A DNA stretch of 64,000 bases from Bradyrhizobium japonicum USDA 6 (GTDB lineage: Bacteria > Pseudomonadota > Alphaproteobacteria > Rhizobiales > Xanthobacteraceae), in assembly GCF_000284375.1 (NCBI RefSeq), contig NC_017249.1, positions 8,053,001 through 8,117,000 on the forward strand, written 5' to 3'. Below are positions 1 through 64,000 of this stretch, in pieces (position 1 is the first letter of the stretch; each line of letters opens with the position of its first letter). Under the pieces are notes generated by a model, which did not search any database, had not been told where the DNA came from, and saw only the letters and a list, made by a program, of their open reading frames with translations. The translations under genes were made by a program, and so were the position numbers.

Positions 1-1
1 A

Positions 2-1093
2 CTTGTCGAGATCCGTGCGCGTCGCAACGAGTTTGGCCCCGCGCAGGAAATTCCAAAAGAGATCATCGACGGCTTCAGGCGCATCGGTATCTATCGGGCT
101 ATGGTCGCGAAGCGATTCGGCGGCGAGGAGCGAACACCAGCCGAATTTTGCCGCCAGATCGAGCGCATCTCCGAGGCCGACGGATCCGCCGGTTGGGTCG
201 CCAGCTTCGGGGATGGAGCTCGCTACCTCGCTGCTCTTCCGGACGACACGCTTCGAAAAGTGTACGCCAATGGACCTGACGTCGTATTGGCGGGTGCGCT
301 CTTCCCGCTCCAGCCCGCCAGGCGATGCGCCGGCGGATTTGTCGTGAACGGCGTGTGGCCATTCGCTAGCGGCTCGCCCGGGGCGGATTTGATAGGAGTT
401 GGTATAAAACTGGAAGACGATCCGGCCGGAGACCTCCCGCGTGTAGCGGTGATTCCGGCAGAGAAGGTGACAATCCGGCCCAATTGGGACGTCATCGGAC
501 TACGAGGCACCGGAAGCCACGACGTTGTCGTCAGCGACGTCATTGTGCCAGAGCAATGGACCTTGATCCGCGGCGGTCCGGCAACACTTGATGGGCCGAT
601 CTATCGTTATCCGTCCGTCGCTTTCGCTGCGCAGGCGCATGCGGTCGTCGGCATCGGGATTGCGCGAGCCGCAATAGACGAGGTGATCGCCATGGCCGGA
701 AGCCGCGCCTCGATCACTGGAGCGCCCGTGATGGCTGAGCGCGGCTATGTCCAACTTGAAATCGCCAAAGCCGAATCTATGCTACGTTCCGCTCGTTCCT
801 TCTTTTACGAGGCCACGGAAGAGCTGTGGAAGCAAGCGCTCACGGGCGGGGTAAATCTGAGCACCACGATGCAAGTGCGGCTCGCCGCGACGAACGCCGC
901 GCGGCAGGGCGCTGAGGTCTGCAGGATCTCGAGCGGTCTTGCTGGAACTGAGGCGCTCTATACCAGCAGCAACCTAGCACGCGCCATGTGCGACAGCTTC
1001 GTGGTTGCCCAGCACGCAGCTTTAAACGAGGGAACGCTTCAGAGTGCTGGCCTCGCCCTGCTCGGAACTGCAATACAGCCCGGCTTTCCATGA
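2..1093 (+). CDS. nrgC: Flavin-dependent hydroxylase of acyl-CoA dehydrogenase fold, 5'-truncated by window edge (NrgC-like)
   Basis: The reading frame is open from base 2, so the N-terminus lies outside the window; about 363 residues are visible. The visible start (E-I-R-x-R-R-N-E-F-G, then a fGG motif after AKR) matches the N-terminal helical domain of acyl-CoA dehydrogenase-fold flavoproteins. The middle has the WPFASGSPGAD beta-domain region, and the GLRGTGSHDVVV segment is typical of the HsaA/phenol-hydroxylase-like branch that uses reduced flavin to hydroxylate aromatics rather than desaturate acyl-CoA. From memory, the NifA-regulated gene nrgC of B. japonicum encodes such a hydroxylase-like protein in the same island; the symbol rests on that and on context, not on alignment. 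The upstream promoter is outside the window, so NifA control cannot be checked here. Confidence 0.7.
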   Translation, partial: LVEIRARRNEFGPAQEIPKEIIDGFRRIGIYRAMVAKRFGGEERTPAEFCRQIERISEADGSAGWVASFGDGARYLAALPDDTLRKVYANGPDVVLAGALFPLQPARRCAGGFVVNGVWPFASGSPGADLIGVGIKLEDDPAGDLPRVAVIPAEKVTIRPNWDVIGLRGTGSHDVVVSDVIVPEQWTLIRGGPATLDGPIYRYPSVAFAAQAHAVVGIGIARAAIDEVIAMAGSRASITGAPVMAERGYVQLEIAKAESMLRSARSFFYEATEELWKQALTGGVNLSTTMQVRLAATNAARQGAEVCRISSGLAGTEALYTSSNLARAMCDSFVVAQHAALNEGTLQSAGLALLGTAIQPGFP

Positions 1094-1915
1094 AGTAAAG
1101 GGATCAGGCGCGGGCAAACCACAGGCCACGCGAATGGATTGCCGAGCGGGATCGACCTGAATTTCTGCGCAACGGCAACCCACGAACTTTCCAAATCACC
1201 GAGCGACGGGGCTCGACTCTCACGGGCTGTGCCGCCTGGGCGCACCGTGCAGCACTGCACGGCGCAATATCCTGGCACTCAACCTTGCGCTTATCGATGC
1301 GGCACGCCGACACTGGCAAGGGCAGTACGACATTGATGTGAAGCGTACCGTGCACCTCCATCGGAATGATGGATCAATCTGGCTCTTGGCCGCGGCTGGC
1401 GGATCGGCATCGCCGGCGCGGAAGAGACGCTGCGGCCGCATGAGATCGCGCATCGCCTAACCGGCCATCTTCCGGCTGAAGAGACCCATGTCAGCCCTCC
1501 AATACAGCCAGCCCTCTGCCGTTGGGATGGAGTGACATTAGCAAGCTAGACCGGTTTGGGGCGCGCCGATGAGGCCGCGCGATGGTTTGGCGTGATCGGC
1601 AGTAGATCCTGGCGACTGCCGGTAGAGCGGAACCGACGAAGCGACGTCATGAATGTGCGAACGCCTTGCTGCTACATCGGCTGTTCGATCGCCACGGCAC
1701 CACGGCCTTAGCTCCTCAGGATCGGATGGACCCGCTGACTACCATGGCGCTGGCCGCTCCCTATGGACCGGCTGGCGTTCACGCCGGCTCGAAACCGCAC
1801 ACCAATCGGGCTAACGATAGCCGCCCGCCTTGACGATCACCGTTGTGCAGCTACGGCCATCACAGAGTACGCTGATCAGGCGCTGCATGAATGAGACGCT
1901 AGATCTGAGTAGCTG
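1094..1915. other. Non-coding or decayed stretch
   Basis: No frame in this interval carries a recognisable protein. Short open frames on both strands overlap each other and lack ribosome binding sites. One plus-strand stretch near 1285-1430 reads as plausible protein for about 45 codons but has no start and was not recognised, so it may be a gene relic. Confidence 0.4.
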
Positions 1916-2641
1916 CTAGACACGCGTATTCCTGAGCAATACATCACCTTCCACTGCGCGCGGATAGTGAGCCGCCACTTCAAATGATGGCAATGAGCTA
2001 AGAATGGCTTGCAGGCTCAACTGCCCTTCGTAGAGCTCGCGATCACTATATTCGGTGTAGATGAAGCGCGTGTTGCTCAAGGTCCGCATGCCGCCGGCGA
2101 TAACGTCGGCTTCGGCTCCCTGAACGTCCATCCAGATGAAATCGACTCCGTCCAATTTGGCTTCGCTGCACCAGTCGTCCAGCCGCCGTGTTTCAACCGA
2201 GACAGGCCGATCAAACCGGACCCAATCATACTCGGTAAGATGGTTCTTTGGGCGGCGTATTGAGCCGGACAGGTCCCAATCTTTCGCATCCCCATCTGCA
2301 TTACTCGGATGGAAGTCGATCGTCCCGTTTCGGTCGCTGATGGCGATTTCTAGCAGCTTCACCTTATTGAGGGATGGACCAAGCTTCTTCTTGAAGCGCG
2401 CGATCGCTCGGGGGTCGGGCTCAAAGCAGTAAAGCTCGGGTTGCGGGCACAGCTCGAGGAACTTTTGCGTATCAGTCCCATCATTGCAGCCAATATCCAG
2501 GATGACGGGATTCGGCTTCTGCAGAAGTGAGACGATGTGCTGATGTACTTCTACGGATGACACAGATGCTCTTCCATGGTGCGCGGAGATCGGATGAATT
2601 TCGACTTGGAAGCCGATCACACGCCGGAAGCAGCTGCACAA
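1916..2641 (-). CDS. FkbM-family SAM-dependent methyltransferase
   Basis: 241 residues. Residues about 45-60 hold the SAM-binding motif I (VILDIGCNDGTDT) followed by an acidic loop (YCFEPDP), the usual pattern of FkbM methyltransferases; the C-terminal part has the family's D-x-x-x-I-W-M-D-V-Q-G-A-E motif and a conserved Y-T-E-Y near residue 195. FkbM enzymes methylate hydroxyls on sugars or small molecules; the substrate here cannot be told. The first 40 residues are not family-like, so the true start may lie downstream of the first ATG. The gene stands alone, transcribed away from groES. Confidence 0.8.
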   Translation of the reverse strand: MCSCFRRVIGFQVEIHPISAHHGRASVSSVEVHQHIVSLLQKPNPVILDIGCNDGTDTQKFLELCPQPELYCFEPDPRAIARFKKKLGPSLNKVKLLEIAISDRNGTIDFHPSNADGDAKDWDLSGSIRRPKNHLTEYDWVRFDRPVSVETRRLDDWCSEAKLDGVDFIWMDVQGAEADVIAGGMRTLSNTRFIYTEYSDRELYEGQLSLQAILSSLPSFEVAAHYPRAVEGDVLLRNTRV

Positions 2642-3318
2642 CGTATATCAAGGTATATTGCTCTTATATCCGCCAATCCCTTCGATCCTCGACAGCTGTT
2701 TGGATGCCATCGACATCAAGTAGAGGGAATCTATCGAGCACCTCGCGATGCAATCTCGACCCTATCGCCGGAAAATGCGGCCTCAGTGAGTTAGATCGCC
2801 GTCCTGGCTTTTCGCCGGCCGAAAGAACGCTTTCGTTCAAGCGCCACCTGCCGGATATGATCTATGGCACGTGCCGAGCAGAGTGGCCCCTTATGCATAG
2901 CAACAGCCCCTCATCTCGATGACAATTGCGCAAGAATGTGCGCTGTCGGCTGATGGCCGCCATCTCAGATAGTAGCTCCCGTCAATCTCTTCCGCGGAAT
3001 CGCCGGCGAGGAACGCGGCCGGTGAAAGCACCGCGGTGCGCGATGTCCGGCGCAATCAAGCTTTCGCGGCGCGCGCAAATTTCTTCAAGTGCTGCCGGCA
3101 CGATGACCAGGGTGAAGTCAGTAGGGTTTGAGCACCGCCGCTGGACACCGTTTGTGGACCGCACGCTTTGCCCGCCACAGCTGCTAGATGGTGCCGTCAG
3201 GCAATCATGTGCAATGCCAGCACCGCCGCCAACACGCGAGGCCTTTCGACCTGTTCAACGACCACCGGAGCAACGTTGAAGTCTTCCCGGGATCAATGCA
3301 GTATTCGAAGAAACGCAA
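2642..3318. other. Intergenic region between FkbM gene and groESL control region
   Basis: Open frames here overlap on both strands and look like chance frames. Nothing resembling a known protein or RNA was seen. The right end leads into the NifA-type control region of groES. Confidence 0.4.
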
Positions 3319-3334
3319 TGTCATTTTCACGACA
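3319..3334 (+). promoter_or_regulatory. NifA upstream activator sequence (TGT-N10-ACA) of groESL
   Basis: The sequence TGTCATTTTCACGACA is an exact TGT-N10-ACA NifA site. It lies about 105 bp upstream of the -24 element at 3439, the usual distance for a NifA enhancer. This is seen directly; the role is inferred from the known NifA control of one groESL operon in B. japonicum. Confidence 0.85.
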
Positions 3335-3438
3335 GCCGGGCGGGCTGGTGCACCTCTGCGCGTTTGCTTCTGGACAACACAATCGCAGCCGCTGAATGCT
3401 TCAGCAGTACTGGAAGGGCAGATCGCTTAGCGCATTTC

Positions 3439-3454
3439 TGGCCCGACTCTTGCT
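3439..3454 (+). promoter_or_regulatory. Sigma-54 (-24/-12) promoter of groESL
   Basis: TGGCCC-GACTC-TTGCT matches the sigma-54 consensus TGGCAC-N5-TTGCW, with the GG and GC doublets in correct spacing. It lies 60 bp before the groES start and pairs with the NifA site at 3319. Together they indicate expression under low oxygen in nodules. Confidence 0.88.
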
Positions 3455-3513
3455 ACGGGCTGCTTGTCACATTGTGCCTAACTTCAACTTGTTCACACGC
3501 TCAGGAGACCTCT

Positions 3514-3828
3514 ATGAAATTCCGTCCGCTTCACGACCGCGTCGTGGTCAAGCGCATCGACGCAGAAGAGAAGACCGCCGGCGGCATCATCATCCCCGAC
3601 ACTGCCAAGGAAAAGCCATCGCAGGGCGAAGTCGTTGCAGTTGGCCCGGGAGGCCGCGATGATAGCGGCAAGCTAATTCCGATCGACATCGAAGTCGGTG
3701 ATCGCGTGCTGTTTGGCAAGTGGTCCGGCACCGAGGTCAAGATCGATGGGCAAGACCTGTTGATTATGAAGGAGAGCGACGTGATGGGTGTTCTCACCGA
3801 TGTCTTCTCCAAGAAGAAAGCCGCCTAA
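3514..3828 (+). CDS. groES3: Co-chaperonin GroES (NifA-controlled paralogue)
   Basis: 104 residues starting [14 protein letters not shown], the standard GroES N-terminus, with the mobile-loop region ([20 protein letters not shown]) at residues about 17-36 and the [19 protein letters not shown]-terminal half. GroES forms the heptameric lid of GroEL in the cytosol. The frame is open further upstream, but the ATG at 3514 has an AGGAGA ribosome site at the right distance and gives the family length. It is followed after 84 bp by groEL. The sigma-54 promoter and NifA site upstream identify it as the nitrogen-fixation-linked copy; B. japonicum has several groESL operons and operon 3 is the NifA-controlled one, hence the number in the symbol. 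Confidence 0.93.
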
Positions 3829-3894
3829 TTCACAGCTCGCAGCTCACCCCTCCTGAGGAGAGCCCATCGGGCGCGCCAAAGGATGAATTAATAG

Positions 3895-5553
<1,659 letters not shown>

Positions 5554-5582
5554 TCGGCCTCCTTAAATTCTCGATGGCATGC

Positions 5583-5612
5583 AAAACCCTGGCGATAATG
5601 TCAGGGTTTTTT
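5583..5612 (+). terminator. Rho-independent terminator of groESL
   Basis: A 9-bp perfect inverted repeat (AAAACCCTG and CAGGGTTTT) with a 10-nt loop, ending in a run of six T. It starts 30 bp after the groEL stop. Confidence 0.9.
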
Positions 5613-5884
5613 GCAGCGAGCGGTCTGTAGCCTGCCAGTCGACGAAGAATACAGCCCATGGGCCTATCGGCCTATCCATGTGCGCGGCGGCAGGCCCCGG
5701 CTCAACTTGCTTGTGACCGTTCCTTGGCGGCGACAGGACCGCGTCCGGCACGACGCGCTGAGGGGATGGAATGTGTCTATGCTAACGATATTTTACGTTG
5801 GTCGTCCACTAGGCAGATGGCTGGGTGCTAGGCAGCAGGGCATGAACCCGCGCAGGCGCTCTCGCCGGATGCATGCCGTCGGGT

Positions 5885-5916
5885 TCGTCAGCTTTTGGAC
5901 AGCTATTCGGTGTACA
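5885..5916 (+). promoter_or_regulatory. tts box (TtsI-dependent type III promoter), orphan
   Basis: TCGTCAGCTT followed by TTGGACAGCT matches the rhizobial tts-box consensus TCGTCAGCTTnTCGAAAGCT at most conserved positions (first ten are exact). It points right, away from groEL, towards a region with no intact gene; nopT downstream is on the opposite strand. It is therefore probably the promoter of a lost effector gene. Confidence 0.65.
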
Positions 5917-5923
5917 ATGACTC

Positions 5924-6011
5924 TTGAAGTTAGCGGCGCGTGGTAGGGACAGCGCTCGCCCCGAGTATGCGTGGGGATTTCGGCGCCGAGTCACGCTCCT
6001 GCTAACTTCAA
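5924..6011. repeat. 11-bp perfect inverted repeat flanking 66 bp
   Basis: TTGAAGTTAGC at 5924-5934 is repeated in inverse orientation as GCTAACTTCAA at 6001-6011. The interior contains a second imperfect pairing (CGGCGCG / CGGCGCC). It begins 8 bp after the tts box. It may be a small mobile element or a transcript hairpin. Confidence 0.5.
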
Positions 6012-6792
6012 CCAGTCGCGCATGCGCGGCAGAGACAGCGTCTGATCCATCCACCCGACCAGCGCCCCCGCTGCTTCCCGCGTAATCGGATCCACGCTAC
6101 CGGGCGCCGGTCATCCGAATTAGCTAAATACCCCCCATGCGAGCGCTCCGCGCAGGAACTCCTCGTCCAAACTTCGCGATGTCACTCGCACTATTCGGCA
6201 CTTTAATCCGTGAAAGAGTGCTCCAGCTCGGCGCACAATTCCATTGAGAAGCTTGGAACAACACAGCGCTGCAATATCACTGAGTCAGATCGCGGATGAG
6301 GTCCTCACCGAAGCCGTCAATCAAGTCCAGCGACGAGAGAAGGCGGATTGTCGCGGAGCTCGTGGCGAGCGATGACTGGCTTTGAGGCGCCGGTGCGACG
6401 GCAAGCCGATGCCCCCGGCAGCAGCTATTTGGTTGGTGAGCTCACTATAAAAGCGGCTGGCGGTGATTCCGAAGCAGATCGGCTCCAGCTAGTGCCGACT
6501 CTGTGGATGCTTGGTTGCCGACCGGCCCCCTGAGCGCGATTGGGCGTCGGGTAACGCAACCCTACGAGGAGGTTAGCCTAACGGGCCGCCGGTCCGGCCT
6601 GAGAGGAAGCGCAGGCGATTGCTCTGACACGCGATGGCGCGGGGCTCACAAACCTCAGTGACCGGCGAACCTATGTCGCTAAACATTCCCCTCTCTGCAC
6701 TACTTCCAGAGAACTTCCATCGAGAGCATCGATTGAACATCCACAGAAACCGCGGCGGGTGAAACAAGGCGGGCGATGCGGCTGCCTCGTGT

Positions 6793-7689
6793 CTACCGAT
6801 GAGGTTCCGCGCGCGGGAATAGGGCAAGGTCCGTTGCATTGGGATGCCCATACCTGATCCTTTGTGTGACGACCGCCGAAATATCACGTTTGTTCAGGGT
6901 GCTATAGCGCTCGGCAAGACTCTTAAACAACCCTCCGACCCGATCTGACGGAACAGTAAATTCGCCATAGTTAGGATCAGAGAGGATCGTCGTTCCATTC
7001 GACGTTGCCGTTGCAATCGTGTGGGTGCCGGCGCCAGGTTGGACGAATTTCAAGCTGACCAAATGGACGGATGGATCCTGCGCAAGCTCGTTTACGATCT
7101 TGTCGATGCACGAAGATGTACCAAACCTATATCGCGTCTCTTCAGCAGATGGTTCTAGGCCGGCGTCACGCAAGATTGTGCTTTTTGCCTGGAAATTGTG
7201 AGACCCTTCCGCCTTATCCTCTTTCAATTGAGTCTTAAGCTTTTCAGACTGTTCCTGCCGTCTTGCCGCCGAGCGGTGATTTTCCGTGCCCGGGAGCAGA
7301 ACCCCCATTCGGGAGGAAGCGCTGCTTGGGAGATCAAGGAGCCACTCCGCGGCCAATCCAACACAGATTCCACTGACATTGGCTTGGGGCAATTCCGCCG
7401 TCCTGTAATCGAACAGAGGACGGACAGGGCTAGTGGCAACGGATAACTCGGAGCTGGAGGACAGAGAGGATGTGCTGAGGCCCGAGGTGTTTGAACTATC
7501 ATCGATTGCATCTGAGGTATGCGGCTTGCTGAAGCAGAGCCCCATTCTATCGAACAATTCGCCGGGCGCCAGGCTCTCCAGCCGCGCGATTTCGGTGAGT
7601 GTTTGGGCACATTCGCTACCGTCTGCGGGCCAACTCGATTCCTCAGCTTGCTCAGTATGTGCGTATTCGCCATCGACTCGATTATACAT
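6793..7689 (-). CDS. nopT2: Type III effector cysteine protease of YopT/AvrPphB (C58) family, NopT-like
   Basis: 298 residues. The catalytic triad of C58 proteases is visible in order: Cys in the SGICVGLAAEWL motif (residue about 108), His in AGTHTIAT (about 221) and Asp in LSDPNYGEF (about 236). The N-terminal 100 residues are Ser- and Thr-rich, typical of a type III secretion signal region. NopT is injected into legume cells, cleaves itself and host targets and affects nodulation. B. japonicum carries two copies; the one next to groESL is, as far as I recall, NopT2, hence the symbol. All triad residues are present. Compared with plasmid-borne NopT of NGR234 it is of similar size. A weak tts-box-like site lies about 60-90 bp upstream. 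Confidence 0.88.
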   Translation of the reverse strand: MYNRVDGEYAHTEQAEESSWPADGSECAQTLTEIARLESLAPGELFDRMGLCFSKPHTSDAIDDSSNTSGLSTSSLSSSSELSVATSPVRPLFDYRTAELPQANVSGICVGLAAEWLLDLPSSASSRMGVLLPGTENHRSAARRQEQSEKLKTQLKEDKAEGSHNFQAKSTILRDAGLEPSAEETRYRFGTSSCIDKIVNELAQDPSVHLVSLKFVQPGAGTHTIATATSNGTTILSDPNYGEFTVPSDRVGGLFKSLAERYSTLNKRDISAVVTQRIRYGHPNATDLALFPRAEPHR

Positions 7690-7750
7690 GCTGGTTCACC
7701 GGCTTCTTCCGCGTGCGTCTCCTCAGAGGGCGCGCTGCTCACATCTTGCC

Positions 7751-7778
7751 TGCGACCGATATCGCGGCAAACTGACGA
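7751..7778 (-). promoter_or_regulatory. Possible degenerate tts box upstream of nopT
   Basis: On the minus strand TCGTCAGTTTGCCGCGATAT keeps the TCGTCAG start and about 13 of 19 defined positions of the consensus. Position and direction are right for nopT, but the second half-site is poor, so this is tentative. Confidence 0.35.
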
Positions 7779-8299
7779 GGAGCTGGCCACCACACAAGCT
7801 TAGGGAAGCTATCGCCGTCATGGCAAATTGGCTGTGCGACAGTCCCAGCTTCCGGGCGCTGCTGCAGGTGTGAGGCGGTGGCCGACCAGCTAGTGACTCT
7901 TGCACAGTGAAAGAGGTCGCGCTCGTGTAATTTCAGCTTCAGTCAGGATGATGGCTGCGTTAGACGATGCCTTCACCAAACCAGGCTCGGTCGTGGGCTT
8001 GAGATCGATCTCACCCTCATCGTGCCGCGCCGCCCGGCGCCCAAAACTTCGCCTCCAAAGAGCGCGCAATTCGCGTCCCCAGTTCGCCCCGTGATCGGCT
8101 ATCAGCGAGCGAGATGCTGTTGTTCGCTCTGAGGCTGCTCCTGTTTGACAGCGGCATTTCATCTCAGCCCGCCTTGCACGCCGCAACGGCCGAGCGAGCC
8201 TGACATACACCCGCTTGTGACATCTCATCGGGACGCCGAACCGGTGCTTGTGCACCCGCTCGGCCTCACCTTGTGCTCGGATATTGTAAACTCAGTCCG
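7779..8299. other. Spacer, nothing recognised
   Basis: Overlapping open frames on both strands, none with a recognisable family or a ribosome site. One minus-strand frame ending at 7890 has a compositionally protein-like C-terminal half but no homologue that I recognise. Confidence 0.35.
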
Positions 8300-8719
8300 T
8301 CATGCTGTCGCGCTCATCCGCGCGAACAACGTTGCCGCATCTGAGGGACTCAATCCAACGACGCCTACGAAGCTCGGAGACGGCATCGGAATGTCTCGAT
8401 AAATGGGTCTCCACAAATGAAGGCAATATCGGCTGTTATTCACATAACGCGAATGTGGCGGATGCAGTTGCATGACGCACTCTTCTTCATCCCAGAACAT
8501 GTCTTTGACAAAGCACATCTCCTCCCAGTTTGGACAACGCCGCGGTGTCGAAACAGCGACATGCTCCCACCCAGGACGGACAAATGCACTTATCTTTAGT
8601 TCACACCCGCAAGGCCCCTGCACAAAGAAGAGACCGCAAGGGCCTGATCCCGGAGCAGTCGCGAACCGGCCATGCTGCACCCGGCCCGCCTCCAGCTTGT
8701 CTACCACCTGCGCTCGCAC
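8300..8719 (-). CDS. DUF7694-type conserved hypothetical protein
   Basis: About 139 residues. The core (GWEHVAVSTPRRCPNWEEM, then CFVKDMFWDEEECVMQ, then LHPPHSRYVNN and CLHLWRP) is the signature of a short family common in phage-like and island regions of alphaproteobacteria and phages. In that family the sequence W-E-x-M-C-x-x-K-D-x-F-W and the H-P-x-x-x-x-Y-V-N-N motif are nearly invariant. Function is unknown. The start is uncertain because the first 30 residues overlap the end of the small gene upstream; the core begins near residue 45. The two form a likely pair on one transcript. Confidence 0.7.
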   Translation of the reverse strand: MRAQVVDKLEAGRVQHGRFATAPGSGPCGLFFVQGPCGCELKISAFVRPGWEHVAVSTPRRCPNWEEMCFVKDMFWDEEECVMQLHPPHSRYVNNSRYCLHLWRPIYRDIPMPSPSFVGVVGLSPSDAATLFARMSATA

Positions 8720-8862
8720 GCCCGCTCCTTTGCCTCTCGGATAGCCCTGAACTCTACGTAGAGGACGTTGTCGCGCAACAAGTCAACCTCCGCGATTCTC
8801 GGCCCAGCTTTCCTGAACCACTCTACAACGCACCATCCGCAAAAGCGGTAGATGTCTATCAT
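8701..8862 (-). CDS. Small hypothetical protein (53 aa) upstream of the DUF7694 gene
   Basis: An ATG at 8862 opens a frame of 53 codons (MIDIYRFCGWCVVEWFRKAG onward, ending ACERRW) whose stop overlaps the start region of the DUF7694 gene by about 19 bp, a coupling typical of phage-like small-gene pairs. No family recognised. It is rich in Arg and Glu with an amphipathic second half. Support comes from the overlap and a sensible amino-acid make-up only. Confidence 0.45.
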   Translation of the reverse strand: MIDIYRFCGWCVVEWFRKAGPRIAEVDLLRDNVLYVEFRAIREAKERACERRW

Positions 8863-9794
8863 CACTCACGCTCCTCTAGTTATGCCTCTGGTGCTCGAAT
8901 TGCGCTCGGTGCCGCCGGTTGCCTGAGGACGGGCGGCGGCACGATCTGTACGTTGAGTTAGGCGACCCGCCGATCGAATCTTCCCGCTACTTATGTAAGT
9001 CCGCCATTGAGCCTCTCCGCGGCGAAGCAGTCTTGATCGGTGCCAGGCATTCACTGCTCATCGCCGGCAGAGCGCACATCACGCTTGAGCATGCGAAGTC
9101 GGCGGCTCTTGAGGCCTCATCTCGTCTTCAATGAATTGTCCCTCATCATGCCATGCTCTCCTATTGGCGGCGGAATCCAGACTTCATGATGCTCGCAGTT
9201 GCCGCACCAGATAGCTCCGGGCGACATTGCTGCTTCTGCGGGAGTGTACTTGATCCCTTGCGGCCTTCTCGCAAAGGCTGAACAGTCCTAATGCGTCAAT
9301 TATGTGAAAACCATTCAGTTTTATGGCGTCCAAATCGGCTCGTACATAGCCGCAGACGTCTGGAATGCACTTCTTAGCTGGCACATCCAGCGGACCGCTG
9401 CGACCTCGATCGTCAGCTAACGGTCAGGAAACAATGATTAACCGATCTCATTGGCTGCCACTGCAAATATCGCTCGATTTATAGGCCTCACTAAGATGCG
9501 GCCCTTAACGCGTTGGCTACGTGACCTTGCCCCCATATGTGGAACGGCCCGCGAGGCAAGAGCTTTTTCAGTCGATTTCACACATTGGAACGGTGCGGTC
9601 ATATGTCCGGCCTTTGCGCGCGGCACAATATGGCCGCTGGCCTCGATGAGATCCGCGGAACGAGGAGCTAAATCAAGTTTACGCGCTTGAGCGCATTGGG
9701 GGCAGTAGCTTCACTCGTTTCGGGATTTCGTCCCATGGGTTCATCGCCTGTTGTTGCACCTCGCCCTCTGCCGGCCTGCGCCGGTCAGATCGTT
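8863..9794. other. Spacer left of IS110 element
   Basis: Several short frames on both strands overlap each other without ribosome sites. I found no recognisable gene. Confidence 0.35.
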
Positions 9795-9801
9795 TTGGCG
9801 G

Positions 9802-10846
9802 TCACTGCGTCACCGCGGCAATCGCCAATGGGTCGGGACGCCGATAAATTCCGCCCTTGTTCAGGAGCGCCCAGATGATCCGCGCCGTCTTATTGGCCTG
9901 CGCGACGGCGGCAACCTTGAAGGGGCGTCTGGCGAGAAGCGCCTTCAGCCACGGCCGCGCCCGAACGTCGTTTCGGACAAGCCGCAAGACGGCCGTTGCC
10001 CCGACAACGAGGAGAGAGCGGAGTTCTGGATTTCCCATCTTCGATATTCGTCCCAACCGCTCTTTGCCTCCGCTTGAATGAGGCCGCGGCGTCAATCCCA
10101 GCCAGGCGGCAAAGTGGCGAGCCGACTTGAACCCGCCGGGATCCGGCACAAGCGCTTTGATGGTCGCCGCCGTAATGGCGCCGACGCCAGGGATCGTGGT
10201 CAACCGACGCATGTCCTCGTCGTGCTTGGCCTCCGCGACGATTGCGCGCTCGAGCCTCTCGATCTGGTCGGCTGAAGCTTCAATCTCGTCGGCAATAGCC
10301 ATCAGCGCGAAGCGCGCTGCTGCGGGCAGGCGTGCATCTGTCTCATCCCGTATGATTGCGACCAGCGCCTCAACCTTTGCCAGGCCGGCGGTGGCGATGA
10401 TCCCCAATTCTGCCAGATGCGCGCGCAACGCGTTGACCGATTGCGTTCGCTGCCGCACTAGAAGAGCGCGGGGTCTTCAGCACCATCGCGGCAGCCTGTT
10501 GCTCAGCCGTCTTAATCGGCACGAAGCGCATGGTCTTTCGGGTCACCGCTTCGCTGATGGCCTCAGCGTCCGCCGAATCCGTCTTGCCACGCTTGACGAA
10601 GGGTTTGACATAAGCCGGCGGAATGAGCCGGACCTCATGACCGAGAGCTGCGATCTCGCGCGCCCAATAGTGGGCGCTACCGCATGCTTCCATCCCCACC
10701 AGGCATGCTGGCAGCTTCTCAAAGAAACGCAGAACTTCGCTGCGCCGTAGCTTCCGGTTGAACACGGGTGAGCCCTCGGCATCCGCCCCGTGAACCTGGA
10801 AAACGTGCTTGGCCAGATCCAGCCCGATGGTGATAACCTGTTTCAC
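9802..10846 (-). pseudogene. IS110-family transposase, frameshifted
   Basis: The N-terminal DEDD catalytic domain is encoded from GTG 10846 (VKQVITIGLDLAKHVFQVHG onward, with GMEACGSAHYWAR and the KTDSADAEAI motif). The C-terminal Transposase_20 domain follows in another frame (LTTIPGVGAITAATIKALVP and LGLTPRPHSSGGKERLG) ending at 9802. The switch lies at about 10458-10485, around the TCTTCTAG tract, inside the linker, where one frame stops making family sense and the other begins. Joined, the two give a full-length IS110 transposase of about 345 residues. IS110 does not use programmed frameshifting, so this is most likely an inactivated copy. It sits directly left of an intact IS3 element. 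Confidence 0.88.
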
Positions 10847-10935
10847 GGAACGGTCCCTCCTTTGTGGCGTTCGAACAACGACCACGTTCTAGCACTTTGA
10901 TGCTGTTGGAGCGGGCCGTTCCACCACATCAAGTT

Positions 10936-11823
10936 TTATCCAGTCCTGAGTTCGCCCCGGCTGTTGGATTTGCCCGGTTGGGCGGTGGTAGCGACGGGAG
11001 CTGGCGCGGAGCCCTCGGCATAGCGCAGCGCCAGATCCCGGCGCGGGTTGCAGGTGAAGGCAAACTCCGATGGTGTTTTCCATCCGAGTTGCGAGTGAGG
11101 TCGCGTATCGTTGTAGTCGGCCCGCCAATGTCCGAGTTCGACGCGGGCCTGGGCCAGCGACGTGAACAGCGTCTCGTTCAACAATTCGTCTCGGAGACAG
11201 CCATTGAAGCTTTCGATGAAGGCATTCTGCGTCGGCTTGCGGGGCGCGATGTAATGCCAGTCGACACGGCTCTGGTCGGCCCATGTCAGGATGGCGTTGC
11301 TGGTCAATTCGATGCCGTTGTCGCTGACCACCATTTTGGGCTTGCCGCGCTCAATCATCAGCCGGTCCAGCTCCCGCGCCACACGGGTGCCGGAGAGTGA
11401 GGTGTCGGCCACCAACGCCAGGCATTCGCGCGTGCACTCGTCGACCACGGTCAGGATGCGGAAGCGGCGGCCATCGGTGAGCTGGTCCGAGACGAAGTCG
11501 AGCGACCAGCGGTCATTCGGCGCTATCGGCACCACCATCGGCGCCCTGGTCCCGAGCGCCCGCTTGCGGCCACCACGGCGACGGACCGCGAGCCTCTCTT
11601 CCCGGTAGAGCCGGAACAGCTTCTTGTGGTTGATCAGATAGCCCTCCCGCCTGAGCAGAACATGCAGGCGCCGATAGCCGAAGCGACGGCGCACCTCGGC
11701 AATCGCTCTCATGCGTTGGCGTAGGGCCGCGTCGTCCGCCCGGGTCGTCCGATATCTGATGGTCATGCGGCAACAGCCGATGGCTTTACACGCCCGCCGT
11801 TCGCTCATCCCGTGGGCGTCCAC
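10936..11823 (-). CDS. IS3 transposase OrfB (DDE integrase)
   Basis: 295 residues. An HTH_21 region ([16 protein letters not shown]) precedes the rve integrase core. The DDE residues are in [10 protein letters not shown] (D), VVSDNGIEL (D) and [10 protein letters not shown] (E), followed by the usual K/R region and the C-terminal [10 protein letters not shown]. No stop or frameshift interrupts it, so the element looks active. The protein cuts and joins DNA at the IS ends. Confidence 0.93.
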
Positions 11824-12040
11824 GATCGGCCAAAAGCCGCTTCAGCCGCGTGTTCTCATCCTCCAGCGTCCTCAGCCGCTTGGCCTCCGAGACCTCCATC
11901 CCGCCAAACTTGGCTTTCCATTTGTAGATGCTGGCATCGCTGACGCCGTGCTTCCGGCACAGATCGGCAACCGACACGCCCGCTTCGTGCTCCTTCAAAA
12001 TCCCGATGATCTGCTCTTCCGTAAAGCGGCTGCGCTTCAT
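11786..12040 (-). CDS. IS3 transposase OrfA (helix-turn-helix and leucine zipper)
   Basis: 84 residues from [20 protein letters not shown]. The helix-turn-helix ([19 protein letters not shown]) is followed by a leucine-heptad region ([17 protein letters not shown]), the standard IS3 OrfA layout. The ATG at 12040 fits this start; the frame is open a further 17 codons upstream but without family similarity. OrfA overlaps OrfB by 38 bp and the full transposase OrfAB is normally made by -1 frameshifting in this overlap. Confidence 0.9.
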
Positions 12041-12175
12041 GCTCTGGTCCTCATATCGGCCAGAGCGAACTTCAATCTGGATTAAGTCCACGGGGCAAGG
12101 TCATACGGCATGACGCTCGCGAGGCGCTCACCTTTTGCTGTCGAGTAGGCCGAGGGAGTTTCACCCTCGGCCGCT

Positions 12176-12213
12176 CACAGATCCGGACGTGATACTCTCG
12201 CATCATCCGGCTC
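12176..12213 (-). ncRNA. Group II intron domain V
   Basis: The minus strand reads GAGCCGGATGATGCGAGAGT, then ATCACGTCCGGATCTGTG. This matches the bacterial domain-V pattern: a GAGCCG start, a GAGA-type tetraloop on a stem and a two-nucleotide bulge. It lies 3 bp downstream of the maturase stop. Confidence 0.9.
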
Positions 12214-12216
12214 CTG

Positions 12217-13515
12217 TTATCCAACCGTAGCCCGTCCAAGCTTTTGCCAATGGACAAAGAGCTTTGGATTTTGCTTCGCCATCTCGTTGAGTTTCCGCAA
12301 CGACCGTCCCCGATGGCCCTTCAGTTGCTTGTACTTGCACCGAAGCCACGCGCCGAGGCGCTCATCGAAGTACTCATAGAGCCTACGCAGTTCCGTCGGG
12401 TAGAATCGCCCGTAGTATTGATCCCAGCCCCGAAGGACGGGGCTGAGACTACGCGCGATGTCTTCAAGCGGAAGCGGCGAGTGCTGAGGCAAGCGCCATC
12501 CTCGAATGCGAGCCCTCATCTCCTTGAGAGAGTTCGGACTCACGCCCGGAAGGAAGCAGGTGAAGATCCTGCCCCACCGGTTCTTCGCCATACGGGGGCG
12601 GAAGCTAAAGCCCAGGAAGTCAAAATGGATCTGCGGGTAGGACCGCCGTCGATTGCTGTCAGCGCAGTAGACCACTTTAGTCTTCTCCGGATGCAGCAAT
12701 AAATGGCAGTCAGCAAACCGTCGTTCCAGCGCCGATTTGAGTTCCTCCGCTTCCTGCCGCGTGCGGCAATGGCAGATGATGTCGTCGGCGTAGCGTTCGA
12801 ACGGAATGTGGGGATAAGACCCCTTCATCCAAACATCGAACACGTAGTGCAGGAACAAGTTTGCCAGGATTGGACTGACCACACCCCCTTGAGACCTGCC
12901 TGTCGTCCTCGCCCGAACCGATCCATCGGGCATCTCGACCGGAGCCTTAAGCCACCGCTCAATGTAGAGCCGGATCCAGTCAGCTTTCGTGTGTCGATAG
13001 ACCGCGCGCATCAAGAGTTCATGATCGATCGTGTCGAAAAAGCTCTTGATGTCGAGATCTACGACCCAGTCGTGCTGCCAGCACCGCTTACGCGCCTGCT
13101 CTATGGCCTGATGGGCCGATTTTCCGGGCCTGTAGCCGTAGGAGTCCGGATCAAATTCTCCATCCAACACCGGCTCCAGACACCGTTTGACCACCATCTG
13201 GGCGATACGGTCCGCGACCGTCGGTATGCCAAGAGGACGAATCCCACCGCCGGCCTTAGGAATCTCGACCCGCCGCACTGGTGGCGGGAAGTAACTTCCT
13301 GACACCAACCGATTCCACAGCCGGTAGCGGTGGTTCTCAAGATCGCCGGCAAAGTCTTCGAGACTCTGGCCATCGACGCCCGCCGCCTTTCCCTTCTTCA
13401 CAAGCTTATAGGCTTCCCACACCATCCGCTTGGTGATGGGCAACGGTTTGCCGGAGTTCACCGTGCTCCTCCCGGTCTTCCCGGTTGGCGCAGTGACGCC
13501 GGCAGGATAACGCAA
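12217..13515 (-). CDS. ltrA: Group II intron reverse transcriptase/maturase
   Basis: 432 residues. Reverse transcriptase blocks are visible in order: RPLGIPTVADRIAQMVVKRCLEP (RT2), VVDLDIKSFFDTIDHELLM (RT3), GRSQGGVVSPILANLFLHY (RT4) and the catalytic RYADDIICH (RT5, YADD). The GIIM maturase domain follows (SLSPVLRGWDQYYGRFYP). The protein ends soon after, without an HNH endonuclease domain. It splices the intron from its transcript and copies the RNA into DNA at new sites. The start is taken at the first in-frame codon at 13515; an internal Met 31 codons in is an alternative. Confidence 0.95.
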   Translation of the reverse strand: MRYPAGVTAPTGKTGRSTVNSGKPLPITKRMVWEAYKLVKKGKAAGVDGQSLEDFAGDLENHRYRLWNRLVSGSYFPPPVRRVEIPKAGGGIRPLGIPTVADRIAQMVVKRCLEPVLDGEFDPDSYGYRPGKSAHQAIEQARKRCWQHDWVVDLDIKSFFDTIDHELLMRAVYRHTKADWIRLYIERWLKAPVEMPDGSVRARTTGRSQGGVVSPILANLFLHYVFDVWMKGSYPHIPFERYADDIICHCRTRQEAEELKSALERRFADCHLLLHPEKTKVVYCADSNRRRSYPQIHFDFLGFSFRPRMAKNRWGRIFTCFLPGVSPNSLKEMRARIRGWRLPQHSPLPLEDIARSLSPVLRGWDQYYGRFYPTELRRLYEYFDERLGAWLRCKYKQLKGHRGRSLRKLNEMAKQNPKLFVHWQKLGRATVG

Positions 13516-13944
13516 CCCCTTTGCTCCACGGCCATTACACCCGCTTCCTCACTATTACGGGTTGCTCCGCCCCTGACGCATTGCGTCAGGTTCCGACGTT
13601 CCGTGTTGAAGCCTGTGACGAGATCATGCCGCCTATGCACCGGCTGCCGCGTGGGCCGTAAACAGGCTCCGCCCACACTCCTCCGAGCGCTACTACCCCA
13701 CGCCCGTCTTGACAGCATCTTGAACCCATTTCGATACGTCATCGGCGGTTCGCTTGCACTCATCTTCTTGTCACTTACCTGACGGTTTCATTCACCGCCT
13801 TTTTCCTCATCGCTCACCACCGCGCCTTTTGAACGCGGCAGCATGAGGTGGTTTGAAGCCTGCCCCTGAAGGCCGGCTCCGGGAGGCCAAACTCCCATCT
13901 TCAACACAGCATCACCGGCGTCGCCGCCGGTGTTCGTTGCACAC

Positions 13945-14279
13945 GGTAATGCGGGTTTTGTTTCCGACAGGAATGTCGCGACTCCGACGTCGCGCAGCGG
14001 CTCCGTTTGACCAACCCATCAAATGAAAGGCGCTGCCGACAGTTCTACCTTCTGGCATGTAGCTTGCTGCGTGGGCCGAACGCGACCTTGCCGTTCCGAA
14101 GATACACGAGCAATCAATCGGCCGAGTGGTCGCGACGCAACGAACATCGTTTCTCCTACCGCCCTATGAAGAGAGGACTGCTAGCTTATGAGTGATAGGA
14201 GGCATGCAAAGCTTGGCATATTTCTGTTGGCCGGCGCTCAGCGCAATGAGACGTACATTCGCGCGCAACAAAGCCCCCA
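13945..14279. other. Spacer right of the group II intron
   Basis: No recognisable gene. Open frames here overlap and lack ribosome sites. This is presumably the interrupted target of the intron. Confidence 0.35.
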
Positions 14280-14414
14280 ATGATCAAGCATTTCGGCGCC
14301 GATCGTCCCTCCTTGCAACCGCAGAGAAGGTGGAACTGGGAGCTCCTCGTCGCACTTCTCATAAATGCGGTGCTTTGGGCTGGAATCTACTTGGTCATCA
14401 CAGCCTTCTTCTGA
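14280..14414 (+). CDS. Small single-pass membrane protein (44 aa)
   Basis: ATG at 14280 opens a 44-codon frame: a basic, polar N-terminus (MIKHFGADRPSLQPQRRWNW) followed by one continuous hydrophobic helix of about 20 residues (LLVALLINAVLWAGIYLVIT) and a short AFF end. A charged head, a Trp-rich interface and an uninterrupted helix are typical of real small membrane proteins. No family is recognised. It was missed by length cut-offs. Confidence 0.6.
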   Translation: MIKHFGADRPSLQPQRRWNWELLVALLINAVLWAGIYLVITAFF

Positions 14415-14735
14415 CAGCCTCCCGTGCATGGCGACCGCGCGAGGCTTCTAGGGCCTATCGCATGCTGCAGCCGCCACGGCTGCGAATAACCTGATGCCGG
14501 CGCGCAATTCGCGCTGCGACCTGGATTTAGAGTGCGCTGTTCCGGCGACCGCAATAGGAATTCCGACGCATAACCCAGATGTCTGAAATGAAAGACACTG
14601 ATATGCCGTTGCGGCCGCGGCTAAGTGCCAAAAATGACCAGTAGCAGCTCGACGTACCGCGCAGGTGGCATCCGGGCTTCCTCGTTAGGCGCAACGGATT
14701 GACTGCAAGTGAGAACTGGTACTCCGCATTACCGT
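14415..14735. other. Spacer downstream (leftward) of a tts box
   Basis: Transcription from the tts box at 14736 would enter this stretch on the minus strand, but only very short frames are open there (16 codons or fewer with a start). No effector was recognised. Confidence 0.45.
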
Positions 14736-14767
14736 TATGTGAAAGCTAGCTTTCGAGAAGCTGACGA
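14736..14767 (-). promoter_or_regulatory. tts box (TtsI-dependent type III promoter), orphan
   Basis: On the minus strand the sequence reads TCGTCAGCTT, then CTCGAAAGCT, which matches the consensus TCGTCAGCTTnTCGAAAGCT exactly at all defined positions. It points left towards DNA with no intact gene, so its effector gene has been lost or is very short. Confidence 0.85.
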
Positions 14768-14969
14768 AGCAAAGAGACCTGAAGGAACGTTGGGCAAGCG
14801 GCCGGCTCCGCCCTCACGTCCTATGGCATAGGACGGCCCGGCCGCCTCGCTCCTCGCTCCCGCAACGCTCGGAGCAGGCGGGATTGACTTGCTTGTTGAG
14901 CGATATCAGCCTCGCCCTTGGGTTGGGTATAGTTCAAAAGGCTGAAGCCTTGATTGGCCGTAGCAGCGC

Positions 14970-15176
14970 TTACAGCTCTTGCTCAGGCCACGTATCGTCC
15001 TCATTTTTGCGCATCCGCCACACGAGGGCGCGCTGCGCTAACTTGTCGTATTCGAAGGCAATCTTAAGCAACCTGTCTTTTGCTTTCCCGTCAACGAGCG
15101 CTGCCGCCTTCTTTCGCGTTGCTTGCGCGCGGCCTCGCCAGTGATCGGGTTGGTAGAGTTTGCTTTTCGGATTCAT
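14970..15176 (-). CDS. Small conserved hypothetical protein of Bradyrhizobium (HWRGRA family)
   Basis: 68 residues from the ATG at 15176 (MNPKSKLYQPDHWRGRAQ onward); a further in-frame ATG lies nine codons upstream. The pattern H-W-R-x-R-A-x-x-x-R near the start, then K-D-R-L-L-K-I-A-F-E-Y-D-K-L-A-x-R-A, is that of a very common short helical protein family in Bradyrhizobium, often in many copies per genome. Function is unknown. It is predicted to be almost all helical and highly charged, with a cytosolic location. Confidence 0.7.
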   Translation of the reverse strand: MNPKSKLYQPDHWRGRAQATRKKAAALVDGKAKDRLLKIAFEYDKLAQRALVWRMRKNEDDTWPEQEL

Positions 15177-15203
15177 GCCGAGAGCATGCAATTCGTAGAT
15201 CAA

Positions 15204-15670
15204 ACAATTGCGACACCTACGCTCCGTATCATCACGTAGGAGCGACGCTCGTGGCTCGGCTGCCGAAGCGGTCGATCCCTAGTCCACAGCCCCCGACAGC
15301 TTTAGACCATCGGTCTTATGAAGAGACTTTGAATCGCATGCATCGTTAGATTGTACGAGTTGGGACAAGTGGGGATCACCACTGAGAGCCAGGGGATTCC
15401 TGACATCACGACATTTGCGAATGCTTCAAATATGTACGCTAGCCCAGGACGACGAAATAGAGAGCCTAACACCATCCGGTGCAGGCCTACCCCCGATTCA
15501 TCGAATGTCATTCCCGGCGGATGACGGGCTCCGTACAATGAGAACCGCAAAGTAGAATAACGAGCTTGCCGACAGCCAGCTAAGCAGATCCGCAGCTTTC
15601 CGGTTGGCAGATGATGCGCTCCGCACACAGCAAGAACAAAACGTCACCCCACCCGAATTGAAGGAATGTT
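15204..15670. other. Spacer
   Basis: Nothing recognisable. Minus-strand frames are short and lack ribosome sites. The right end holds the GGAATG leader of the small secreted protein gene. Confidence 0.35.
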
Positions 15671-15970
15671 ATGATTCAGAAACAACGAACTAAGTTGGCT
15701 TCGGACCTCGGACTTCGCTACGGCGCCATCGCTCTTGGCCTGGCAATGACAACGGTCATGCTCGCGCCAGCCAACGCGCTTGATCAAGCGCCGACCGCAG
15801 AGGAGAAAGAGGCCTGTATGGAAGACGTGTTACGCCTTTGTAGTAGTCATATACCAGATCGCTTTGCTATCACTGTCTGCCTCAGATCCAAGCAAGATCG
15901 CCTCAGTCAGCAATGCCGATACGTGATCTCCGGGCGGGACATCGGCAATCAGAGCAGCAGATCGAAGTGA
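15671..15970 (+). CDS. Small secreted cysteine-containing protein
   Basis: 99 residues with a clear signal peptide: a basic start (MIQKQRTKLASDLGLRYG), a hydrophobic core (ALGLAMTTVML) and an APANA-type cleavage site near residue 37. The mature part carries four Cys (ACMEDVLRLCSSHIPD, then ITVCLRS and QCRYV), spaced to form two disulfides. A GAAGGAA ribosome site precedes the ATG. The C-x-x-x-V-x-x-L-C-x-x-x-I-P-D motif recurs in short periplasmic proteins of Bradyrhizobium with unknown function. Confidence 0.7.
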   Translation: MIQKQRTKLASDLGLRYGAIALGLAMTTVMLAPANALDQAPTAEEKEACMEDVLRLCSSHIPDRFAITVCLRSKQDRLSQQCRYVISGRDIGNQSSRSK

Positions 15971-16212
15971 AGGTGCTACGACTTGTCCGCCCGGCTCCTT
16001 ACCAGAAGTCGTCCCAGCTCACGTGCAGCACATCGCACGAAGGTTAACCGGCGGCCCCCGCCACGGCGGCGCCGGAAGCCAAAAGCCTTGTGACCCTCCT
16101 AATATCGCCGGCAAGCAGGCTCGAGACGACGCTATTGTTCTGGTATCAAGCGACTGCAGTCCTCTGACCAGCCGCCGGCGTCCTATCTAGGGCACCATCG
16201 AATGGAGAGGGC

Positions 16213-16243
16213 TTGACCCTCACGTAGCGTCAGGTTGTAGCGT
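16213..16243 (+). promoter_or_regulatory. NolA-type (MerR-class) promoter upstream of the TrpD-like gene
   Basis: TTGACC and TAGCGT are separated by 19 bp (CTCACGTAGCGTCAGGTTG). The over-long 19-bp spacer with a central inverted motif is the mark of MerR-family promoters. The same arrangement and core occur at nolA itself and nodD2. It lies 157 bp before the TrpD-like start. Confidence 0.7.
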
Positions 16244-16399
16244 CGCCACAGATGCTCACGTTTCATCTGTCGGCCGCCTGTTGGACAAGTGCGGCATAGC
16301 GAGTGCGAATAGACAGGCAGCTGCAACAAGGCACTCGGCTGCAAAGACGTCTGGCTGAACGGTCGCAGCTCAGATTGGACAAGGGACGTGCACAGTTCG

Positions 16400-17413
16400 A
16401 TGGAACCGCTCAAGTCGATCATCGCGAAAGTTGCCACGGGCGCCATACTGACGCGCGAGGAGGCTGCGTCAGCGTTCGACAGCATGATGTCGGGTGACGC
16501 AACTCCCTCGCAGATCGGTGGCTTGTTGATTGGGATGAGAGTCCGCGGCGAAACAGTCGAAGAAGTCACCGGCGCCGCGTCCGCAATGCGGAATTTAATG
16601 CCCAAGGTGGAAATGCAATGCGACCCCATCGATATCACTGGTGCGAGCGACGGGGCGATGCGTCCGCTCAACGTATCGACGTGCGCTTCCTTCATCGTCG
16701 CCGGGGCCGGCGTTCCTGTCGCCAAGTATGTTAACCGCGCTGCGACTTTGCGTTCAAGCACCGCAGACGTGTTGGCGAGTCTAGGCGTAAAGGTCGATCT
16801 CAAGCCTGATGCGATCGCACGTTGTGTGCACGAAGCCGGCATTGGCTTCATGTTTGCGTCAGCCGGCTATCCTGCGATGCAGCGCATCAGCCAGATCCGA
16901 AGCGTGCTTGGAACCCACACAATGTTCAATCTAATCGAGGCTTTGTCTAATCCGGCCGGCGTCAAGCGGCAGATCCTTGGAGTTTTCGCTCGCAAATGGG
17001 TGCAGCCATTGGCGTACGTCTTGAAGAACCTGGGTGCCGATTCGGTATGGGTTGTTCATGGCTCGGACGGGCTCGATGAAATATCCCTCGCCGGGACAAG
17101 CTTTGTTGCTGCGGTCGAGGCCGGTACAGTCCGCACGTTCGAAGTGACGCCGGAAGAAGCCGGGCTCCCCCGCTACCGCGCCGATGCGCTGGAGAGCTGT
17201 GATTGCGAGTCTCATGCCATTGCGTTAGAGAAAGTGCTCGACGGCCTCCCAGGCCCTTTTCGTGATGCCGCACTTTTGAACGCGGCGGCGGCACTGGTGG
17301 TGGCCGGTCGTGCCTCGAACCTACAGCAAGGCGTGGCACTTGGCCAAGAATCACTTGATCACGGCGCTGCAGCCGCCCGGCTGACTCGCTTGATTGCGGT
17401 TTCAAACGCCTAA
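16400..17413 (+). CDS. Anthranilate phosphoribosyltransferase-like protein (TrpD paralogue) with altered PRPP motif
   Basis: 337 residues from ATG 16400 ([20 protein letters not shown] onward). The alpha-helical N-domain and the nucleoside phosphorylase-type alpha/beta domain of TrpD are both present ([20 protein letters not shown], then [19 protein letters not shown], then [12 protein letters not shown]). TrpD joins anthranilate to PRPP in tryptophan synthesis. Oddly, the PRPP-binding GTGGD motif is replaced: the segment reads [17 protein letters not shown], so the second and third Gly, the Asp and the following Thr are displaced or lost, and KHGNR is KYVNR. It may therefore bind another substrate or be inactive. 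No other trp genes are nearby; a MerR-type promoter lies upstream. Confidence 0.8.
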
Positions 17414-17652
17414 AGCTGAGCTGGCTGAGGCTCGACTAATGCGATCAAGAGTGCAGCTTACGTGCGCAAGAATATTGCAGCTGCAAATGCGCGCCACTTC
17501 TGCGGAATTTGAGTGAGCGCCGCTGACGAAACAACTCGCGCTGAGCAGGTGTCCGACAGCCACCCCTTTGCCGACTAGAGGCTGTTCTCGGCCCGGTTGC
17601 TGAGGTGAGGACCCGCGGCGCAACGTGCGTTACGCGCCAAAGGAGACAATGG
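17414..17652. other. Short spacer after the TrpD-like gene
   Basis: No gene or obvious terminator seen. The stretch leads into the small gene at 17653. Confidence 0.3.
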
Positions 17653-17838
17653 ATGATGCCCTGGCAGAGGATGGAAACACTGGGAACGATCGCAACAATA
17701 GAACACATCATCCGGAAGTTTCGGGAATTGATCGATACAGATAGCTCCATCCCGCCAGAGCTGCGGCGTGCGCTGCACGATACCCTGGATGAGCATCTTT
17801 TCGAGGCAAAACGACGTGTTCTGCTGAGAGCGCATTAG
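17653..17838 (+). CDS. Small hypothetical helical protein
   Basis: 61 residues if started at the ATG at 17653 (MMPWQRMETLGTIATIEHII onward), preceded by AAGGAGA, a good ribosome site 8 bp before. The chain is charged and helical (FRELIDTDSSIPPELRRALH) and ends LLRAH. The strong ribosome site supports it as a real gene. No family recognised. Confidence 0.5.
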   Translation: MMPWQRMETLGTIATIEHIIRKFRELIDTDSSIPPELRRALHDTLDEHLFEAKRRVLLRAH

Positions 17839-18184
17839 GTGCGCCGTTGCCGCCTACATGCCGAGAGACTGGCAGGCCAGCGTGGCGCTTTACGCAAACG
17901 CCAAAAACACTTGCCAAGCTTGGCTTCGATATCTCGCCTTCTCAGACTGACCGCCGATGGTGATTCCCGCATACGCCCCCTGAGCAACTCCAAATTTCGC
18001 CGGAAGCGAGCGGCGACGTGCGTTGGGTACGCCGCCGACGCGTTCGCTGGATCTCTCCTCAATGGCCCTCATTAACTGGGGCTCGCCCCCTCACGGCGGC
18101 GCTACATGTTCGCGATAGCCCCTTGGGGGACTGCTTGGGCCAGCATTACCTTGGTCACGTTTTCATAGGCCGCAAAAAAGGGGC
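17839..18184. other. Spacer leading to a NolA-type promoter
   Basis: No convincing gene. Frames on both strands overlap and are Arg-rich. Confidence 0.3.
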
Positions 18185-18215
18185 TTGAATCTGACGTAAC
18201 GTTAAATCGTACGCT
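18185..18215 (+). promoter_or_regulatory. NolA-type (MerR-class) promoter at 18.2 kb
   Basis: TTGAAT and TACGCT with a 19-bp spacer (CTGACGTAACGTTAAATCG). The ACGTAACGT centre is a perfect 9-bp inverted repeat shared with the nolA promoter. It would transcribe the uncharacterised 18.25-18.97 kb region. Confidence 0.65.
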
Positions 18216-18250
18216 CTCGGGCGTGGCACCTATCGTGTGAGGGACTGCGA

Positions 18251-18616
18251 ATGCCTCAGCTGGTCATATCCGCTGACCGATGGCCGGTCATGCTCCTCAT
18301 TGTCTATAGTCCCTCGCTCGGGAGGGCTGTGCAGCGAGTTCCGATCGCGGCGCCAGAGCTCGCACGTAGCTCTAAATGGTTCGGCATTTCTGATCCTGAC
18401 AATATGGCCGCCGGCGGCCACTTCGCCACGGGAGCCGATAAGGTCAGAATTGATCGACGTGGAAGTCTATCGGAAGCGCTTAGGTGGCGCCCGCTTCCTG
18501 AAGCTGCTCGTCTCGCGCAGCAACGCACAAAACTCAGTTCGCCGAACCCGCCACCTTCAAGCTCCTTTCCGCACCTGGCAAGGCGTTTCGACCGTGCAAG
18601 GTTTGGCAGATGGTGA
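18251..18616 (+). CDS. Hypothetical frame downstream of a NolA-type promoter (doubtful)
   Basis: 121 codons opening 36 bp after the predicted promoter (MPQLVISADRWPVMLLIVYS onward). It has no recognisable family, and a second plus-strand frame (18237-18713) runs through the same DNA, so only one at most is real. It is listed because it is the first frame behind a good promoter. It may be a decayed gene. Confidence 0.25.
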   Translation: MPQLVISADRWPVMLLIVYSPSLGRAVQRVPIAAPELARSSKWFGISDPDNMAAGGHFATGADKVRIDRRGSLSEALRWRPLPEAARLAQQRTKLSSPNPPPSSSFPHLARRFDRARFGRW

Positions 18617-18688
18617 GCCCGCGCGGGTTTCGACGAGTGGCCCGCGCGGGCGACTCCGCGTGACCAGCGCGGCATCGGAAGAAATTGT

Positions 18689-18970
18689 TTGGCAGGCTGG
18701 AGCAGCAAGTTGAAAGACCGCGATGGCCTTAAGAAGGTCCTGTTAGTTCATCATGTTGAAGGCCAGTGCCGTTGCATCATCGGTTTCAAAGATGGAGATA
18801 TGAGAGCGGCCTATATGTGCGGCGAGCCTGTATATCAAAAACGCGGCAAGAAGACCTCTTCGTGGTGTGCCGATCATTACCGGAAGATGCACACCGCAGC
18901 TGAGCAGAGCGGAGTGATCGATCGATCGGCAGATTTCCCTCGAGCGATATCCATCGTTCGCACCCCATGA
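18689..18970 (+). CDS. Small GcrA-like zinc-binding protein
   Basis: 93 residues with a TTG start at 18689 behind a GGAAG site. The chain carries C-R-C-I-I-G, then M-C-G-E-P and S-S-W-C-A-D-H-Y, an order of Cys and His like the C-terminal zinc-type knuckle of GcrA cell-cycle regulators (C-R-W-P-x-G ... F-C-G ... Y-C-x-x-H). GcrA's N-terminal helix-turn-helix is absent, so this is a stand-alone knuckle protein that may bind nucleic acid or protein. Similar short proteins starting with DRDGLKKVLLVHHVEGQCR are, as I recall, common in Bradyrhizobium. It lies downstream of the NolA-type promoter at 18185. Confidence 0.6.
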   Translation: MAGWSSKLKDRDGLKKVLLVHHVEGQCRCIIGFKDGDMRAAYMCGEPVYQKRGKKTSSWCADHYRKMHTAAEQSGVIDRSADFPRAISIVRTP

Positions 18971-19110
18971 CAGCCATTAAAAGAAGGCTTCCGCCAAGAC
19001 CGTGTGAGCACAGCCTGTACAAGCGCCAGCCGAAGCATATGACCGGGGCCTCGTCAGGATTTGGGGGGCCGTTGCGGGTGGCGCAAACAGAATGCGCGGA
19101 CCTGACACGC

Positions 19111-19495
19111 ATGAATAGCAAGCTGAATTTTTCCACCCCGGCCGAGGGAAGCGCTACCTATACCTTTGACAAGACCGCGATTCATTTCGAACGGAAGCCG
19201 TCCAGCTATGTCATCCTCAATCGATACATTGAGCGGATCGCTCGCGCCTTGGAGAGCCAGTTTGGTGCCCTGAGAGGAGCCCGACTCGAGATCCCCAGCC
19301 TCGCCGGCGACAATGGACACTGCGAGGCCGATGGATCTATTCCGCTTCACCGCGGCAAAACAACTCTCGATTATTTCAAGCGAGAATATCTTTCCAGCAA
19401 GAATAGAGCGAGTGCTTACGGAACATCCAAATGTAGCCGAATGCTGGTCGGTCGAGCCGTTGCTCGATGGGAAGACGCACCCGCCGCTTATGTGA
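19111..19495 (+). pseudogene. Acyl-CoA synthetase (AMP-forming) relic
   Basis: Two separated pieces of an AMP-dependent acyl-CoA synthetase are readable. The first, from 19111, gives AIHFERKPSSYVILNRYIER and ARALESQFGALRGARLEIPS, the N-terminal start of such enzymes. The second, in another frame at about 19365-19470, reads IISSENIFPARIERVLTEHP followed by NVAEC, the conserved C-terminal hinge region (usually SGGENIYPAEIE). The roughly 300 residues between, including the ATP-binding core, are missing. This is the remains of a deleted gene. Confidence 0.7.
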
Positions 19496-19773
19496 CCAAG
19501 CGGCGGCGACTGCCGGATCGAGGCGCAAGCGCTGATCGCCCATGTTTGGTCAGAGCCCGTTTATCGGGCTCTGCGAGATCATTTCATACGCGGCCGAGCC
19601 ATAAATTGAGATCGGCAGATTCGAGGCGGGCCGTTCTCTCCCGCTGCATCGCAGGTGACATCGAGATGGCGCAAATTCTCCCCTCTCCCAGAGCCTTGCC
19701 ACGGCATGGCAACGACTTCGTGGTTGCCATGACGATCCCATCCTGATCACGACCAGATGTCCGGAGGTCGAGA

Positions 19774-21084
19774 ATGCCGCGAATCCTGATTATGAATGCC
19801 GGTACGCCTCAGATGTCGGGCGCCCACCTAACAAATGCTCAACTTTCGCTGGCCGCCAACTCGGCATTTCGTTCAGCGTGGTTTGCTCAGGAGGGCGACC
19901 TGATAGTCTCTCCGGTAGTGATCCCGGCCGATCTGTTATCCTTCATTGGCGGAACGCTCAATTTCCATTCATCGGCTCTTCGCCTGCTTGTACCTGCGAG
20001 CCGCCAATCGACAATCCTCGATGATTGTACGTTACTGTCCAAAACTGTTGTCGAGCGGCTCAAAAGACATATTCGCCAGAAATCAGACTGGCAATTGTAT
20101 CCCTGCTACTCTACTGAAGGCGTCGCACGCTTGGCGGCCATTCTAGGCATACCGAAGACCGGTGACGACTTCGCTTTGCAGCGCGGGCCTGATCTGTTGA
20201 ATCGCAAGAGCCACTTCCGTCAATTGGCAACAAGCGTTGCACTTCCGCTCCCCCATGGATCAGTCGCGACAGACCCAAATGGACTGTTCAAAGCCGTCAC
20301 CTCCCTCAAATCCGAGACCGGCACGGTCATTGTAAAGTTGGATAATGGAGCTGGTGGAGTTGGAAACGTCATCCTGACCAGCAATAAGAGCGATCCGCTA
20401 CCTGGAGCCAGAGATACTCGGTGGGTTTCGTGGCCGTCGTTTGATCCCGAAGCATTGTGGTCTGAGATGACAACAGCCTCGTGTAAGACGCTGGTCGTGG
20501 AATCGTACCACTTGGCCCGATCTTTATTCTATCTCGAGTATACAATCCAGGATGATGCATCAATCGCTTTTGTCAATAGTGGAAGCATACGTCTGCGTAA
20601 AAGCGCAGACCGATCCGAAAGAGCTCTGATCCGGACGGGACTTGAGCTTCCAAGCGACTTGGAGGAAGAGCAATTGTTAGCTGCCCAGGCCCATGCCTAC
20701 CGTTTTGTGGCACTCGCGCGAGACCTGGGGTATCGCGGAATGATCAACATCGACGCCATTTTCGCACAAGACGGGCGGTTGCTGTTCAATGAAGCGAACG
20801 GCCGCTGGGGTGGCGGCTCGGTGTTACACAACATTGCCGTCCGGCTGCTAGGCGTCGACTATTTCGGCTGTAACGTTATTTTATCTGTGAGAAATGTGCG
20901 ATCAGCATCCTTCCGGGCGGCGCATGATCGTCTCGTCAAGGATGGACTTATATTCGACCACACACGTAAGGAGGGCGTGATCCCGCTTGCTGCCGATGAA
21001 AAGGCTGGCACTGTGGAGTGCGTTGTGATTGCGCCGAACAGGCCCGCGGCCCACGATCAGCAACACCGACTATTGAAGTCGTAG
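19774..21084 (+). CDS. ATP-grasp ligase with preATP-grasp domain (peptide-ligase-like)
   Basis: 436 residues with a GGAGG ribosome site before ATG 19774. The start MPRILIMNAGTPQMSGAHLT resembles the preATP-grasp domain of PGM1-type peptide ligases. The ATP-grasp fold follows: LLNRKSHFRQLA, then VIVKLDNGAGGVGNVIL (glycine-rich ATP loop near residue 190), and the metal site in MINIDAIFAQDGRLLFNEAN with NGRWGGG (residues about 325-350, Asp and Glu/Asn ligands present). Such enzymes join an amino acid or peptide carboxylate to an amine by way of an acyl phosphate, mainly in natural-product pathways. The substrate is unknown. Neighbours are the acyl-CoA synthetase relic upstream and the oxygenase operon downstream on the other strand. 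Confidence 0.82.
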   Translation: MPRILIMNAGTPQMSGAHLTNAQLSLAANSAFRSAWFAQEGDLIVSPVVIPADLLSFIGGTLNFHSSALRLLVPASRQSTILDDCTLLSKTVVERLKRHIRQKSDWQLYPCYSTEGVARLAAILGIPKTGDDFALQRGPDLLNRKSHFRQLATSVALPLPHGSVATDPNGLFKAVTSLKSETGTVIVKLDNGAGGVGNVILTSNKSDPLPGARDTRWVSWPSFDPEALWSEMTTASCKTLVVESYHLARSLFYLEYTIQDDASIAFVNSGSIRLRKSADRSERALIRTGLELPSDLEEEQLLAAQAHAYRFVALARDLGYRGMINIDAIFAQDGRLLFNEANGRWGGGSVLHNIAVRLLGVDYFGCNVILSVRNVRSASFRAAHDRLVKDGLIFDHTRKEGVIPLAADEKAGTVECVVIAPNRPAAHDQQHRLLKS

Positions 21085-22564
21085 CAAACATCGTCAGCCG
21101 CTCAATTCATCGCTTCGAAGCCTGGGATACACCATCGCGCACCGGGAACGCGCGCCTCCCTTCCTTCACGTGGCGACGAAGGTGCCCCAATCACCGAGCA
21201 AGCTTTGGTCGGACGATGAATGGTGGCCCTATGAGAGTGCTCTTGTTCGTCCCGGACGAGACCAGCGGTGCGCCGAAGCTTGTACAGCGACGAGCGTCAT
21301 GGCGTAAGGCTGCCAGCGCAGTTGCCGACCCCAAAAGCTAATCGCATTGCACGTCCTGCTTGGCCGATTTGCGACGCCTACGTTGAAACTCGACAATACG
21401 ATGGGCGATTGCACTCGCTGGCTTGGGTTTATGCGAGTTTCACTATGAAATAAGCGGCCCCAAAAGACCGCACTTTGCCGGCACGTAAATTGCTGCATAG
21501 GAGCAGGAGTTGCCGCAAAGAACGCGGCCGCAGCAGCTATCTTCGGAGCCCCAATGAGGCTGATCCGATTGATCTTGTTCGACTTGGCTTTGATTCTGCT
21601 TGCATCTGGAGTTGCAAAAGCCATGAATGTGGCCGCTGGCGCAAGTTCCGCATTTGTCAGGCAGACTGCTCTGCGCGAGGTGGCACCGAGCTCCAAGCAT
21701 GGTGGTCCCTACTACAGCCAAACGCCGCTCGTTCCCGGGCAGCCGCCGGACAACCCCGGTCGGGACCAGCTGGCTGACAATTCCGCGGGGATGCAACCCA
21801 GCTTTGGATGTGTGGTCCGTGAGTCCCGACGCCCGACTAGCTATATCTTCGATAGCACTGAGAGGCTCAATCTCCCGCCCCGTGTGATGCCGTCGATCTG
21901 CAATCCTATCGCCTCGCCTCTCAGCCTCCTACCTGCGGGCAGCGGAATGGTCATCATGGCCTTTGCGACCACTCTCCTCGTGATTGTGGTGATTGTGGTG
22001 GAAATATTCGGCCCATTGTAACGGCGTGAGGCCCCAACCGCTCCCCTTTCGGCGCCCGCGATACAGCTCGGCATGAGCGGATCCGTGGAGGAGGAACGAT
22101 GGCAAATACCATGCTCGAGCCAGTAGCAAGGTGATCGTCGCGTCGAGGTGATCACTGGGATCGTCGCCGACGATGGACGGGCGAGGAAAAGGCCCGGATC
22201 GGGGCGCAGAGCTTGGAGTAACAATGACACGACCAAAGCGATCACTTCATCGCCACAGCCAAGCCCTAGATCCACAGGCTTGTGCTGGCCTGCCTGCTGG
22301 ATCATCTCGCCAAGCGCGTCCACGAACTCACGCCCGGAATTGGTAACCTCAGAACGTCGCTCATGCCCCATGAGCGAGGTCGGCCATCCGCTCAAGACGC
22401 CCAACTAGGGGCCGTCACCGGACGCGTACGATCAATGTAAGCCATCGCTTGCGACCAGACTCGTGTCGGACCTCACGAAGGACCCGCAAGATGGGAAAGC
22501 CATCAATTCCCCGGAGAGCTCGCTCAGCCCACGATTTGCAGAGACCCATACCAGGCGCGGCACG
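21085..22564. other. Long spacer between ATP-grasp gene and oxygenase operon
   Basis: About 1.5 kb without a secure gene. A plus-strand frame at 21554-22021 begins with a signal-peptide-like stretch (MRLIRLILFDLALILLASGV) and ends with a hydrophobic run, but the middle looks random and a minus-strand frame covers part of it. Its status is open (confidence in it as a gene about 0.3). Confidence 0.4.
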
Positions 22565-23242
22565 CTAGGGCCGAGCGTTAGAACCCTCGATGATCCGGCG
22601 GTTCACGCCGCTGCGTTTTGAACAGAAGTATACGAGGGATCGGCGCTCCCCGCTTGATACCGGCTTTACCTCATGCCGGACCTTACAGGTTGTGACAAGC
22701 ACAGCGCCAAATGGCGGCCGGAATACGTGTTGTTCGTACCCGGTTGGATATACCACGAATTCACCGCCGTCGAAGTCTCTCGCTAGCTGCACAATCACCG
22801 AGTACTCGAAATCCGGATCACTCGCCGCATCCAAATGAATGCCGATAAAGGACCCCGGCGGCATACGATGCATCTGGCATCGGCGAACCACGTAATCTGC
22901 GGATGCTCCGAAGATCTTTCTTAGCGCGAAGCTGCGATCTCTACTTTCGAGCAGCTCCATGATCTGACCCGAAGCAGTACCACTCACGTTGCTAGGCGCG
23001 TGGCCGGGCGGGTCTACCCTCACGCGCTGGACAAAGACGCTGTGCAAGTCGCCCGCATCTCCCTCCCGCACTTCTTCTTCCGGAATCTCAGCCTGCAGCT
23101 GATCGATCCTGGCTATGTCGTCTTGAGTGAATAACATTTGCGGGGCGATTACGACGGACCCCTTTACTAGCAGCTCAATCCGGTACTTTGTCAGGACTTC
23201 TTCTGAAAGAAGACAGGATTTATCTTTCATTGCGCGCGCCAT
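22565..23242 (-). CDS. 2-oxoglutarate/Fe(II)-dependent dioxygenase
   Basis: 225 residues. The C-terminal half has the prolyl-hydroxylase-like facial triad: His and Asp in IGIHLDAASDPDF (H-x-D), the distal His in CKVRHEVKPVSSG, and the 2-oxoglutarate-binding Arg in GERRSLVYF. The jelly-roll strands between (FEYSVIVQLARDFDGGEFVV) match the P4Hc fold. The N-terminal 80 residues are variable. Such enzymes hydroxylate or desaturate small molecules or peptides. The start overlaps the end of the upstream gene by 16 bp, so the two are translationally coupled. Confidence 0.85.
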   Translation of the reverse strand: MARAMKDKSCLLSEEVLTKYRIELLVKGSVVIAPQMLFTQDDIARIDQLQAEIPEEEVREGDAGDLHSVFVQRVRVDPPGHAPSNVSGTASGQIMELLESRDRSFALRKIFGASADYVVRRCQMHRMPPGSFIGIHLDAASDPDFEYSVIVQLARDFDGGEFVVYPTGYEQHVFRPPFGAVLVTTCKVRHEVKPVSSGERRSLVYFCSKRSGVNRRIIEGSNARP

Positions 23243-24450
23243 TCGAGCTCACTCCTTTGATCTTCGAAGCATGACTCCGGGTCCTGCTGCATTGACAGGA
23301 ATGCTTGCTCCCAATGCGCGCCATCGAACTCAGATATTCTTAAGTGCTCGATGGTCTTTCTATCCAGACATCGGATATTTACGCTGTACCCGGAGGGATT
23401 CGACCTCGGCCTATAGAATGGCTTTACGCCACAAAGCCGGCAAAACGTGTGCCGCGCAATATTCTTGTTGAACTGGTATGTCGTGAGGAACTCTTCGCCG
23501 CACTCGATGCGCAGCTTATCGCCAGGTACGAGCAAGTGGACAAATCCAGACATTTGACAAATTGAGCAATTGCATCGAACTGCAGAGAGCTCTCGAGGTG
23601 CATTGACGTAGAATTTGATAGCGCCGCAATGACAACGGCCATGATGTTGCATCTCGGAGTGATCATCTCCCGTACGCGCCGCCGTTCCGAGCAGATCGCG
23701 ACACCACTGGACGCTGAGCCGATAGGCTCGGCCGAATTCATTCAAAAAGCGATCATTAAGGCCAGGCTGCACAAGTTCACCAATCAGCCGGCCTGTCATT
23801 TCTCCGTGGTACTTCTCCGCGGGATCTTCTCCGCCGACATGGCCGCGAAAATACTCAAGATCGTCCGGCCGCGCCTTGAAGGTTTTGACCAGAGTGGTCC
23901 ACAGCGACTGGATCATGTCTGCAGCATGGAGCTCAAAGGCGACCATGTAGGCGCAACGAACCAGGGGGTCTTTCGATGACAATCCGGCATAGAGAGAATG
24001 CAGGTACTGCTTCGTCCTGTCGCTATAGTTGGGCCTTATCGCTCTGCCGAGTAGTCGTGCAGCATCCTTTCTCAAGAGGTTGGAGTGAAAGTTTTCTGTC
24101 AAAAGAATATCGGGCAACGCCGCCTTGCCGCCCCGGAGAATCCCGCCATGGCCACCGGTCTCATCCCAGCAGATAAAATTCGCGACCACGCTGGTCAGTT
24201 CAATGTCCCTCCCAATGTCCCGATTTTGATGCATTGCATCGAATATGAGGTCCCTTTGCGACCCTGCCTGCAGGTACGGGAACGCCTGTGACATCGCTAG
24301 GTATTCAGGCAGCAGGCTGGCGACCTGGTCTCCGGACATCTGGGAGGCGAACGGATGCGGGCCGAACAAGGCTCGCACTCGCTCAGTCAAGTACTCGCAG
24401 GATAACTTCGGAGGCTGATCCGGTGCAAATCGAGACGCTTGAGATATCAT
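23227..24450 (-). CDS. Fusion of a haem-oxygenase-fold (HDO/TenA-like) domain and a GFA/CENP-V zinc domain
   Basis: 407 residues. Residues about 1-255 look all-helical with acidic/His motifs of haem-oxygenase-like diiron enzymes: CAYMVAFELHAADMIQSLWT and DPAEKYHGEMTGRLI. Residues about 268-380 are a GFA domain: HHGRCHCGAIKFYVN, VRCNCSICQMSGF (C-x-C-x-x-C) and HTFCRLCGVKPFYRP (C-x-x-C-G), all zinc Cys present. GFA-domain proteins bind thiol adducts or zinc. The fusion is unusual; an HDO enzyme oxidises amino-acid-like substrates, and the GFA part might handle a released aldehyde or a carrier. This is inference. It is coupled to the dioxygenase gene downstream. Confidence 0.75.
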   Translation of the reverse strand: MISQASRFAPDQPPKLSCEYLTERVRALFGPHPFASQMSGDQVASLLPEYLAMSQAFPYLQAGSQRDLIFDAMHQNRDIGRDIELTSVVANFICWDETGGHGGILRGGKAALPDILLTENFHSNLLRKDAARLLGRAIRPNYSDRTKQYLHSLYAGLSSKDPLVRCAYMVAFELHAADMIQSLWTTLVKTFKARPDDLEYFRGHVGGEDPAEKYHGEMTGRLIGELVQPGLNDRFLNEFGRAYRLSVQWCRDLLGTAARTGDDHSEMQHHGRCHCGAIKFYVNAPRELSAVRCNCSICQMSGFVHLLVPGDKLRIECGEEFLTTYQFNKNIARHTFCRLCGVKPFYRPRSNPSGYSVNIRCLDRKTIEHLRISEFDGAHWEQAFLSMQQDPESCFEDQRSELEWRAQ

Positions 24451-25588
24451 TTGACTCCCTGCAGATGAGAAGCGAAACGGTCCTTGACGAAGCTACCTTC
24501 ATGTCCGGGCCGACTATTGACCGCGCTGAGTTCATTGGCTTCAAAGGGCCTAATGTTGCGTTCACCTTTCACGCAAACTTTCGTCGTTCTCCTGGCCACG
24601 GCAGATTGCGGTCTTCTCTGTCCTGGTCATGCGCATCGAAGGGACTTCGTTCATTGAGGGAGCGGCGAGGATCCGGTTGGCTTCCAGTCCAGCAGCAATC
24701 CGATGCCGCAATGGCAGCCACAGCGAGCATGCGCGCGGAGAATCGTCTTGGATACTTCGCCGCGCATGCCATTCTGATGCTAATGCCGCATGCGCGAATG
24801 ACACGCCTAGTCGCGCGGTGCAGCTTTGGCTGCCTGAGCAAATGAATGAAGCCCTCGCGGTTGCTGCTGCCGCCATTTCATCGAACCGCTGTCAACTTGG
24901 TACAGCATTGTAAAATCCAATTCGTGCCTACCGACCTCACAGGGCCTCAGGTCGTTCGTGGCATGCCGCTCGCCTGTTCTTCGCATTCGCGGTTACCCCT
25001 CTTAATTTTTACTGGCTAACAGCAACCATCATGCCAACTCTTGAATTTGCTCCGTCAGATTCCGAAGAAGCTGGTATAACACTTGTGACCTATCCTCATA
25101 GCAAGTGCATAGCACTTGAGAGGCTGCGCACCGCCGTCAGGAACGAAACAGCGGCTGTTCACATACACACGGCTGCTGAATTGGCGGATTGCTTCAAAGG
25201 CGCCGCATAGGTTGGCTTTGCTCCTTAAAGCCAGCGACAGGGCTTTGGACGTGCAGACGGCAGCGCTAGCATGGTGACCCGGGTTGCTGACGTATTCCGT
25301 CTTTGCTCGCGACCGGTACGGAGGAAGCAATGGTCTTCCACGGTCGAACACGACAAAACGGAAGATCTGAAATATGCGCAGGCCTGTTTGGCCGTGCCCC
25401 GGCAATCCTGGGCGGCTCCGGACTCGATCGTAGCGATAACGTGCTCTACGGAACATGCGGCCTCAGCCGATGGCGAGATCGACGGATGGCATAGCAAACT
25501 CTTATGGTAGCTTACCGCGTTGCACAACGACATGTTGCGCTCTCATCGACTCGGGTGCGAGCGTTGATACATTTCTTGGAGCGCGTTG
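24451..25588. other. Spacer between the oxygenase operon and fixA
   Basis: Overlapping short frames on both strands; no family recognised and no sigma-54-like site seen upstream of 24450. Confidence 0.4.
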
Positions 25589-26455
25589 CTAACATTGCCC
25601 GGACAGTCCAGATCGGGCGTCACGAGCAAGTGTCGCCAGATCGGTTTCGAGCTTCGGTTGATTCAAGAAGATTGCGTCTATTAGCGCCTGCGCCGGCTGC
25701 TCGGCGGACTCAACCAGCGCCGCCCTCTCGGCCCGCGCAGGGGGAGCGAACACACGTTTGACGACAGTCGGCGAGCCCTTGAGCCCACATTTGGAGATGT
25801 CTTCGACACCTGCATCTTGCGCGCTCCATTTCACGATTTTGGCTCGCGCGGCACGCAAGGCATCCGCCATCGCGCCTCGCCGAATCTGATTCGTCGCCTC
25901 AAGCATGGTGATGAGGCAGGGCAACCTAGTGTGCAGAACCTGCACACCGCCTTCCGAGCGCCGCTCCGCTTCAATTGTTTCATTGGCGACGTCCACGGAT
26001 CTGACCTTCGCAACGTAAGTTAGCTGCCCTACGCCCAGTCGCTTCGCGATGCCAGGACCAACCTGCGCTGTATCGCCGTCGATGGTCTGCTTTCCCGTGA
26101 AGATGAGGTTTGCCGGACCATATTCCTTGCCAATTTTCCGGATCGCTGTTGCAAGCGCATACGTAGTGGCCAGCGTATCCGAGCCCGCAAAGCAGCGATC
26201 AGTAAGTAGGACGGCGCGATCAGCACCATAAGTCAGCGCCTTTCGCAACGACTCCTCTGCCGATGGCGGCCCCATGGTAAGCACGGTAATTTCGCCACCG
26301 AACCGATCGCGCAGCCCCAGCGCGGCCTCGAGCGCGAATAGGTCATACGGGTTGATGATGGTCGGCACTCCCTGACGCATGATTGTATTGGTCACGGGGT
26401 GCACGCGGATCTGCGCCGAGTCCGGAACTTGCTTGATGCAGACAATATTATGCAA
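25589..26455 (-). CDS. fixA: FixA, electron-transfer flavoprotein beta-type subunit
   Basis: 288 residues from MHNIVCIKQVPDSAQIRVHP, the typical start of FixA/ETF-beta. The NPYDLFALEAAL motif and the signature region VEAERRSEGGVQVLHTRLPC-LITM near residue 160-185 are present. FixA works with FixB, FixC and FixX to send low-potential electrons from NADH to nitrogenase by flavin-based bifurcation at the membrane. In Bradyrhizobium fixA stands apart from fixBCX, as here, downstream of nifA. It has its own -24/-12 promoter at 26494. Confidence 0.96.
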   Translation of the reverse strand: MHNIVCIKQVPDSAQIRVHPVTNTIMRQGVPTIINPYDLFALEAALGLRDRFGGEITVLTMGPPSAEESLRKALTYGADRAVLLTDRCFAGSDTLATTYALATAIRKIGKEYGPANLIFTGKQTIDGDTAQVGPGIAKRLGVGQLTYVAKVRSVDVANETIEAERRSEGGVQVLHTRLPCLITMLEATNQIRRGAMADALRAARAKIVKWSAQDAGVEDISKCGLKGSPTVVKRVFAPPARAERAALVESAEQPAQALIDAIFLNQPKLETDLATLARDARSGLSGQC

Positions 26456-26493
26456 GGTGTTGCTCCTAAAGTTACGTCAGTTGGGAAGAGAAC

Positions 26494-26509
26494 AGCAAGT
26501 CTTGTACCA
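26494..26509 (-). promoter_or_regulatory. Sigma-54 promoter of fixA
   Basis: On the minus strand TGGTACAAGACTTGCT fits the -24/-12 consensus (GG and GC doublets 10 bp apart). It lies about 40 bp before the fixA start. A TGT-N11-ACA sequence at 26534-26550 is a possible, slightly off-length NifA site. Confidence 0.8.
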
Positions 26510-26533
26510 TCCCCGCCGCTTGGGACCGCTCGC

Positions 26534-26550
26534 TGTCACAAGGCTTAACA
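26534..26550 (-). promoter_or_regulatory. Possible NifA site (TGT-N11-ACA) of fixA
   Basis: TGTCACAAGGCTTAACA has one base more than the TGT-N10-ACA consensus and lies only about 25 bp from the -24 element, closer than usual. No better site was seen within the upstream 200 bp. Confidence 0.4.
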
Positions 26551-26972
26551 CCGGGTAGTGCGCCCTCTCTACCCCGCGCTTCCTGAAAGGGATGCCGGCA
26601 CAAAGCAGGCTCGGACAGCGCTGTTTCGCAGCACCACGCTGGCAAGTGGCGGCGGGACTGCTTGCGGATTGACTGCCGCTAATCCCCTGCAGGCCCGGAC
26701 CGGTCGAGGGTCATTAAGCATTGCGTTCGCCAATCCGGCTTGATTGAGATAAGGATGATAGCTCTTTGCATTTCGAGCAACCGGCGGTTCGCGATTGTGC
26801 GACTCGCAAGTGAGGCTCTCCGCCCCATCTGTCGCTGAATAGTTGAGCCCTTCTCGGGGTCGTGGCAAGCCGACGCCCCCGGCGGTCCATTCCCCTCAGA
26901 TTGCTAGATTAACTACGCGGACCGTCTTCACTTATCGATTTGGCGGAATCAGTCCAGGCCGATGCGGGGCGC
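26551..26972. other. Spacer between nifA and fixA control region
   Basis: No gene seen. Short frames on both strands overlap. Confidence 0.35.
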
Positions 26973-28790
26973 TCAGAACCGCTTTATCTCGATTCCGTAT
27001 TTCCTCAGCGCGTAGCCGACTTGGCGCGGGGTTAGCCCGAGTAGGCGCGCTGCCTTGGCCTGCACCCAGCCAGACTTTTCCATAGCCGCAACGACCCGCT
27101 CGCGATCAGCCATTCTCGCACCACTAACGAGAACTGTGCCGGAAGGTGCCAATGAGCCCGGTTCGCAGACAGCCTGCGGCGGAGGGGCCGTTTCAGCCAG
27201 CGGGATGATGGACTTTGCAGGCACCGGTTGCATCGGTGCCGCCGGGTCTGTCTTGCCATACGATGTGCTTTTCCAAAGCGTCGTGGAAAGGCATTGGCCT
27301 TGGCTGCATGCAAAGTCACTTCTTACAATCGATGTTCCGGCACTGAGTGTCGCGGTCCGCTCGATGCAGTTCTCGAGTTCGCGGACATTTCCCGGAAATT
27401 TACAGCTCATCAGTACATCGATCGCACTCGCCTCCAGAGTAAGAGAGCGGCCGTTCTCGCTGTTAAACTTTCTGAGGAACTCTCTTGCGAGCAGCGGAAT
27501 ATCACTGCGTCTTTCGCGAAGCGGCGGCAACAACAAGGGAACTACGCTAATACGATAGTAGAGGTCCGCGCGGAATTCGCTCCTTGCCACAGCCTCTTCA
27601 AGGTTCCTGTTGGTCGCAGCTATCACCCGAACATCGACTTTAATCGTGTGATTGCTGCCGACGCGCTCGAACTCCTGCTCTTGCAGAACTCGCAGCAACT
27701 TCGCCTGGAACGGAGGTGAGATCTCTCCGATCTCGTCAAGAAATAGCGTCCCTTTGTCAGCAAGCTCGAAGCGCCCCTTGCGGGCGCTGACAGCACCGGT
27801 AAAGGCACCTTTCTCATGGCCAAACAATTCCGATTCCAGGACCGTCTCGGGGAGCGCCGCGCAATTCAGCTTAACGAACGGCCGCTTAGCACGAACGGAC
27901 GACTCGTGAATGGCCTTGGCTACCAGCTCCTTCCCGGTACCGGATTCGCCACGCAGCAGAACCGTGCTGTTTGATCTGGCTACAACGACAATCTTCTCAA
28001 GCAGTGCGCTCAGCGCCGGGCTGTCGCCAATGATCCCGTGTGCCTGAAGCTGCTTGCGCTCGCGAGCGGGCGGCCCACGATCAACTGTCTGTTTCTCTAG
28101 CCGGTCCTTGTCCACCAACGATTGTTCGCGATCGCCGGCGAACAAGCGATGTAACTTGATCGTTTGTCCTATCACGTTCGCGACCATGGCGAGCAGCCGC
28201 GCATCGTACTCGAGAAGACTTGAACTGCCTTCCGGGATACGGTCGATCGTCAGCGTACCAACGACCGTCGAATCAACGCGAATCGGGACCCCGATGAACG
28301 CTACCGGTATACTATCAGAGGCGCCGAGAACCTCCCGGTCGGCAGCGCTGAAGGCCGTCTCGGCGGCTACATTCTCGACCATAAGAGACCTGCCTGTCGC
28401 TACGATCTCGTGGATTGCTTTCTGCGGCACGCACGTCCGGTAACGTTCGTCAGTGCCTTCGCTCCAGCCGGCGCCAACTGTAAGTTCTGGAACGCCGTCA
28501 TCGTTGAACAGCGAGACGAGGCCGTGTCGCATCTGCACAAACGATTGCAGAAGACCGAGAACGTTGGCCAAGGTGACTTCGAGCCGGCCGGGAGCATTTA
28601 GTATTTTCGATATTTCGTAGATGCCGGCCAGCGCGCTCTCATGCGACGGCTCCCCCGGGGGGGCACGCTCCGGTTCCGGCTGCGAGGCAGGTCTTTCGCT
28701 CGAGGAGGGGATATGCAGCATAAGCCTGTCTCCGTTTCCTTGATCATCCTCCCTGGACCCATGTCCGGATTGGCGAGGTTCGTTTTGCAT
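26973..28790 (-). CDS. nifA: NifA, sigma-54-dependent activator of nitrogen fixation genes
   Basis: 605 residues. An N-terminal GAF domain (about 55-220) is followed by a Q-linker and the AAA+ domain: Walker A GESGTGKE, the sigma-54-contacting ELFGHEKGAFTGA loop, Walker B GTLFLDEIGE and RADLYYRISV. Then comes the oxygen-sensing linker with CIERTATLSAG and the C-x4-C pair in FACSQGQC, characteristic of rhizobial oxygen-sensitive NifA, and a C-terminal helix-turn-helix (AARLLGLTPRQVGYALRKYG). It activates nif, fix and groESL promoters with RpoN in low oxygen. It is the second gene of the fixR-nifA operon, 183 bp after fixR. Confidence 0.98.
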   Translation of the reverse strand: MQNEPRQSGHGSREDDQGNGDRLMLHIPSSSERPASQPEPERAPPGEPSHESALAGIYEISKILNAPGRLEVTLANVLGLLQSFVQMRHGLVSLFNDDGVPELTVGAGWSEGTDERYRTCVPQKAIHEIVATGRSLMVENVAAETAFSAADREVLGASDSIPVAFIGVPIRVDSTVVGTLTIDRIPEGSSSLLEYDARLLAMVANVIGQTIKLHRLFAGDREQSLVDKDRLEKQTVDRGPPARERKQLQAHGIIGDSPALSALLEKIVVVARSNSTVLLRGESGTGKELVAKAIHESSVRAKRPFVKLNCAALPETVLESELFGHEKGAFTGAVSARKGRFELADKGTLFLDEIGEISPPFQAKLLRVLQEQEFERVGSNHTIKVDVRVIAATNRNLEEAVARSEFRADLYYRISVVPLLLPPLRERRSDIPLLAREFLRKFNSENGRSLTLEASAIDVLMSCKFPGNVRELENCIERTATLSAGTSIVRSDFACSQGQCLSTTLWKSTSYGKTDPAAPMQPVPAKSIIPLAETAPPPQAVCEPGSLAPSGTVLVSGARMADRERVVAAMEKSGWVQAKAARLLGLTPRQVGYALRKYGIEIKRF

Positions 28791-28973
28791 GTCACTCTCG
28801 ATCTAGCGCCAAGTGTTGACGAGATGACATCGAACCGTGACACTTTTTCATGGCACGACAGTAAACTTGCCGTGTGCCTTCGATTCATTTTCTGTTGATT
28901 GTATGCGCGTGGTCAGCGGAGAACGTGAGTCCGTTGGGAAGCTCAAGTCAGCTTCGCCGCCGGGCCGGCCGCT

Positions 28974-29810
28974 TCACAGATGCTGGCCACCGTTGATCGG
29001 CACCTCGGCACCCGTAACATAGCTCGCCGCATCCGAGCATAGGAAGAAGATGACCTTGGCCACTTCGTCCGGAGTACCCACTCTGCGCAGCGGGATACTT
29101 GCCACGACGCGCGCTTCCGCGTCGGGCGACAGCATGTCGGTCCTGATTTCGCCGGGCGCGATCGCATTGACGCGAATGCCATGCGGCGCATAGTCGTGGG
29201 CCAATTCGCGTGTGAGGCTCGCAAGCGCAGCTTTCGAGGTCGCATAGGCGCTACCGGCGAATGGGTGCACCCGCGAGCCCGCGATTGAAGTCACATTCAC
29301 GATCGATCCTGACGCGGCTCTTAGCTCATCAAACAAACCCTGCGCCAGCAGGATCGGAGCCACCAGATTAAGATGAAAGACCCTCATCCAGGTATCGGTT
29401 GAGGTGGTCAACGATGTCATCCGATCGCCTGTGGGCGTTTTCGGCGACACACCCGCATTATTCACCAGCGCGTGCAAGGGCGCACCGGCCAAGCGTTTCT
29501 TAACCTCGGTGATTGCGCGCGGCAGCATTCGATGATCGCCGAGGTCGACCTGGAAATGATCGTCATTCCCAGCCTCCCAGGGGCATCGCTCGCCGTCGAA
29601 CGGTTGGCGTGCGCAAGAAATGATGCGCCAGCCTGCCTCCGAGAATAGCTTGGCAGTGGCATGGCCAATTCCGCGCGATGCGCCGGTGAGTAACATCACC
29701 TTCGGTTCTCCACGATCAACGCGCGCATTAACGGCGTCAACGAGGCGATCCAAATGTGCTTCGGGCAGCGGACCTCGGATCAGATTGTCATTTGGCAGAT
29801 CGAGACCCAC
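28974..29810 (-). CDS. fixR: FixR, short-chain dehydrogenase/reductase
   Basis: 278 residues of the classical SDR fold: cofactor loop TGASRGIGHATAKL near residue 44, NNAGVSPKTP, the catalytic Ser-Tyr-Lys set (SIVNVTSIAGS, then Y-A-T-S-K), and the C-terminal GAEVPINGGQHL. It is the first gene of the fixR-nifA operon. Its enzymatic substrate is unknown and its loss is known not to abolish fixation in B. japonicum. The N-terminal 35 residues precede the fold and include a DRGEPKVML lead-in. Confidence 0.95.
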   Translation of the reverse strand: MGLDLPNDNLIRGPLPEAHLDRLVDAVNARVDRGEPKVMLLTGASRGIGHATAKLFSEAGWRIISCARQPFDGERCPWEAGNDDHFQVDLGDHRMLPRAITEVKKRLAGAPLHALVNNAGVSPKTPTGDRMTSLTTSTDTWMRVFHLNLVAPILLAQGLFDELRAASGSIVNVTSIAGSRVHPFAGSAYATSKAALASLTRELAHDYAPHGIRVNAIAPGEIRTDMLSPDAEARVVASIPLRRVGTPDEVAKVIFFLCSDAASYVTGAEVPINGGQHL

Positions 29811-29845
29811 GGCCGCCTCCTCTACTTTTGCGCCCGCGCACGCGT

Positions 29846-29861
29846 AGCAGGATTTGCGCCA
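29846..29861 (-). promoter_or_regulatory. Sigma-54 promoter of fixR-nifA (P1)
   Basis: On the minus strand TGGCGCAAATCCTGCT has the -24 GG and -12 GC doublets with correct spacing. It lies 36 bp before fixR. In B. japonicum this operon is transcribed from overlapping sigma-54 (NifA-autoactivated) and RegR-dependent promoters. Confidence 0.85.
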
Positions 29862-29891
29862 CTGCGATGTACGTAAATGCGCTTCCGTTTT

Positions 29892-29906
29892 GCGTCCTAA
29901 TGTCGC
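29892..29906 (-). promoter_or_regulatory. RegR-binding box upstream of fixR-nifA
   Basis: The minus strand reads GCGACATTAGGACGC, which agrees with the RegR-box pattern GNGRCRTTNNGNCGC at every defined position as I recall it. It lies about 45 bp upstream of the -24 element, the place expected for the activator site of the fixR-nifA operon. Confidence 0.75.
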
Positions 29907-30538
29907 GCACGCGGAATGCTTGGCGCATTCAAGACAGCGGAGGTGAGCTTTCTGACAGCGATGGTGACTCTGCTACGTAAGTTCGCGAGCACTCGCCCGC
30001 TTCATGAAAGGGCTACCCAGCCCGCGTTCGCTTTCAGGATCGCACAACCGTACGAGCCTGCGGCTGGCCGGCGCCTCTCGTCGAAGTCGAAAAATGCCCG
30101 GGGATAACGGCCACGGCCATTAGCCGCCCCAACATAAAACTGATGTACCAAGCTTGCACGTTAGATTCGTCGGCGGCCACTTTTGATCTATCGCGCCATG
30201 CTCTGAGCGGCACTGGATTTCGCGGCGCTAGTTCCAAGCATGAGCTGGCGAGCTGAAATGTTCATCCGTGATTGAGCGTTGTTTAGCTTCCGTCTGCGGC
30301 CCGCCCGAAGCGAAGACGAAGGCGTGCTCCTTCTGTAAAACGCAGCGGCACTTTAGGGCCGTTGTTGTCGAAGCCGCGCCTTAGCCGAACGCATTCGGCC
30401 GCGGCTTCGTTCTCTTCGCCCCTGGAACATTGCGGCAATGACAGCCCGCGGGCCAGAAAATCGTCGCCCGGAGAAGAACTTCCACGGCTATCGGACGTAA
30501 AGAGCGGCGGTGAGATCGATCACGCGGGTTTGCGACTT
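29907..30538. other. Spacer between fixR control region and nodZ
   Basis: No gene recognised. It separates the end of the nod operon from the start of the fixR-nifA operon, both transcribed leftward. Confidence 0.4.
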
Positions 30539-31651
30539 TCACGAAGCCATAAGCGCTTGCGAGTTGTCTTCAATCAGGATCAACCGGCCCGGATCGTTCA
30601 AATCGAATTCTATAACGCGTGGGGCGAAAAGACGCGCATAGCGCGTAAAAGCGCTCGTTGGCGGAAAACGGATCACCGTGTCGCAGCGGGCAAGGAGATA
30701 CATCTCGGTGAGGGCAGAAAAGCCGCCTTCAGCTCCGAGGGCGGGATGGTGCAATGGGCCCGCTTGAGGCGCCTGGAACTGCTTTGGAATCGCGAAGACA
30801 TCGGGAAATTTAACCGAAACCTGCTCGAGGACGAGCGCACTGTCCGTGCACAGGAACGCCCTCACAGGTTTTGCGTGGGATAAACTCCTGGCCTCATCAA
30901 TGGCATTGTAGATCTGCCGCAAGGCGCGCTCCGTGTCCGCCCAGTAAGGGGCATGCCCCATAATATCTTCGCCATTGCCATGCCGGACATGAATGCCGAT
31001 TACGCTGTACGGCTCAAAGTGCTCGCGGTAGATAGCATCAATCCGGGCCTGAATTTCAGGCCGCGGCTTAATACTCCGGAAGATTTCGCGTTCCGCTTCC
31101 TGATCGCAGCGCCACATCAGGCAGGCATCACACACAACCGTGTTAGCGTCACTATCTCTCTGACTTTGGAACAGTTGATCGAGTTGATCGCGTTCCCTGA
31201 AAATCTGCTCGTCCGGTCGATAGATGCAATCGAAAGATGGCTTGTTCCACCATGTTGGAAAGAATGGTCCTGGAAACGAACGCGTATTGATGTCGTCATC
31301 GCAAATTACTCGCACTCCGCCAATGTCTTCAACCGGTTCGAAGAAGACTGGAAAGGCATTGGTGAATGGTTCATCAAGATAACAAGATCCCCGCCAATCA
31401 ATGGCTAGCGTCCGTCCTGTCTGCTTTGCAAATCGCCAGGCTGCCGCGAGTGACCACAGACAGTCGCCAAACCCCGTACGTCGCCGGGACACTACGAACC
31501 GATCATTGCTCGAACCGCTAACCATCTGCCTTGCCTTTTCGCGCGCTCCTGGTTGGACAAGAGACGTCAGTACAGACGTCTCGCGTATCTTCTCGCCCGG
31601 CGTCACGGCCTGAAATCGCGGTGCCGGCGAGCTGCATCGGTAGAACTTCAT
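30539..31651 (-). CDS. nodZ: NodZ, Nod-factor alpha-1,6-fucosyltransferase
   Basis: Up to 370 residues; the family-like part begins near residue 43 (MVSGSSNDRFVVSRRRTGFG), so the ATG at 31525 is an alternative start giving 328 residues. Motif I of alpha-1,6-fucosyltransferases is present as GIHVRHGNGEDIMGHAPYW, with the substrate-binding H-x-R-x-G-N-G-E. The C-terminal motif II/III region reads FLCTDSALVLEQVSVKFPDV and GGFSALTEMYLLARCDTVIR. NodZ adds L-fucose from GDP-fucose to O-6 of the reducing-end GlcNAc, a hallmark of soybean Bradyrhizobium Nod factors. It is the last gene of the nod operon, 165 bp after nolO. Confidence 0.96.
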   Translation of the reverse strand: MKFYRCSSPAPRFQAVTPGEKIRETSVLTSLVQPGAREKARQMVSGSSNDRFVVSRRRTGFGDCLWSLAAAWRFAKQTGRTLAIDWRGSCYLDEPFTNAFPVFFEPVEDIGGVRVICDDDINTRSFPGPFFPTWWNKPSFDCIYRPDEQIFRERDQLDQLFQSQRDSDANTVVCDACLMWRCDQEAEREIFRSIKPRPEIQARIDAIYREHFEPYSVIGIHVRHGNGEDIMGHAPYWADTERALRQIYNAIDEARSLSHAKPVRAFLCTDSALVLEQVSVKFPDVFAIPKQFQAPQAGPLHHPALGAEGGFSALTEMYLLARCDTVIRFPPTSAFTRYARLFAPRVIEFDLNDPGRLILIEDNSQALMAS

Positions 31652-31816
31652 AGCAGGGCTATCCGTGACGGGCCGCGTTCTCTCAATACGATCGTCCTTT
31701 CTTCAACGGTGTTGCATCGACCTGCCCGAAGCCCGATGCCCGATGCCCCGCTCTGCATCGGATGGCCTGGTCCCCTCACATGCACGCATGGGCGTGGCCA
31801 TGCGCATGAGTCATGG

Positions 31817-33463
31817 CTATGTTCCGCTTTGTACATTATCGTGACGGCAAGCCGCGTGCAGCGGATGCAGGCGAACGCCCCGAAGCTCCCATACGAGCCG
31901 CAATTCCTTCACAAGATCTTCACGCTTGGCCTGGTCCAGCAGGGCTGTGTCGAAAAGCGACCCGAGCGACGCCTCGCCCTCGATTCGCATCAAGATCTCG
32001 AAAAGCTCAGGTGAGATACGCATACTAGAGTGGGCGGAATGTCCCATGCGGATCTCGCAGACCGTTTCCTGCCGATCTGGCGCTATGTGGGAGCGAACAC
32101 GATGAAGGGATGCGTACGGCGGCAATGACGCAGCCAGCGCACTCCAATCCTGCAGTGATGCTGGCCGCTTCCTGACGAGGAACGGCCCAACAACAAGTCC
32201 GTCCAGATCAGTCGTCAAAAACGTGGTGATCGCATCTGACACGGACTGCACGATCGGCTCGGCATTGTTGTTAAATGAGGTATTTAGAAGAATCGGAAGG
32301 CTCGTTCGCTTCTTGAACGCATTAATGACGTCCCAGTAGGCGGGGTTTGTCTTGCGCGATACGGTCTGCAGCCGAGCCGTCCCATCAACGTGCGTGATCG
32401 CACCGAGCACGTTACCCTTGGCTTCACGCACGCGAACTACGAAGTTCATGAAGGGGAGCTGCCGCGTGCCGTCGGGGAGCTCAAAGAACTCGCTCGCATC
32501 CTCCTCTAATGCAGATGGCGCAAAGGGGCGATAGCTCTCGCGCTTCTTGACCACCGCGTTGATGCGATCCTTGTTTTCCGCAGGCCGCGGGTCCGCTAGA
32601 ATGCTGCGGTTACCAAGCGCACGTGGGCCGAACTCAGAGCGCCCCTGAACCCAGCCGATTACAGCGCCATTTGCCATCCAGTCCGCCGCACTGGATGCTA
32701 TGTCATCACTTCGTTGAATGTCGAGGTGGCCTGACCATGCGTTGAGCTCAAGCTCTGTGGCTTGCTCGTTCCCAAGATCGGGCCCCCAATAAACGTCCGG
32801 CAGTCGCTCGCGCGGCGCTGGCCTGCCTAGCTCGCTTGATACCATTAATGCAGCGCCGAGTGCGCAACCGGCGTCGTGCGCCGCGGGTTGAACAAAGATG
32901 TCGTCAAATAGCCCGGAATAAAGCAGCTTACCGTTCAGCGTGCAATTATGGGCCCCCCCGCCAGCTAGGCACAGGCGTGTCATGCCCGTCGCTTTACGAT
33001 GGTGCCGCAGGGTGTGAAACACGATCCGCTCCAGCGCTTCCTGCAGCGACGCGCTGACATCTCGATGCTGTTGGGTGAATGGCATTCCCTTTCGCCGAAC
33101 CTGGATGTTGCGCAAAAGGGCTGGTCCGATTCGATCCAGGTGAACGCGATAGCCACCGCTGTCCAACAACTCGTAGAACTGCGCGAAGAGCTCGCGATAG
33201 CGATCGGGATCACCATACGGTGCAAGCCCCATCACTTTGTATTCGTCGAACATCCCGCAGCCGAGATATCGGATCGTCTCGAGATAGAACAGCCCAAGAG
33301 AGTTGTGTTCCGGGAAACTTACAAGCTGCGCAATTACGGTCCCGGACCCTACCGCCATTAAGCCTGAGAGAAAATCGCCCCCGCCGTCGATCGCAAACAC
33401 CAGACTTTGCTCGAACCCGGACATGGCAAACGCGCTCACGGCATGTACTTCGTGGTGATTCAC
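31817..33463 (-). CDS. nolO: NolO, Nod-factor carbamoyltransferase, main part
   Basis: 548 residues from a GTG that overlaps the stop of nolN. It starts NHHEVHAVSAFAMSGF, the iron/carbamoyl-chemistry His motif of the NodU/CmcH family, and goes on through the ASKHA-like fold (FAIDGGGDFLSG), LCLAGGGAHNCTLNGKLL and the YrdC-like C-terminal region (WVQGRSEFGPRALGNRSILA). It transfers carbamoyl from carbamoyl phosphate to the Nod-factor non-reducing or 3-O position. In NGR234 NolO is one protein of about 680 residues; here the first 131 residues are encoded as nolN in another frame. Confidence 0.92.
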   Translation of the reverse strand: MNHHEVHAVSAFAMSGFEQSLVFAIDGGGDFLSGLMAVGSGTVIAQLVSFPEHNSLGLFYLETIRYLGCGMFDEYKVMGLAPYGDPDRYRELFAQFYELLDSGGYRVHLDRIGPALLRNIQVRRKGMPFTQQHRDVSASLQEALERIVFHTLRHHRKATGMTRLCLAGGGAHNCTLNGKLLYSGLFDDIFVQPAAHDAGCALGAALMVSSELGRPAPRERLPDVYWGPDLGNEQATELELNAWSGHLDIQRSDDIASSAADWMANGAVIGWVQGRSEFGPRALGNRSILADPRPAENKDRINAVVKKRESYRPFAPSALEEDASEFFELPDGTRQLPFMNFVVRVREAKGNVLGAITHVDGTARLQTVSRKTNPAYWDVINAFKKRTSLPILLNTSFNNNAEPIVQSVSDAITTFLTTDLDGLVVGPFLVRKRPASLQDWSALAASLPPYASLHRVRSHIAPDRQETVCEIRMGHSAHSSMRISPELFEILMRIEGEASLGSLFDTALLDQAKREDLVKELRLVWELRGVRLHPLHAACRHDNVQSGT

Positions 33464-33855
33464 GAAGGAAACCCGGACGGATCGATCTCGGCCCCGAATT
33501 CCCGTGCCAACAGCTGCCGCAGCAACAGTTTGGGGTCCAACGGAACGGGCTGAGAAACAGAAAGGCGCTCGAGCATGGCTTTGCAGTAAGCTTCAGTCGC
33601 GTAGAACGCGATACGGTCGATGTCGCCGAGCTCGACTCCTGCGGTAGAAAGGCAGTATCGGATCGAATTGCTGGGGAACTTGTTGGAGTGCTTGACGCGG
33701 TTGAGGCGCTCCTCTTCGACAGCAGCAATTACGCGGCCGTCCTGCACAAGTACCGCAGCGCCATCGTGAAGAAATGTATTCGGCAGCTCCGGAGAGCTTT
33801 CATAGATTCTGTCAAGGCCGCCACTCAGTCCTATGCTCAACATCCCGTTCTCCAT
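33460..33855 (-). CDS. nolN: NolN, N-terminal segment of a split NolO carbamoyltransferase
   Basis: 131 residues, starting MENGMLSIGLSGGLDRIYES and containing the N-terminal ASKHA motif HDGAAVLVQDGRVIAAVEEE-RL, identical in layout to the start of NodU. It ends IDPSGFPS at a TGA that overlaps the GTG of nolO. Reading the last codons in the nolO frame gives VRVSFVNHHEVHA, i.e. the family sequence continues across without a gap in the other frame. nolN and nolO are thus one ancestral gene split by a single-base change. A split into nolN and nolO is also the published naming in B. japonicum. Confidence 0.9.
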   Translation of the reverse strand: MENGMLSIGLSGGLDRIYESSPELPNTFLHDGAAVLVQDGRVIAAVEEERLNRVKHSNKFPSNSIRYCLSTAGVELGDIDRIAFYATEAYCKAMLERLSVSQPVPLDPKLLLRQLLAREFGAEIDPSGFPS

Positions 33856-33892
33856 GGAAGGCCATGCCGTCCCACCGATCTAATCTGTACAG

Positions 33893-34066
33893 TCACGCGC
33901 AGCCGGTGCGCGTGCCAGGCAGCACAACACGACTTTGCAAGGTCCGATCGGCCGAACAGGCGGCCGTAGAGCTGGCTCGATCGCGGCTTCTCAAGGCCGT
34001 TTCACAAGCTGCTCTGACAGACCAGGTCACTCGCGAGCTACCGCGGAACGCATCATGACACTGCAT
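33893..34066 (-). CDS. nolM: Small frame in the nolM position
   Basis: 57 codons from ATG 34066 (MQCHDAFRGSSRVTWSVRAA onward, ending GTRTGCA). It lies between nodJ and nolN where B. japonicum nolM, a very small gene of unknown role, is placed. The product is Arg- and Ala-rich with three Cys and no recognised family. The assignment rests on position only. Confidence 0.4.
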   Translation of the reverse strand: MQCHDAFRGSSRVTWSVRAACETALRSRDRASSTAACSADRTLQSRVVLPGTRTGCA

Positions 34067-34098
34067 CGCTTTGACTTCTCCGTTTCGCTGAACTCACG

Positions 34099-34887
34099 TC
34101 AACGCAGCAGGCGGCGCCGAAATAACGCGATCGACGCGAAAAAGGGCAAGACCGCGTAAACGCAGAGCGCGCCTACGTGTAGGGCAGCATTGTCGGCGCC
34201 GCGCTCAAGCATCACTGGGCGAATAAGGTCGACCGAATGTGCCAGCGGCAACAAGCCGGCAAAGTGCTGAAATGAGTCGGGCATTTGGCTCGTCGGAAAG
34301 ACCGCGCCACACAAGAACACCATGGGCGTAAGGACGAGCGACTGGTAAAACACGAAGTAATCGTAAGTTGGCGCAAGAGATATGACGACCATTGCCAGGC
34401 TGGCGAAGACAAGGCCCGTAAGGGCGATTGTCGGTATCGCACAAAGAACCGACGTCCAGGATGCATAACCCAGGGTGGCAGCGACAATCCCGATTGCTGT
34501 CCCGGCTAGAACGGACTTACTGGCCGCCCACACCAACTCACCTAGAACGATATCGCCAAGCGTGAGCTGTGTGAACAAAATTCCCTCCCAGGTGCGCTTG
34601 ACATCCATCCGAGCAAAGGCTGCGTACAGAGTTTCAAAGGTCGCGGATGTCATAGCGCTAATCGCGACCATACCCGCCGCCAAAAACGCAATGTACGAAG
34701 TCCCCTCAACCCGTCCCACAATGAGTCCGAGCCCAAAGCCAAGGCCAAACAGATTGGTTATGGGATCTGCGAGGTTGCCGAGAAGCGATGCAAGCGCGAC
34801 TTTCCTCCATGCCAAGTAATTTCGACGCCATACCGCGGTCCAATTGTACGCATTAGCCGGCATGACCGACGCATAACCATCATCCAT
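34099..34887 (-). CDS. nodJ: NodJ, ABC-2 type membrane subunit of the Nod-factor exporter
   Basis: 262 residues with about six membrane spans (for example [30 protein letters not shown] and [17 protein letters not shown] ends) and the ABC-2 signature [21 protein letters not shown] near residues 185-205. NodJ forms the inner-membrane channel through which NodI drives export of lipochitooligosaccharides. It starts 3 bp after the nodI stop, so the two are co-translated. Confidence 0.95.
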
Positions 34888-34890
34888 CGC

Positions 34891-35811
34891 TCATTTCTCC
34901 ATCTCGCGCCCGGTCAACCGCAAAAACACGTCTTCGAGATTCGGGGGGCGCTGCAGAACGCGAAGGTCCGTTCGCCCGCGCAGGTGCACGCTGATTTCGT
35001 CCGGACATCGCGCGTAACAAAAAAGCGTCTCTCCACTCACTTCGATATGCCGCGCATACGGCCTGATCAGCTCCCGGAGTTGATCTAGATCACCGCCATA
35101 GATCTCGATCACGTTGCAGCCGATATGCTCGTCGATCAAGGCGTCTGGCTTGCCTTCGGCGATTTTGCATCCACTCTCAAGCACGCATAGCCGATCGCAA
35201 AGGCGTTCGGCCTCTTCCATGAAGTGAGTGGTCAAGAGGATCGTCTTGCCGCGCGCAAGAAGAGCCCGCAGGCGTTCCCAGATCAGGTGGCGAGCATGCG
35301 GATCGAGCCCCGTCGTCGGCTCGTCCATCACGAGTAGATGTGGATCATTGATCAGAGCGCGCGCCAGCGTCAGCCGCCGCTTCATACCACCGGACAAAAG
35401 GGAGACGCGCACGTCCGCCTTGCTTTCAAGCCGCGCAAACTCAAGCAACGAGGGCACAACCGCTTCGATCGTGCGAGCGCTCATGCCGAAATAGCGGCCA
35501 AACACAAGCAGGTTCTCCCGCACGGTGAACTCGGGCTCAAGGTTATCGAACTGCGGCACCACGCCTACGCGCACGCGCGCCGCACGAGCGCGGGAAGGCA
35601 CAGGCTCATCGAGGACCGTAATCTTGCCTCGATCGGGGGAAATCATGCCGAGGAGCATGCGTGCAATCGTACTTTTGCCAGCTCCATTTGGCCCAAGCAG
35701 CCCGAAGCACTCTCCGCGCGCAACCGAGAACGACAGGTCATTGACGATAACCTTGTCCCCGAATGACTTTCTCACGCCGACAAGGTCGATCGCCATATTG
35801 GACATGTTCAT
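34891..35811 (-). CDS. nodI: NodI, ATP-binding subunit of the Nod-factor exporter
   Basis: 306 residues from ATG 35811 ([20 protein letters not shown]), one base after the nodU stop; the frame is open upstream inside nodU but this start gives the known length. ABC motifs are all present: Walker [17 protein letters not shown], the signature [16 protein letters not shown], Walker [17 protein letters not shown] and the switch His in [12 protein letters not shown]. It hydrolyses ATP to export Nod factor with NodJ. Confidence 0.96.
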
Positions 35812-35812
35812 C

Positions 35813-37522
35813 TTAGGCTGACAGAAGTCGTTCCGTAGGCGATGACTTCTTGATGACCGTTTTGCTCCAGAGCATGCCCTCGCACCACACATGCTCGACG
35901 CGCCCCCATTGGCATGCCGCCGCAGCATCGGGAAAGAATCCCCGTCCATGGAGGTTGGCGCTCGTGGTGCAGAGCAGCGGAATGCCGGTGAGTTGCTCAA
36001 ATTCGATGAGAAGCGCAGCAATTTTGTGAGGAGAGTTGCGGGAAATTGTCTGCAGCCGCGCCGAGCCGTCGAGATGTACCACTGCCGGGATCTTGTCGCG
36101 CCAATTCGCCCGGGTTTGGTGATCGAATAGCATGTAAGGATCTGGCGTACCCGGGCTGAAGATCTCCGGCGCACGATCTTCCAGACAGATCGGCACCACC
36201 GGCCGGAAGTGTTCGCGCCGTTTGATGTCGTTGAGATGATCCTTCATCTCCGGGGACGTTGGGGCCGCAAGAATGCTTCTACCGCCCAACGCCCGCGGCC
36301 CGAGCCCGGCACACCCGGAAAGAAAGATGACGGGCTTGTTGTCAGCAAGAATCGAGGCAAGTTCAGGCAGACTGCACGGCGCCGCCTCCCAGTCCGGCGG
36401 AACCTCGCTCTCCTGCAGGGCGGGGCCACTGTAAACTGACCATTCCAACGGCTCGAAGCCATCTTGCGCTGCCATAGCGCCGCACGCCGCGCCGATTGCC
36501 GAGCCACTGTCATTTGGAAACGGCGGCACCCAGACATCATCGAATAATCCGGTCGCGCGAAGCGCGCTGTTCCATTTGATGTTGAGACCGCAACCTCCGG
36601 CGATGCATAGATTTCGCGCTCCCGGAAGCGACGAGTGCCGTAGCAGAACCATCGCGATCTCCTTAACGAGAAGACGTTCCAGAAACACATGAAACGACGC
36701 GAGGACGTCCTCCGCGCGCTTGGCCTTCAGGCGCAATGCGCTTGACTCGAAGAAGTCGTGAATAACTGCGAGAGACGCTTCCGCATTGTTGATGTTTTCG
36801 CGGTAGCGACGAGCCTGCTCCGTGTCAGCCGCTGAGCGCGTTTCATAAAGCTCCTGGAACACTTCCACGATGCTTTCGTCCACGGAACCAAGCTCGATGT
36901 AGGCCATCAGCTTGCCAGCAATGCCCAAATCCCAACTGGAGCGGTTCGGCTGCCGGTATGGGCCGAAGTGAAGGCCCGCGGCGGCATAGGCATGGCCAAT
37001 CATCGGAAACAGCGATCCGATGAGCCGCGCGCCCTGGGGCTCGACATAGTAAAGGCGTGGAAAGATACAGCCGTCCCATACCAGACACAACGCGGGTTTC
37101 CCCGCGCTGGCGAAAGGACTGGTGCTATATGCTGAGGCGACATGGCCCGTGACATGCGGGTAGCTCTTATATGGAAACTCCTCGCCTCCGAGGAGGAGGC
37201 CATAGCCGTCGACGGAATCAAGGAGGCCCTCAGCATGACGCTCGACATATGGCGCGCCTTTTAGCGCGACCGGCACCGCTCCGCTTAGGAGCTGGAACTG
37301 CGATTCATTCTCCCCGTCCCAGCCATCAATCACGAACTGATCGATGTCGCGCGGATTCAGGCCATGCTCCGCCAAGGCGAAGACGACTGCATCGAGATTG
37401 TCGACGGACTGATAGCGAGGACCATTGCCGCGCTTCTCTTGCTCGACGCAAAAAAGACGCCGACCGTCCTCGACGACAGCAATTGCTCCGTCATGTGTCA
37501 ACTTTATTCCGCAGATGCGCAT
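35813..37522 (-). CDS. nodU: NodU, Nod-factor 6-O-carbamoyltransferase
   Basis: 569 residues, complete. It has the N-terminal ASKHA domain ([20 protein letters not shown]), the His motif [16 protein letters not shown], the [20 protein letters not shown] phosphate loop and the YrdC-like C-terminal domain with [20 protein letters not shown]. It places carbamoyl on O-6 of the non-reducing sugar. It follows nodS by 13 bp and ends one base before nodI. Together with NolO it explains carbamoylated Nod factors. Confidence 0.95.
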
Positions 37523-37535
37523 ACGTCCTCCTGGC

Positions 37536-38165
37536 CTAATGACCGGCGTTTGATTGTGCCGACGCGCCGCCCGGCTTCAGAAACCGGACGATCAAGCAGT
37601 CTTCGCTCGCCGACCCGGTGCAGCAGTGCCGGCGCTCGATCTCTGATAGGCTCTCATTGAAGAGAGCGATCACCGTCTCAGCACCGGCAGCATGCCCCCA
37701 GCGTTGACATATTTCATCACGCGCAGACCCGAAAATGAGAGTCTCATCTGGCGCAAGCATACTCACCAGGTTGCGGATAGCCGCATGCATCTCGACGACG
37801 TCCCTGAGGTAGTAAAGAACCTCAGCCACGACAATCAAATCGAATTGCTCAGTGGTCGAGAACCGCTGAATGTCGCAGGTCACCCAACTAATATGTGACC
37901 ATTTCCCGGTCCGCAGTCGCGTTCGCTCGATTGCCTGCGGCATGACATCCACGACCGTAAGTCGCTCGCATAGCGGCGCCAGCATCTCCGTGAATGCACC
38001 GGCTGCACATCCTACTTCGAGCGCAGACGCCGCATCTCCGTCGCGGCGCGACATCCGGAGCATTTGCGCGTATCGCTGCTGCTCGAACGCACTAGTGTCG
38101 AGGCGCCACGGGTCGTCGACAGCCAACTCTCGCTCTAATAACTGATGGTTTTCGTCCTGAGTCAT
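37536..38165 (-). CDS. nodS: NodS, SAM-dependent N-methyltransferase of Nod factor
   Basis: 209 residues with motif I ASALEVGCAAGAFTEMLAPL (residues about 48-66), motif II-like RLTVVDVMPQAIERTRLR and the post-motif FDLIVVAEVLYYLRD. NodS methylates the free amine on the deacetylated sugar made by NodB. Its start lies 74 bp inside the 3' end of nodC, a long overlap that suggests coupled translation. Confidence 0.95.
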   Translation of the reverse strand: MTQDENHQLLERELAVDDPWRLDTSAFEQQRYAQMLRMSRRDGDAASALEVGCAAGAFTEMLAPLCERLTVVDVMPQAIERTRLRTGKWSHISWVTCDIQRFSTTEQFDLIVVAEVLYYLRDVVEMHAAIRNLVSMLAPDETLIFGSARDEICQRWGHAAGAETVIALFNESLSEIERRHCCTGSASEDCLIVRFLKPGGASAQSNAGH

Positions 38166-39549
38166 CAGCCGACCACTTATTTGTAGACAGTCGAACGATC
38201 GCGACCGGAAACACTCTCCGTCGCCGCCAGGCTCGATGGAGGCTGCGATAACGCCGCCTTACGAATAGGAGCAGGCGCCCCCCTACACCAGCAGGACTTC
38301 GTCCGGCATTCGGGTGCAGGATGACAGGCTGTTTCCCCTCTTCCGTCGGCATATCGGTGACTTTCCGAGATAGCCAATCGCTATTGCTCAATGTACAAAG
38401 CGCATAGGCCTTCAAAGGCAGTAAGAGACAGATATTGATCGGCGTGTGGAGCGAGAAGCCGATAAACCGCAGCTCGCGGGCACGAAGCGCTGCCACACAG
38501 CACCGGACCGTAGTCATTGCAGCAATCGTCAATCCCGTCCACCAGGGTATAGAGCCATCGATCAGGAGCTGTGCGAGCGCAGCAAGTGATGAAATGGCGA
38601 GGAGCAATGGGCCGAGATTTTGCCCGATAACGTCTAGCGTCAAATAACCATCGAGCTCTGGCAGCAGGCGCCAAGCAAGAAACGTATCTCGAAAGGTACT
38701 TCGCGCCCAGCGGAGTTGCTGTCGTAGATATGGCCGAAGACTGTGCGGGACGACTGTGGCTGCTATGGCGTCCGGAACGTATTCGGTTCGAAACCCCGCC
38801 TTGAGCATGAGTATCGTTAGGTGGCGGTCCTCGCCGAAATCGCTCGGCTTCCCACGAAAGAATTGGGCTTCATATTGATCAAGAAGCAAGGCGAGCGCGG
38901 AACGCCGATACATGGCACATGGGCCGCAGCAACACATGACGGCACCGAAGCGCGCCTGTGCCGCGCGCTCTTCGTTGCACGCGAGCCAATATTCCATGTC
39001 GATCAGCCTGGTCAGCCAGGTCTGGTTGCGATTGCTCGCGATCAGCTGACCCATGGCCGCACCGATTCCCGGGTCATGCATCTTCAATACAAGCTTCGTG
39101 ACGACGTCGGCAGCAAGTATCGTATCGGAATCGACGTTGAGAACCAGATCACCGGATGAGCTGCGTATCGCTGCGATCTGCGCCTTGCGCTTTCCCACAT
39201 TGTTCGCCAACAAGATAAAACTGAATCTCGGATCGCTCGCATATATCCGGTGTACAGGCGCGACAACGTCGCGGTTTGCCGATCCGTCATCGACCACATA
39301 TACCTGCATCTTTCCGGCGTAGTCTTGACTGGCAATCGACTCCAGACATTCGGCGAGTGTGTTCGGATTCTCGTTGAAGCACGGCACGATCACGTCCACA
39401 GCAGGAACGACCACCTCGGCTTGTCCAAGGTTGTCCAGCGATGAGTTGATCGCCGGCTGAGCATAAAGCGCTTGCACGCTCTTATAGATCGTCGATAGGA
39501 GCGCATAAGATGAAACGGCGGCAGCACTGGTCGTCGCGAGCAGGTCCAT
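38092..39549 (-). CDS. nodC: NodC, N-acetylglucosaminyltransferase (Nod-factor backbone)
   Basis: 485 residues. A membrane segment near the start is followed by a GT2 processive domain: PAVDVIVPCFNENPNTLAEC, VVDDGSANRD, LNVDSDTI, the acceptor loop DFGEDRHLTI and QQLRWARS (Q-x-x-R-W). Several membrane helices follow (LGPLLLAISSLAALAQLLID and others). NodC makes the chitin oligomer from UDP-GlcNAc in the inner membrane. The C-terminal 70 residues (from RSPAGVGGRLLLFVRRRYRS) are basic and overlap nodS; this tail is typically variable. Confidence 0.97.
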   Translation of the reverse strand: MDLLATTSAAAVSSYALLSTIYKSVQALYAQPAINSSLDNLGQAEVVVPAVDVIVPCFNENPNTLAECLESIASQDYAGKMQVYVVDDGSANRDVVAPVHRIYASDPRFSFILLANNVGKRKAQIAAIRSSSGDLVLNVDSDTILAADVVTKLVLKMHDPGIGAAMGQLIASNRNQTWLTRLIDMEYWLACNEERAAQARFGAVMCCCGPCAMYRRSALALLLDQYEAQFFRGKPSDFGEDRHLTILMLKAGFRTEYVPDAIAATVVPHSLRPYLRQQLRWARSTFRDTFLAWRLLPELDGYLTLDVIGQNLGPLLLAISSLAALAQLLIDGSIPWWTGLTIAAMTTVRCCVAALRARELRFIGFSLHTPINICLLLPLKAYALCTLSNSDWLSRKVTDMPTEEGKQPVILHPNAGRSPAGVGGRLLLFVRRRYRSLHRAWRRRRVFPVAIVRLSTNKWSADDSGRKPSVIRARVGCRRPVAPRH

Positions 39550-39563
39550 GGGGTGTCGTTTTT

Positions 39564-40223
39564 TCAGTGGAGTTGAGGGAGTGGACGGATTACAAACCCG
39601 CGCCGTTGTAGTGCTGGAATGAGATATGCCAGCGCCGTCCTGGTCTGATCGCGCAGCGTAGAGCCACTGGGCAATCCCTCCTCATCGGGAGGATATCCGT
39701 CGTGCAGGAGCACAATTGCACCCGGGCGTACGTTCGCCAGTACGGAATTCACAATTGCATCAACCCCGGGGCGGGACCAATCTCTAGGGTCGACCGACCA
39801 GTGCAGAGCCGTGAGACCAGCGCTCGCCGCCACTGCGAGCACATCTCGCGTCCATATGCCGTAAGGCGCTCGCATATGCCTGGGCGAGGCCAGCGGGCAC
39901 GCCAGACGGATGGCTTCGCTCGCCGTCAGCACCTCGTCGTGTAGCTCCGTAGGTCCGCATCTGGATAGATCAGGATGGGTCATCGTATGGTTCGCAACCT
40001 CATGCCCTTCCGCAATCATTCGTCGGATGAGTTCAGGATGCTCCGTCGCGTACGTCCCGATGACGAAGAATGTCGCGGGGACCCGATGTTGCGCCAGGAC
40101 ATCGAGCACCTCTGGCGTACAAAATGGATTTGGCCCATCGTCAAAGGTCAAATGGACAGCTCGACTTCCGCCCGCGTCAGCGTAGTCGCAGCGGACAGTA
40201 GATAGGGTGGAACGCTCTGTCAC
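39564..40223 (-). CDS. nodB: NodB, chitooligosaccharide deacetylase
   Basis: 219 residues with the NodB homology domain: [18 protein letters not shown] (first metal Asp pair), [12 protein letters not shown] (H-x-x-x-H metal site), [14 protein letters not shown] and [13 protein letters not shown], and the catalytic His in [10 protein letters not shown]. It removes the acetyl group from the non-reducing end of the NodC product. Its start overlaps the nodA stop by 4 bp, and nodC follows after 14 bp. Confidence 0.97.
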
Positions 40224-40852
40224 AACTCAGGCCCGTTACGATCGATGACAGTCCCGGCCGGCCATTCGCTTATCGAGCGTCCGACCGGAAACACCACGAC
40301 GATCACGTCTTCGATGCGCGTCGGCGATAAATTTGGATAGACATCCGGCAAGGTGGAGCGGACGCGAATGCCACGCATCAGGGTGGCGAGCCCCTGCCTT
40401 TCGACCAGTCGGGTCAAATGTTTTTCGAGGGCCGAGCGAACCGCGCCAAATCCGAATGGAACGCCGAGCTCCTGGAGTGCGGGATACATCACGCGCATTG
40501 CGTGGCCTATCCCGTGCCCCTCGAGATCGGGGCGCACCGCATACAACCCCAGTTCGGCCACAGGGAGATCGACTTCACCAACTTTGATGAAGCGGCGCAG
40601 TAGCCCGATGTGAGCCGCTACCCCGCGCGCGTCGTAACCAATTACGCGGAGCTCGGGTCTTGCTCCAGCCCAACTTCGGCTCCGCTCAAACGGCTGCGCA
40701 TTGAACGCACCCGTCGGTCCGTAACTCTTGCGGAAGAACTCCGCGAGCTCGGCATGATCGGCGAGCTGCAGTTCACTTTCCCAACGAAGGCTCCACTGCA
40801 CTTGAGCGCGCCCAGAAGATCCTTCCGCAGTCGGGGAGACGGCAATGTTCAT
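40220..40852 (-). CDS. nodA: NodA, Nod-factor N-acyltransferase
   Basis: 210 residues from ATG 40852 ([20 protein letters not shown]), the known Bradyrhizobium length. Typical NodA landmarks are [38 protein letters not shown] and [20 protein letters not shown]; the GNAT-like fold is clear. It transfers the fatty acyl chain to the amine freed by NodB. The frame is open 15 codons farther upstream, without family support. It is the first of the core nodABC genes, behind nodY and the nod box. Confidence 0.97.
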
Positions 40853-40893
40853 GGCGAGCTTCCTTGCGCCGGTGGAATGAAGAGCGGGGATGG

Positions 40894-41532
40894 TCACGTC
40901 AATTCGCTATTCGCCGAACCGCCGATGAATGCTGAGATGCGCCGCCATGCTCTGTCGGAGCTCGGCACTGCTCGCCTACTCCGCGCCGCTGGCCTTTGCG
41001 CGACGGAGCGATCGCTTGATTGCACCCTCGTGCGGTTGATGCCGCGCTCACGATAACTCGGAAGCTGCCGACGAGGCGGTTGGGCTAGCCAGAACCTGTC
41101 TGCACCAGCGAGCTTTTGTGCCTGCAGTCGCATCGCCCTCCGGCGCTTTGACGTCTGAGGGCCGGCCATCGGCGCGCAAGCCTCATCGATGGCGCATCGG
41201 AGCGGCATCAGATCACACTGGCTTTTATACATCTTCGACACGCCCCACATGCACTGGACAGGCGAGCCATTTGGAACGGCGCCTGGAATTCTTGGCATCC
41301 GCAACCTGCGTCTGCCTCTATTCTTCGACACTAGAATGAGGCTGAACGCGCCCTCAATTGTACGCGGGTAAACCTGAAATATGGAAACGGATGATATCCG
41401 CATACCAACGTTTATCGGGACGCGCTTGGCGTTCGAACGGCCACGCTTAAGGAGAAACAACAACGCGCGCCCATGGTGCGCTCCCACGTCTGGGAGCTCT
41501 TCTCTTAGCTCACGTGAACGACCGGAAACCAT
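40894..41532 (-). CDS. nodY: NodY-position protein of unknown function
   Basis: A 212-codon frame from ATG 41532 ([20 protein letters not shown] onward) lies between the nod box and nodA, the place of B. japonicum nodY (nodK in relatives). Function is unknown and nodY is not essential for nodulation. The first part (up to about residue 110) looks protein-like; the Arg-rich last 70 residues look less so, and as I recall NodY is shorter, so the frame may end in a readthrough of decayed DNA. The ATG at 41532 is the first start inside the transcript expected from the nod box. Confidence 0.5.
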
Positions 41533-41586
41533 CGTGGCGCGTCTAATTGCTTTTTCCAAACTTCAGTTTGCTATCCAACCTCCCCC

Positions 41587-41634
41587 AGTTTGGTAAAATC
41601 GATTGTTTCGATAGAACACATCCACACGATGGAT
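41587..41634 (-). promoter_or_regulatory. nod box (NodD-dependent promoter) of the nod operon
   Basis: On the minus strand it reads ATCCATCGTGTGGATGTG, then TTCTATCGAAACAATCG and ATTTTACCAAACT. This is a full 47-48 bp nod box with the tandem ATC-N9-GAT NodD half-sites and the conserved AACAATCGATTTTACC block. It lies 11 bp from the nodD1 ATG and about 55 bp before nodY, so it serves the divergent region. Confidence 0.95.
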
Positions 41635-41669
41635 AGACTCATCACATGCGGTTCAAGGGACTTGATCTA

Positions 41670-42502
41670 GGGTCTGTACCTAAATAGCGCCACGTGATTC
41701 TCTTGCCTACGTGTTGATTCGGGGGCGAGAGAATGCGCGCTGGTTTGTTTTGGCTGAACGACAGGCAATGGGCGCGTATCGAACCGCATCTGCCGAGGGG
41801 ACTGACGGGGCCGGATCGGGACGACGACCGACGCATCGTCAGCGGCATCATTCACATGCTGCAATCGGGTGCACGATGGCGTGATTGTCCACGTGAATAC
41901 GGCCCTTACACGACGATCTACAATCGCTTCAATCGCTGGGCCAAGCGAGGACGATGGTGCGCAATCTTCGAAGCGCTGGCCAAGCCTGGCGAAGACGGCG
42001 TCGTACTGTCGCTCGACTCGACCTCGATTAAAGCTCACCGGTGTGCCTCCGGCGGAAAAGGGGGAGCACAATCAAGCAATCGGCCGCTCGCGCGGAGGCC
42101 GCACGACAAAAATCCATGCGCTGAGCGATCCGCTCTGCCGGCCGGTCGTCCTGCATCTGACTCCAGGCCAAGATGCCGATATCGCTGCGGCTCCCGATGT
42201 CCTGGCGCTCGCGCCACCCATGAGCGTGCTCCTCGCCGACAAAGGGTATGATGGCGACAAGCTTCGCGGCGCAATCATTCGTCGTGGCGCCAAGCCCGTA
42301 ATCCCCAATAAATCTAACCGTGTCGTCATCCATCGCTTCAACAAACGCGCCTACAAAGGACGAAATGTCATCGAACGCTGCTTTTGCAGGCTCAAGGACT
42401 TCCGGCGCATCGCCACGCGATATGACAAGCTCGCCCGTAATTTTTTGGCCGCTGTTCATCTCGCCGCTCTCGTCGCATATTGGCTCAATTGAGTCTGGAC
42501 CC
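41670..42502 (+). mobile_element. IS5-family (IS427-group) insertion sequence in nodD1
   Basis: The 833-bp element begins GGGTCTGTAC and ends GTCTGGACCC, a short imperfect inverted repeat, and is flanked by TA on each side (41668-41669 and 42503-42504), the target duplication typical of the IS427 group. It encodes a transposase in two overlapping frames. The ends and duplication look fresh, with no extra changes in nodD1. Confidence 0.92.
41733..42492 (+). CDS. IS5-family transposase (two frames joined by frameshift)
   Basis: The first frame (MRAGLFWLNDRQWARIEPHL onward) carries the DUF4096 N-terminal domain and the first catalytic Asp in VVLSLDSTSIKAHR. The second frame (from about 42050; GRSRGGRTTKIHALSD, then VLLADKGYDGDKLRGAI and YKGRNVIERCFCRLKDFRRI) carries the remaining DDE residues. 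The switch is near the slippery GGAAAAGGGGGAG at about 42052-42064, where -1 programmed frameshifting is common in this group. Complete and probably active. Confidence 0.9.
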
Positions 42503-43425
42503 TAAATCTTCTCGTTGCGCTCGACGCCGTGATGACGGCGCGCAACCTCACAGCGGCGGCTCGCAAAATCAATCTGAGCCAGCCTGCTATGAGCGCTGCG
42601 ATCGCACGGCTGCGCACCTATTTCCGCGATGAACTCTTTACTATGAGAGGTCGCGAACTCGTCCCGACACCTGGCGCGGAAGCGCTTGCAGGTCCGGTTC
42701 GCGAGGCCCTGCTGCACATCCAACTCTCAATCATATCGCGGGACGCGCTCGACCCTGCTCAATCGAGCCGACGCTTCAGGGTCATTCTCTCAGATTTCAT
42801 GACGATCGTTTTTTTCCGCAGAATTGTGGACCGCATGGCGCAAGAAGCCCCCGCGGTGCGCTTCGAACTGCTGCCATTTTCTGATGAACCGGATGAGCTG
42901 CTGCGGCGGGGCGAGGTCGACTTTCTCATTCTGCCGGAACTTTTCATGTCGAGCGCGCACCCTAAGGCGACGCTGTTCGACGAGAGCCTCGTATGCGTCG
43001 GATGCCGCGCGAACAAGCAGCTATCCCGGCAGCTTACGTTCGAACAATACATCTCGATGGGGCACGTTACTGCCAAGTTCGGACGCGCACTGAGACCGAA
43101 CCTCGAAGAATGGTTTTTGCTTGAGCACGGCCTGAGGAGACGAATTGAGGTCGTCGTGCAGGGCTTTAGCCTGATTCCGCCCCTGTTGCTAGACACGAGC
43201 CGTATCGGCACGATGCCCTTACGACTGGCCAGGCACTTCGAAAAGCGGATGCCGTTGCGGATCATCCAACCGCCCCTCCCCCTGCCCACATTCACAGAGG
43301 CCCTGCAGTGGCCCTCATTCCACAATACCGACCCCGCGAGCATCTGGATGCGTCGGATATTGCTCGAGGAAGCATCCAACATGGCATCTGGGGACCAGGA
43401 GCCTCCAACTCGCAGGCGCTGTTAG

Positions 43426-43693
43426 GCTTACCTTAAGCTGCGCTCTGAACATCCCCGGCACACTGTAGAACCTTCGACGTGCCCCGTTTTCTTTCGTCTC
43501 TCCAGGGTATGGAGGTGAGAAGGAGCCACAGACGCGCAATGCGACGATCGGTCGCGAAGCCTTTTCCAGTTGTGCGCGTGGTGACCTCGAAGGTGCGGTT
43601 TGATGCGCTCACGACGCATTCAGGCTACGTCCGGCAACCATCGCAGAAGAATATGCCTGCCGTGCAAATGTTTGGCTCTATCACTAAAATGTC
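43426..43693. other. Spacer between nodD1 and nodD2 promoter
   Basis: No gene seen. It ends in the NolA-type promoter at 43694. Confidence 0.35.
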
Positions 43694-43724
43694 TTGAACC
43701 GCACATTGCGTCAGGTTGTAGGTT
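43694..43724 (+). promoter_or_regulatory. NolA-type (MerR-class) promoter of nodD2
   Basis: TTGAAC and TAGGTT with a 19-bp spacer (CGCACATTGCGTCAGGTTG). The right half (GCGTCAGGTTGTAGG) is shared with the nolA promoter. It lies 335 bp before nodD2. NolA is known to be needed for nodD2 expression in B. japonicum, which fits. Confidence 0.78.
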
Positions 43725-44058
43725 GCTCTCGTGACAAGCGCTGCACGACCCAGCTGTCGACACCGCGCTTTGGCACGCTGACGAACACTGGGCTGATCTG
43801 CCATCAGCGGACTGAACGACCCTGCTGCGTGGCCGGCCGGAACCGGCAAGACCAATTAGCTTGGAGCTCCCGACGCTTTCCCGCCGCTGCCGATCGGCTT
43901 TCCGCCTGCTCTCCATTGTTGCGGTCATCTCGCAAGCTTCCTTTCCCGGGCGCAGGAATGAGCCGATGTCCATTGGGGCGGGCCAAGACGATTGCTCCAG
44001 GCGCTGGCGCCACCGCACGCTATTGCGCAGCAACGACGTTTGTGCCGGATAGGAAGAG

Positions 44059-45051
44059 ATGCGTTTCAAAGGTCTGGATCTAAATCTTCTGGTCGCGCTG
44101 GATGCTCTAATAACTGAGCGCAACCTCTCGTCAGCCGCACGCAAGATCAATCTTAGTCAGCCGGCAATGAGCGCAGCCGTTGCCCGGCTGCGCAAGCATT
44201 TCCGTGATGAACTGTTTGGAATGAGGGGGCGCGAACTTGTCTTGAGCTCACGCGCGGAAGGGCTCGCGGCTCCTGTGCGCGAGGCTCTGATGCACATTGA
44301 ACTCTCGATTATGGCCCGACATCCGTTCGACCCAGCTCGATTGAACCGCCGATTCAGGATCGTCCTTTCTGACTTCGTAACAGTTGTGCTCTTCCGAAAT
44401 GTCGTAGCACGCGTCACGCGAGAAGCCCCCGCCGTCAGCTTCGAATTGGCTGCGCCGACCGATGAACACGAGCTGCTCCTCCGCCGCGGTGAAGTCGATT
44501 TTGTTATCCGGCCAGATTTTTTCATGTCCAGCACGCACCCCAGAGCGGCCCTATTCGAGGAGCGACTCGTCTGCGTAGGCTGCTGCACCAATAGGGAATT
44601 ACAACCCCGGCTTACATTCGATCGATATATGTCGATGGGTCACGTTGCAGTTAAGCACGGAGGTGCGCCCCGGACGCCAGTTGAGCATTCCTTTTTGACT
44701 GATCTCGGACCCACGCGGCGCATCGACATCCTCGTGCAGAGCTTCAGCATGATCCCGCCTCTCATAGTTGGGACGAACCGCATAGGCACGATGCCATTAG
44801 GGCTCGTGAGGCATTTCCAAAGAACGATGCCCCTTCGGATCGTTGAGCTTCCGCATCCATTCCCCGCCTTCACCGAGGCGGTCCAATGGCCCTCACTTCA
44901 CAACAGCGACCCGGGAAGTCTGTGGATGAGGGACATTTTGTTTCAGGAGGCCACCCGCATGGCAACTACACAAGAGCTCCGTGTGACCAGCAGCCCGGAA
45001 GACGCGGAGCCCCCGGGACATTTCGTGCGATCCGTCTCACCGTTGCCGTAA
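44059..45051 (+). CDS. nodD2: NodD2, LysR-type regulator of nodulation genes
   Basis: 330 residues, starting [20 protein letters not shown], with the LysR winged helix-turn-helix ([20 protein letters not shown]) and a full substrate-binding domain. It is about 16 residues longer than NodD1 at the C-terminus. In B. japonicum NodD2 represses nod genes, probably at high cell density, and is induced through NolA. Here it is the only intact nodD in the window, because nodD1 is interrupted. Gene order nolA-nodD2-nodD1-nodY identifies it. Confidence 0.95.
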   Translation: MRFKGLDLNLLVALDALITERNLSSAARKINLSQPAMSAAVARLRKHFRDELFGMRGRELVLSSRAEGLAAPVREALMHIELSIMARHPFDPARLNRRFRIVLSDFVTVVLFRNVVARVTREAPAVSFELAAPTDEHELLLRRGEVDFVIRPDFFMSSTHPRAALFEERLVCVGCCTNRELQPRLTFDRYMSMGHVAVKHGGAPRTPVEHSFLTDLGPTRRIDILVQSFSMIPPLIVGTNRIGTMPLGLVRHFQRTMPLRIVELPHPFPAFTEAVQWPSLHNSDPGSLWMRDILFQEATRMATTQELRVTSSPEDAEPPGHFVRSVSPLP

Positions 45052-45637
45052 GCACATTCGCGAAGTCTACGAACCTCACATTCCAACACTTGTCTCAACA
45101 CACAATTCCTGCTCGCCTGGCTTGCTCTTATTGCCGGGGGAAAGGATCCTTGCGGCAGGCAAGAGGCGCTTTCGCTCTTCGCACCTCCGCCTCGGGGGCG
45201 AGAAACGGCAGACTGCCGACTTGATGCTTTTAGGGACGGGAACGGAACGGGGCCGGCGAGCGACGGAGCAATGCCTTCGCACTGAAGCTAGGCGTTTACG
45301 TTGCAACGGCCGCGGCAGGGCGCAGCTCTCTCAAGAAGGTAGGCCAGGCACGGAGCTCTTGCCGTCAACTCCCTGGGTCGGTAGTTGCTCCCGATGAACG
45401 GAGATGATCAGCTTATTCGGATTCCTACCACCGTTCATTGTGAGCATAGAGATCGTCGGACTTGCCGTGCCGTCGAAGCTAGCATCGCGAACGCGTGTGG
45501 CCTGAACGCATCACACAGCAGCACATCACATCCTCATCGCTTTGCGCCGCAGGTATGACTTCTTTTGGCCCTACCGCAGCCAAACGTCTTGACGACGTGC
45601 GCTGCGCTTGACTCAATTTCAAACAAGGAGCTGAACG
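45052..45637. other. Spacer downstream of nodD2
   Basis: No recognisable gene; overlapping short frames only. Confidence 0.35.
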
Positions 45638-45847
45638 TTGAAGCTTTGCAGCGGGGTGTTCGATCCAGAAGAGCTATCTGCCCTCGGACGGCTTTATGAC
45701 GGCGCCGTCGACGCGCTACCTCCGTCGATGCGGAGTCCAGAAAACTGCGCAGCAATCGCCAAACTTATCCTGGAGCGTACGGCGGCTGGCGAGGCTGAAC
45801 TGGCACGCCTGGCGAACTTGTTGATCACCCTTTCTCCTGAGGGTTGA
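45638..45847 (+). CDS. Small hypothetical protein, paralogous to the gene at 49577
   Basis: 69 residues from a TTG at 45638 with AAGGAG at the right distance. The core (VFDPEELSALGRLYDGAVDA, then LPPSMRSPENCAAIAKLILE) resembles the C-terminal half of the 120-residue protein at 49577 (VYHPEDLQILGRLFDQTVAA, then IAKLIL-x-R-A-A). The pattern of a short helical protein with an F-D-P-E start is widespread in Bradyrhizobium; function is unknown. It lies between nodD2 and nolA. Confidence 0.65.
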   Translation: MKLCSGVFDPEELSALGRLYDGAVDALPPSMRSPENCAAIAKLILERTAAGEAELARLANLLITLSPEG

Positions 45848-45923
45848 TCAGCCGCCATTCTAAGGATAGTCACCACTCGCGCGCATGAATTAAAGGCGAT
45901 TCAACTGGAGCTTAGAAATCCGC

Positions 45924-45954
45924 TTGAATCATACGTGACGTCAGGTTGTAGGCT
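45924..45954 (+). promoter_or_regulatory. NolA-type (MerR-class) promoter of nolA
   Basis: TTGAAT and TAGGCT with a 19-bp spacer (CATACGTGACGTCAGGTTG); the ACGTGACGT centre is a perfect inverted repeat. It ends 15 bp before the nolA ATG at 45970, so the leader is very short. Autoregulation is expected from MerR-family practice. Confidence 0.8.
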
Positions 45955-45969
45955 TTGAAATTGAACAAC

Positions 45970-46683
45970 ATGAACAGAGCTACACCAAGACGGCGTCGAT
46001 GGCGCATTGGCGAACTTGCAGAGGCGACCGGAGTAACGGTGCGCACGCTGCACCATTATGAGCACACTGGACTGCTAGCAGCGACAGAGCGCACTGAGGG
46101 CGGTCACCGGATGTATGACCGCGAAAGCGGGCAACGGGTTCATCAGATTCGCGCGCTGCGTGAGCTTGGCTTCTCGCTCGTGGAGATCCGTAAAGCTATG
46201 GAGGGGACGACCTCACTCACGGACTTGCTGCGCAAACATCTAGAGCGCATAGAAGTCCAAGTCGCGCGCACAACTCTGTTGCGCGACCGTTTGCGCAACA
46301 TGACCATCGACAGCGAGGCGCAGGTAAGTGTGGATGAGCTGCCTGCCACCCTGAACGCCATGTCGCGCGCCGAGACGCGGAGTCAGACGTCCCGGTGCAC
46401 CTGCAATTTAGCTGCGGAGCGAGAGGACCGCTGGCGGCGAATCCGTGATGATCTTCGCGACTGCATGGATGGGGGCGAGCACCCTTGCGGAGAGCGCGCA
46501 AAGGCTGTCGCGGTTGCAGCACGCTTGCTGATCAGCGAAATCGCCGGCGACGATTCACGTGTTTCGATGATCCTGAAGGTACTTGCACGATTAAGCGCGC
46601 CCCGCAGTCTGGCTGGTTGGGATCCCTGTCTAATGCAATATCTCGATCTTGCCCTTGGCGGATTGGAGGATCAGCCTTACTGA
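45970..46683 (+). CDS. nolA: NolA, MerR-family genotype-specific nodulation regulator
   Basis: 237 residues from ATG 45970 (MNRATPRRRRWRIGELAEAT), the known NolA1 length; a TTG five codons upstream falls inside the promoter and is unlikely. The N-terminal MerR helix-turn-helix (IGELAEATGVTVRTLHHYEH, then GLL) and wing are complete; the dimer coiled coil follows (LRKHLERIEVQVARTTLLRD). The C-terminal half has Cys residues (TSRCTCNLAA) and unknown ligand. NolA restricts or allows nodulation of some soybean genotypes and acts through nodD2. Internal ATG codons fit the published shorter forms NolA2/NolA3. Confidence 0.95.
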   Translation: MNRATPRRRRWRIGELAEATGVTVRTLHHYEHTGLLAATERTEGGHRMYDRESGQRVHQIRALRELGFSLVEIRKAMEGTTSLTDLLRKHLERIEVQVARTTLLRDRLRNMTIDSEAQVSVDELPATLNAMSRAETRSQTSRCTCNLAAEREDRWRRIRDDLRDCMDGGEHPCGERAKAVAVAARLLISEIAGDDSRVSMILKVLARLSAPRSLAGWDPCLMQYLDLALGGLEDQPY

Positions 46684-46847
46684 CGCATTCATGGCGGGTT
46701 CCACACGCCGGTTAGGGCAAGCTAAGAAACGCTAGGTGAACCGGCCGCTCTCCGACGCGGCTTGGAGTTTTACGGAATCAAACGGAAGGATTGTCACCGC
46801 CGGTCGATCCGCGTCCCTGACGCCTCCATCGCTCTTCCCAAAAGGGC

Positions 46848-46878
46848 TTGATCCGCACGTAACGTCAAGTTGTAGATC
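46848..46878 (+). promoter_or_regulatory. NolA-type (MerR-class) promoter upstream of a binding-protein pseudogene
   Basis: TTGATC and TAGATC with a 19-bp spacer (CGCACGTAACGTCAAGTTG); the ACGTAACGT centre is a perfect inverted repeat. It lies about 120 bp before the start at 47000. Confidence 0.72.
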
Positions 46879-46999
46879 TTACCGTAGTTGGCGGCTCGCC
46901 CGGCCAACGCAGGTTTGCCCAGCAAGCAACGCCTGTCTACAGGCGTGGTTGACTACAACCAGTTGCGGTTCACTTCAGGTGAGCATTGGAAGCTCTACA

Positions 47000-48098
47000 A
47001 TGGTAAATAAGCGGCATGCCTCTCTTGCGCCTGCGGCGCTTCTCTTCTGCGCTCTCGTCGCTCCGTCTGCGCGCGGCTCTGAAATAAAGATCGCCGTGGC
47101 TGGCCCAATGACCGGAAGCAGCGCTGCATTCGGCGCGCAAATGCGCGATGGTGCGGCTGCGGCGGTCGAGGTCCTGAACGCCTCAGGCCAGCTTCCCGAT
47201 AATGCCAAAACTATATTGAGCGTCGCTGACGACGCCTGCGACCCTAGGCAAGCTGTCGCAGTCGCGAATAAGCTCACGACAGAGCGGATCCTGTTGGTGG
47301 TTGGCCATTTTTGTTCCTCTTCGTCGATCCCGGCCTCCGACATCTACGCGAAGCTGGCATCGTCCAGGTGTTACCAGGCTCGTCAACTCCTCAACTAACA
47401 GAGCACGGCCTTGAGACTGTCTTTCGGATCTGCGGCCCGACGACCAACAGGGAGCCGTTGCCGCCGAGTACATTCACACGAATTATCGCCTCGAGAAAAT
47501 CGCGGTGCTGGACGACAAGAGGACTGCTGGCAGGGGGATTGTCGACGTGGTTGAAGCCCGGCTTCATCGATTGGGACGGCAGGTGAGCCGGCAAAGCTAT
47601 GTTGCCGGTGAAAGGGGCTTCAGAGCCTTGCTCTCAAGAATGGAGAAGGACCGGCTGCGCGTCGCCTATATCGGCGGCTACCACACCGAAGTCGGATTGT
47701 TGGTACGCCAGGCAGCAGAAGCAAAAGCAGACCTCACGGTCATGGCGAACGATCCGCTGATGACCTCCGAATTCTGGGCCATTACCGGCAGCGCTGGGAA
47801 TGGCACATTGTTTACCTTCATGCCCAACCCCGCTGGGAACGCCAATGCTGCCAGTGCGGTCGCCGGACTCAAAGCTTCCGGGCTGCCCGGTGAAGGCTAC
47901 ACACTATACGCTTGTGCCGCTGTGCAAGCCTGGGCAGAGGCGGTGAACCGGAGCGGCTCCTTCAATGCTGACCGGGTCGCCAGCGCGCTTCGTTCCCGAC
48001 CGATCGACCGGTTCGACAAAAGGAGGGACAACTCGGCTTCTGGATTTTTGGTTTATCGCTGGCGCGACGGTCATGTCGAGCGTGTCAAGAAGTACTGA
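47000..48098 (+). pseudogene. Periplasmic branched-chain amino acid (LivK-type) binding protein, frameshifted
   Basis: The start at 47000 gives a signal peptide (MVNKRHASLAPAALLFCALV, cleaved near ARGS) and the family's EIKIAVAGPMTGSSAAFGAQ and ATTERILLVVGHFCSSSS-like region. About 47341-47460 the sequence continues in a second frame (EAGIVQVLPGSSTPQLTEHG, then LETVFRICG), and from 47505 in a third or the first frame (AVLDDKRTAGRGIVDVVEAR, then MANDPLMTSEFWAI). Two small indels at about 47345 and 47470 break an otherwise complete Periplasmic_BP domain. It follows a NolA-type promoter. No permease genes lie next to it. Confidence 0.88.
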
Positions 48099-48138
48099 TT
48101 TTCATGCAACGCAGCATTCCCCACGCGAAGTATCTCGA

Positions 48139-48291
48139 ATGATGAGACGCCCTCAGAACGTTGTCGCAGCAATGCTCGCTAGCGCTTTTATATTCGCTGC
48201 TTTTGCAGCGTTTTTCGCGCTCGCTGCGGCGCTCGCAGAGCTACCGAGCGCCGCCCTGCCGAAGGTGCTACGCCCGATGATAGACAAATAG
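48139..48291 (+). CDS. Small hydrophobic protein (50 aa), doubtful
   Basis: A 50-codon frame from ATG 48139 encodes a basic start (MMRRPQNVV) and a long hydrophobic, Ala/Phe-rich helix (AAMLASAFIFAAFAAFFALA) followed by a short tail. It begins 41 bp after the binding-protein pseudogene. The low-complexity alanine run weakens the case. No family recognised. Confidence 0.3.
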   Translation: MMRRPQNVVAAMLASAFIFAAFAAFFALAAALAELPSAALPKVLRPMIDK

Positions 48292-49576
48292 CAGCCCCCT
48301 TGTCTGATCCCGTCTGCAGCACCGGCCTCGGAGGCGGCCATTTACCGTTCTGCTAGGTTTGAAGGCATGCCCCTTATGCAGCCAGTGATCGAAGGTTGAG
48401 GACTAGGAAAGCGAAGCTAACGATTCTTTATGGACAAGCACGGATTTTGTTGGAGGCGTTCGCCTTCTGTCAGATTCGTGCCCGACCAGCATCTACGCAT
48501 TCTCTAGCCTGGATTATATCGCGCAATCTCAGATCCACGAATGGAAGAGACAGCGGGACGGCACGAAGCAATCAGGCCCACTACCTAGACTATAGCCGAG
48601 TATACGGGTAGCGAGAGCTGGTGGATAGCCGGCGCCGGGATGCATGTCTCTCTTGGCCGCGGGGGCACCAAGGTTTTGGCGTCCAAGTCAACGCTACTCG
48701 TTCCGCTACTTCGTGCGCTCTCAAGCATGGCGGGTCATCAGCGGCTCAGCCGCCTGCCCGGGCATTCCCTATGCTTCCTAGCCCGGATAGCAGGAGAACC
48801 AATCAACCGGCTCCGATGAAGGCGGTGAGATTGCTCGCCTGCGCTATCAACGAACTGGATGCATCCCATCAACACTTTCTATTTTACTAATTGAAGCCAA
48901 ACACCGCATAAGTCGATCGCCGGCTTACGGAAGGCAGTGTTCACGAATGTCGCGTGATAATGGATCACTTGGTCGCAGAGCAAATCACGTGCTTCTTGGC
49001 TGCTTCGAGCAATGTTTGACGGCAAGACACGTGGGGGCACGAATGCAGTGCGGTGACCAGTCGCAGTTGGCGCGCAATCTACACGACGTTGCCTGCCCCT
49101 TTGGGCATGATACTTGATTGCTCTAAGAAGACAGCTATCACGCACACTCGGCGATGGTAAATGCCTCCGCAGCGTAGAACTCGGGCAGGTGAGTTGGCCT
49201 TCGCAGGGGTGCGGGCTGGACCTTTCGCTCTGACCAGGCGGGTCGCCTCAACAGTCCGGCGCTGTTGCCGCGGCTCCAAGCAGAGCAGTACAATCAGCTG
49301 TGTGGCCCCGAACAGAGTCACCGCTGTTGCCGAACGCACTGGGCGGCTCGAGAATCCATTCAAATCCCGCGCCATCGGCAACGCTTTTCGTTTTTCCCTA
49401 GACGCTCATTGCACTTTTGCAATCCTTTCGCGGCACATATGTGCCCCCTCTTCCAGGGGACCGGAAGCGCCTCCTGTGCAGCAGTCATTTGTCCAGCGAA
49501 GCGTCCGCCGTTTGGCGAACGGGAAACGATACCTCTACTCCGCCTGTCTTGCATTTCACCACTTTGGAGAAATACC
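48292..49576. other. Long spacer
   Basis: About 1.3 kb with overlapping short frames on both strands. No gene, IS end or RNA recognised. Confidence 0.4.
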
Positions 49577-49939
49577 GTGGAACTTGACCCTTCCAATTCA
49601 CGCATACAAAACCTCGAGGATCGCGTCGACCTGCAACTCGACATCGTGGCTGGGCTCATGCGCGAAGAAGGCAACGAGCTGGAAGCGATCCGATTACTTA
49701 ATGCCCTCATAGGCCAAATGATCACCGCGGAACTGGAGCTCGGCCAGCTTGGCGATACAAGAACCGGCCACGGACGAATGCGATTGTCGCAAGACCGTGG
49801 CGTTTACCACCCCGAGGACCTTCAGATTCTGGGACGCCTTTTTGATCAGACTGTGGCGGCATTACCGGCCGCGCTGCGGACTTCCGCCAATCGATTGACG
49901 ATCGCCAAGCTCATTCTTTCACGTGCGGCAGCGGACTGA
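49577..49939 (+). CDS. Small hypothetical helical protein (120 aa)
   Basis: Started at GTG 49577 (MELDPSNSRIQNLEDRVDLQ onward) behind GGAGAAATACC. The frame is open upstream but the region before is not protein-like. The N-terminal half is a charged helix; the C-terminal half (YHPEDLQILGRLFDQTVAAL, then NRLTIAKLILSRAAAD) is the same short domain as the protein at 45638. A domain with an F/Y-x-P-E start and an I-A-x-x-I-L end is common in Bradyrhizobium; function unknown. Confidence 0.65.
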   Translation: MELDPSNSRIQNLEDRVDLQLDIVAGLMREEGNELEAIRLLNALIGQMITAELELGQLGDTRTGHGRMRLSQDRGVYHPEDLQILGRLFDQTVAALPAALRTSANRLTIAKLILSRAAAD

Positions 49940-50902
49940 GATTTCATTTGCGCTTTTTGGAGATTGATGGCGTTGAGCGGACGTTTATGGCTGGGCTGAC
50001 AGTTACACTTAGGCCGCACACACCAGGGATCGACATTTGCTGTTTATGGGCTCACCGTCCGTAAGCGCGCCGCTTCCGCTGGCCTTTCATATGGCAACAG
50101 TTCGCCACCACTTTCGAAATCAGGCTTGCTCTATCTCACGCCGCCGGCGACGCATTCGATCTAGCTGGGCCTTGCTGTCCCTCGACGCCTTTCACGAGCT
50201 GCAAGTATCCAAAGCTCGGAAGCGCGCCGCCGATCCCACGCTGCGCCGGCTTTCCTACGCAACTCCGTATTGAACCCACACCGACGGCGCCCGGCCCTTC
50301 TTTGCCAAACGACTAAGAATCCGCCGTGGGGAAAGTGCAATTGCCCTTGCATCTCGTTCCCTCTCTTAGGCGCCTGACCGGTAACAAACACCACGGCCGG
50401 AGCAGAAAGCCACGCGCAGGTGAATATCACACGGCAATAGGCGTCGAGACTTGTCGCAAAGCAGACAAGTCTCATCCGGAACAGGCTACATCACCCCAAA
50501 TCCGACGTCACAAGCGCCATTGCGGTTTGAACGCTTCTTGAGAGTGGGAAAAGAGTAGGCGGCCTTTTTCATCATGCTGGGCTTTAACCGCAACCCGTGG
50601 GGGCCGATCTTCCGAATGAAGGAAAAGCCACAATTTGGTGACCGACCAAGAGGCCCACGACGGCAATGAAGGGCACGACAACTCGTACTCGCTTCACTCT
50701 TTTCAGAATTTCTTCGAATTGCGCGGGCATTACGGCGTTCGGTCATCGCAACTTCAACAAGCATCTATATCCTCTCCTGAAGTCCCGGGAGTAGCGTGGA
50801 AGAGGTTGAAGAGCAGATGTCTTTCGTGCTGAGACACGCAACACAATCCGGTTGCTTTTGAGAAGGTACTTCCTTGTATCAGGATGTCGAGGAGCGTTAG
50901 AG
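49940..50902. other. Spacer between two small genes
   Basis: No recognisable gene. Frames overlap on both strands. Confidence 0.35.
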
Positions 50903-51148
50903 ATGGATCAGATCTTTTCCGAGCAGGTGCAGGTGCCAGATGCCGTTGTGAGCGTCGCATTTGACAAGGCTTGGAGCTTTGTCGAGAAGGATCCGCTGCT
51001 GGCACATAATCTGAAGGCCGTCCTTCATAGCCGATTGCGCACTTACCTCGAGTGCTCGATAAGAAACGGCGAACGGAATGCTTTGAATCTGGCCAACGAG
51101 GCGATACGCAACTTGCGGGCTGAACTGGCACCGTCGACCGGGCAATGA
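50903..51148 (+). CDS. Small conserved hypothetical protein (81 aa)
   Basis: From ATG 50903 behind GAGGAGCG (MDQIFSEQVQVPDAVVSVAF onward). The core FDKAWSFVEKDPLLA, then LRTYLECSIRNGERNALNLA and NEAIRNLRAELA matches a short helical family frequent in Bradyrhizobium and Rhizobiales (F-D-x-A-W-x-x-I/V-E, R-N-G-E-R-D/N, L-A-N-x-A-I). Function unknown. The strong ribosome site and family pattern make it a secure small gene. Confidence 0.75.
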   Translation: MDQIFSEQVQVPDAVVSVAFDKAWSFVEKDPLLAHNLKAVLHSRLRTYLECSIRNGERNALNLANEAIRNLRAELAPSTGQ

Positions 51149-51970
51149 CTCGCTTGTGCCTATTGCGGCGAGAGCATCCGGCGCCGTTAAGGCATTTAGG
51201 GCGCCTCATACGGTGGAAAATTCGGGCCAGTGCGTGGTCGAGCAGACTTTTCTCTAATCATGTGCGGCCCCGCTGAAACGAGAGCGCTCGAGAAAGCTGT
51301 TGCCTCTGCAGCTCCTCTGGCGGCCGAGACCAGGAAGCTGAACACCAGGCCCAGACGGCGGCGAGACGGGGCGGCCGCGCTGGTATTCGCTCGCGCCAGG
51401 AAACCGACCACGGTGACCTTGAGCTCGGCACGATCTTGCGCAACTTCAAGCAAGAGCACTGTCTAGCACGCAGTGGGCTTCCCGACCCATCAATCAAGGT
51501 CGAAGTTGACGGACCATCGAGCTAGACTTGTGGTCGTTCCAGAGCCAAAGCGATCGAGCCTGCAATCGATCGGCATCGCGTTGCTCGCGATTGCAAGCGA
51601 TAGCACGTCCGTGTTGCCGGAAGAATGACCTTAAGCGCCTGAGGCGTGCCATCGATCCAGTACTGTAAGTGCGGCTGGGCGTTGCCGCAGCTTAGCGACG
51701 GAAGGAGCCGAACACCTTTTGGCTTTGCTCCGCGTCGCAGGTGATCATGAACGATCATTTTCAAAGAGGATGATCCGCGCGAGGCGACCACTGCCGAGCC
51801 ACAGCGTCTCGGTAGAAGCAAAGCAGCGGAAACCGCGAGCTCCGCAATCTGACGCCGCGGGCGATTGGGCACGTTTCTTTCCAAGACATGTTGTGCGCCA
51901 GTTACAGCAATTCGCGTTCATGTTGTTAAACGGCACGGTGCCTGGGGCACCTAAAGGAAACAACACGCGA
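51149..51970. other. Spacer with a possible gene relic
   Basis: One plus-strand stretch ending at 51525 reads like a protein C-terminus (LELGTILRNFKQEHCLARSG followed by LPDPSIKVEVDGPSS and a stop) but cannot be followed far upstream and was not recognised. Otherwise nothing. Confidence 0.35.
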
Positions 51971-52696
51971 ATGAAAAAGATTCTTATTCTGACTGCATGC
52001 ATCGGCGCACTCTGTGCGGCCGCCCCCTCATTCGGCACGGATCTGGCCGGGCAGCCCGTCAAGGTCAAGGCGGCACCGCTGCCAGTCGCGGCCCCGATTA
52101 TCGATTGGTCCGGCTACTATATGGGCGCAAACGGTGGCTGGGGAACGAGCCACAATTGCTGGGATTTCAATGGCATCACTTCCGAGGGCTGCCATAATTC
52201 GACTGGCGGTACCGTTGGCGGCCAGATCGGCTATCGTTGGCAAATCTTCAACATGGTGTACGGCCTCGAAGGCCAGGGCAACTGGGCCGACTTCCGCGGC
52301 TCCAATGTCAGCACCGCCTTCCCGACAGACACCGTTGGCACCACGACAGATGCATTCGGCCTACTCACGGGCCATATCGGATACGCGTTCAATGCTGTGC
52401 TCCTTTATGGCAAGGGCGGTGCTGCGGTGACCAGCAACACCTATTACGTCAACTCGGTGGCAACCGGCACCGAGCTTGGCAAAAACAATGATGTGCGTTG
52501 GGGTGGCGTGCTGGGCGCCGGTGCCGAAGTCAGCCTCACGCCGAACTGGTCAGCGGGCGTCGAGTATAACCACTTGTTCATGCAGCGCAGCAACATAAGC
52601 TTCCCAGCGGCCCTTGGCGCGGATCGCGCGCACCAGGACGTCGATCTCATCACGGCACGGCTCAACTACAAGTTTGGCTGGCCGTTCGCCAGATAA
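51971..52696 (+). CDS. Outer membrane beta-barrel protein (Omp25/RopB-like)
   Basis: 241 residues from ATG 51971. A signal peptide (MKKILILTACIGALCAAAPS, then FG) is followed by an OmpA-like 8-stranded barrel: DWSGYYMGANGGWGTSHNCW, GQIGYRWQIFNMVYGLEGQG, ITGHIGYAF-type strands and a C-terminal strand ending in aromatic residues (TARLNYKFGWPFAR). The W-S-G-x-Y-x-G-x-x-G-G start is the signature of the Omp25/Omp31/RopB group, abundant in Bradyrhizobium. It probably stabilises the outer membrane. The frame is open far upstream, but only this start gives a signal peptide. Confidence 0.9.
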   Translation: MKKILILTACIGALCAAAPSFGTDLAGQPVKVKAAPLPVAAPIIDWSGYYMGANGGWGTSHNCWDFNGITSEGCHNSTGGTVGGQIGYRWQIFNMVYGLEGQGNWADFRGSNVSTAFPTDTVGTTTDAFGLLTGHIGYAFNAVLLYGKGGAAVTSNTYYVNSVATGTELGKNNDVRWGGVLGAGAEVSLTPNWSAGVEYNHLFMQRSNISFPAALGADRAHQDVDLITARLNYKFGWPFAR

Positions 52697-52723
52697 AGAT
52701 CTCCACGCGTTTGGATGAATCGG

Positions 52724-52750
52724 GACCCCGGCCCGCGGTCGGGGTTCTTT
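52724..52750 (+). terminator. Rho-independent terminator after the Omp25-like gene
   Basis: GACCCCG and CGGGGTT form a GC-rich hairpin 30 bp after the stop, ending in TTCTTT. Confidence 0.75.
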
Positions 52751-53044
52751 CCTCAGCTGTTCCTCTCCCTAGACCCCTGTCCGACGTCCCGAGCAAGCGG
52801 TGCGGGCTCATCTGAGCAAAGAATCACCCGCTGGTGGAGAGAGCCATGCTCCGACCAGTGAGCATTAGATCGGCCGATTCCACATCTTACCGACCTTACG
52901 AAGCCCCAGAACCTCACCCAGCGCGAGATGCAGACTTGCCCAAAGGAGGGTTATATCTGCGAGTTCACCGAAAGCACCGTGCTCAACTTGCCAGAAGCTG
53001 GAAGCCAAAGATGTGACAGTTGGCGGTCGTTCCTCAATTGAATT

Positions 53045-53360
53045 CAAAGAACATCGAGGCGAATAGCTATCGCGACTGCTTGAATCCGGCTGGTCGCACC
53101 CAGCTTTCCCATCGTATTCTTGACATGAAAATTGACTGCATTCTCGCTGATTTCCAGGATCATCCCAATTTCCCATAACGATTTTCCTTCTCTGACGCCA
53201 TTGGCCGCATTCGTTGCTCTGCCGGCGACTGCGCCAGGATGATCGCATCGTCAAACAACCGAATAGCGTCATCATCCTTGCTCCGAGGCGATCGACAAAG
53301 TGCTCGCTGATGGCGAGCTGGCGAACTCGGAGATCATCGCCTGTCGTCCGTGCGGATCGA
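53045..53360 (-). pseudogene. LuxR-type regulator relic (C-terminal helix-turn-helix)
   Basis: The minus strand encodes GKSLWEIGMILEISENAVNF, then HVKNTMGKLGATSRIQAVAI and AIRLDVL with a stop at 53045. This is the complete C-terminal helix-turn-helix of a LuxR-family (autoinducer-type) regulator. Immediately upstream the frame is lost around 53200 (the expected L-S-x-R-E-x-E segment is out of frame), and the ligand-binding domain is absent or unrecognisable. Remains of a quorum-sensing-type regulator. Confidence 0.65.
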
Positions 53361-54427
53361 CTCCATGCGAACACAAGGATGCTCCATCTTACTCATGCCG
53401 GCAGTGATAGAAGGGCCGAGGGCCCCGGGACTGTGCTGGCGACAAGAACCGAGCGCACGCACGGCTGGATGCTTGGGTCGGTTTAGCTTGCATGGCGAGA
53501 AAACGCAGTCGCGTCCGAACGGTGCTTCGCTTTGTCTCTCGGGCGAGCACGAGGAGATCTTGGGCTCTGAACTACACGTAAGGTAGAGCACGCACCTTTC
53601 AGTGCGAGACTCGATCTGCGTCTTGTCAGTACCAATTCCCTGCTTTGAGATGAAGACAACAGAAGTGTCATCTTTTTTCCCAATCTTGCGAATCATCCAT
53701 CGCTAACCTGTCGCTGATTCTCGGCGTGTGACAGCGTCGGTGACGCGATCGATGAGCTGAACGGAAGATCCGATGCAGACGCCATACTCCCCGCATCGTT
53801 GTCCGGCATTTCATCGGGCCCGTCCGGCAGGCCCGGTACAAACGAACCGAACGGACAGAAATGGGCCACGTCAAAAACGCAACAAGCGATAGGCGCAGTC
53901 GCGAAACCTGTTTGATGCGGAAGACACTTTGCATGCGCATTCCAGAAGGAGAGGCCCCCGGGATCGGACTAGCAAGTGCCATACCAACTGTTGATTTCGC
54001 CAAAATCAATCGTCGCAAAAGGACTTCGAATGCGGACGGTTGGTTGCGAGGTAGGTGCCTCGAAGCATTCATGACATGGGGAGGGAAGGCGACAGTACCA
54101 TTGCGAGCTGCGGCACGGGGTAAGCTACAGCAACAAATGCAGCTCACCTCGGCAGCTCACCTCGGCCGCCCCCTCGAGTGCCGTCCTCTCAGGGCCTCAA
54201 ACGCCCCCTATTGGGGCCCAGTCAACTACCAACCTCGGCAATTGATGGGAGGGTCCACACATGGCACTCGCTAAGGAACTTGAACTGACTACACCTCCGG
54301 CCGCACGATTCCGGCGAACCGCTTAGATCCGCCCCGAGCGGAAATACAATTAGGCCGCACCAGATGCACGAATCATGATGGGCTTGCTAATAAAACGGGC
54401 GAAGATCGTCGCCAAGATATGTGAAGC
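53361..54427. other. Spacer before the TauE/SafE gene
   Basis: About 1 kb without a recognisable gene. Frames on both strands overlap; none has a family pattern. Confidence 0.35.
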
Positions 54428-55144
54428 ATGACTTCCCTGCTCTTCGCGATCATCTCCCTGCTATATGCGAGCGTTGGCCAGGCTGGCGGGACTGCATTCC
54501 TCTCGCTAATGGCTTTTTTTGGTATGTCATCGACAGAGACGCGCCCCACGGCGCTTGGTCTCAACATTGTCGTCGCGGCTTATTCTACTTGGCTGTTCAA
54601 CCGCAACAAGGTCGTTGACTGGACAATCCTGCGCCCTCTTCTCTTTTCGTCAATGCCAGCGTCGCTTGCCGGTGGCTTGATTGTGCTCGAGGAGCACATG
54701 TACAAAACACTAACCGCACTCGTTCTTCTTCTGGCGAGCGCAGTGATGATCATGCAGCGGGGACGAGCTGTCGATCGCGTCGGCGAAATTCCGCTCCGGG
54801 AAAGCGTGAGCATTGGCGCGGTCCTTGGCCTCGTTTCTGGCCTGACTGGGGTGGGCGGCGGTGTGTTCCTCGCCCCGACGCTCATCGCACTGAATTGGGC
54901 ATCACCGAGGCAGACCGTCGCGCTATCACCCCCTTTTATCCTGGCCAATTCCACAGTCGGCTTCGTCGGAGCTCTTTTCACCGGGCAATTTCCCTCTCCG
55001 GATTTGGCTCTATACGCTATCTTCACGCTGGCGGGGGCGGTCGCTGGAGCAGTAATCGGCCTGAAATGGTTGAGCCAGACAGCCATCAGATTCATACTGG
55101 CGGCCGTTCTGCTCGTTGCCGGCATTCAATTGGTTCGCGCTTAA
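54428..55144 (+). CDS. TauE/SafE-family membrane permease (sulfite/sulfonate exporter type)
   Basis: 238 residues with seven to eight hydrophobic helices. The two family repeats are seen: LYASVGQAGGTAFLSLMAFF (N-terminal G-x-G-G motif region) and LGLVSGLTGVGGGVFLAPTL (second repeat, G-x-G-G-G), with P-x-x-x-A-x-S-P-P-F-I-L-A-N-S downstream (SPPFILANSTVGFVGA). Such proteins export sulfite, sulfoacetate or other organic anions across the inner membrane. No neighbouring sulfur genes hint at the substrate. Confidence 0.9.
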   Translation: MTSLLFAIISLLYASVGQAGGTAFLSLMAFFGMSSTETRPTALGLNIVVAAYSTWLFNRNKVVDWTILRPLLFSSMPASLAGGLIVLEEHMYKTLTALVLLLASAVMIMQRGRAVDRVGEIPLRESVSIGAVLGLVSGLTGVGGGVFLAPTLIALNWASPRQTVALSPPFILANSTVGFVGALFTGQFPSPDLALYAIFTLAGAVAGAVIGLKWLSQTAIRFILAAVLLVAGIQLVRA

Positions 55145-56275
55145 AGTGGAAACGCGCATCTTTCATGCGGGCGATCCCAGCGCGGTCAGATCGAAGTACA
55201 AGGTTTCTGCGAGCCGCGGCTCAAGCCTGGTCCGAGCGCCTTGCCCAACACTGAAAGCCGCCAACACGATCGCGAAAAGCCGTAGGGTCGAGCGAGGGTG
55301 AGGCGGATCCGAGCGCGCTCCGCATCGTCCTGAGGCGGACGGTCAGTACTAGATCGCATCCGATTCGCGCTTCCAATCGACCTGCAGGATCAACGTCGGG
55401 CAGGCCGGGCGAGCAAACGAGGCGTACGCCGATCTCGGCTATGGCCTGGCGCGACGCTTCAATCAAGCGTGCCGGACGAAGAGCACCTGATCGATGGCGA
55501 TCCGGCAAGCTCTCACTACCCTGAGGACCGCGCCAGGGTGCGCATTCGACTTGGTTAGGAGCGATAGGGCGATGAACTCTCAATATAGTATTTCTGCAAG
55601 GCCGCGCAATCTCCTTTCTCGCGCGCGTGTGGGCTGCGTCCTCATGGAGAATATTACGAAGATGATGTCCACGCTCGATTGGTTTTCGAAACAGACACTT
55701 TATCGATCCAGTGTGAATGGACTGGAACGCCAGGATGCGAATCCCATTTTCTGTAATCATGAGGCACAACCTTACACCCCGGCTCCTGCATACATGGCCT
55801 CCAGCTCGCAGCGTAGGAATGTTTTGTGACGGGATGATCGACGCCTCACCAGGCGACTTATGTGGAACCGAATCTGGAGGTCCATCGCATTGATGCGACG
55901 CCAATGAAGACTCGCTGCATAGATATGCGATCTGGCCGATCAACAGCTGCAACGGCGTTATCAGAAACAAAACGCCTCAACCGATGAAGCAGAATAGAAA
56001 GTACAGCAAATCGTTCCGAGCTCGCGTTTGCCATCAGCACGACGTCCAACTCGTTGTGAGTTAGTGACATGTATTTGGATCTGAACGAGACGCCGGCGAA
56101 CCAAGGCGTCCCGACGCACTTTGCCGGGGGCGTGAAGTGCGCCGGGGCCACCCCAACATCATCAGTACATCCGTGATGATGCTTGCGGCAATGAGACAAG
56201 CAGCGTGGCGGAATTGAGGCTCATTGATTTTATGCTGGAAACCAAAAAAGTTTTTCGTGAGCTGCTACAAAAGAC
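55145..56275. other. Spacer upstream of hemN region
   Basis: No secure gene. A minus-strand frame (55221-55970) gives fragments that look protein-like near its end but no family is recognised. The right end holds the weak NolA-type site at 56276. Confidence 0.4.
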
Positions 56276-56306
56276 TTGAATCGCACGCAGCGTCACGTGC
56301 TGCAAT
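56276..56306 (+). promoter_or_regulatory. Weak NolA-type (MerR-class) site upstream of hemN
   Basis: TTGAAT and TGCAAT with a 19-bp spacer (CGCACGCAGCGTCACGTGC). Spacing and the CGCACG-x-AGCGTCA start are shared with the stronger sites, but the -10 half is degenerate. It lies 510 bp before hemN, so it may serve another, lost, gene. Confidence 0.45.
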
Positions 56307-56714
56307 CGCACATCGCACATCGCGCTCTGCTCTAGCAAGTCACTTATCTCCGTGACGCTCCGGCCTTGAACGGGAGGCATCCGTCGATTGCGGAGCAACC
56401 ACGTCGGCCTTTCCTCGGAAGTCCAGCAACAAGCTCAGCTGCCCTGCTGAGGTTTTAAGATCCCTGTTTCCGTCGCAAAAAGGCAGCACGCCAGGGGGAA
56501 TGCGGAAACGACGCTGCCCGATGAGCGATTGATACTGCGCACGGCTAGTCGCGGTACACCGCGCTAATTCGAGCGTCCTCGTAGAAATTCATATGCCACC
56601 ATAAACGTCCGAATAATTGCGGACGAGCGGCGCTCACTTCCAGGCATGAACCCCAACGCTGCGTTTGGCCGTGACGTCGAGAGCAGGCCAGATCTCAGGA
56701 ACCGTTAGACGCGT

Positions 56715-56728
56715 TTGACATAACGCAA
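56715..56728 (+). promoter_or_regulatory. FixK2/FNR-type box upstream of hemN
   Basis: TTGACATAACGCAA fits TTG(A/C)-N6-(T/G)CAA, the B. japonicum FixK2 pattern, in 14 bp. It lies 56 bp before the ATG at 56771, a fitting place for low-oxygen control of a coproporphyrinogen dehydrogenase gene. Confidence 0.6.
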
Positions 56729-56770
56729 AGACATAACAGTGGGCATCGGTCAGCTTTATGCCGCTCGACC

Positions 56771-58124
56771 ATGAGAAAGTTAGGCTTTGCAGACGTCTCT
56801 CCTGAACAAGTATTGCGACGCTCGCCTGCCTTGGTACACCATATACCCGACCGTGCCGGATTTCTCCGCGACCGTCGGTGCCAAGACTTGTGAGACATGG
56901 TTGAGGCGGCTGCCGCCCGACGATCCCGTGTCGCTATACATCCACGTTCCGTTCTGTCGTGCTATCTGTTGGTATTGCGGCTTCCCTACAAGCCTCACTC
57001 GCAGCGAGCGACCGATCCGCAAGTACTTGGCGACGCTGCATGCCGAGATACGTTTGGTCGCAGAGCAAGCGCCTCGCGCGCTGCCGGTAAGCGACGTGCA
57101 TTTCGGCGGCGGGACGCCGACTACTATTGCACCGGCCGATTTTCTCGCCTTGATGGCACTCCTGCGACGCTGCTTCGCGTTCAGCAAATCAGCTACCATC
57201 GCCATAGAAATCGACCCACGTGCGTTCACGGCCGAGATGGTTGAAACATTACAAGTGGCCGGCGTCAATCGCGCGAGCATCGGCGTGCAAAGCTTCGACG
57301 GGGTGGTTCAGAGGTCGGTCAACCGCGTCCAGAGCGAGGTGCAGACGGCGTCTGTCGTCGAAAGCCTTCGCCAGCATGGGATAAGCCGCATCAATTTCGA
57401 CCTCCTCTTCGGACTGCCGCATCAGACGGTGCGATCTTGCGTGGACTCTACACGGACGGCTCTGGCCATGCGGCCAGACCGGCTTGCAGTTTTCGGCTAT
57501 GCTCACGTCCCCTCCTATATGAAACGTCAGCGCCAGATCGATGAGACGGCGCTGCCGGATAATCTCGCCCGCGCCGAGCAAGCCGCGGCTATCGCAGATA
57601 CGCTGGTCTCGGCTGGCTACCGCCAGATCGGGCTCGACCATTTCGCCCTGCCCAACGACGAGCTCGCGCTGGCGCAGAAAGCCGGTCAGCTTCGCCGCAA
57701 CTCCCTGGGCTATTCGGCTGATACCTGCAAAACCGTGATCGGCTTAGGTCCGTCAGCCATCGGCCGTCTGCGTGAGGGTTACGTTCAGAACGAGAGCGCA
57801 ACCGCTTCCTATCACCAACACATTCAGGCTGGTCGTCCGGCAACCTCAAAAGGCTACTGCCTCTCCCCCGAAGATCGCCTCCGCGCCGCAATTATCGAGC
57901 GTCTGATGTGCGATTTGCAGGCCGACGTACCAGCGATCTGTGCTGCTCACGGATTTGATCCAATTCCTCTTCTCAATTCGGCCGACCGGCTGGGAATGCT
58001 CGCCGAAGACGGGATAGTGGACATTGAAGGGGGATTCATTCGGGTCAAGCAGGAACACCGGTTTCTCGTTCGTGCTGTTGCTGCCGCATTCGACACCTAT
58101 CTCGACCGTATCCCTATTAACTAA
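56771..58124 (+). CDS. hemN1: Oxygen-independent coproporphyrinogen III dehydrogenase paralogue, N-terminus frameshifted
   Basis: A 445-codon frame (56787-58124, NKYCDARLPWYTIYPTVPDF onward) carries the radical-SAM domain, with the C-x3-C-x2-C iron-sulfur motif in HVPFCRAICWYCGFPTS, the GGGTPT motif (HFGGGTPTTI) and FGYAHVPSYMKRQ. In HemN the cluster motif is followed by Gly-Cys (CGC); here it is CGF, so the fourth Cys, essential in E. coli HemN, is lost. The natural N-terminus (MRKLGFADVSPE from ATG 56771 behind the FixK-type box) is one frame away from the body, which then starts only at TTG 56787. HemN1 of B. japonicum is known to be dispensable, HemN2 being the working enzyme. Probably impaired. 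Confidence 0.85.
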
Positions 58125-58532
58125 GCCGCGCATGTGAGCAGATCTCAAACATTTAAGCTCTTCGCGACGGAATGATCTGAAGAGGCACCTCCGGCAGACA
58201 GGCCAGATTTCGAGGATGCAGCGGCGGTGTCATGACAACGATCTTTCAGATATGGCCTCAAACCGGGAGGGCTGACTAAAGGGAAGCTGATTTGAAGGAG
58301 AAGCGCAGCGGATTCCGCCGTTCAGGGCCACGGCTCGATCATGCCGAAAGGGCTCTGCCCCACCTCCCCTTGACTGCTCTTGATGATGGTGACGGCCTCA
58401 GCGACGTGCCGCTGGAGACGCCGGCGCCCGCACCAGCTTCGGGAAATTTACGGCTGGAGGCAGCTTTGCGAAGCTACGGTCCACCTCCTCGAGCACAGTT
58501 GGACACTCGACGACGCCTGCAGCGTCCCAGAC
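58125..58532. other. Spacer
   Basis: No gene recognised; a plus-strand frame across 58292-58729 lies antisense to the gene at 58533 and looks like chance. Confidence 0.35.
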
Positions 58533-59051
58533 TCAAGGCTCGGCTGTCTTCGGTCCGGCGATCACTGGCGCGCCTCCGACGGAAACAGGTCCCTGTGGTT
58601 TGGACCGCCCGAAGCGTTTCCTGGCGGCGCTCGAAACAGCCCGGGCTGGCGACAAAGGAGGCTCGGAAGCAGCAGAAGGGACAGGTGTTGAACTCTGCAG
58701 CGCATCGATCCGCGAAGTCAGTATGGTGATCTGATCCAGGACCCCTTTGAGGACATCCCGCTGGGCATCGATCCGGCGGTTGAGTTCTGCGATCTCATCA
58801 CCATTTTTCTGCTGTGCCCACTTTATCTCGGACAAGGATGCCCTGTCCTCCGGTGGCAGGCTCATCGTTGAAGCGACTTCGCTGCTTTCCGGCGTCTCGA
58901 CAGGCTCTTCAAGGTTAGCCCAAAGCCAGGCGCTAGCAGCACACGAGCCGACGAGGATAAGCGGGAGCACCAAAACCGGGAGAATCCGTCTTGACGGCCC
59001 GTGCAAGAGCGGCCGCAAGTCTGAAGCGGCCGCTTGATCAATCAAGTCCAT
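58533..59051 (-). CDS. Membrane-anchored coiled-coil hypothetical protein
   Basis: 172 residues from ATG 59051. One membrane helix (ILPVLVLPLILVGSCAASAW, residues about 23-43) is followed by a heptad-rich segment (LSEIKWAQQKNGDEIAELNR, then RIDAQRDVLKGVLDQITILT, residues about 72-118) and a Pro/Ala/Ser-rich tail. Proteins with the E-x-x-x-x-Q-Q-K-N-x-D-E-I-A-E-L-N-R-R-I-D-A-Q pattern are frequent in Bradyrhizobium and have no known role. It probably sits in the inner membrane with the coiled coil in the periplasm. Confidence 0.75.
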   Translation of the reverse strand: MDLIDQAAASDLRPLLHGPSRRILPVLVLPLILVGSCAASAWLWANLEEPVETPESSEVASTMSLPPEDRASLSEIKWAQQKNGDEIAELNRRIDAQRDVLKGVLDQITILTSRIDALQSSTPVPSAASEPPLSPARAVSSAARKRFGRSKPQGPVSVGGAPVIAGPKTAEP

Positions 59052-60163
59052 TGTCCCTCGCTCAAGATCTCGTTCCAGCAGGCTTATTTTGTCGACGCGA
59101 TAGCTCGCGATGCTCCCGCGTTCCAGGAGCTGCCAGCGTCGACAATAATCAATCTTGGTGAGCTTCCCGATCGGCTGCGCCTACTCCTATGAAACGCTCC
59201 TTCTTGAGCAACGCGACAATTTGCGCGCGTTCTCAATGATAGCGCCACCAGCGAGCAATGGTTCTCGTCGTAGTCGGCGATGGCGCAGCATTCTCTCATC
59301 ATTCAGAAGAACCTTGCAGATTTTTTACCGTGCCCCGGCACGAATGCAAACCGTCCACTGATTCCTGCAAGTGTTCGATGGAGCCCCGCCTCACGCATTG
59401 CCCAGACCAGCAACCTCGTCTGGGACGCGCCACGTAAGCGCCACGGCTGATCGGCCGAGCCGCAATGGCGCGATTGGACCGGCAAACATTGCACCTGATC
59501 AACTACCAGTTCCGGCAGGTTGTTCGAGATGACGGGCACGTGGCAAGCGTAACCAACGAACGCCGCGCACATCAAGGTTTTGGATGCAAGACAGGTTTTG
59601 CCGCGCCGACGGCAGAAAGCAACTGCTCGCCGATATCCGCCAAAGCTGCTCGATGGCTGATTCCTCCGGTCCCCTGGGCTATCACGTTGGATGTTGTGGT
59701 GTGGTTGCCGCGCGCGCAAATCCAAAAGCTCTTCGGCCTTCAAGCCCGCCGATCGTCTCGTGTTTCGCTGACAACGATACCAATGAAACGCTTCGTGAAG
59801 CCAAGCCTCTTGCACGGCTAGCCTTGCTTTCGGGTGGCTGCCGTTTGGTCCAGAAAGCCGCCTTCGATGCAGATGCGCACCACCGCCAGACTCGCCTGAC
59901 GCACAGTGAGCAAGGTGGACATTCGCAACGCTTTGGCGGCCAGGACAGAACGCTCCGCGCGCTCGTGAGCATTTGCCGAGCCAGCGCTCTCCGCTGGCTC
60001 TGGGCGCACCGGCGTCACGCACAACCAAAGTTTCGGACCAGATCATCCTCGCGCCGCGAGCTGAGAGGTTCAGGAAGCCTGAGTGGCTCTGTTCGGATAG
60101 ATCGAGTTCTGGCTCGTCCCCCTCCCCCACGGACGCGAAACGACAGCCGCGATGCCGCTTGCT
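59052..60163. other. Spacer with decayed sequence
   Basis: Long overlapping frames run on both strands between 59300 and 60270, but none reads as a known protein throughout. It may be a decayed gene or IS; no ends were seen. Confidence 0.4.
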
Positions 60164-60249
60164 CGTCATTGCGAGGAGCGCTGGCGACGAAGCGATCCAG
60201 ACTGCCACTGCGGGGGGGTCTGGATTGCTTGGCTGCGCTTGCAATGACG
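60164..60249. repeat. REP-like palindromic repeat of Bradyrhizobium/Rhodopseudomonas type
   Basis: An 86-bp imperfect palindrome starting CGTCATTGCGAGGAGCGC and ending in TGCGCTTGCAATGACG, with GCGATCCAGAC and GTCTGGATTGC inside. This is a very common interspersed repeat of the order, usually between genes. It lies 100 bp before the OprB gene. Confidence 0.8.
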
Positions 60250-60346
60250 ATGTGGAAGCAGGCGCGTGCCACACGCCGCCGCGAGCTCACTTCGGGCCAA
60301 TCAGGCCGCATATTCATGGCCGGCAGACATGGACCCGAACTACGCC

Positions 60347-61936
60347 ATGCGTGATTGCCTTCTTGCGACGACCTCGCCCCGGACATACTCGGCTACGGCA
60401 GCACTTTCTTTCAATTTAAGACCAAGGGGCAAGCAATCTGGGCTTGCTATCGCACTTTCGCTAGCGGCTTGTCTGGTCGGCAATCCCGTACTGGCACAAA
60501 CCGCGAGCGGACTTGATCCTAGTAACCACCCTGTGGATCAGGCCAGCAAAAGAGGAAAGACTTCCGACCGGGCCGCAAAGCTCCCGATCGACCTGATCTG
60601 TCAGGCAATCCGCCCTCCTGCCCCGGCGCGAGCAGCAGGTCCCGGAGTGCCTTTGGAGAAGCGCGGCAATGCGGACAGGGCTGCTCAGACGAGACCGCAA
60701 AAAACGATCGATCCCTTCCAAAGGTACGACAATCTGCGTGAAAAAGGGTTGTGGTTCCCCATCCCTGGTCCTGCAGATACGATTGATCAGGACAAGGGGG
60801 GCGTTAGATCTGCGCTGGCGGACGTCGGCATCGGCTATATCGGGTGGACACATAACTCCTTTGCAAGCAACCAGCTACCGCATGCAGCCAGAAGCACTAT
60901 CGCAAACCAGCTCTATATGGGCCAGAATCCGACTTTCGCGTCGGCGAACTTCATGATCGTCACCTACGATCTGAGCCGGTTTGGCATTGCCGACGGACAG
61001 ATTGTCGTAGGGGCCGAGCAGCAATACTGGACGTGGGATCGCCCAGGGCCAGATCGGGTGGGACTCAATACGCTCGCCTACTACCAGACTTTCTTCAACA
61101 GGACACTAGAACTCAAACTTGGCTACCTCAGAAACCAGAATGAATTCACCGGCACATTGTTCGGAGGAATCACAGGATCGAACATGTCTGCCTTGTTCCA
61201 GGCTGGGATGAGCACCAATGCCGCGCCCACGCCAGCGGCCAACTTGAAGTACAATTTTGACGCTCGCTTGTACAACAAGGTCTCCGTCCAGCGCTCAATC
61301 AGTCCAGATGGTGCCTATGCCCATATAACCGAGAATCCCACCGGCTTGAAATGGAGCACGGCCAATGCAGGCATCCTTCTTGTCGAAGAAGCCGGCTACA
61401 AGAGCAAGGCTGCTCCCGGCGTACCCGACACGTGGCTGCGGGCGGGCGTTGGTTTGAACAGGAGCCGCTACACGAATTTGGCGGATCCCAAGCAACAAAG
61501 GGAGAGCGGAAATAATTTTCACTACATCGCTGCGGACAGGCAGCTCTGGCAGAGTGACGCCCTTGGGTCGCCGTCTCGCGGCATCTACGGCGGCTTCTCC
61601 GTCATGGGAGCTCCACCTGAGCGCAACAGGATCAGCCGGTATTACGAGCTTCGTCTTTATGCAAAGGGACCTTTTGATAGCCGGCCCAGTGATCTGATTG
61701 CTCTCGTGGCGACCAACACGGCCTGGAGTAAGCTTGCAGTGGATGCTGCTCTGGCAAAAGGCCAGCTTGCGCACCGCGATAGCACAGCAGTCACGGGAAC
61801 ATACATCGCGCATCTCGCTCCGGGGATATATGCAAGCGTCGGACTGTCATACATTCATTACCCGACAATCATCACACACACGCCCCAAACGGAACACGCG
61901 CTCAATCTGTTGATATCTACGTTGATATTCTTCTGA
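60347..61936 (+). CDS. OprB-family carbohydrate porin
   Basis: 529 residues from ATG 60347. The signal sequence is internal to the first 55 residues (PRGKQSGLAIALSLAACLVG, then NPVLAQ). The carbohydrate-selective porin domain fills the rest: GIGYIGWTHNSFASNQ, GQNPTFASANFMIVTYDLSR, QQYWTWDRPGPDRVGLN, GGFSVMGAPPERNRISRYYE and ETHALNLLISTLIFF-like end with a terminal aromatic. OprB forms an outer-membrane channel for sugars. The frame is open 27 codons upstream over the REP-like region; the chosen start is the last ATG before the signal peptide. Confidence 0.88.
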   Translation: MRDCLLATTSPRTYSATAALSFNLRPRGKQSGLAIALSLAACLVGNPVLAQTASGLDPSNHPVDQASKRGKTSDRAAKLPIDLICQAIRPPAPARAAGPGVPLEKRGNADRAAQTRPQKTIDPFQRYDNLREKGLWFPIPGPADTIDQDKGGVRSALADVGIGYIGWTHNSFASNQLPHAARSTIANQLYMGQNPTFASANFMIVTYDLSRFGIADGQIVVGAEQQYWTWDRPGPDRVGLNTLAYYQTFFNRTLELKLGYLRNQNEFTGTLFGGITGSNMSALFQAGMSTNAAPTPAANLKYNFDARLYNKVSVQRSISPDGAYAHITENPTGLKWSTANAGILLVEEAGYKSKAAPGVPDTWLRAGVGLNRSRYTNLADPKQQRESGNNFHYIAADRQLWQSDALGSPSRGIYGGFSVMGAPPERNRISRYYELRLYAKGPFDSRPSDLIALVATNTAWSKLAVDAALAKGQLAHRDSTAVTGTYIAHLAPGIYASVGLSYIHYPTIITHTPQTEHALNLLISTLIFF

Positions 61937-62262
61937 TCATCGCAAGCGCCGTTCTGCTCCGACGTTATCGTGACGCATGGGACCGAACCCTACCACGGCA
62001 AGTCGGCTAAGCGTGACAGAAACGAGAGCGCGACCTTCGACCGAGCAACGAGCACCACTTTATCGGCATGGGGAAGGACCTGGACGATCGTAAGCTCGGG
62101 GGAAACCAGCGAGCGGAAGGCATGGAGCAAGGGCGAATCGCGGGCATCGATTGCGATTCTGATCTTATGACCTTATTCGCGCCCGTGAATTCCGCAACCT
62201 TCACCAAAGAACCCAATTGCATGAGACGAGGCGGTCTCGCGGGCGCCGGCATCACCGCGTTG
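61937..62262. other. Spacer with possible transposase relics
   Basis: No intact gene. Short plus-strand pieces look like decayed transposase but were not assigned to a family. Confidence 0.35.
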
Positions 62263-62459
62263 ATGAGCCGCGAGGCCGTTTGCTACGACAATGCCCCGAT
62301 GGAGAGCTTCCTCCATACACTGGTTCGTCATCGCAACCATAACCGCGCCGACGCCCAGCGCATTATCTTTGCTTTCATCGAGGGCTTCTACGAGCCGAAC
62401 CCGGCTCCATTCCGCAATCGATATATCGCCCGATCGAGATGGAGCTAAAAGCCGCTTAA
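62263..62459 (+). pseudogene. IS3-family transposase C-terminal relic
   Basis: MSREAVCYDNAPMESFLHTL, then ADAQRIIFAFIEGFYE is the last catalytic (E) segment of an IS3 OrfB (canonical Y-D-N-A-P-M-E-S-F-F). Just after it a frame change occurs and IEMELKAA plus a stop, the usual C-terminus, is in another frame ending at 62459. The first two thirds are missing. Confidence 0.85.
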
Positions 62460-63885
62460 ACCCCTCCACTCTTTCGGGGAAGATCAGACTGCCCTAAATT
62501 TAGAGCCGAGTCATCTGGATCGACGGATACTGGCGACGGTATGGATTGATCATCGAGCAATCGCCAAAGCTCCCCTGGAGAGAATTGCTCTAGATCGAAA
62601 CTAAGCCCTTCTGGACCGGCGGAGAACGACGGGGCAGGGTGTTGGCGCAAGTCATCCTGCAAGTCCTTTTCTAGTCGCTGAAGCTCCTCTGAGGGGACGG
62701 AGACGGGGGACGGCATGGATTGATTATCAAGCAATCGCCGAAGCTCCCCTGGAGAGAATTGCTTTAGATCGAAACTAAACTCTTCTGGATCGGCGGAGAA
62801 CGACGCGGCAGGGTGTCGGTGCAACTCGCCCTGTAAGTCCTTTTCCAGTCGCTGAAGCTTGTCCGAAGGGACGGAGGCTGGTGACGGAATGGGTTGATGA
62901 TCAAGATGATCCAGCACTTGCAAAAGCTCCCACTGATGAAGCTGCTCGGGATTGATCGCGACGTGCCCTTGGACGAAAGCCGACGGGGCGGGTTGATCCT
63001 CCTGCCCGTCCCGAAGCTCCTCTCGCCGACTGCTAGCTTCGTACGAGGCCCTGTGCTGTGCAGCGGCGTCGCCGATGAGCGTCGGTTCCATCAGTGCCGC
63101 GCTTTCGGGATGGATGGGGGCCACGTTCGGGGGCGGGCGCGACCGCTCCGTTGGCGTACGATGACTTCGCCCGTCGACCGAAAGGTGCGGAGATGGTCTA
63201 ATGCTACAAGGAGGATTTTGGGATTTCCCTTTCCGACGAACTCGTATACGTCACCGCCATTGCTCAGCGACTTATTGTCCTGCCGAGCAACAATGCTCGG
63301 TCTGCGTTTTGCGAAGAGCCAACGGCTAAAGCTAAGAAGAGCGCCTGCATGTTGCTTCGCCCCACCGGCGACCATCCCGCCTTTGATGAGAGCCTCCTCA
63401 AGCCTCAAGATTTCGGGAGCATCCTCGGATAAACAGGCCGCTTGTCCAACTGATGCCCCCGTACCACAATCCCAGTTGATTGAGCCGGCTGCATCGCGGA
63501 GGCTGCTGACATTGCTCCACCACCGCCTGAATTGGCGAACTCGCTCAGCTGCTGCTCAATGGCAACGCCTTGCGGACTTTTTAGGGCCCTTGGCCTCTTC
63601 GCTGCTCTCAACTCAGCTGTGTTACGCTCATCGTTGATGAGGACCTCGCTTGGCAAGAGGTTGCTCCTGGCAAGTGCACTCATCGGCTCGGCCGGGGACT
63701 GCTGGTGTAGCTAGACACATTGGTAGAGGGCCTACCGCGTGGCCCACCGTCAGGGATCGCGTTATCGGCTTCGCGCACCTCGTTTAATTGCTGCTCAAAG
63801 TCGTCTTGCCCGGATCGGTCGGGTTGATGCTCTTGCGAGACCTGTACCGCGGCCCGGCAGTTACGTCAAAATTGTGCGGTTCCAC
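62456..63885 (-). pseudogene. Type III effector relic related to NopD/Bel2-5-type repeat proteins
   Basis: Behind a good tts box, the frame from GTG 63885 reads VEPHNFDVTAGPR, then (other frame) VQVSQEHQPDRSGQDDFEQQ, then ALARSNLLPSEVLINDERNT, then LEEALIKGGMVAGGAKQHAG with LLSFSRWLFAKRRPSIVARQ and VALDHLRTFRSTGE, each in changing frames. The segment with K-P-x-I-x-A-R and L-L-x-A-L-D-H-L-R-T is the integrase-like repeat of a large rhizobial effector family. From 63124 a 222-codon frame holds two and a half copies of a 58-residue repeat (FSPGELRRLLDNQSMPSPVS with FSFDLKQ / LSFDLEQ). The C-terminal SUMO-protease domain of such effectors is not in the window; an IS3 relic ends at the 3' side. 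At least four frameshifts make it a pseudogene. Confidence 0.7.
62541..62960 (-). repeat. In-gene tandem repeat, about 174 bp unit, 2.5 copies
   Basis: The minus-strand frame repeats the unit LRRLLDNQSMPSPVSVPSEE through FSFDLKQFSPGE. Copies start at about residues 68, 130 and 188 of the 222-residue frame. DNA units stay close (for example CTCCCCTGGAGAGAATTGCT occurs twice, near 62571 and 62744). Confidence 0.85.
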
Positions 63886-63921
63886 ATTAGCCTCTCGTCA
63901 TGAAATCAATTGAGCTAGTCC

Positions 63922-63952
63922 TACTATGAACAAACTTTCGAGAATCTGACGA
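63922..63952 (-). promoter_or_regulatory. tts box upstream of the effector relic
   Basis: On the minus strand TCGTCAGATT, then CTCGAAAGTT and TGTTCATAGTA match the tts-box consensus with only two or three changes. It lies about 37 bp before the GTG at 63885 and points towards it. Confidence 0.85.
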
Positions 63953-64000
63953 GCCGTCGCCCGCGGCTCTCAATCGTCGCGCAACTTCATGCCGAAATCC

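Follow-up and report, generated by a model that had tools for sequence, protein, structure and literature searches.

Does symbiosis island A of Bradyrhizobium japonicum USDA6 carry a set of promoters that answer to the MerR-family regulator NolA, and which genes lie behind them? The question arises from a first-pass annotation of a 64,000-nucleotide window (positions 8,053,001 to 8,117,000 of NC_017249.1), in which six plus-strand promoters with a 19-bp spacer and a common ACGT-centred core were read as a NolA regulon. NolA has been described as an activator of nodD2, and a NolA site upstream of nodD2 has been postulated (PMC5596368). According to the parts of that paper drawn on here, a search for such a conserved site upstream of nodD2 found none, and the nolA promoter is a sigma-70 promoter, TTGAAT-N16-TTGTAGGCT. 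No NolA operator matching the element described below was found in the literature searched.

Occurrence of the Element in USDA6

All six proposed sites were found in place on the plus strand, each with 19 bp between the TTGA hexamer and a -10-like hexamer. As the -10-like hexamer, TAGnnn fits four of the six; the site at 18185 reads TACGCT and the weak site at 56276 reads TGCAAT. The 19-bp hexamer geometry by itself is not significant within the window, where TTGA-N21-TAnnnT gave five matches (four of them among the six sites) against 2.2 expected, a number reached in 4 of 100 shuffles. With the ACGT core included, the window held eight matches at ≤3 mismatches against a shuffle mean of 0.02, and 0 of 100 shuffles reached this number. 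One of the eight, at 11089, looks unlike the rest.

A whole-genome scan with CTTGANYCNNACGTNRCGTCARGTTGTAG (≤3 mismatches) returned seven matches, all within 8.049–8.314 Mb, and none with the reversed pattern. Scanning 7.70–8.55 Mb and 400 kb of core DNA with a matrix gave 11 sites of at least 26 bits; the next best match in 7.70–8.55 Mb scored 18.5 bits, and the control maxima were 15.4 bits in core DNA and 18.9 bits with the reversed matrix. On leave-one-out all nine seeds were recovered at 24–39 bits, a level reached by no core or reversed match. All 11 detected sites fall in symbiosis island A (7,920–8,614 kb; PMC3927601), most of which was covered by the matrix scan, its last 64 kb and islands B and C being covered by the CTTGANYCNNACGTNRCGTCARGTTGTAG pattern only. 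Five of the 11 are additional to the original six, one in the window (15328) and four outside it (8049400 and 8260988 on the plus strand, 8034754 and 8313677 on the minus strand). The observation in the first-pass annotation is confirmed as genuine, and is more extensive than reported there.

Architecture of the Element

Common to the sites is an element of 33 bp, C-TTGAAT-C-gc-ACG-TAG-CGT-CAGGTTG-TAGgaT, whose 19-bp spacer is of fixed length and contains an imperfect dyad. Among 72 thinned sites the dyad pairs 5/25, 6/24, 11/19, 12/18, and 13/17 are complementary in 59–69, and the weaker pairs 8/22, 14/16, 7/23, 9/21, and 10/20 in 43, 35, 28, 20, and 13, respectively; no compensating co-variation between the two halves was seen in this set. 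The spacer is 19 bp in the window sites and likewise in all ungapped matrix matches, in the latter by construction. When the matrix was split inside the dyad (cuts 14 and 16), no variant with spacing altered by ±1 or ±2 bp reached 20 bits; at cuts 8 and 25 the best shifted matches had 23.7 and 29.5 bits, scores that can arise from the true sites. A long spacer of 19–20 bp with an inner palindrome is the hallmark of MerR-family promoters (PMC9909328), and both the spacer and the palindrome are present here.

NolA and Its Own Predicted Promoter

The nolA gene (45970..46683, +, in an ORF opening at TTG 45955) encodes a 237-aa regulator with matches over the cut-offs to Pfam MerR_1 (PF13411, 70.5 bits) and MerR (PF00376, 57.2 bits), and with MerR-DNA-bind (PF09278, 32.5 bits) at residues 60–115, where the dimerisation helix that follows the DNA-binding domain in this family may lie. 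Within residues 12–50, 25 of 39 positions are invariant across 81 sequences, and this part is conserved even with the C-terminus gone; short NolAs of 138–152 aa lack the C-terminal half. The earlier remark that NolA is the only MerR protein in the window extends further, as a search with the PF13411 profile (E ≤ 1e-6) gave this single match in the whole island and four genome-wide. The predicted promoter of nolA (45923..45955, +) consists of C+TTGAAT as the -35, the 19-bp spacer with its dyad and TAGGCT as the -10. The element recurs about 47 bp upstream of nolA in 67 of 67 named loci, two of 69 (L075 and L076, remote at 45–46% identity) having been dropped beforehand. When a matrix was based on nolA promoters of other species (10 sites after thinning), the 11 USDA6 sites took ranks 1–11 in 850 kb, at 15.6–52.9 bits with the next match at 12.1; the weakest of them, 56275, has 15.6 bits, the reversed control reaching 15.0 and core DNA 12.9.

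Distribution and the Published NolA Regulon

In a sample of 146 genomes of the genus, the pattern was present in all 82 with NolA, of which 76 were found at E ≤ 1e-50 and have 7–27 pattern sites each, and six have a divergent short NolA. It was present in two of the other 64; the remaining 62 have neither, the search for NolA in these motif-free genomes being made at E ≤ 1e-50 only. In a sample of the order, three of 297 genomes had the pattern, all Bradyrhizobium, as against none of the 288 from outside the genus. The reversed pattern gave no match in either sample, which argues against the sites being alike merely as a dispersed repeat or by chance. The hexamer geometry alone, which barely exceeds chance in the window, would suit such an origin, but the flanks diverge, with similarity stopping at the site ends, and the sites keep a fixed orientation towards the gene behind. 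A repeat or chance is already contradicted by the matrix scans and the genus and order distribution, and its probability is negligible.

It is also conceivable that the sites are real MerR-like promoters whose main binder is another regulator of the island, with nolA merely one target gene. The genes nolA and nodC occur together in 80 genomes, of 82 with each, and NolA therefore cannot be told apart from the other island genes by presence or absence; this nearly perfect linkage favors such a regulator, as do two nodC-positive genomes without a close NolA (G037 and G073) that have two sites apiece. It is opposed by NolA being the sole PF13411 match of the island, by the MerR hallmark of the promoters (PMC9909328) and by plasmid p53363 of B. 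guangxiense CCBAU53363. This plasmid has six sites, ranked first by the nolA-only matrix, and one of them precedes the operon X268_RS37715-X268_RS37710, of which X268_RS37710 is NolA-dependent, being down in a nolA deletion (PMC9927474). Of the four genes named NolA-dependent in the parts of that paper used here, one is in this site-bearing operon and three are siteless: on p53363, virK and nopP are without a nearby site, and X268_RS35990, placed by tag order at 305–306.5 kb, falls in a stretch without one. NolA binding to nopP was not found by EMSA (PMC9927474), and the word "motif" is absent from the main text of that paper. A different main binder is very unlikely. The single PF13411 match of the island, the site upstream of nolA in 67 of 67 loci, the co-occurrence of motif and nolA in the genus, the ranking by the nolA-only matrix and the p53363 operon all point to NolA as the predicted binder, as originally proposed, and the sites are very probably MerR-type promoters of one NolA-run regulon. 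Weighing against this reading are the three siteless genes and the nodC linkage, together with the near-control score of 56275, the lack of co-variation between the dyad halves, the long leaders of many targets and the nodD2-type sites in loci with no second nodD detected.

Predicted Target Genes in the Window

The promoters listed here are predictions from matrix scores. One, at 43693..43725 (+), lies 366 bp upstream of nodD2 (44059..45051, +), a LysR-family gene by Pfam and the second nodD copy by the gene order nolA-nodD2-nodD1 known from USDA6 (PMC3927601). A site within 800 bp upstream precedes the second nodD in 51 of 52 loci and the first in 0 of 51, which bears out the proposal that nodD2 is a target; this sorting of copies supersedes a cruder best-hit count (45 of 73 NodD2 and 1 of 71 NodD1). 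In 11 of 67 loci the nodD2-type site is kept despite no second nodD being detected.

A further site follows the nolA start by 500–1300 bp in 64 of 67 loci. In USDA6 it is found at 46847..46879 (+), before a LivK-type substrate-binding protein (46736..48098, +) that is broken into ORFs 46736–47398 and 47505–48098, with Peripla_BP_6 in both pieces and the true start probably near 47000. The recurrence of the site supports the LivK-type gene as a candidate target, as does L010, where a single 379-aa ORF with the whole Peripla_BP_6 stands behind it. The TrpD-like target likewise gained support: the promoter at 16212..16244 (+) precedes a phosphoribosyltransferase gene (16388..17413, +; TIGR01245 above cut-off, Pfam), an island paralogue of anthranilate phosphoribosyltransferase, and a site lies 169–382 bp before this paralogue in six of the six other genomes that hold it and have fully listed sites. 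The promoter at 18184..18216 (+), with orthologous sites in L208, L215, and L256, stands before the remains of a ligase locus (18237..21084, +), in which ORF 18967–19746 is followed by a PGM1-like ATP-grasp protein (19774–21084). L208 has an intact AMP-binding ligase of 531 aa, and by visual comparison ORF 18967–19746 looks like a relic of this gene; neither Pfam nor NCBIfam gave the ORF a match, and a search against plasmids found none.

The seventh site in the window, at 15328..15360 (+), is weaker (26.3 and 30.2 bits in two matrix scans) and precedes a small four-Cys protein of 99 aa (15671–15970), secreted as judged by eye, whose orthologue in L208 and L215 has a 48.6-bit site. The weak site at 56275..56307 (+; 33.5 bits) is 512 bp upstream of hemN (56787..58124, +; TIGR00538 above cut-off), the oxygen-independent coproporphyrinogen III oxidase gene named hemN1 in the first-pass annotation and offered there as a distant target. 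All eight hemN matches above 80% identity, that of USDA6 included, have a site 498–518 bp upstream, the strongest (49.2 bits) in L207; two further matches at 28–32% identity have none. The conservation of the site supports hemN1 as a target as well. The counts for nolA, nodD, rtxA, and six of the eight hemN matches are free of site-based selection, while those for TrpD, four-Cys, SNase-domain, and OmpR-type orthologues are biased, the stretches being mostly fetched for holding sites.

Predicted Target Genes outside the Window

When rtxA orthologues were picked by protein and not by site, all 12 examined, out of 36 RtxA-bearing genomes, had a site upstream, as scored by a matrix that includes the rtxA site of USDA6 itself. 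The locus encodes an 852-aa RtxA with PF00266 and PF01053, followed by PF00487 (desaturase RtxC). RtxA has been described as an N-terminal aminotransferase joined to a C-terminal sulfhydrylase-like PLP domain, with RtxC next (PMC3222319), an architecture of the rhizobitoxine locus (rtxACDEFG) that the putative locus here shares. The gene behind 8260988 appeared by eye to be ttsI, but actually encodes an OmpR-type regulator; the next genes encode a secretin whose N-terminus is of pilus type and a protein that is CpaD-like, scoring just below the cut-off. A family of about 169 aa behind five sites was considered as VirK and rejected, having no Pfam match, and VirK of p53363 is encoded elsewhere without a site.

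Many targets begin 300–1100 bp past the site, which is an unusually long leader. It may be asked whether NolA binds but mainly represses, or whether only part of the sites are active, several long-leader copies being relics or acting on small RNAs. Some USDA6 copies are weak (56275 and 15328), the downstream LivK and ligase genes are broken, and no small ORF conserved by eye was seen in the site-to-rtxA leaders of eight genomes compared, all of which would fit. In the same eight, however, the sites are conserved where the leaders diverge, published work presents NolA as activating nodD2 (PMC5596368), and 10 of 11 changed genes went down in the B. guangxiense nolA deletion (PMC9927474). Either alternative is on balance improbable, and activation by NolA is the reading followed below.

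A Model for NolA Action

By analogy with the MerR-family mechanism, a NolA dimer would occupy the dyad between -35 and -10, and bound NolA would keep the over-long spacer poorly active; activated NolA would kink and untwist the DNA, and sigma-70 polymerase could then engage both hexamers. NolA would amplify itself, raise NodD2, a Nod-factor repressor, and switch on rtxA (rhizobitoxine) and hemN1. The LivK-type binding protein or an aminotransferase-LLM oxidoreductase operon, two groups of small four-Cys proteins, the OmpR-type regulator with the pilus-type secretin and CpaD-like genes, an SNase-domain protein with carbonic anhydrase, and a carboxylase/TrpD/ligase pathway may be switched on as well.

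One may speculate that NolA is an island-wide MerR hub that moves the cell from signalling to accommodation: Nod-factor genes would be damped via NodD2, while ethylene-blocking rhizobitoxine, Cys-rich secreted proteins and pilus control would be turned on. The carboxylase/TrpD/AMP-ligase/ATP-grasp pathway behind three predicted NolA promoters might make the small molecule sensed by NolA, forming an autoinduction loop to which NolAs that have lost the C-terminal domain would no longer be subject. Taken jointly, these proposals are unlikely all to hold. The element provides a candidate operator and a candidate target list for each nodulating Bradyrhizobium, which makes the NolA question testable, and the predicted sites tie NolA unexpectedly to the rhizobitoxine genes.

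Comparison with Known Systems

The DNA-binding part of NolA resembles those of TipA and Mta, the solved structures of which are matched by NolA residues 11–93 and 10–78, respectively; unlike these proteins, NolA has no Pfam match past residue 115. MerR-type promoters usually occur once or a few times per genome. The predicted NolA promoters resemble those of the merOP, CueR, and BmrR type in the 19-bp spacer, in the palindrome within it and in the regulator gene lying behind its own such promoter, but differ in their number (7–27 pattern sites per genome in 76 NolA genomes) and in having symbiosis genes as targets. The predicted site before nodD2 agrees with the NolA-nodD2 circuit of B. japonicum/B. 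diazoefficiens, in which NolA activates nodD2 (Garcia 1996; Loh 1999, 2003, via PMC5596368). The same letters upstream of nolA that were assigned there to a sigma-70 promoter are here interpreted as a MerR promoter with a 19-bp spacer, of a type that nodD2 and other genes share. The likeness extends to the regulon published for B. guangxiense, in which X268_RS37710, down in the nolA deletion (PMC9927474), belongs to an operon behind a predicted site.

Sites in the USDA6 genome

The first-pass annotation had proposed six plus-strand MerR-type promoters that share an ACGT core, and all six were found, at 16212, 18184, 43693, 45923, 46847 and 56275 of the window (positions are those of the C preceding TTGA). 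A position weight matrix added a new, weak site at 15328 (+), where this base is T, and four sites beyond the window at genome positions 8034754 (-), 8049400 (+), 8260988 (+) and 8313677 (-). Hexamer geometry alone distinguishes the sites from chance only weakly (5 matches vs. 2.2 expected), whereas geometry together with the core is decisive (8 vs. 0.02). A genome-wide scan with CTTGANYCNNACGTNRCGTCARGTTGTAG and up to three mismatches on the single 9,207,384-bp contig, gave seven matches, all between 8.049 and 8.314 Mb, and none with the reversed control. The matrix was applied to 7.70–8.55 Mb and 400 kb of core DNA, the remaining genome being covered by the pattern search. It found 11 sites of at least 26 bits in 7.70–8.55 Mb, with a runner-up of 18.5 and maxima of 15.4 in core DNA and 18.9 for the reversed matrix. 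A refined matrix, built from 72 thinned sites out of 202 unique ones (consensus CTTGAATCGCACGTAGCGTCAGGTTGTAGGATT), returned exactly 11 sites again at 30–46 bits, leaving 17–30 bits empty, with core and reversed maxima of 6.5 and 14.9. When spacing was varied by 1 or 2 bp no match reached 20 bits with the matrix cut at 14 or 16; cutting at 8 and 25 yielded weaker shifted matches. As the consulted part of the literature places symbiosis island A at 7,920–8,614 kb (PMC3927601), the window, which spans 8,053,001–8,117,000, lies inside it. The window also carries a group II intron (Rfam RF01999, RF00029) at 12140–13896 on the minus strand, with a 432-aa ORF between its ends.

Conservation of the sites and their predicted targets

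The sites give as candidate targets nolA, nodD2, a LivK-type protein (broken in USDA6), a TrpD-like paralogue, a ligase locus and hemN1. NolA was found at 69 loci in named Bradyrhizobium records, of which two remote ones were dropped, and a site lies 42–48 bp upstream of nolA in 67/67. Transcription of nolA is predicted to begin only about 9 nt ahead of the first ATG (window 45949–45972), which would give an almost leaderless message. The second nodD has a site 315–474 bp upstream in 51 of the 52 loci with a detected second copy, the exception being a locus with a displaced site (L027); the 800 bp upstream of the first nodD are free of sites in all 51 copies. Where no second nodD was detected (15 loci), the corresponding interval holds a site in 11 and none in 4. 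A third site follows 500–1300 bp past the nolA start in 64/67 loci. The longest ORFs behind third sites (n = 65; sites at 500–1400 bp) fall into 48 that cluster with the LivK-type protein, a group of 11, a group of 4 with a class I/II aminotransferase as its L043 representative, and two singletons.

The TrpD-like paralogue has a site in all six other genomes that hold it (G002, G021, G050, G052, G117 and G138), counting only genomes with fully listed sites, and the second USDA6 trpD (4,977,067) has no pattern match. For hemN1, proposed as a distant target, a site about 500 bp upstream accompanies all 8 matches of more than 80% identity; the weak USDA6 site therefore resembles a decayed copy. 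In L208, a stretch of G117, three orthologous sites punctuate a cluster of about 14 kb encoding biotin carboxylase, biotin carrier, carboxyltransferase, TrpD-like protein, flavin reductase, M20 peptidase, AMP-ligase and PGM1-like ATP-grasp protein. USDA6 keeps only parts of it: window ORF 18967–19746 looks like a relic of the AMP-binding ligase intact in L208, and the carboxylase genes found there between the corresponding first two sites are missing.

Other genes associated with sites code for an OmpR-type regulator, which starts about 1080 bp past its site and has a secretin and a CpaD-like protein encoded behind it, and for an SNase-domain protein paired with one of the carbonic-anhydrase family. 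Small four-Cys proteins, in two groups and with N-termini signal-like by eye, also lie behind sites; they match no Pfam family above cut-off, one group having a match to the Cys_rich_FGFR repeat that stays below threshold. Proteins of this kind share a conserved four-Cys pattern and follow sites in several genomes; in USDA6 they are found at window 15328–15970 and behind genome position 8313677 (-).

An ORF of 852 aa begins 514 bp after the site at 8034754 (-). It combines class-V aminotransferase and Cys/Met-metabolism PLP domains and has a desaturase gene behind it, an arrangement that is the RtxA-RtxC architecture as described in the portion consulted of PMC3222319. RtxA-like proteins occur in 36/146 genus genomes (E<=1e-200). 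Twelve of these, chosen by protein only (80–95% identity), were scanned over about 1.1 kb upstream each, and all 12 have a same-strand site of 34.7–49.2 bits, 407–588 bp before the match start, while the leaders between site and rtxA diverge (8 compared). Since the matrix includes the USDA6 rtxA site, this demonstrates conservation rather than fresh prediction. With a matrix built solely from nolA-promoter sites of other species the USDA6 rtxA site scores 23.2 and ranks ninth in 850 kb. Among the partial texts found to contain both words, none links NolA and rhizobitoxine.

Evidence for NolA as the probable regulator

The pattern occurs in 84 of 146 Bradyrhizobium genomes and NolA (E<=1e-50) in 76, all of which have the pattern with 7–27 sites each, the maximum of 27 being in G019; 62 have neither. 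Six of the other eight pattern genomes encode a divergent NolA (54–69% identity, E 1e-37 to 1e-50) with a site directly upstream. The remaining two, the nodC-positive drafts G037 and G073, each contain two sites (2–3 mismatches) and are without a close NolA: a search gave one 36% match in G073 and none at E<=1e-5 in G037. It is possible that NolA was lost and relic sites remain, or that contigs are missing. One of the G037 sites precedes an OmpR-type regulator (L262). In an order-wide sample the pattern was found in 3/297 genomes, all three from Bradyrhizobium, which supplies 9 of the 297. As nodC is present in 82/146 genomes and overlaps with NolA in 80, co-occurrence with the pattern does not by itself set NolA apart from the rest of the island.

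NolA is, however, the only PF13411 match in the island, and all 11 sites come out on top with the nolA-only matrix, the eleventh (56275) barely above the reversed control. Together with data from a B. guangxiense nolA mutant these observations argue for NolA as the candidate binder, in keeping with the NolA regulon originally suggested. Residues 12–50 are the best-conserved part of NolA (25/39 invariant in 81 sequences); they persist in short NolAs, which have lost the C-terminal half. Such proteins of 138–152 aa, at L305 (on p53363), L171, L174 and relatives, retain the DNA-binding domain and the site at their own gene. NolA would act by ordinary MerR activation through DNA distortion.

According to the available text of PMC9927474, deletion of nolA in B. 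guangxiense CCBAU53363 changed 11 genes, 10 of them downwards, and nopP, virK, X268_RS37710 and X268_RS35990 are named. The 800 of 979 kb scanned of its symbiosis plasmid p53363 hold six sites of at least 29.6 bits, the next match scoring 18.4. The training pool contained near-identical G036 copies of three of the six; 678892 was not among these and scored 33.8 bits with all G036 and G095 sites removed. The nolA-only matrix again puts the same six on top, with 678892 third (29.2 bits). This site lies 311 bp upstream of X268_RS37715, an aminotransferase gene that shares an operon with X268_RS37710 behind it. The p53363 scan gave no site at virK (306.5 kb), nopP (338.2–339.0 kb) or X268_RS35990, which is absent from the gene table and was placed by tag order between virK/nopP and 305.2 kb. 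NolA did not bind the nopP promoter in EMSA, and the authors call the effect indirect, in the sections consulted (PMC9927474). One match in four named genes would arise by chance with a probability of roughly 6% (about 12 genes behind six sites, 778 annotated features), and the overlap is therefore support, not proof. Of the sites in the scanned 800 kb, 647984 (+) scores highest (46.2 bits); the 80-aa ORF behind it has a signal-like start and is missing from the plasmid gene table.

Comparison with known systems

Within the literature searched, and as far as that search reached, the candidate NolA operator, its occurrence in many copies and the list of targets are new; parts may already stand in Garcia 1996, Loh and Stacey 2003 or Shang 2022 (B. 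zhanjiangense). The imperfect dyad of the element has its centre at position 15, displaced by two bases toward the -35 from the middle of the 19-bp spacer, and the merOP dyad has a nearly equal offset. A spacer of 19–20 bp enclosing a palindrome is the hallmark of the MerR family in the part consulted of PMC9909328. The passages available from PMC5596368 report no NolA site upstream of nodD2; they print the letters of the nolA promoter and read them as a sigma-70 promoter, whereas here it is read as a MerR-type promoter with a 19-bp spacer.
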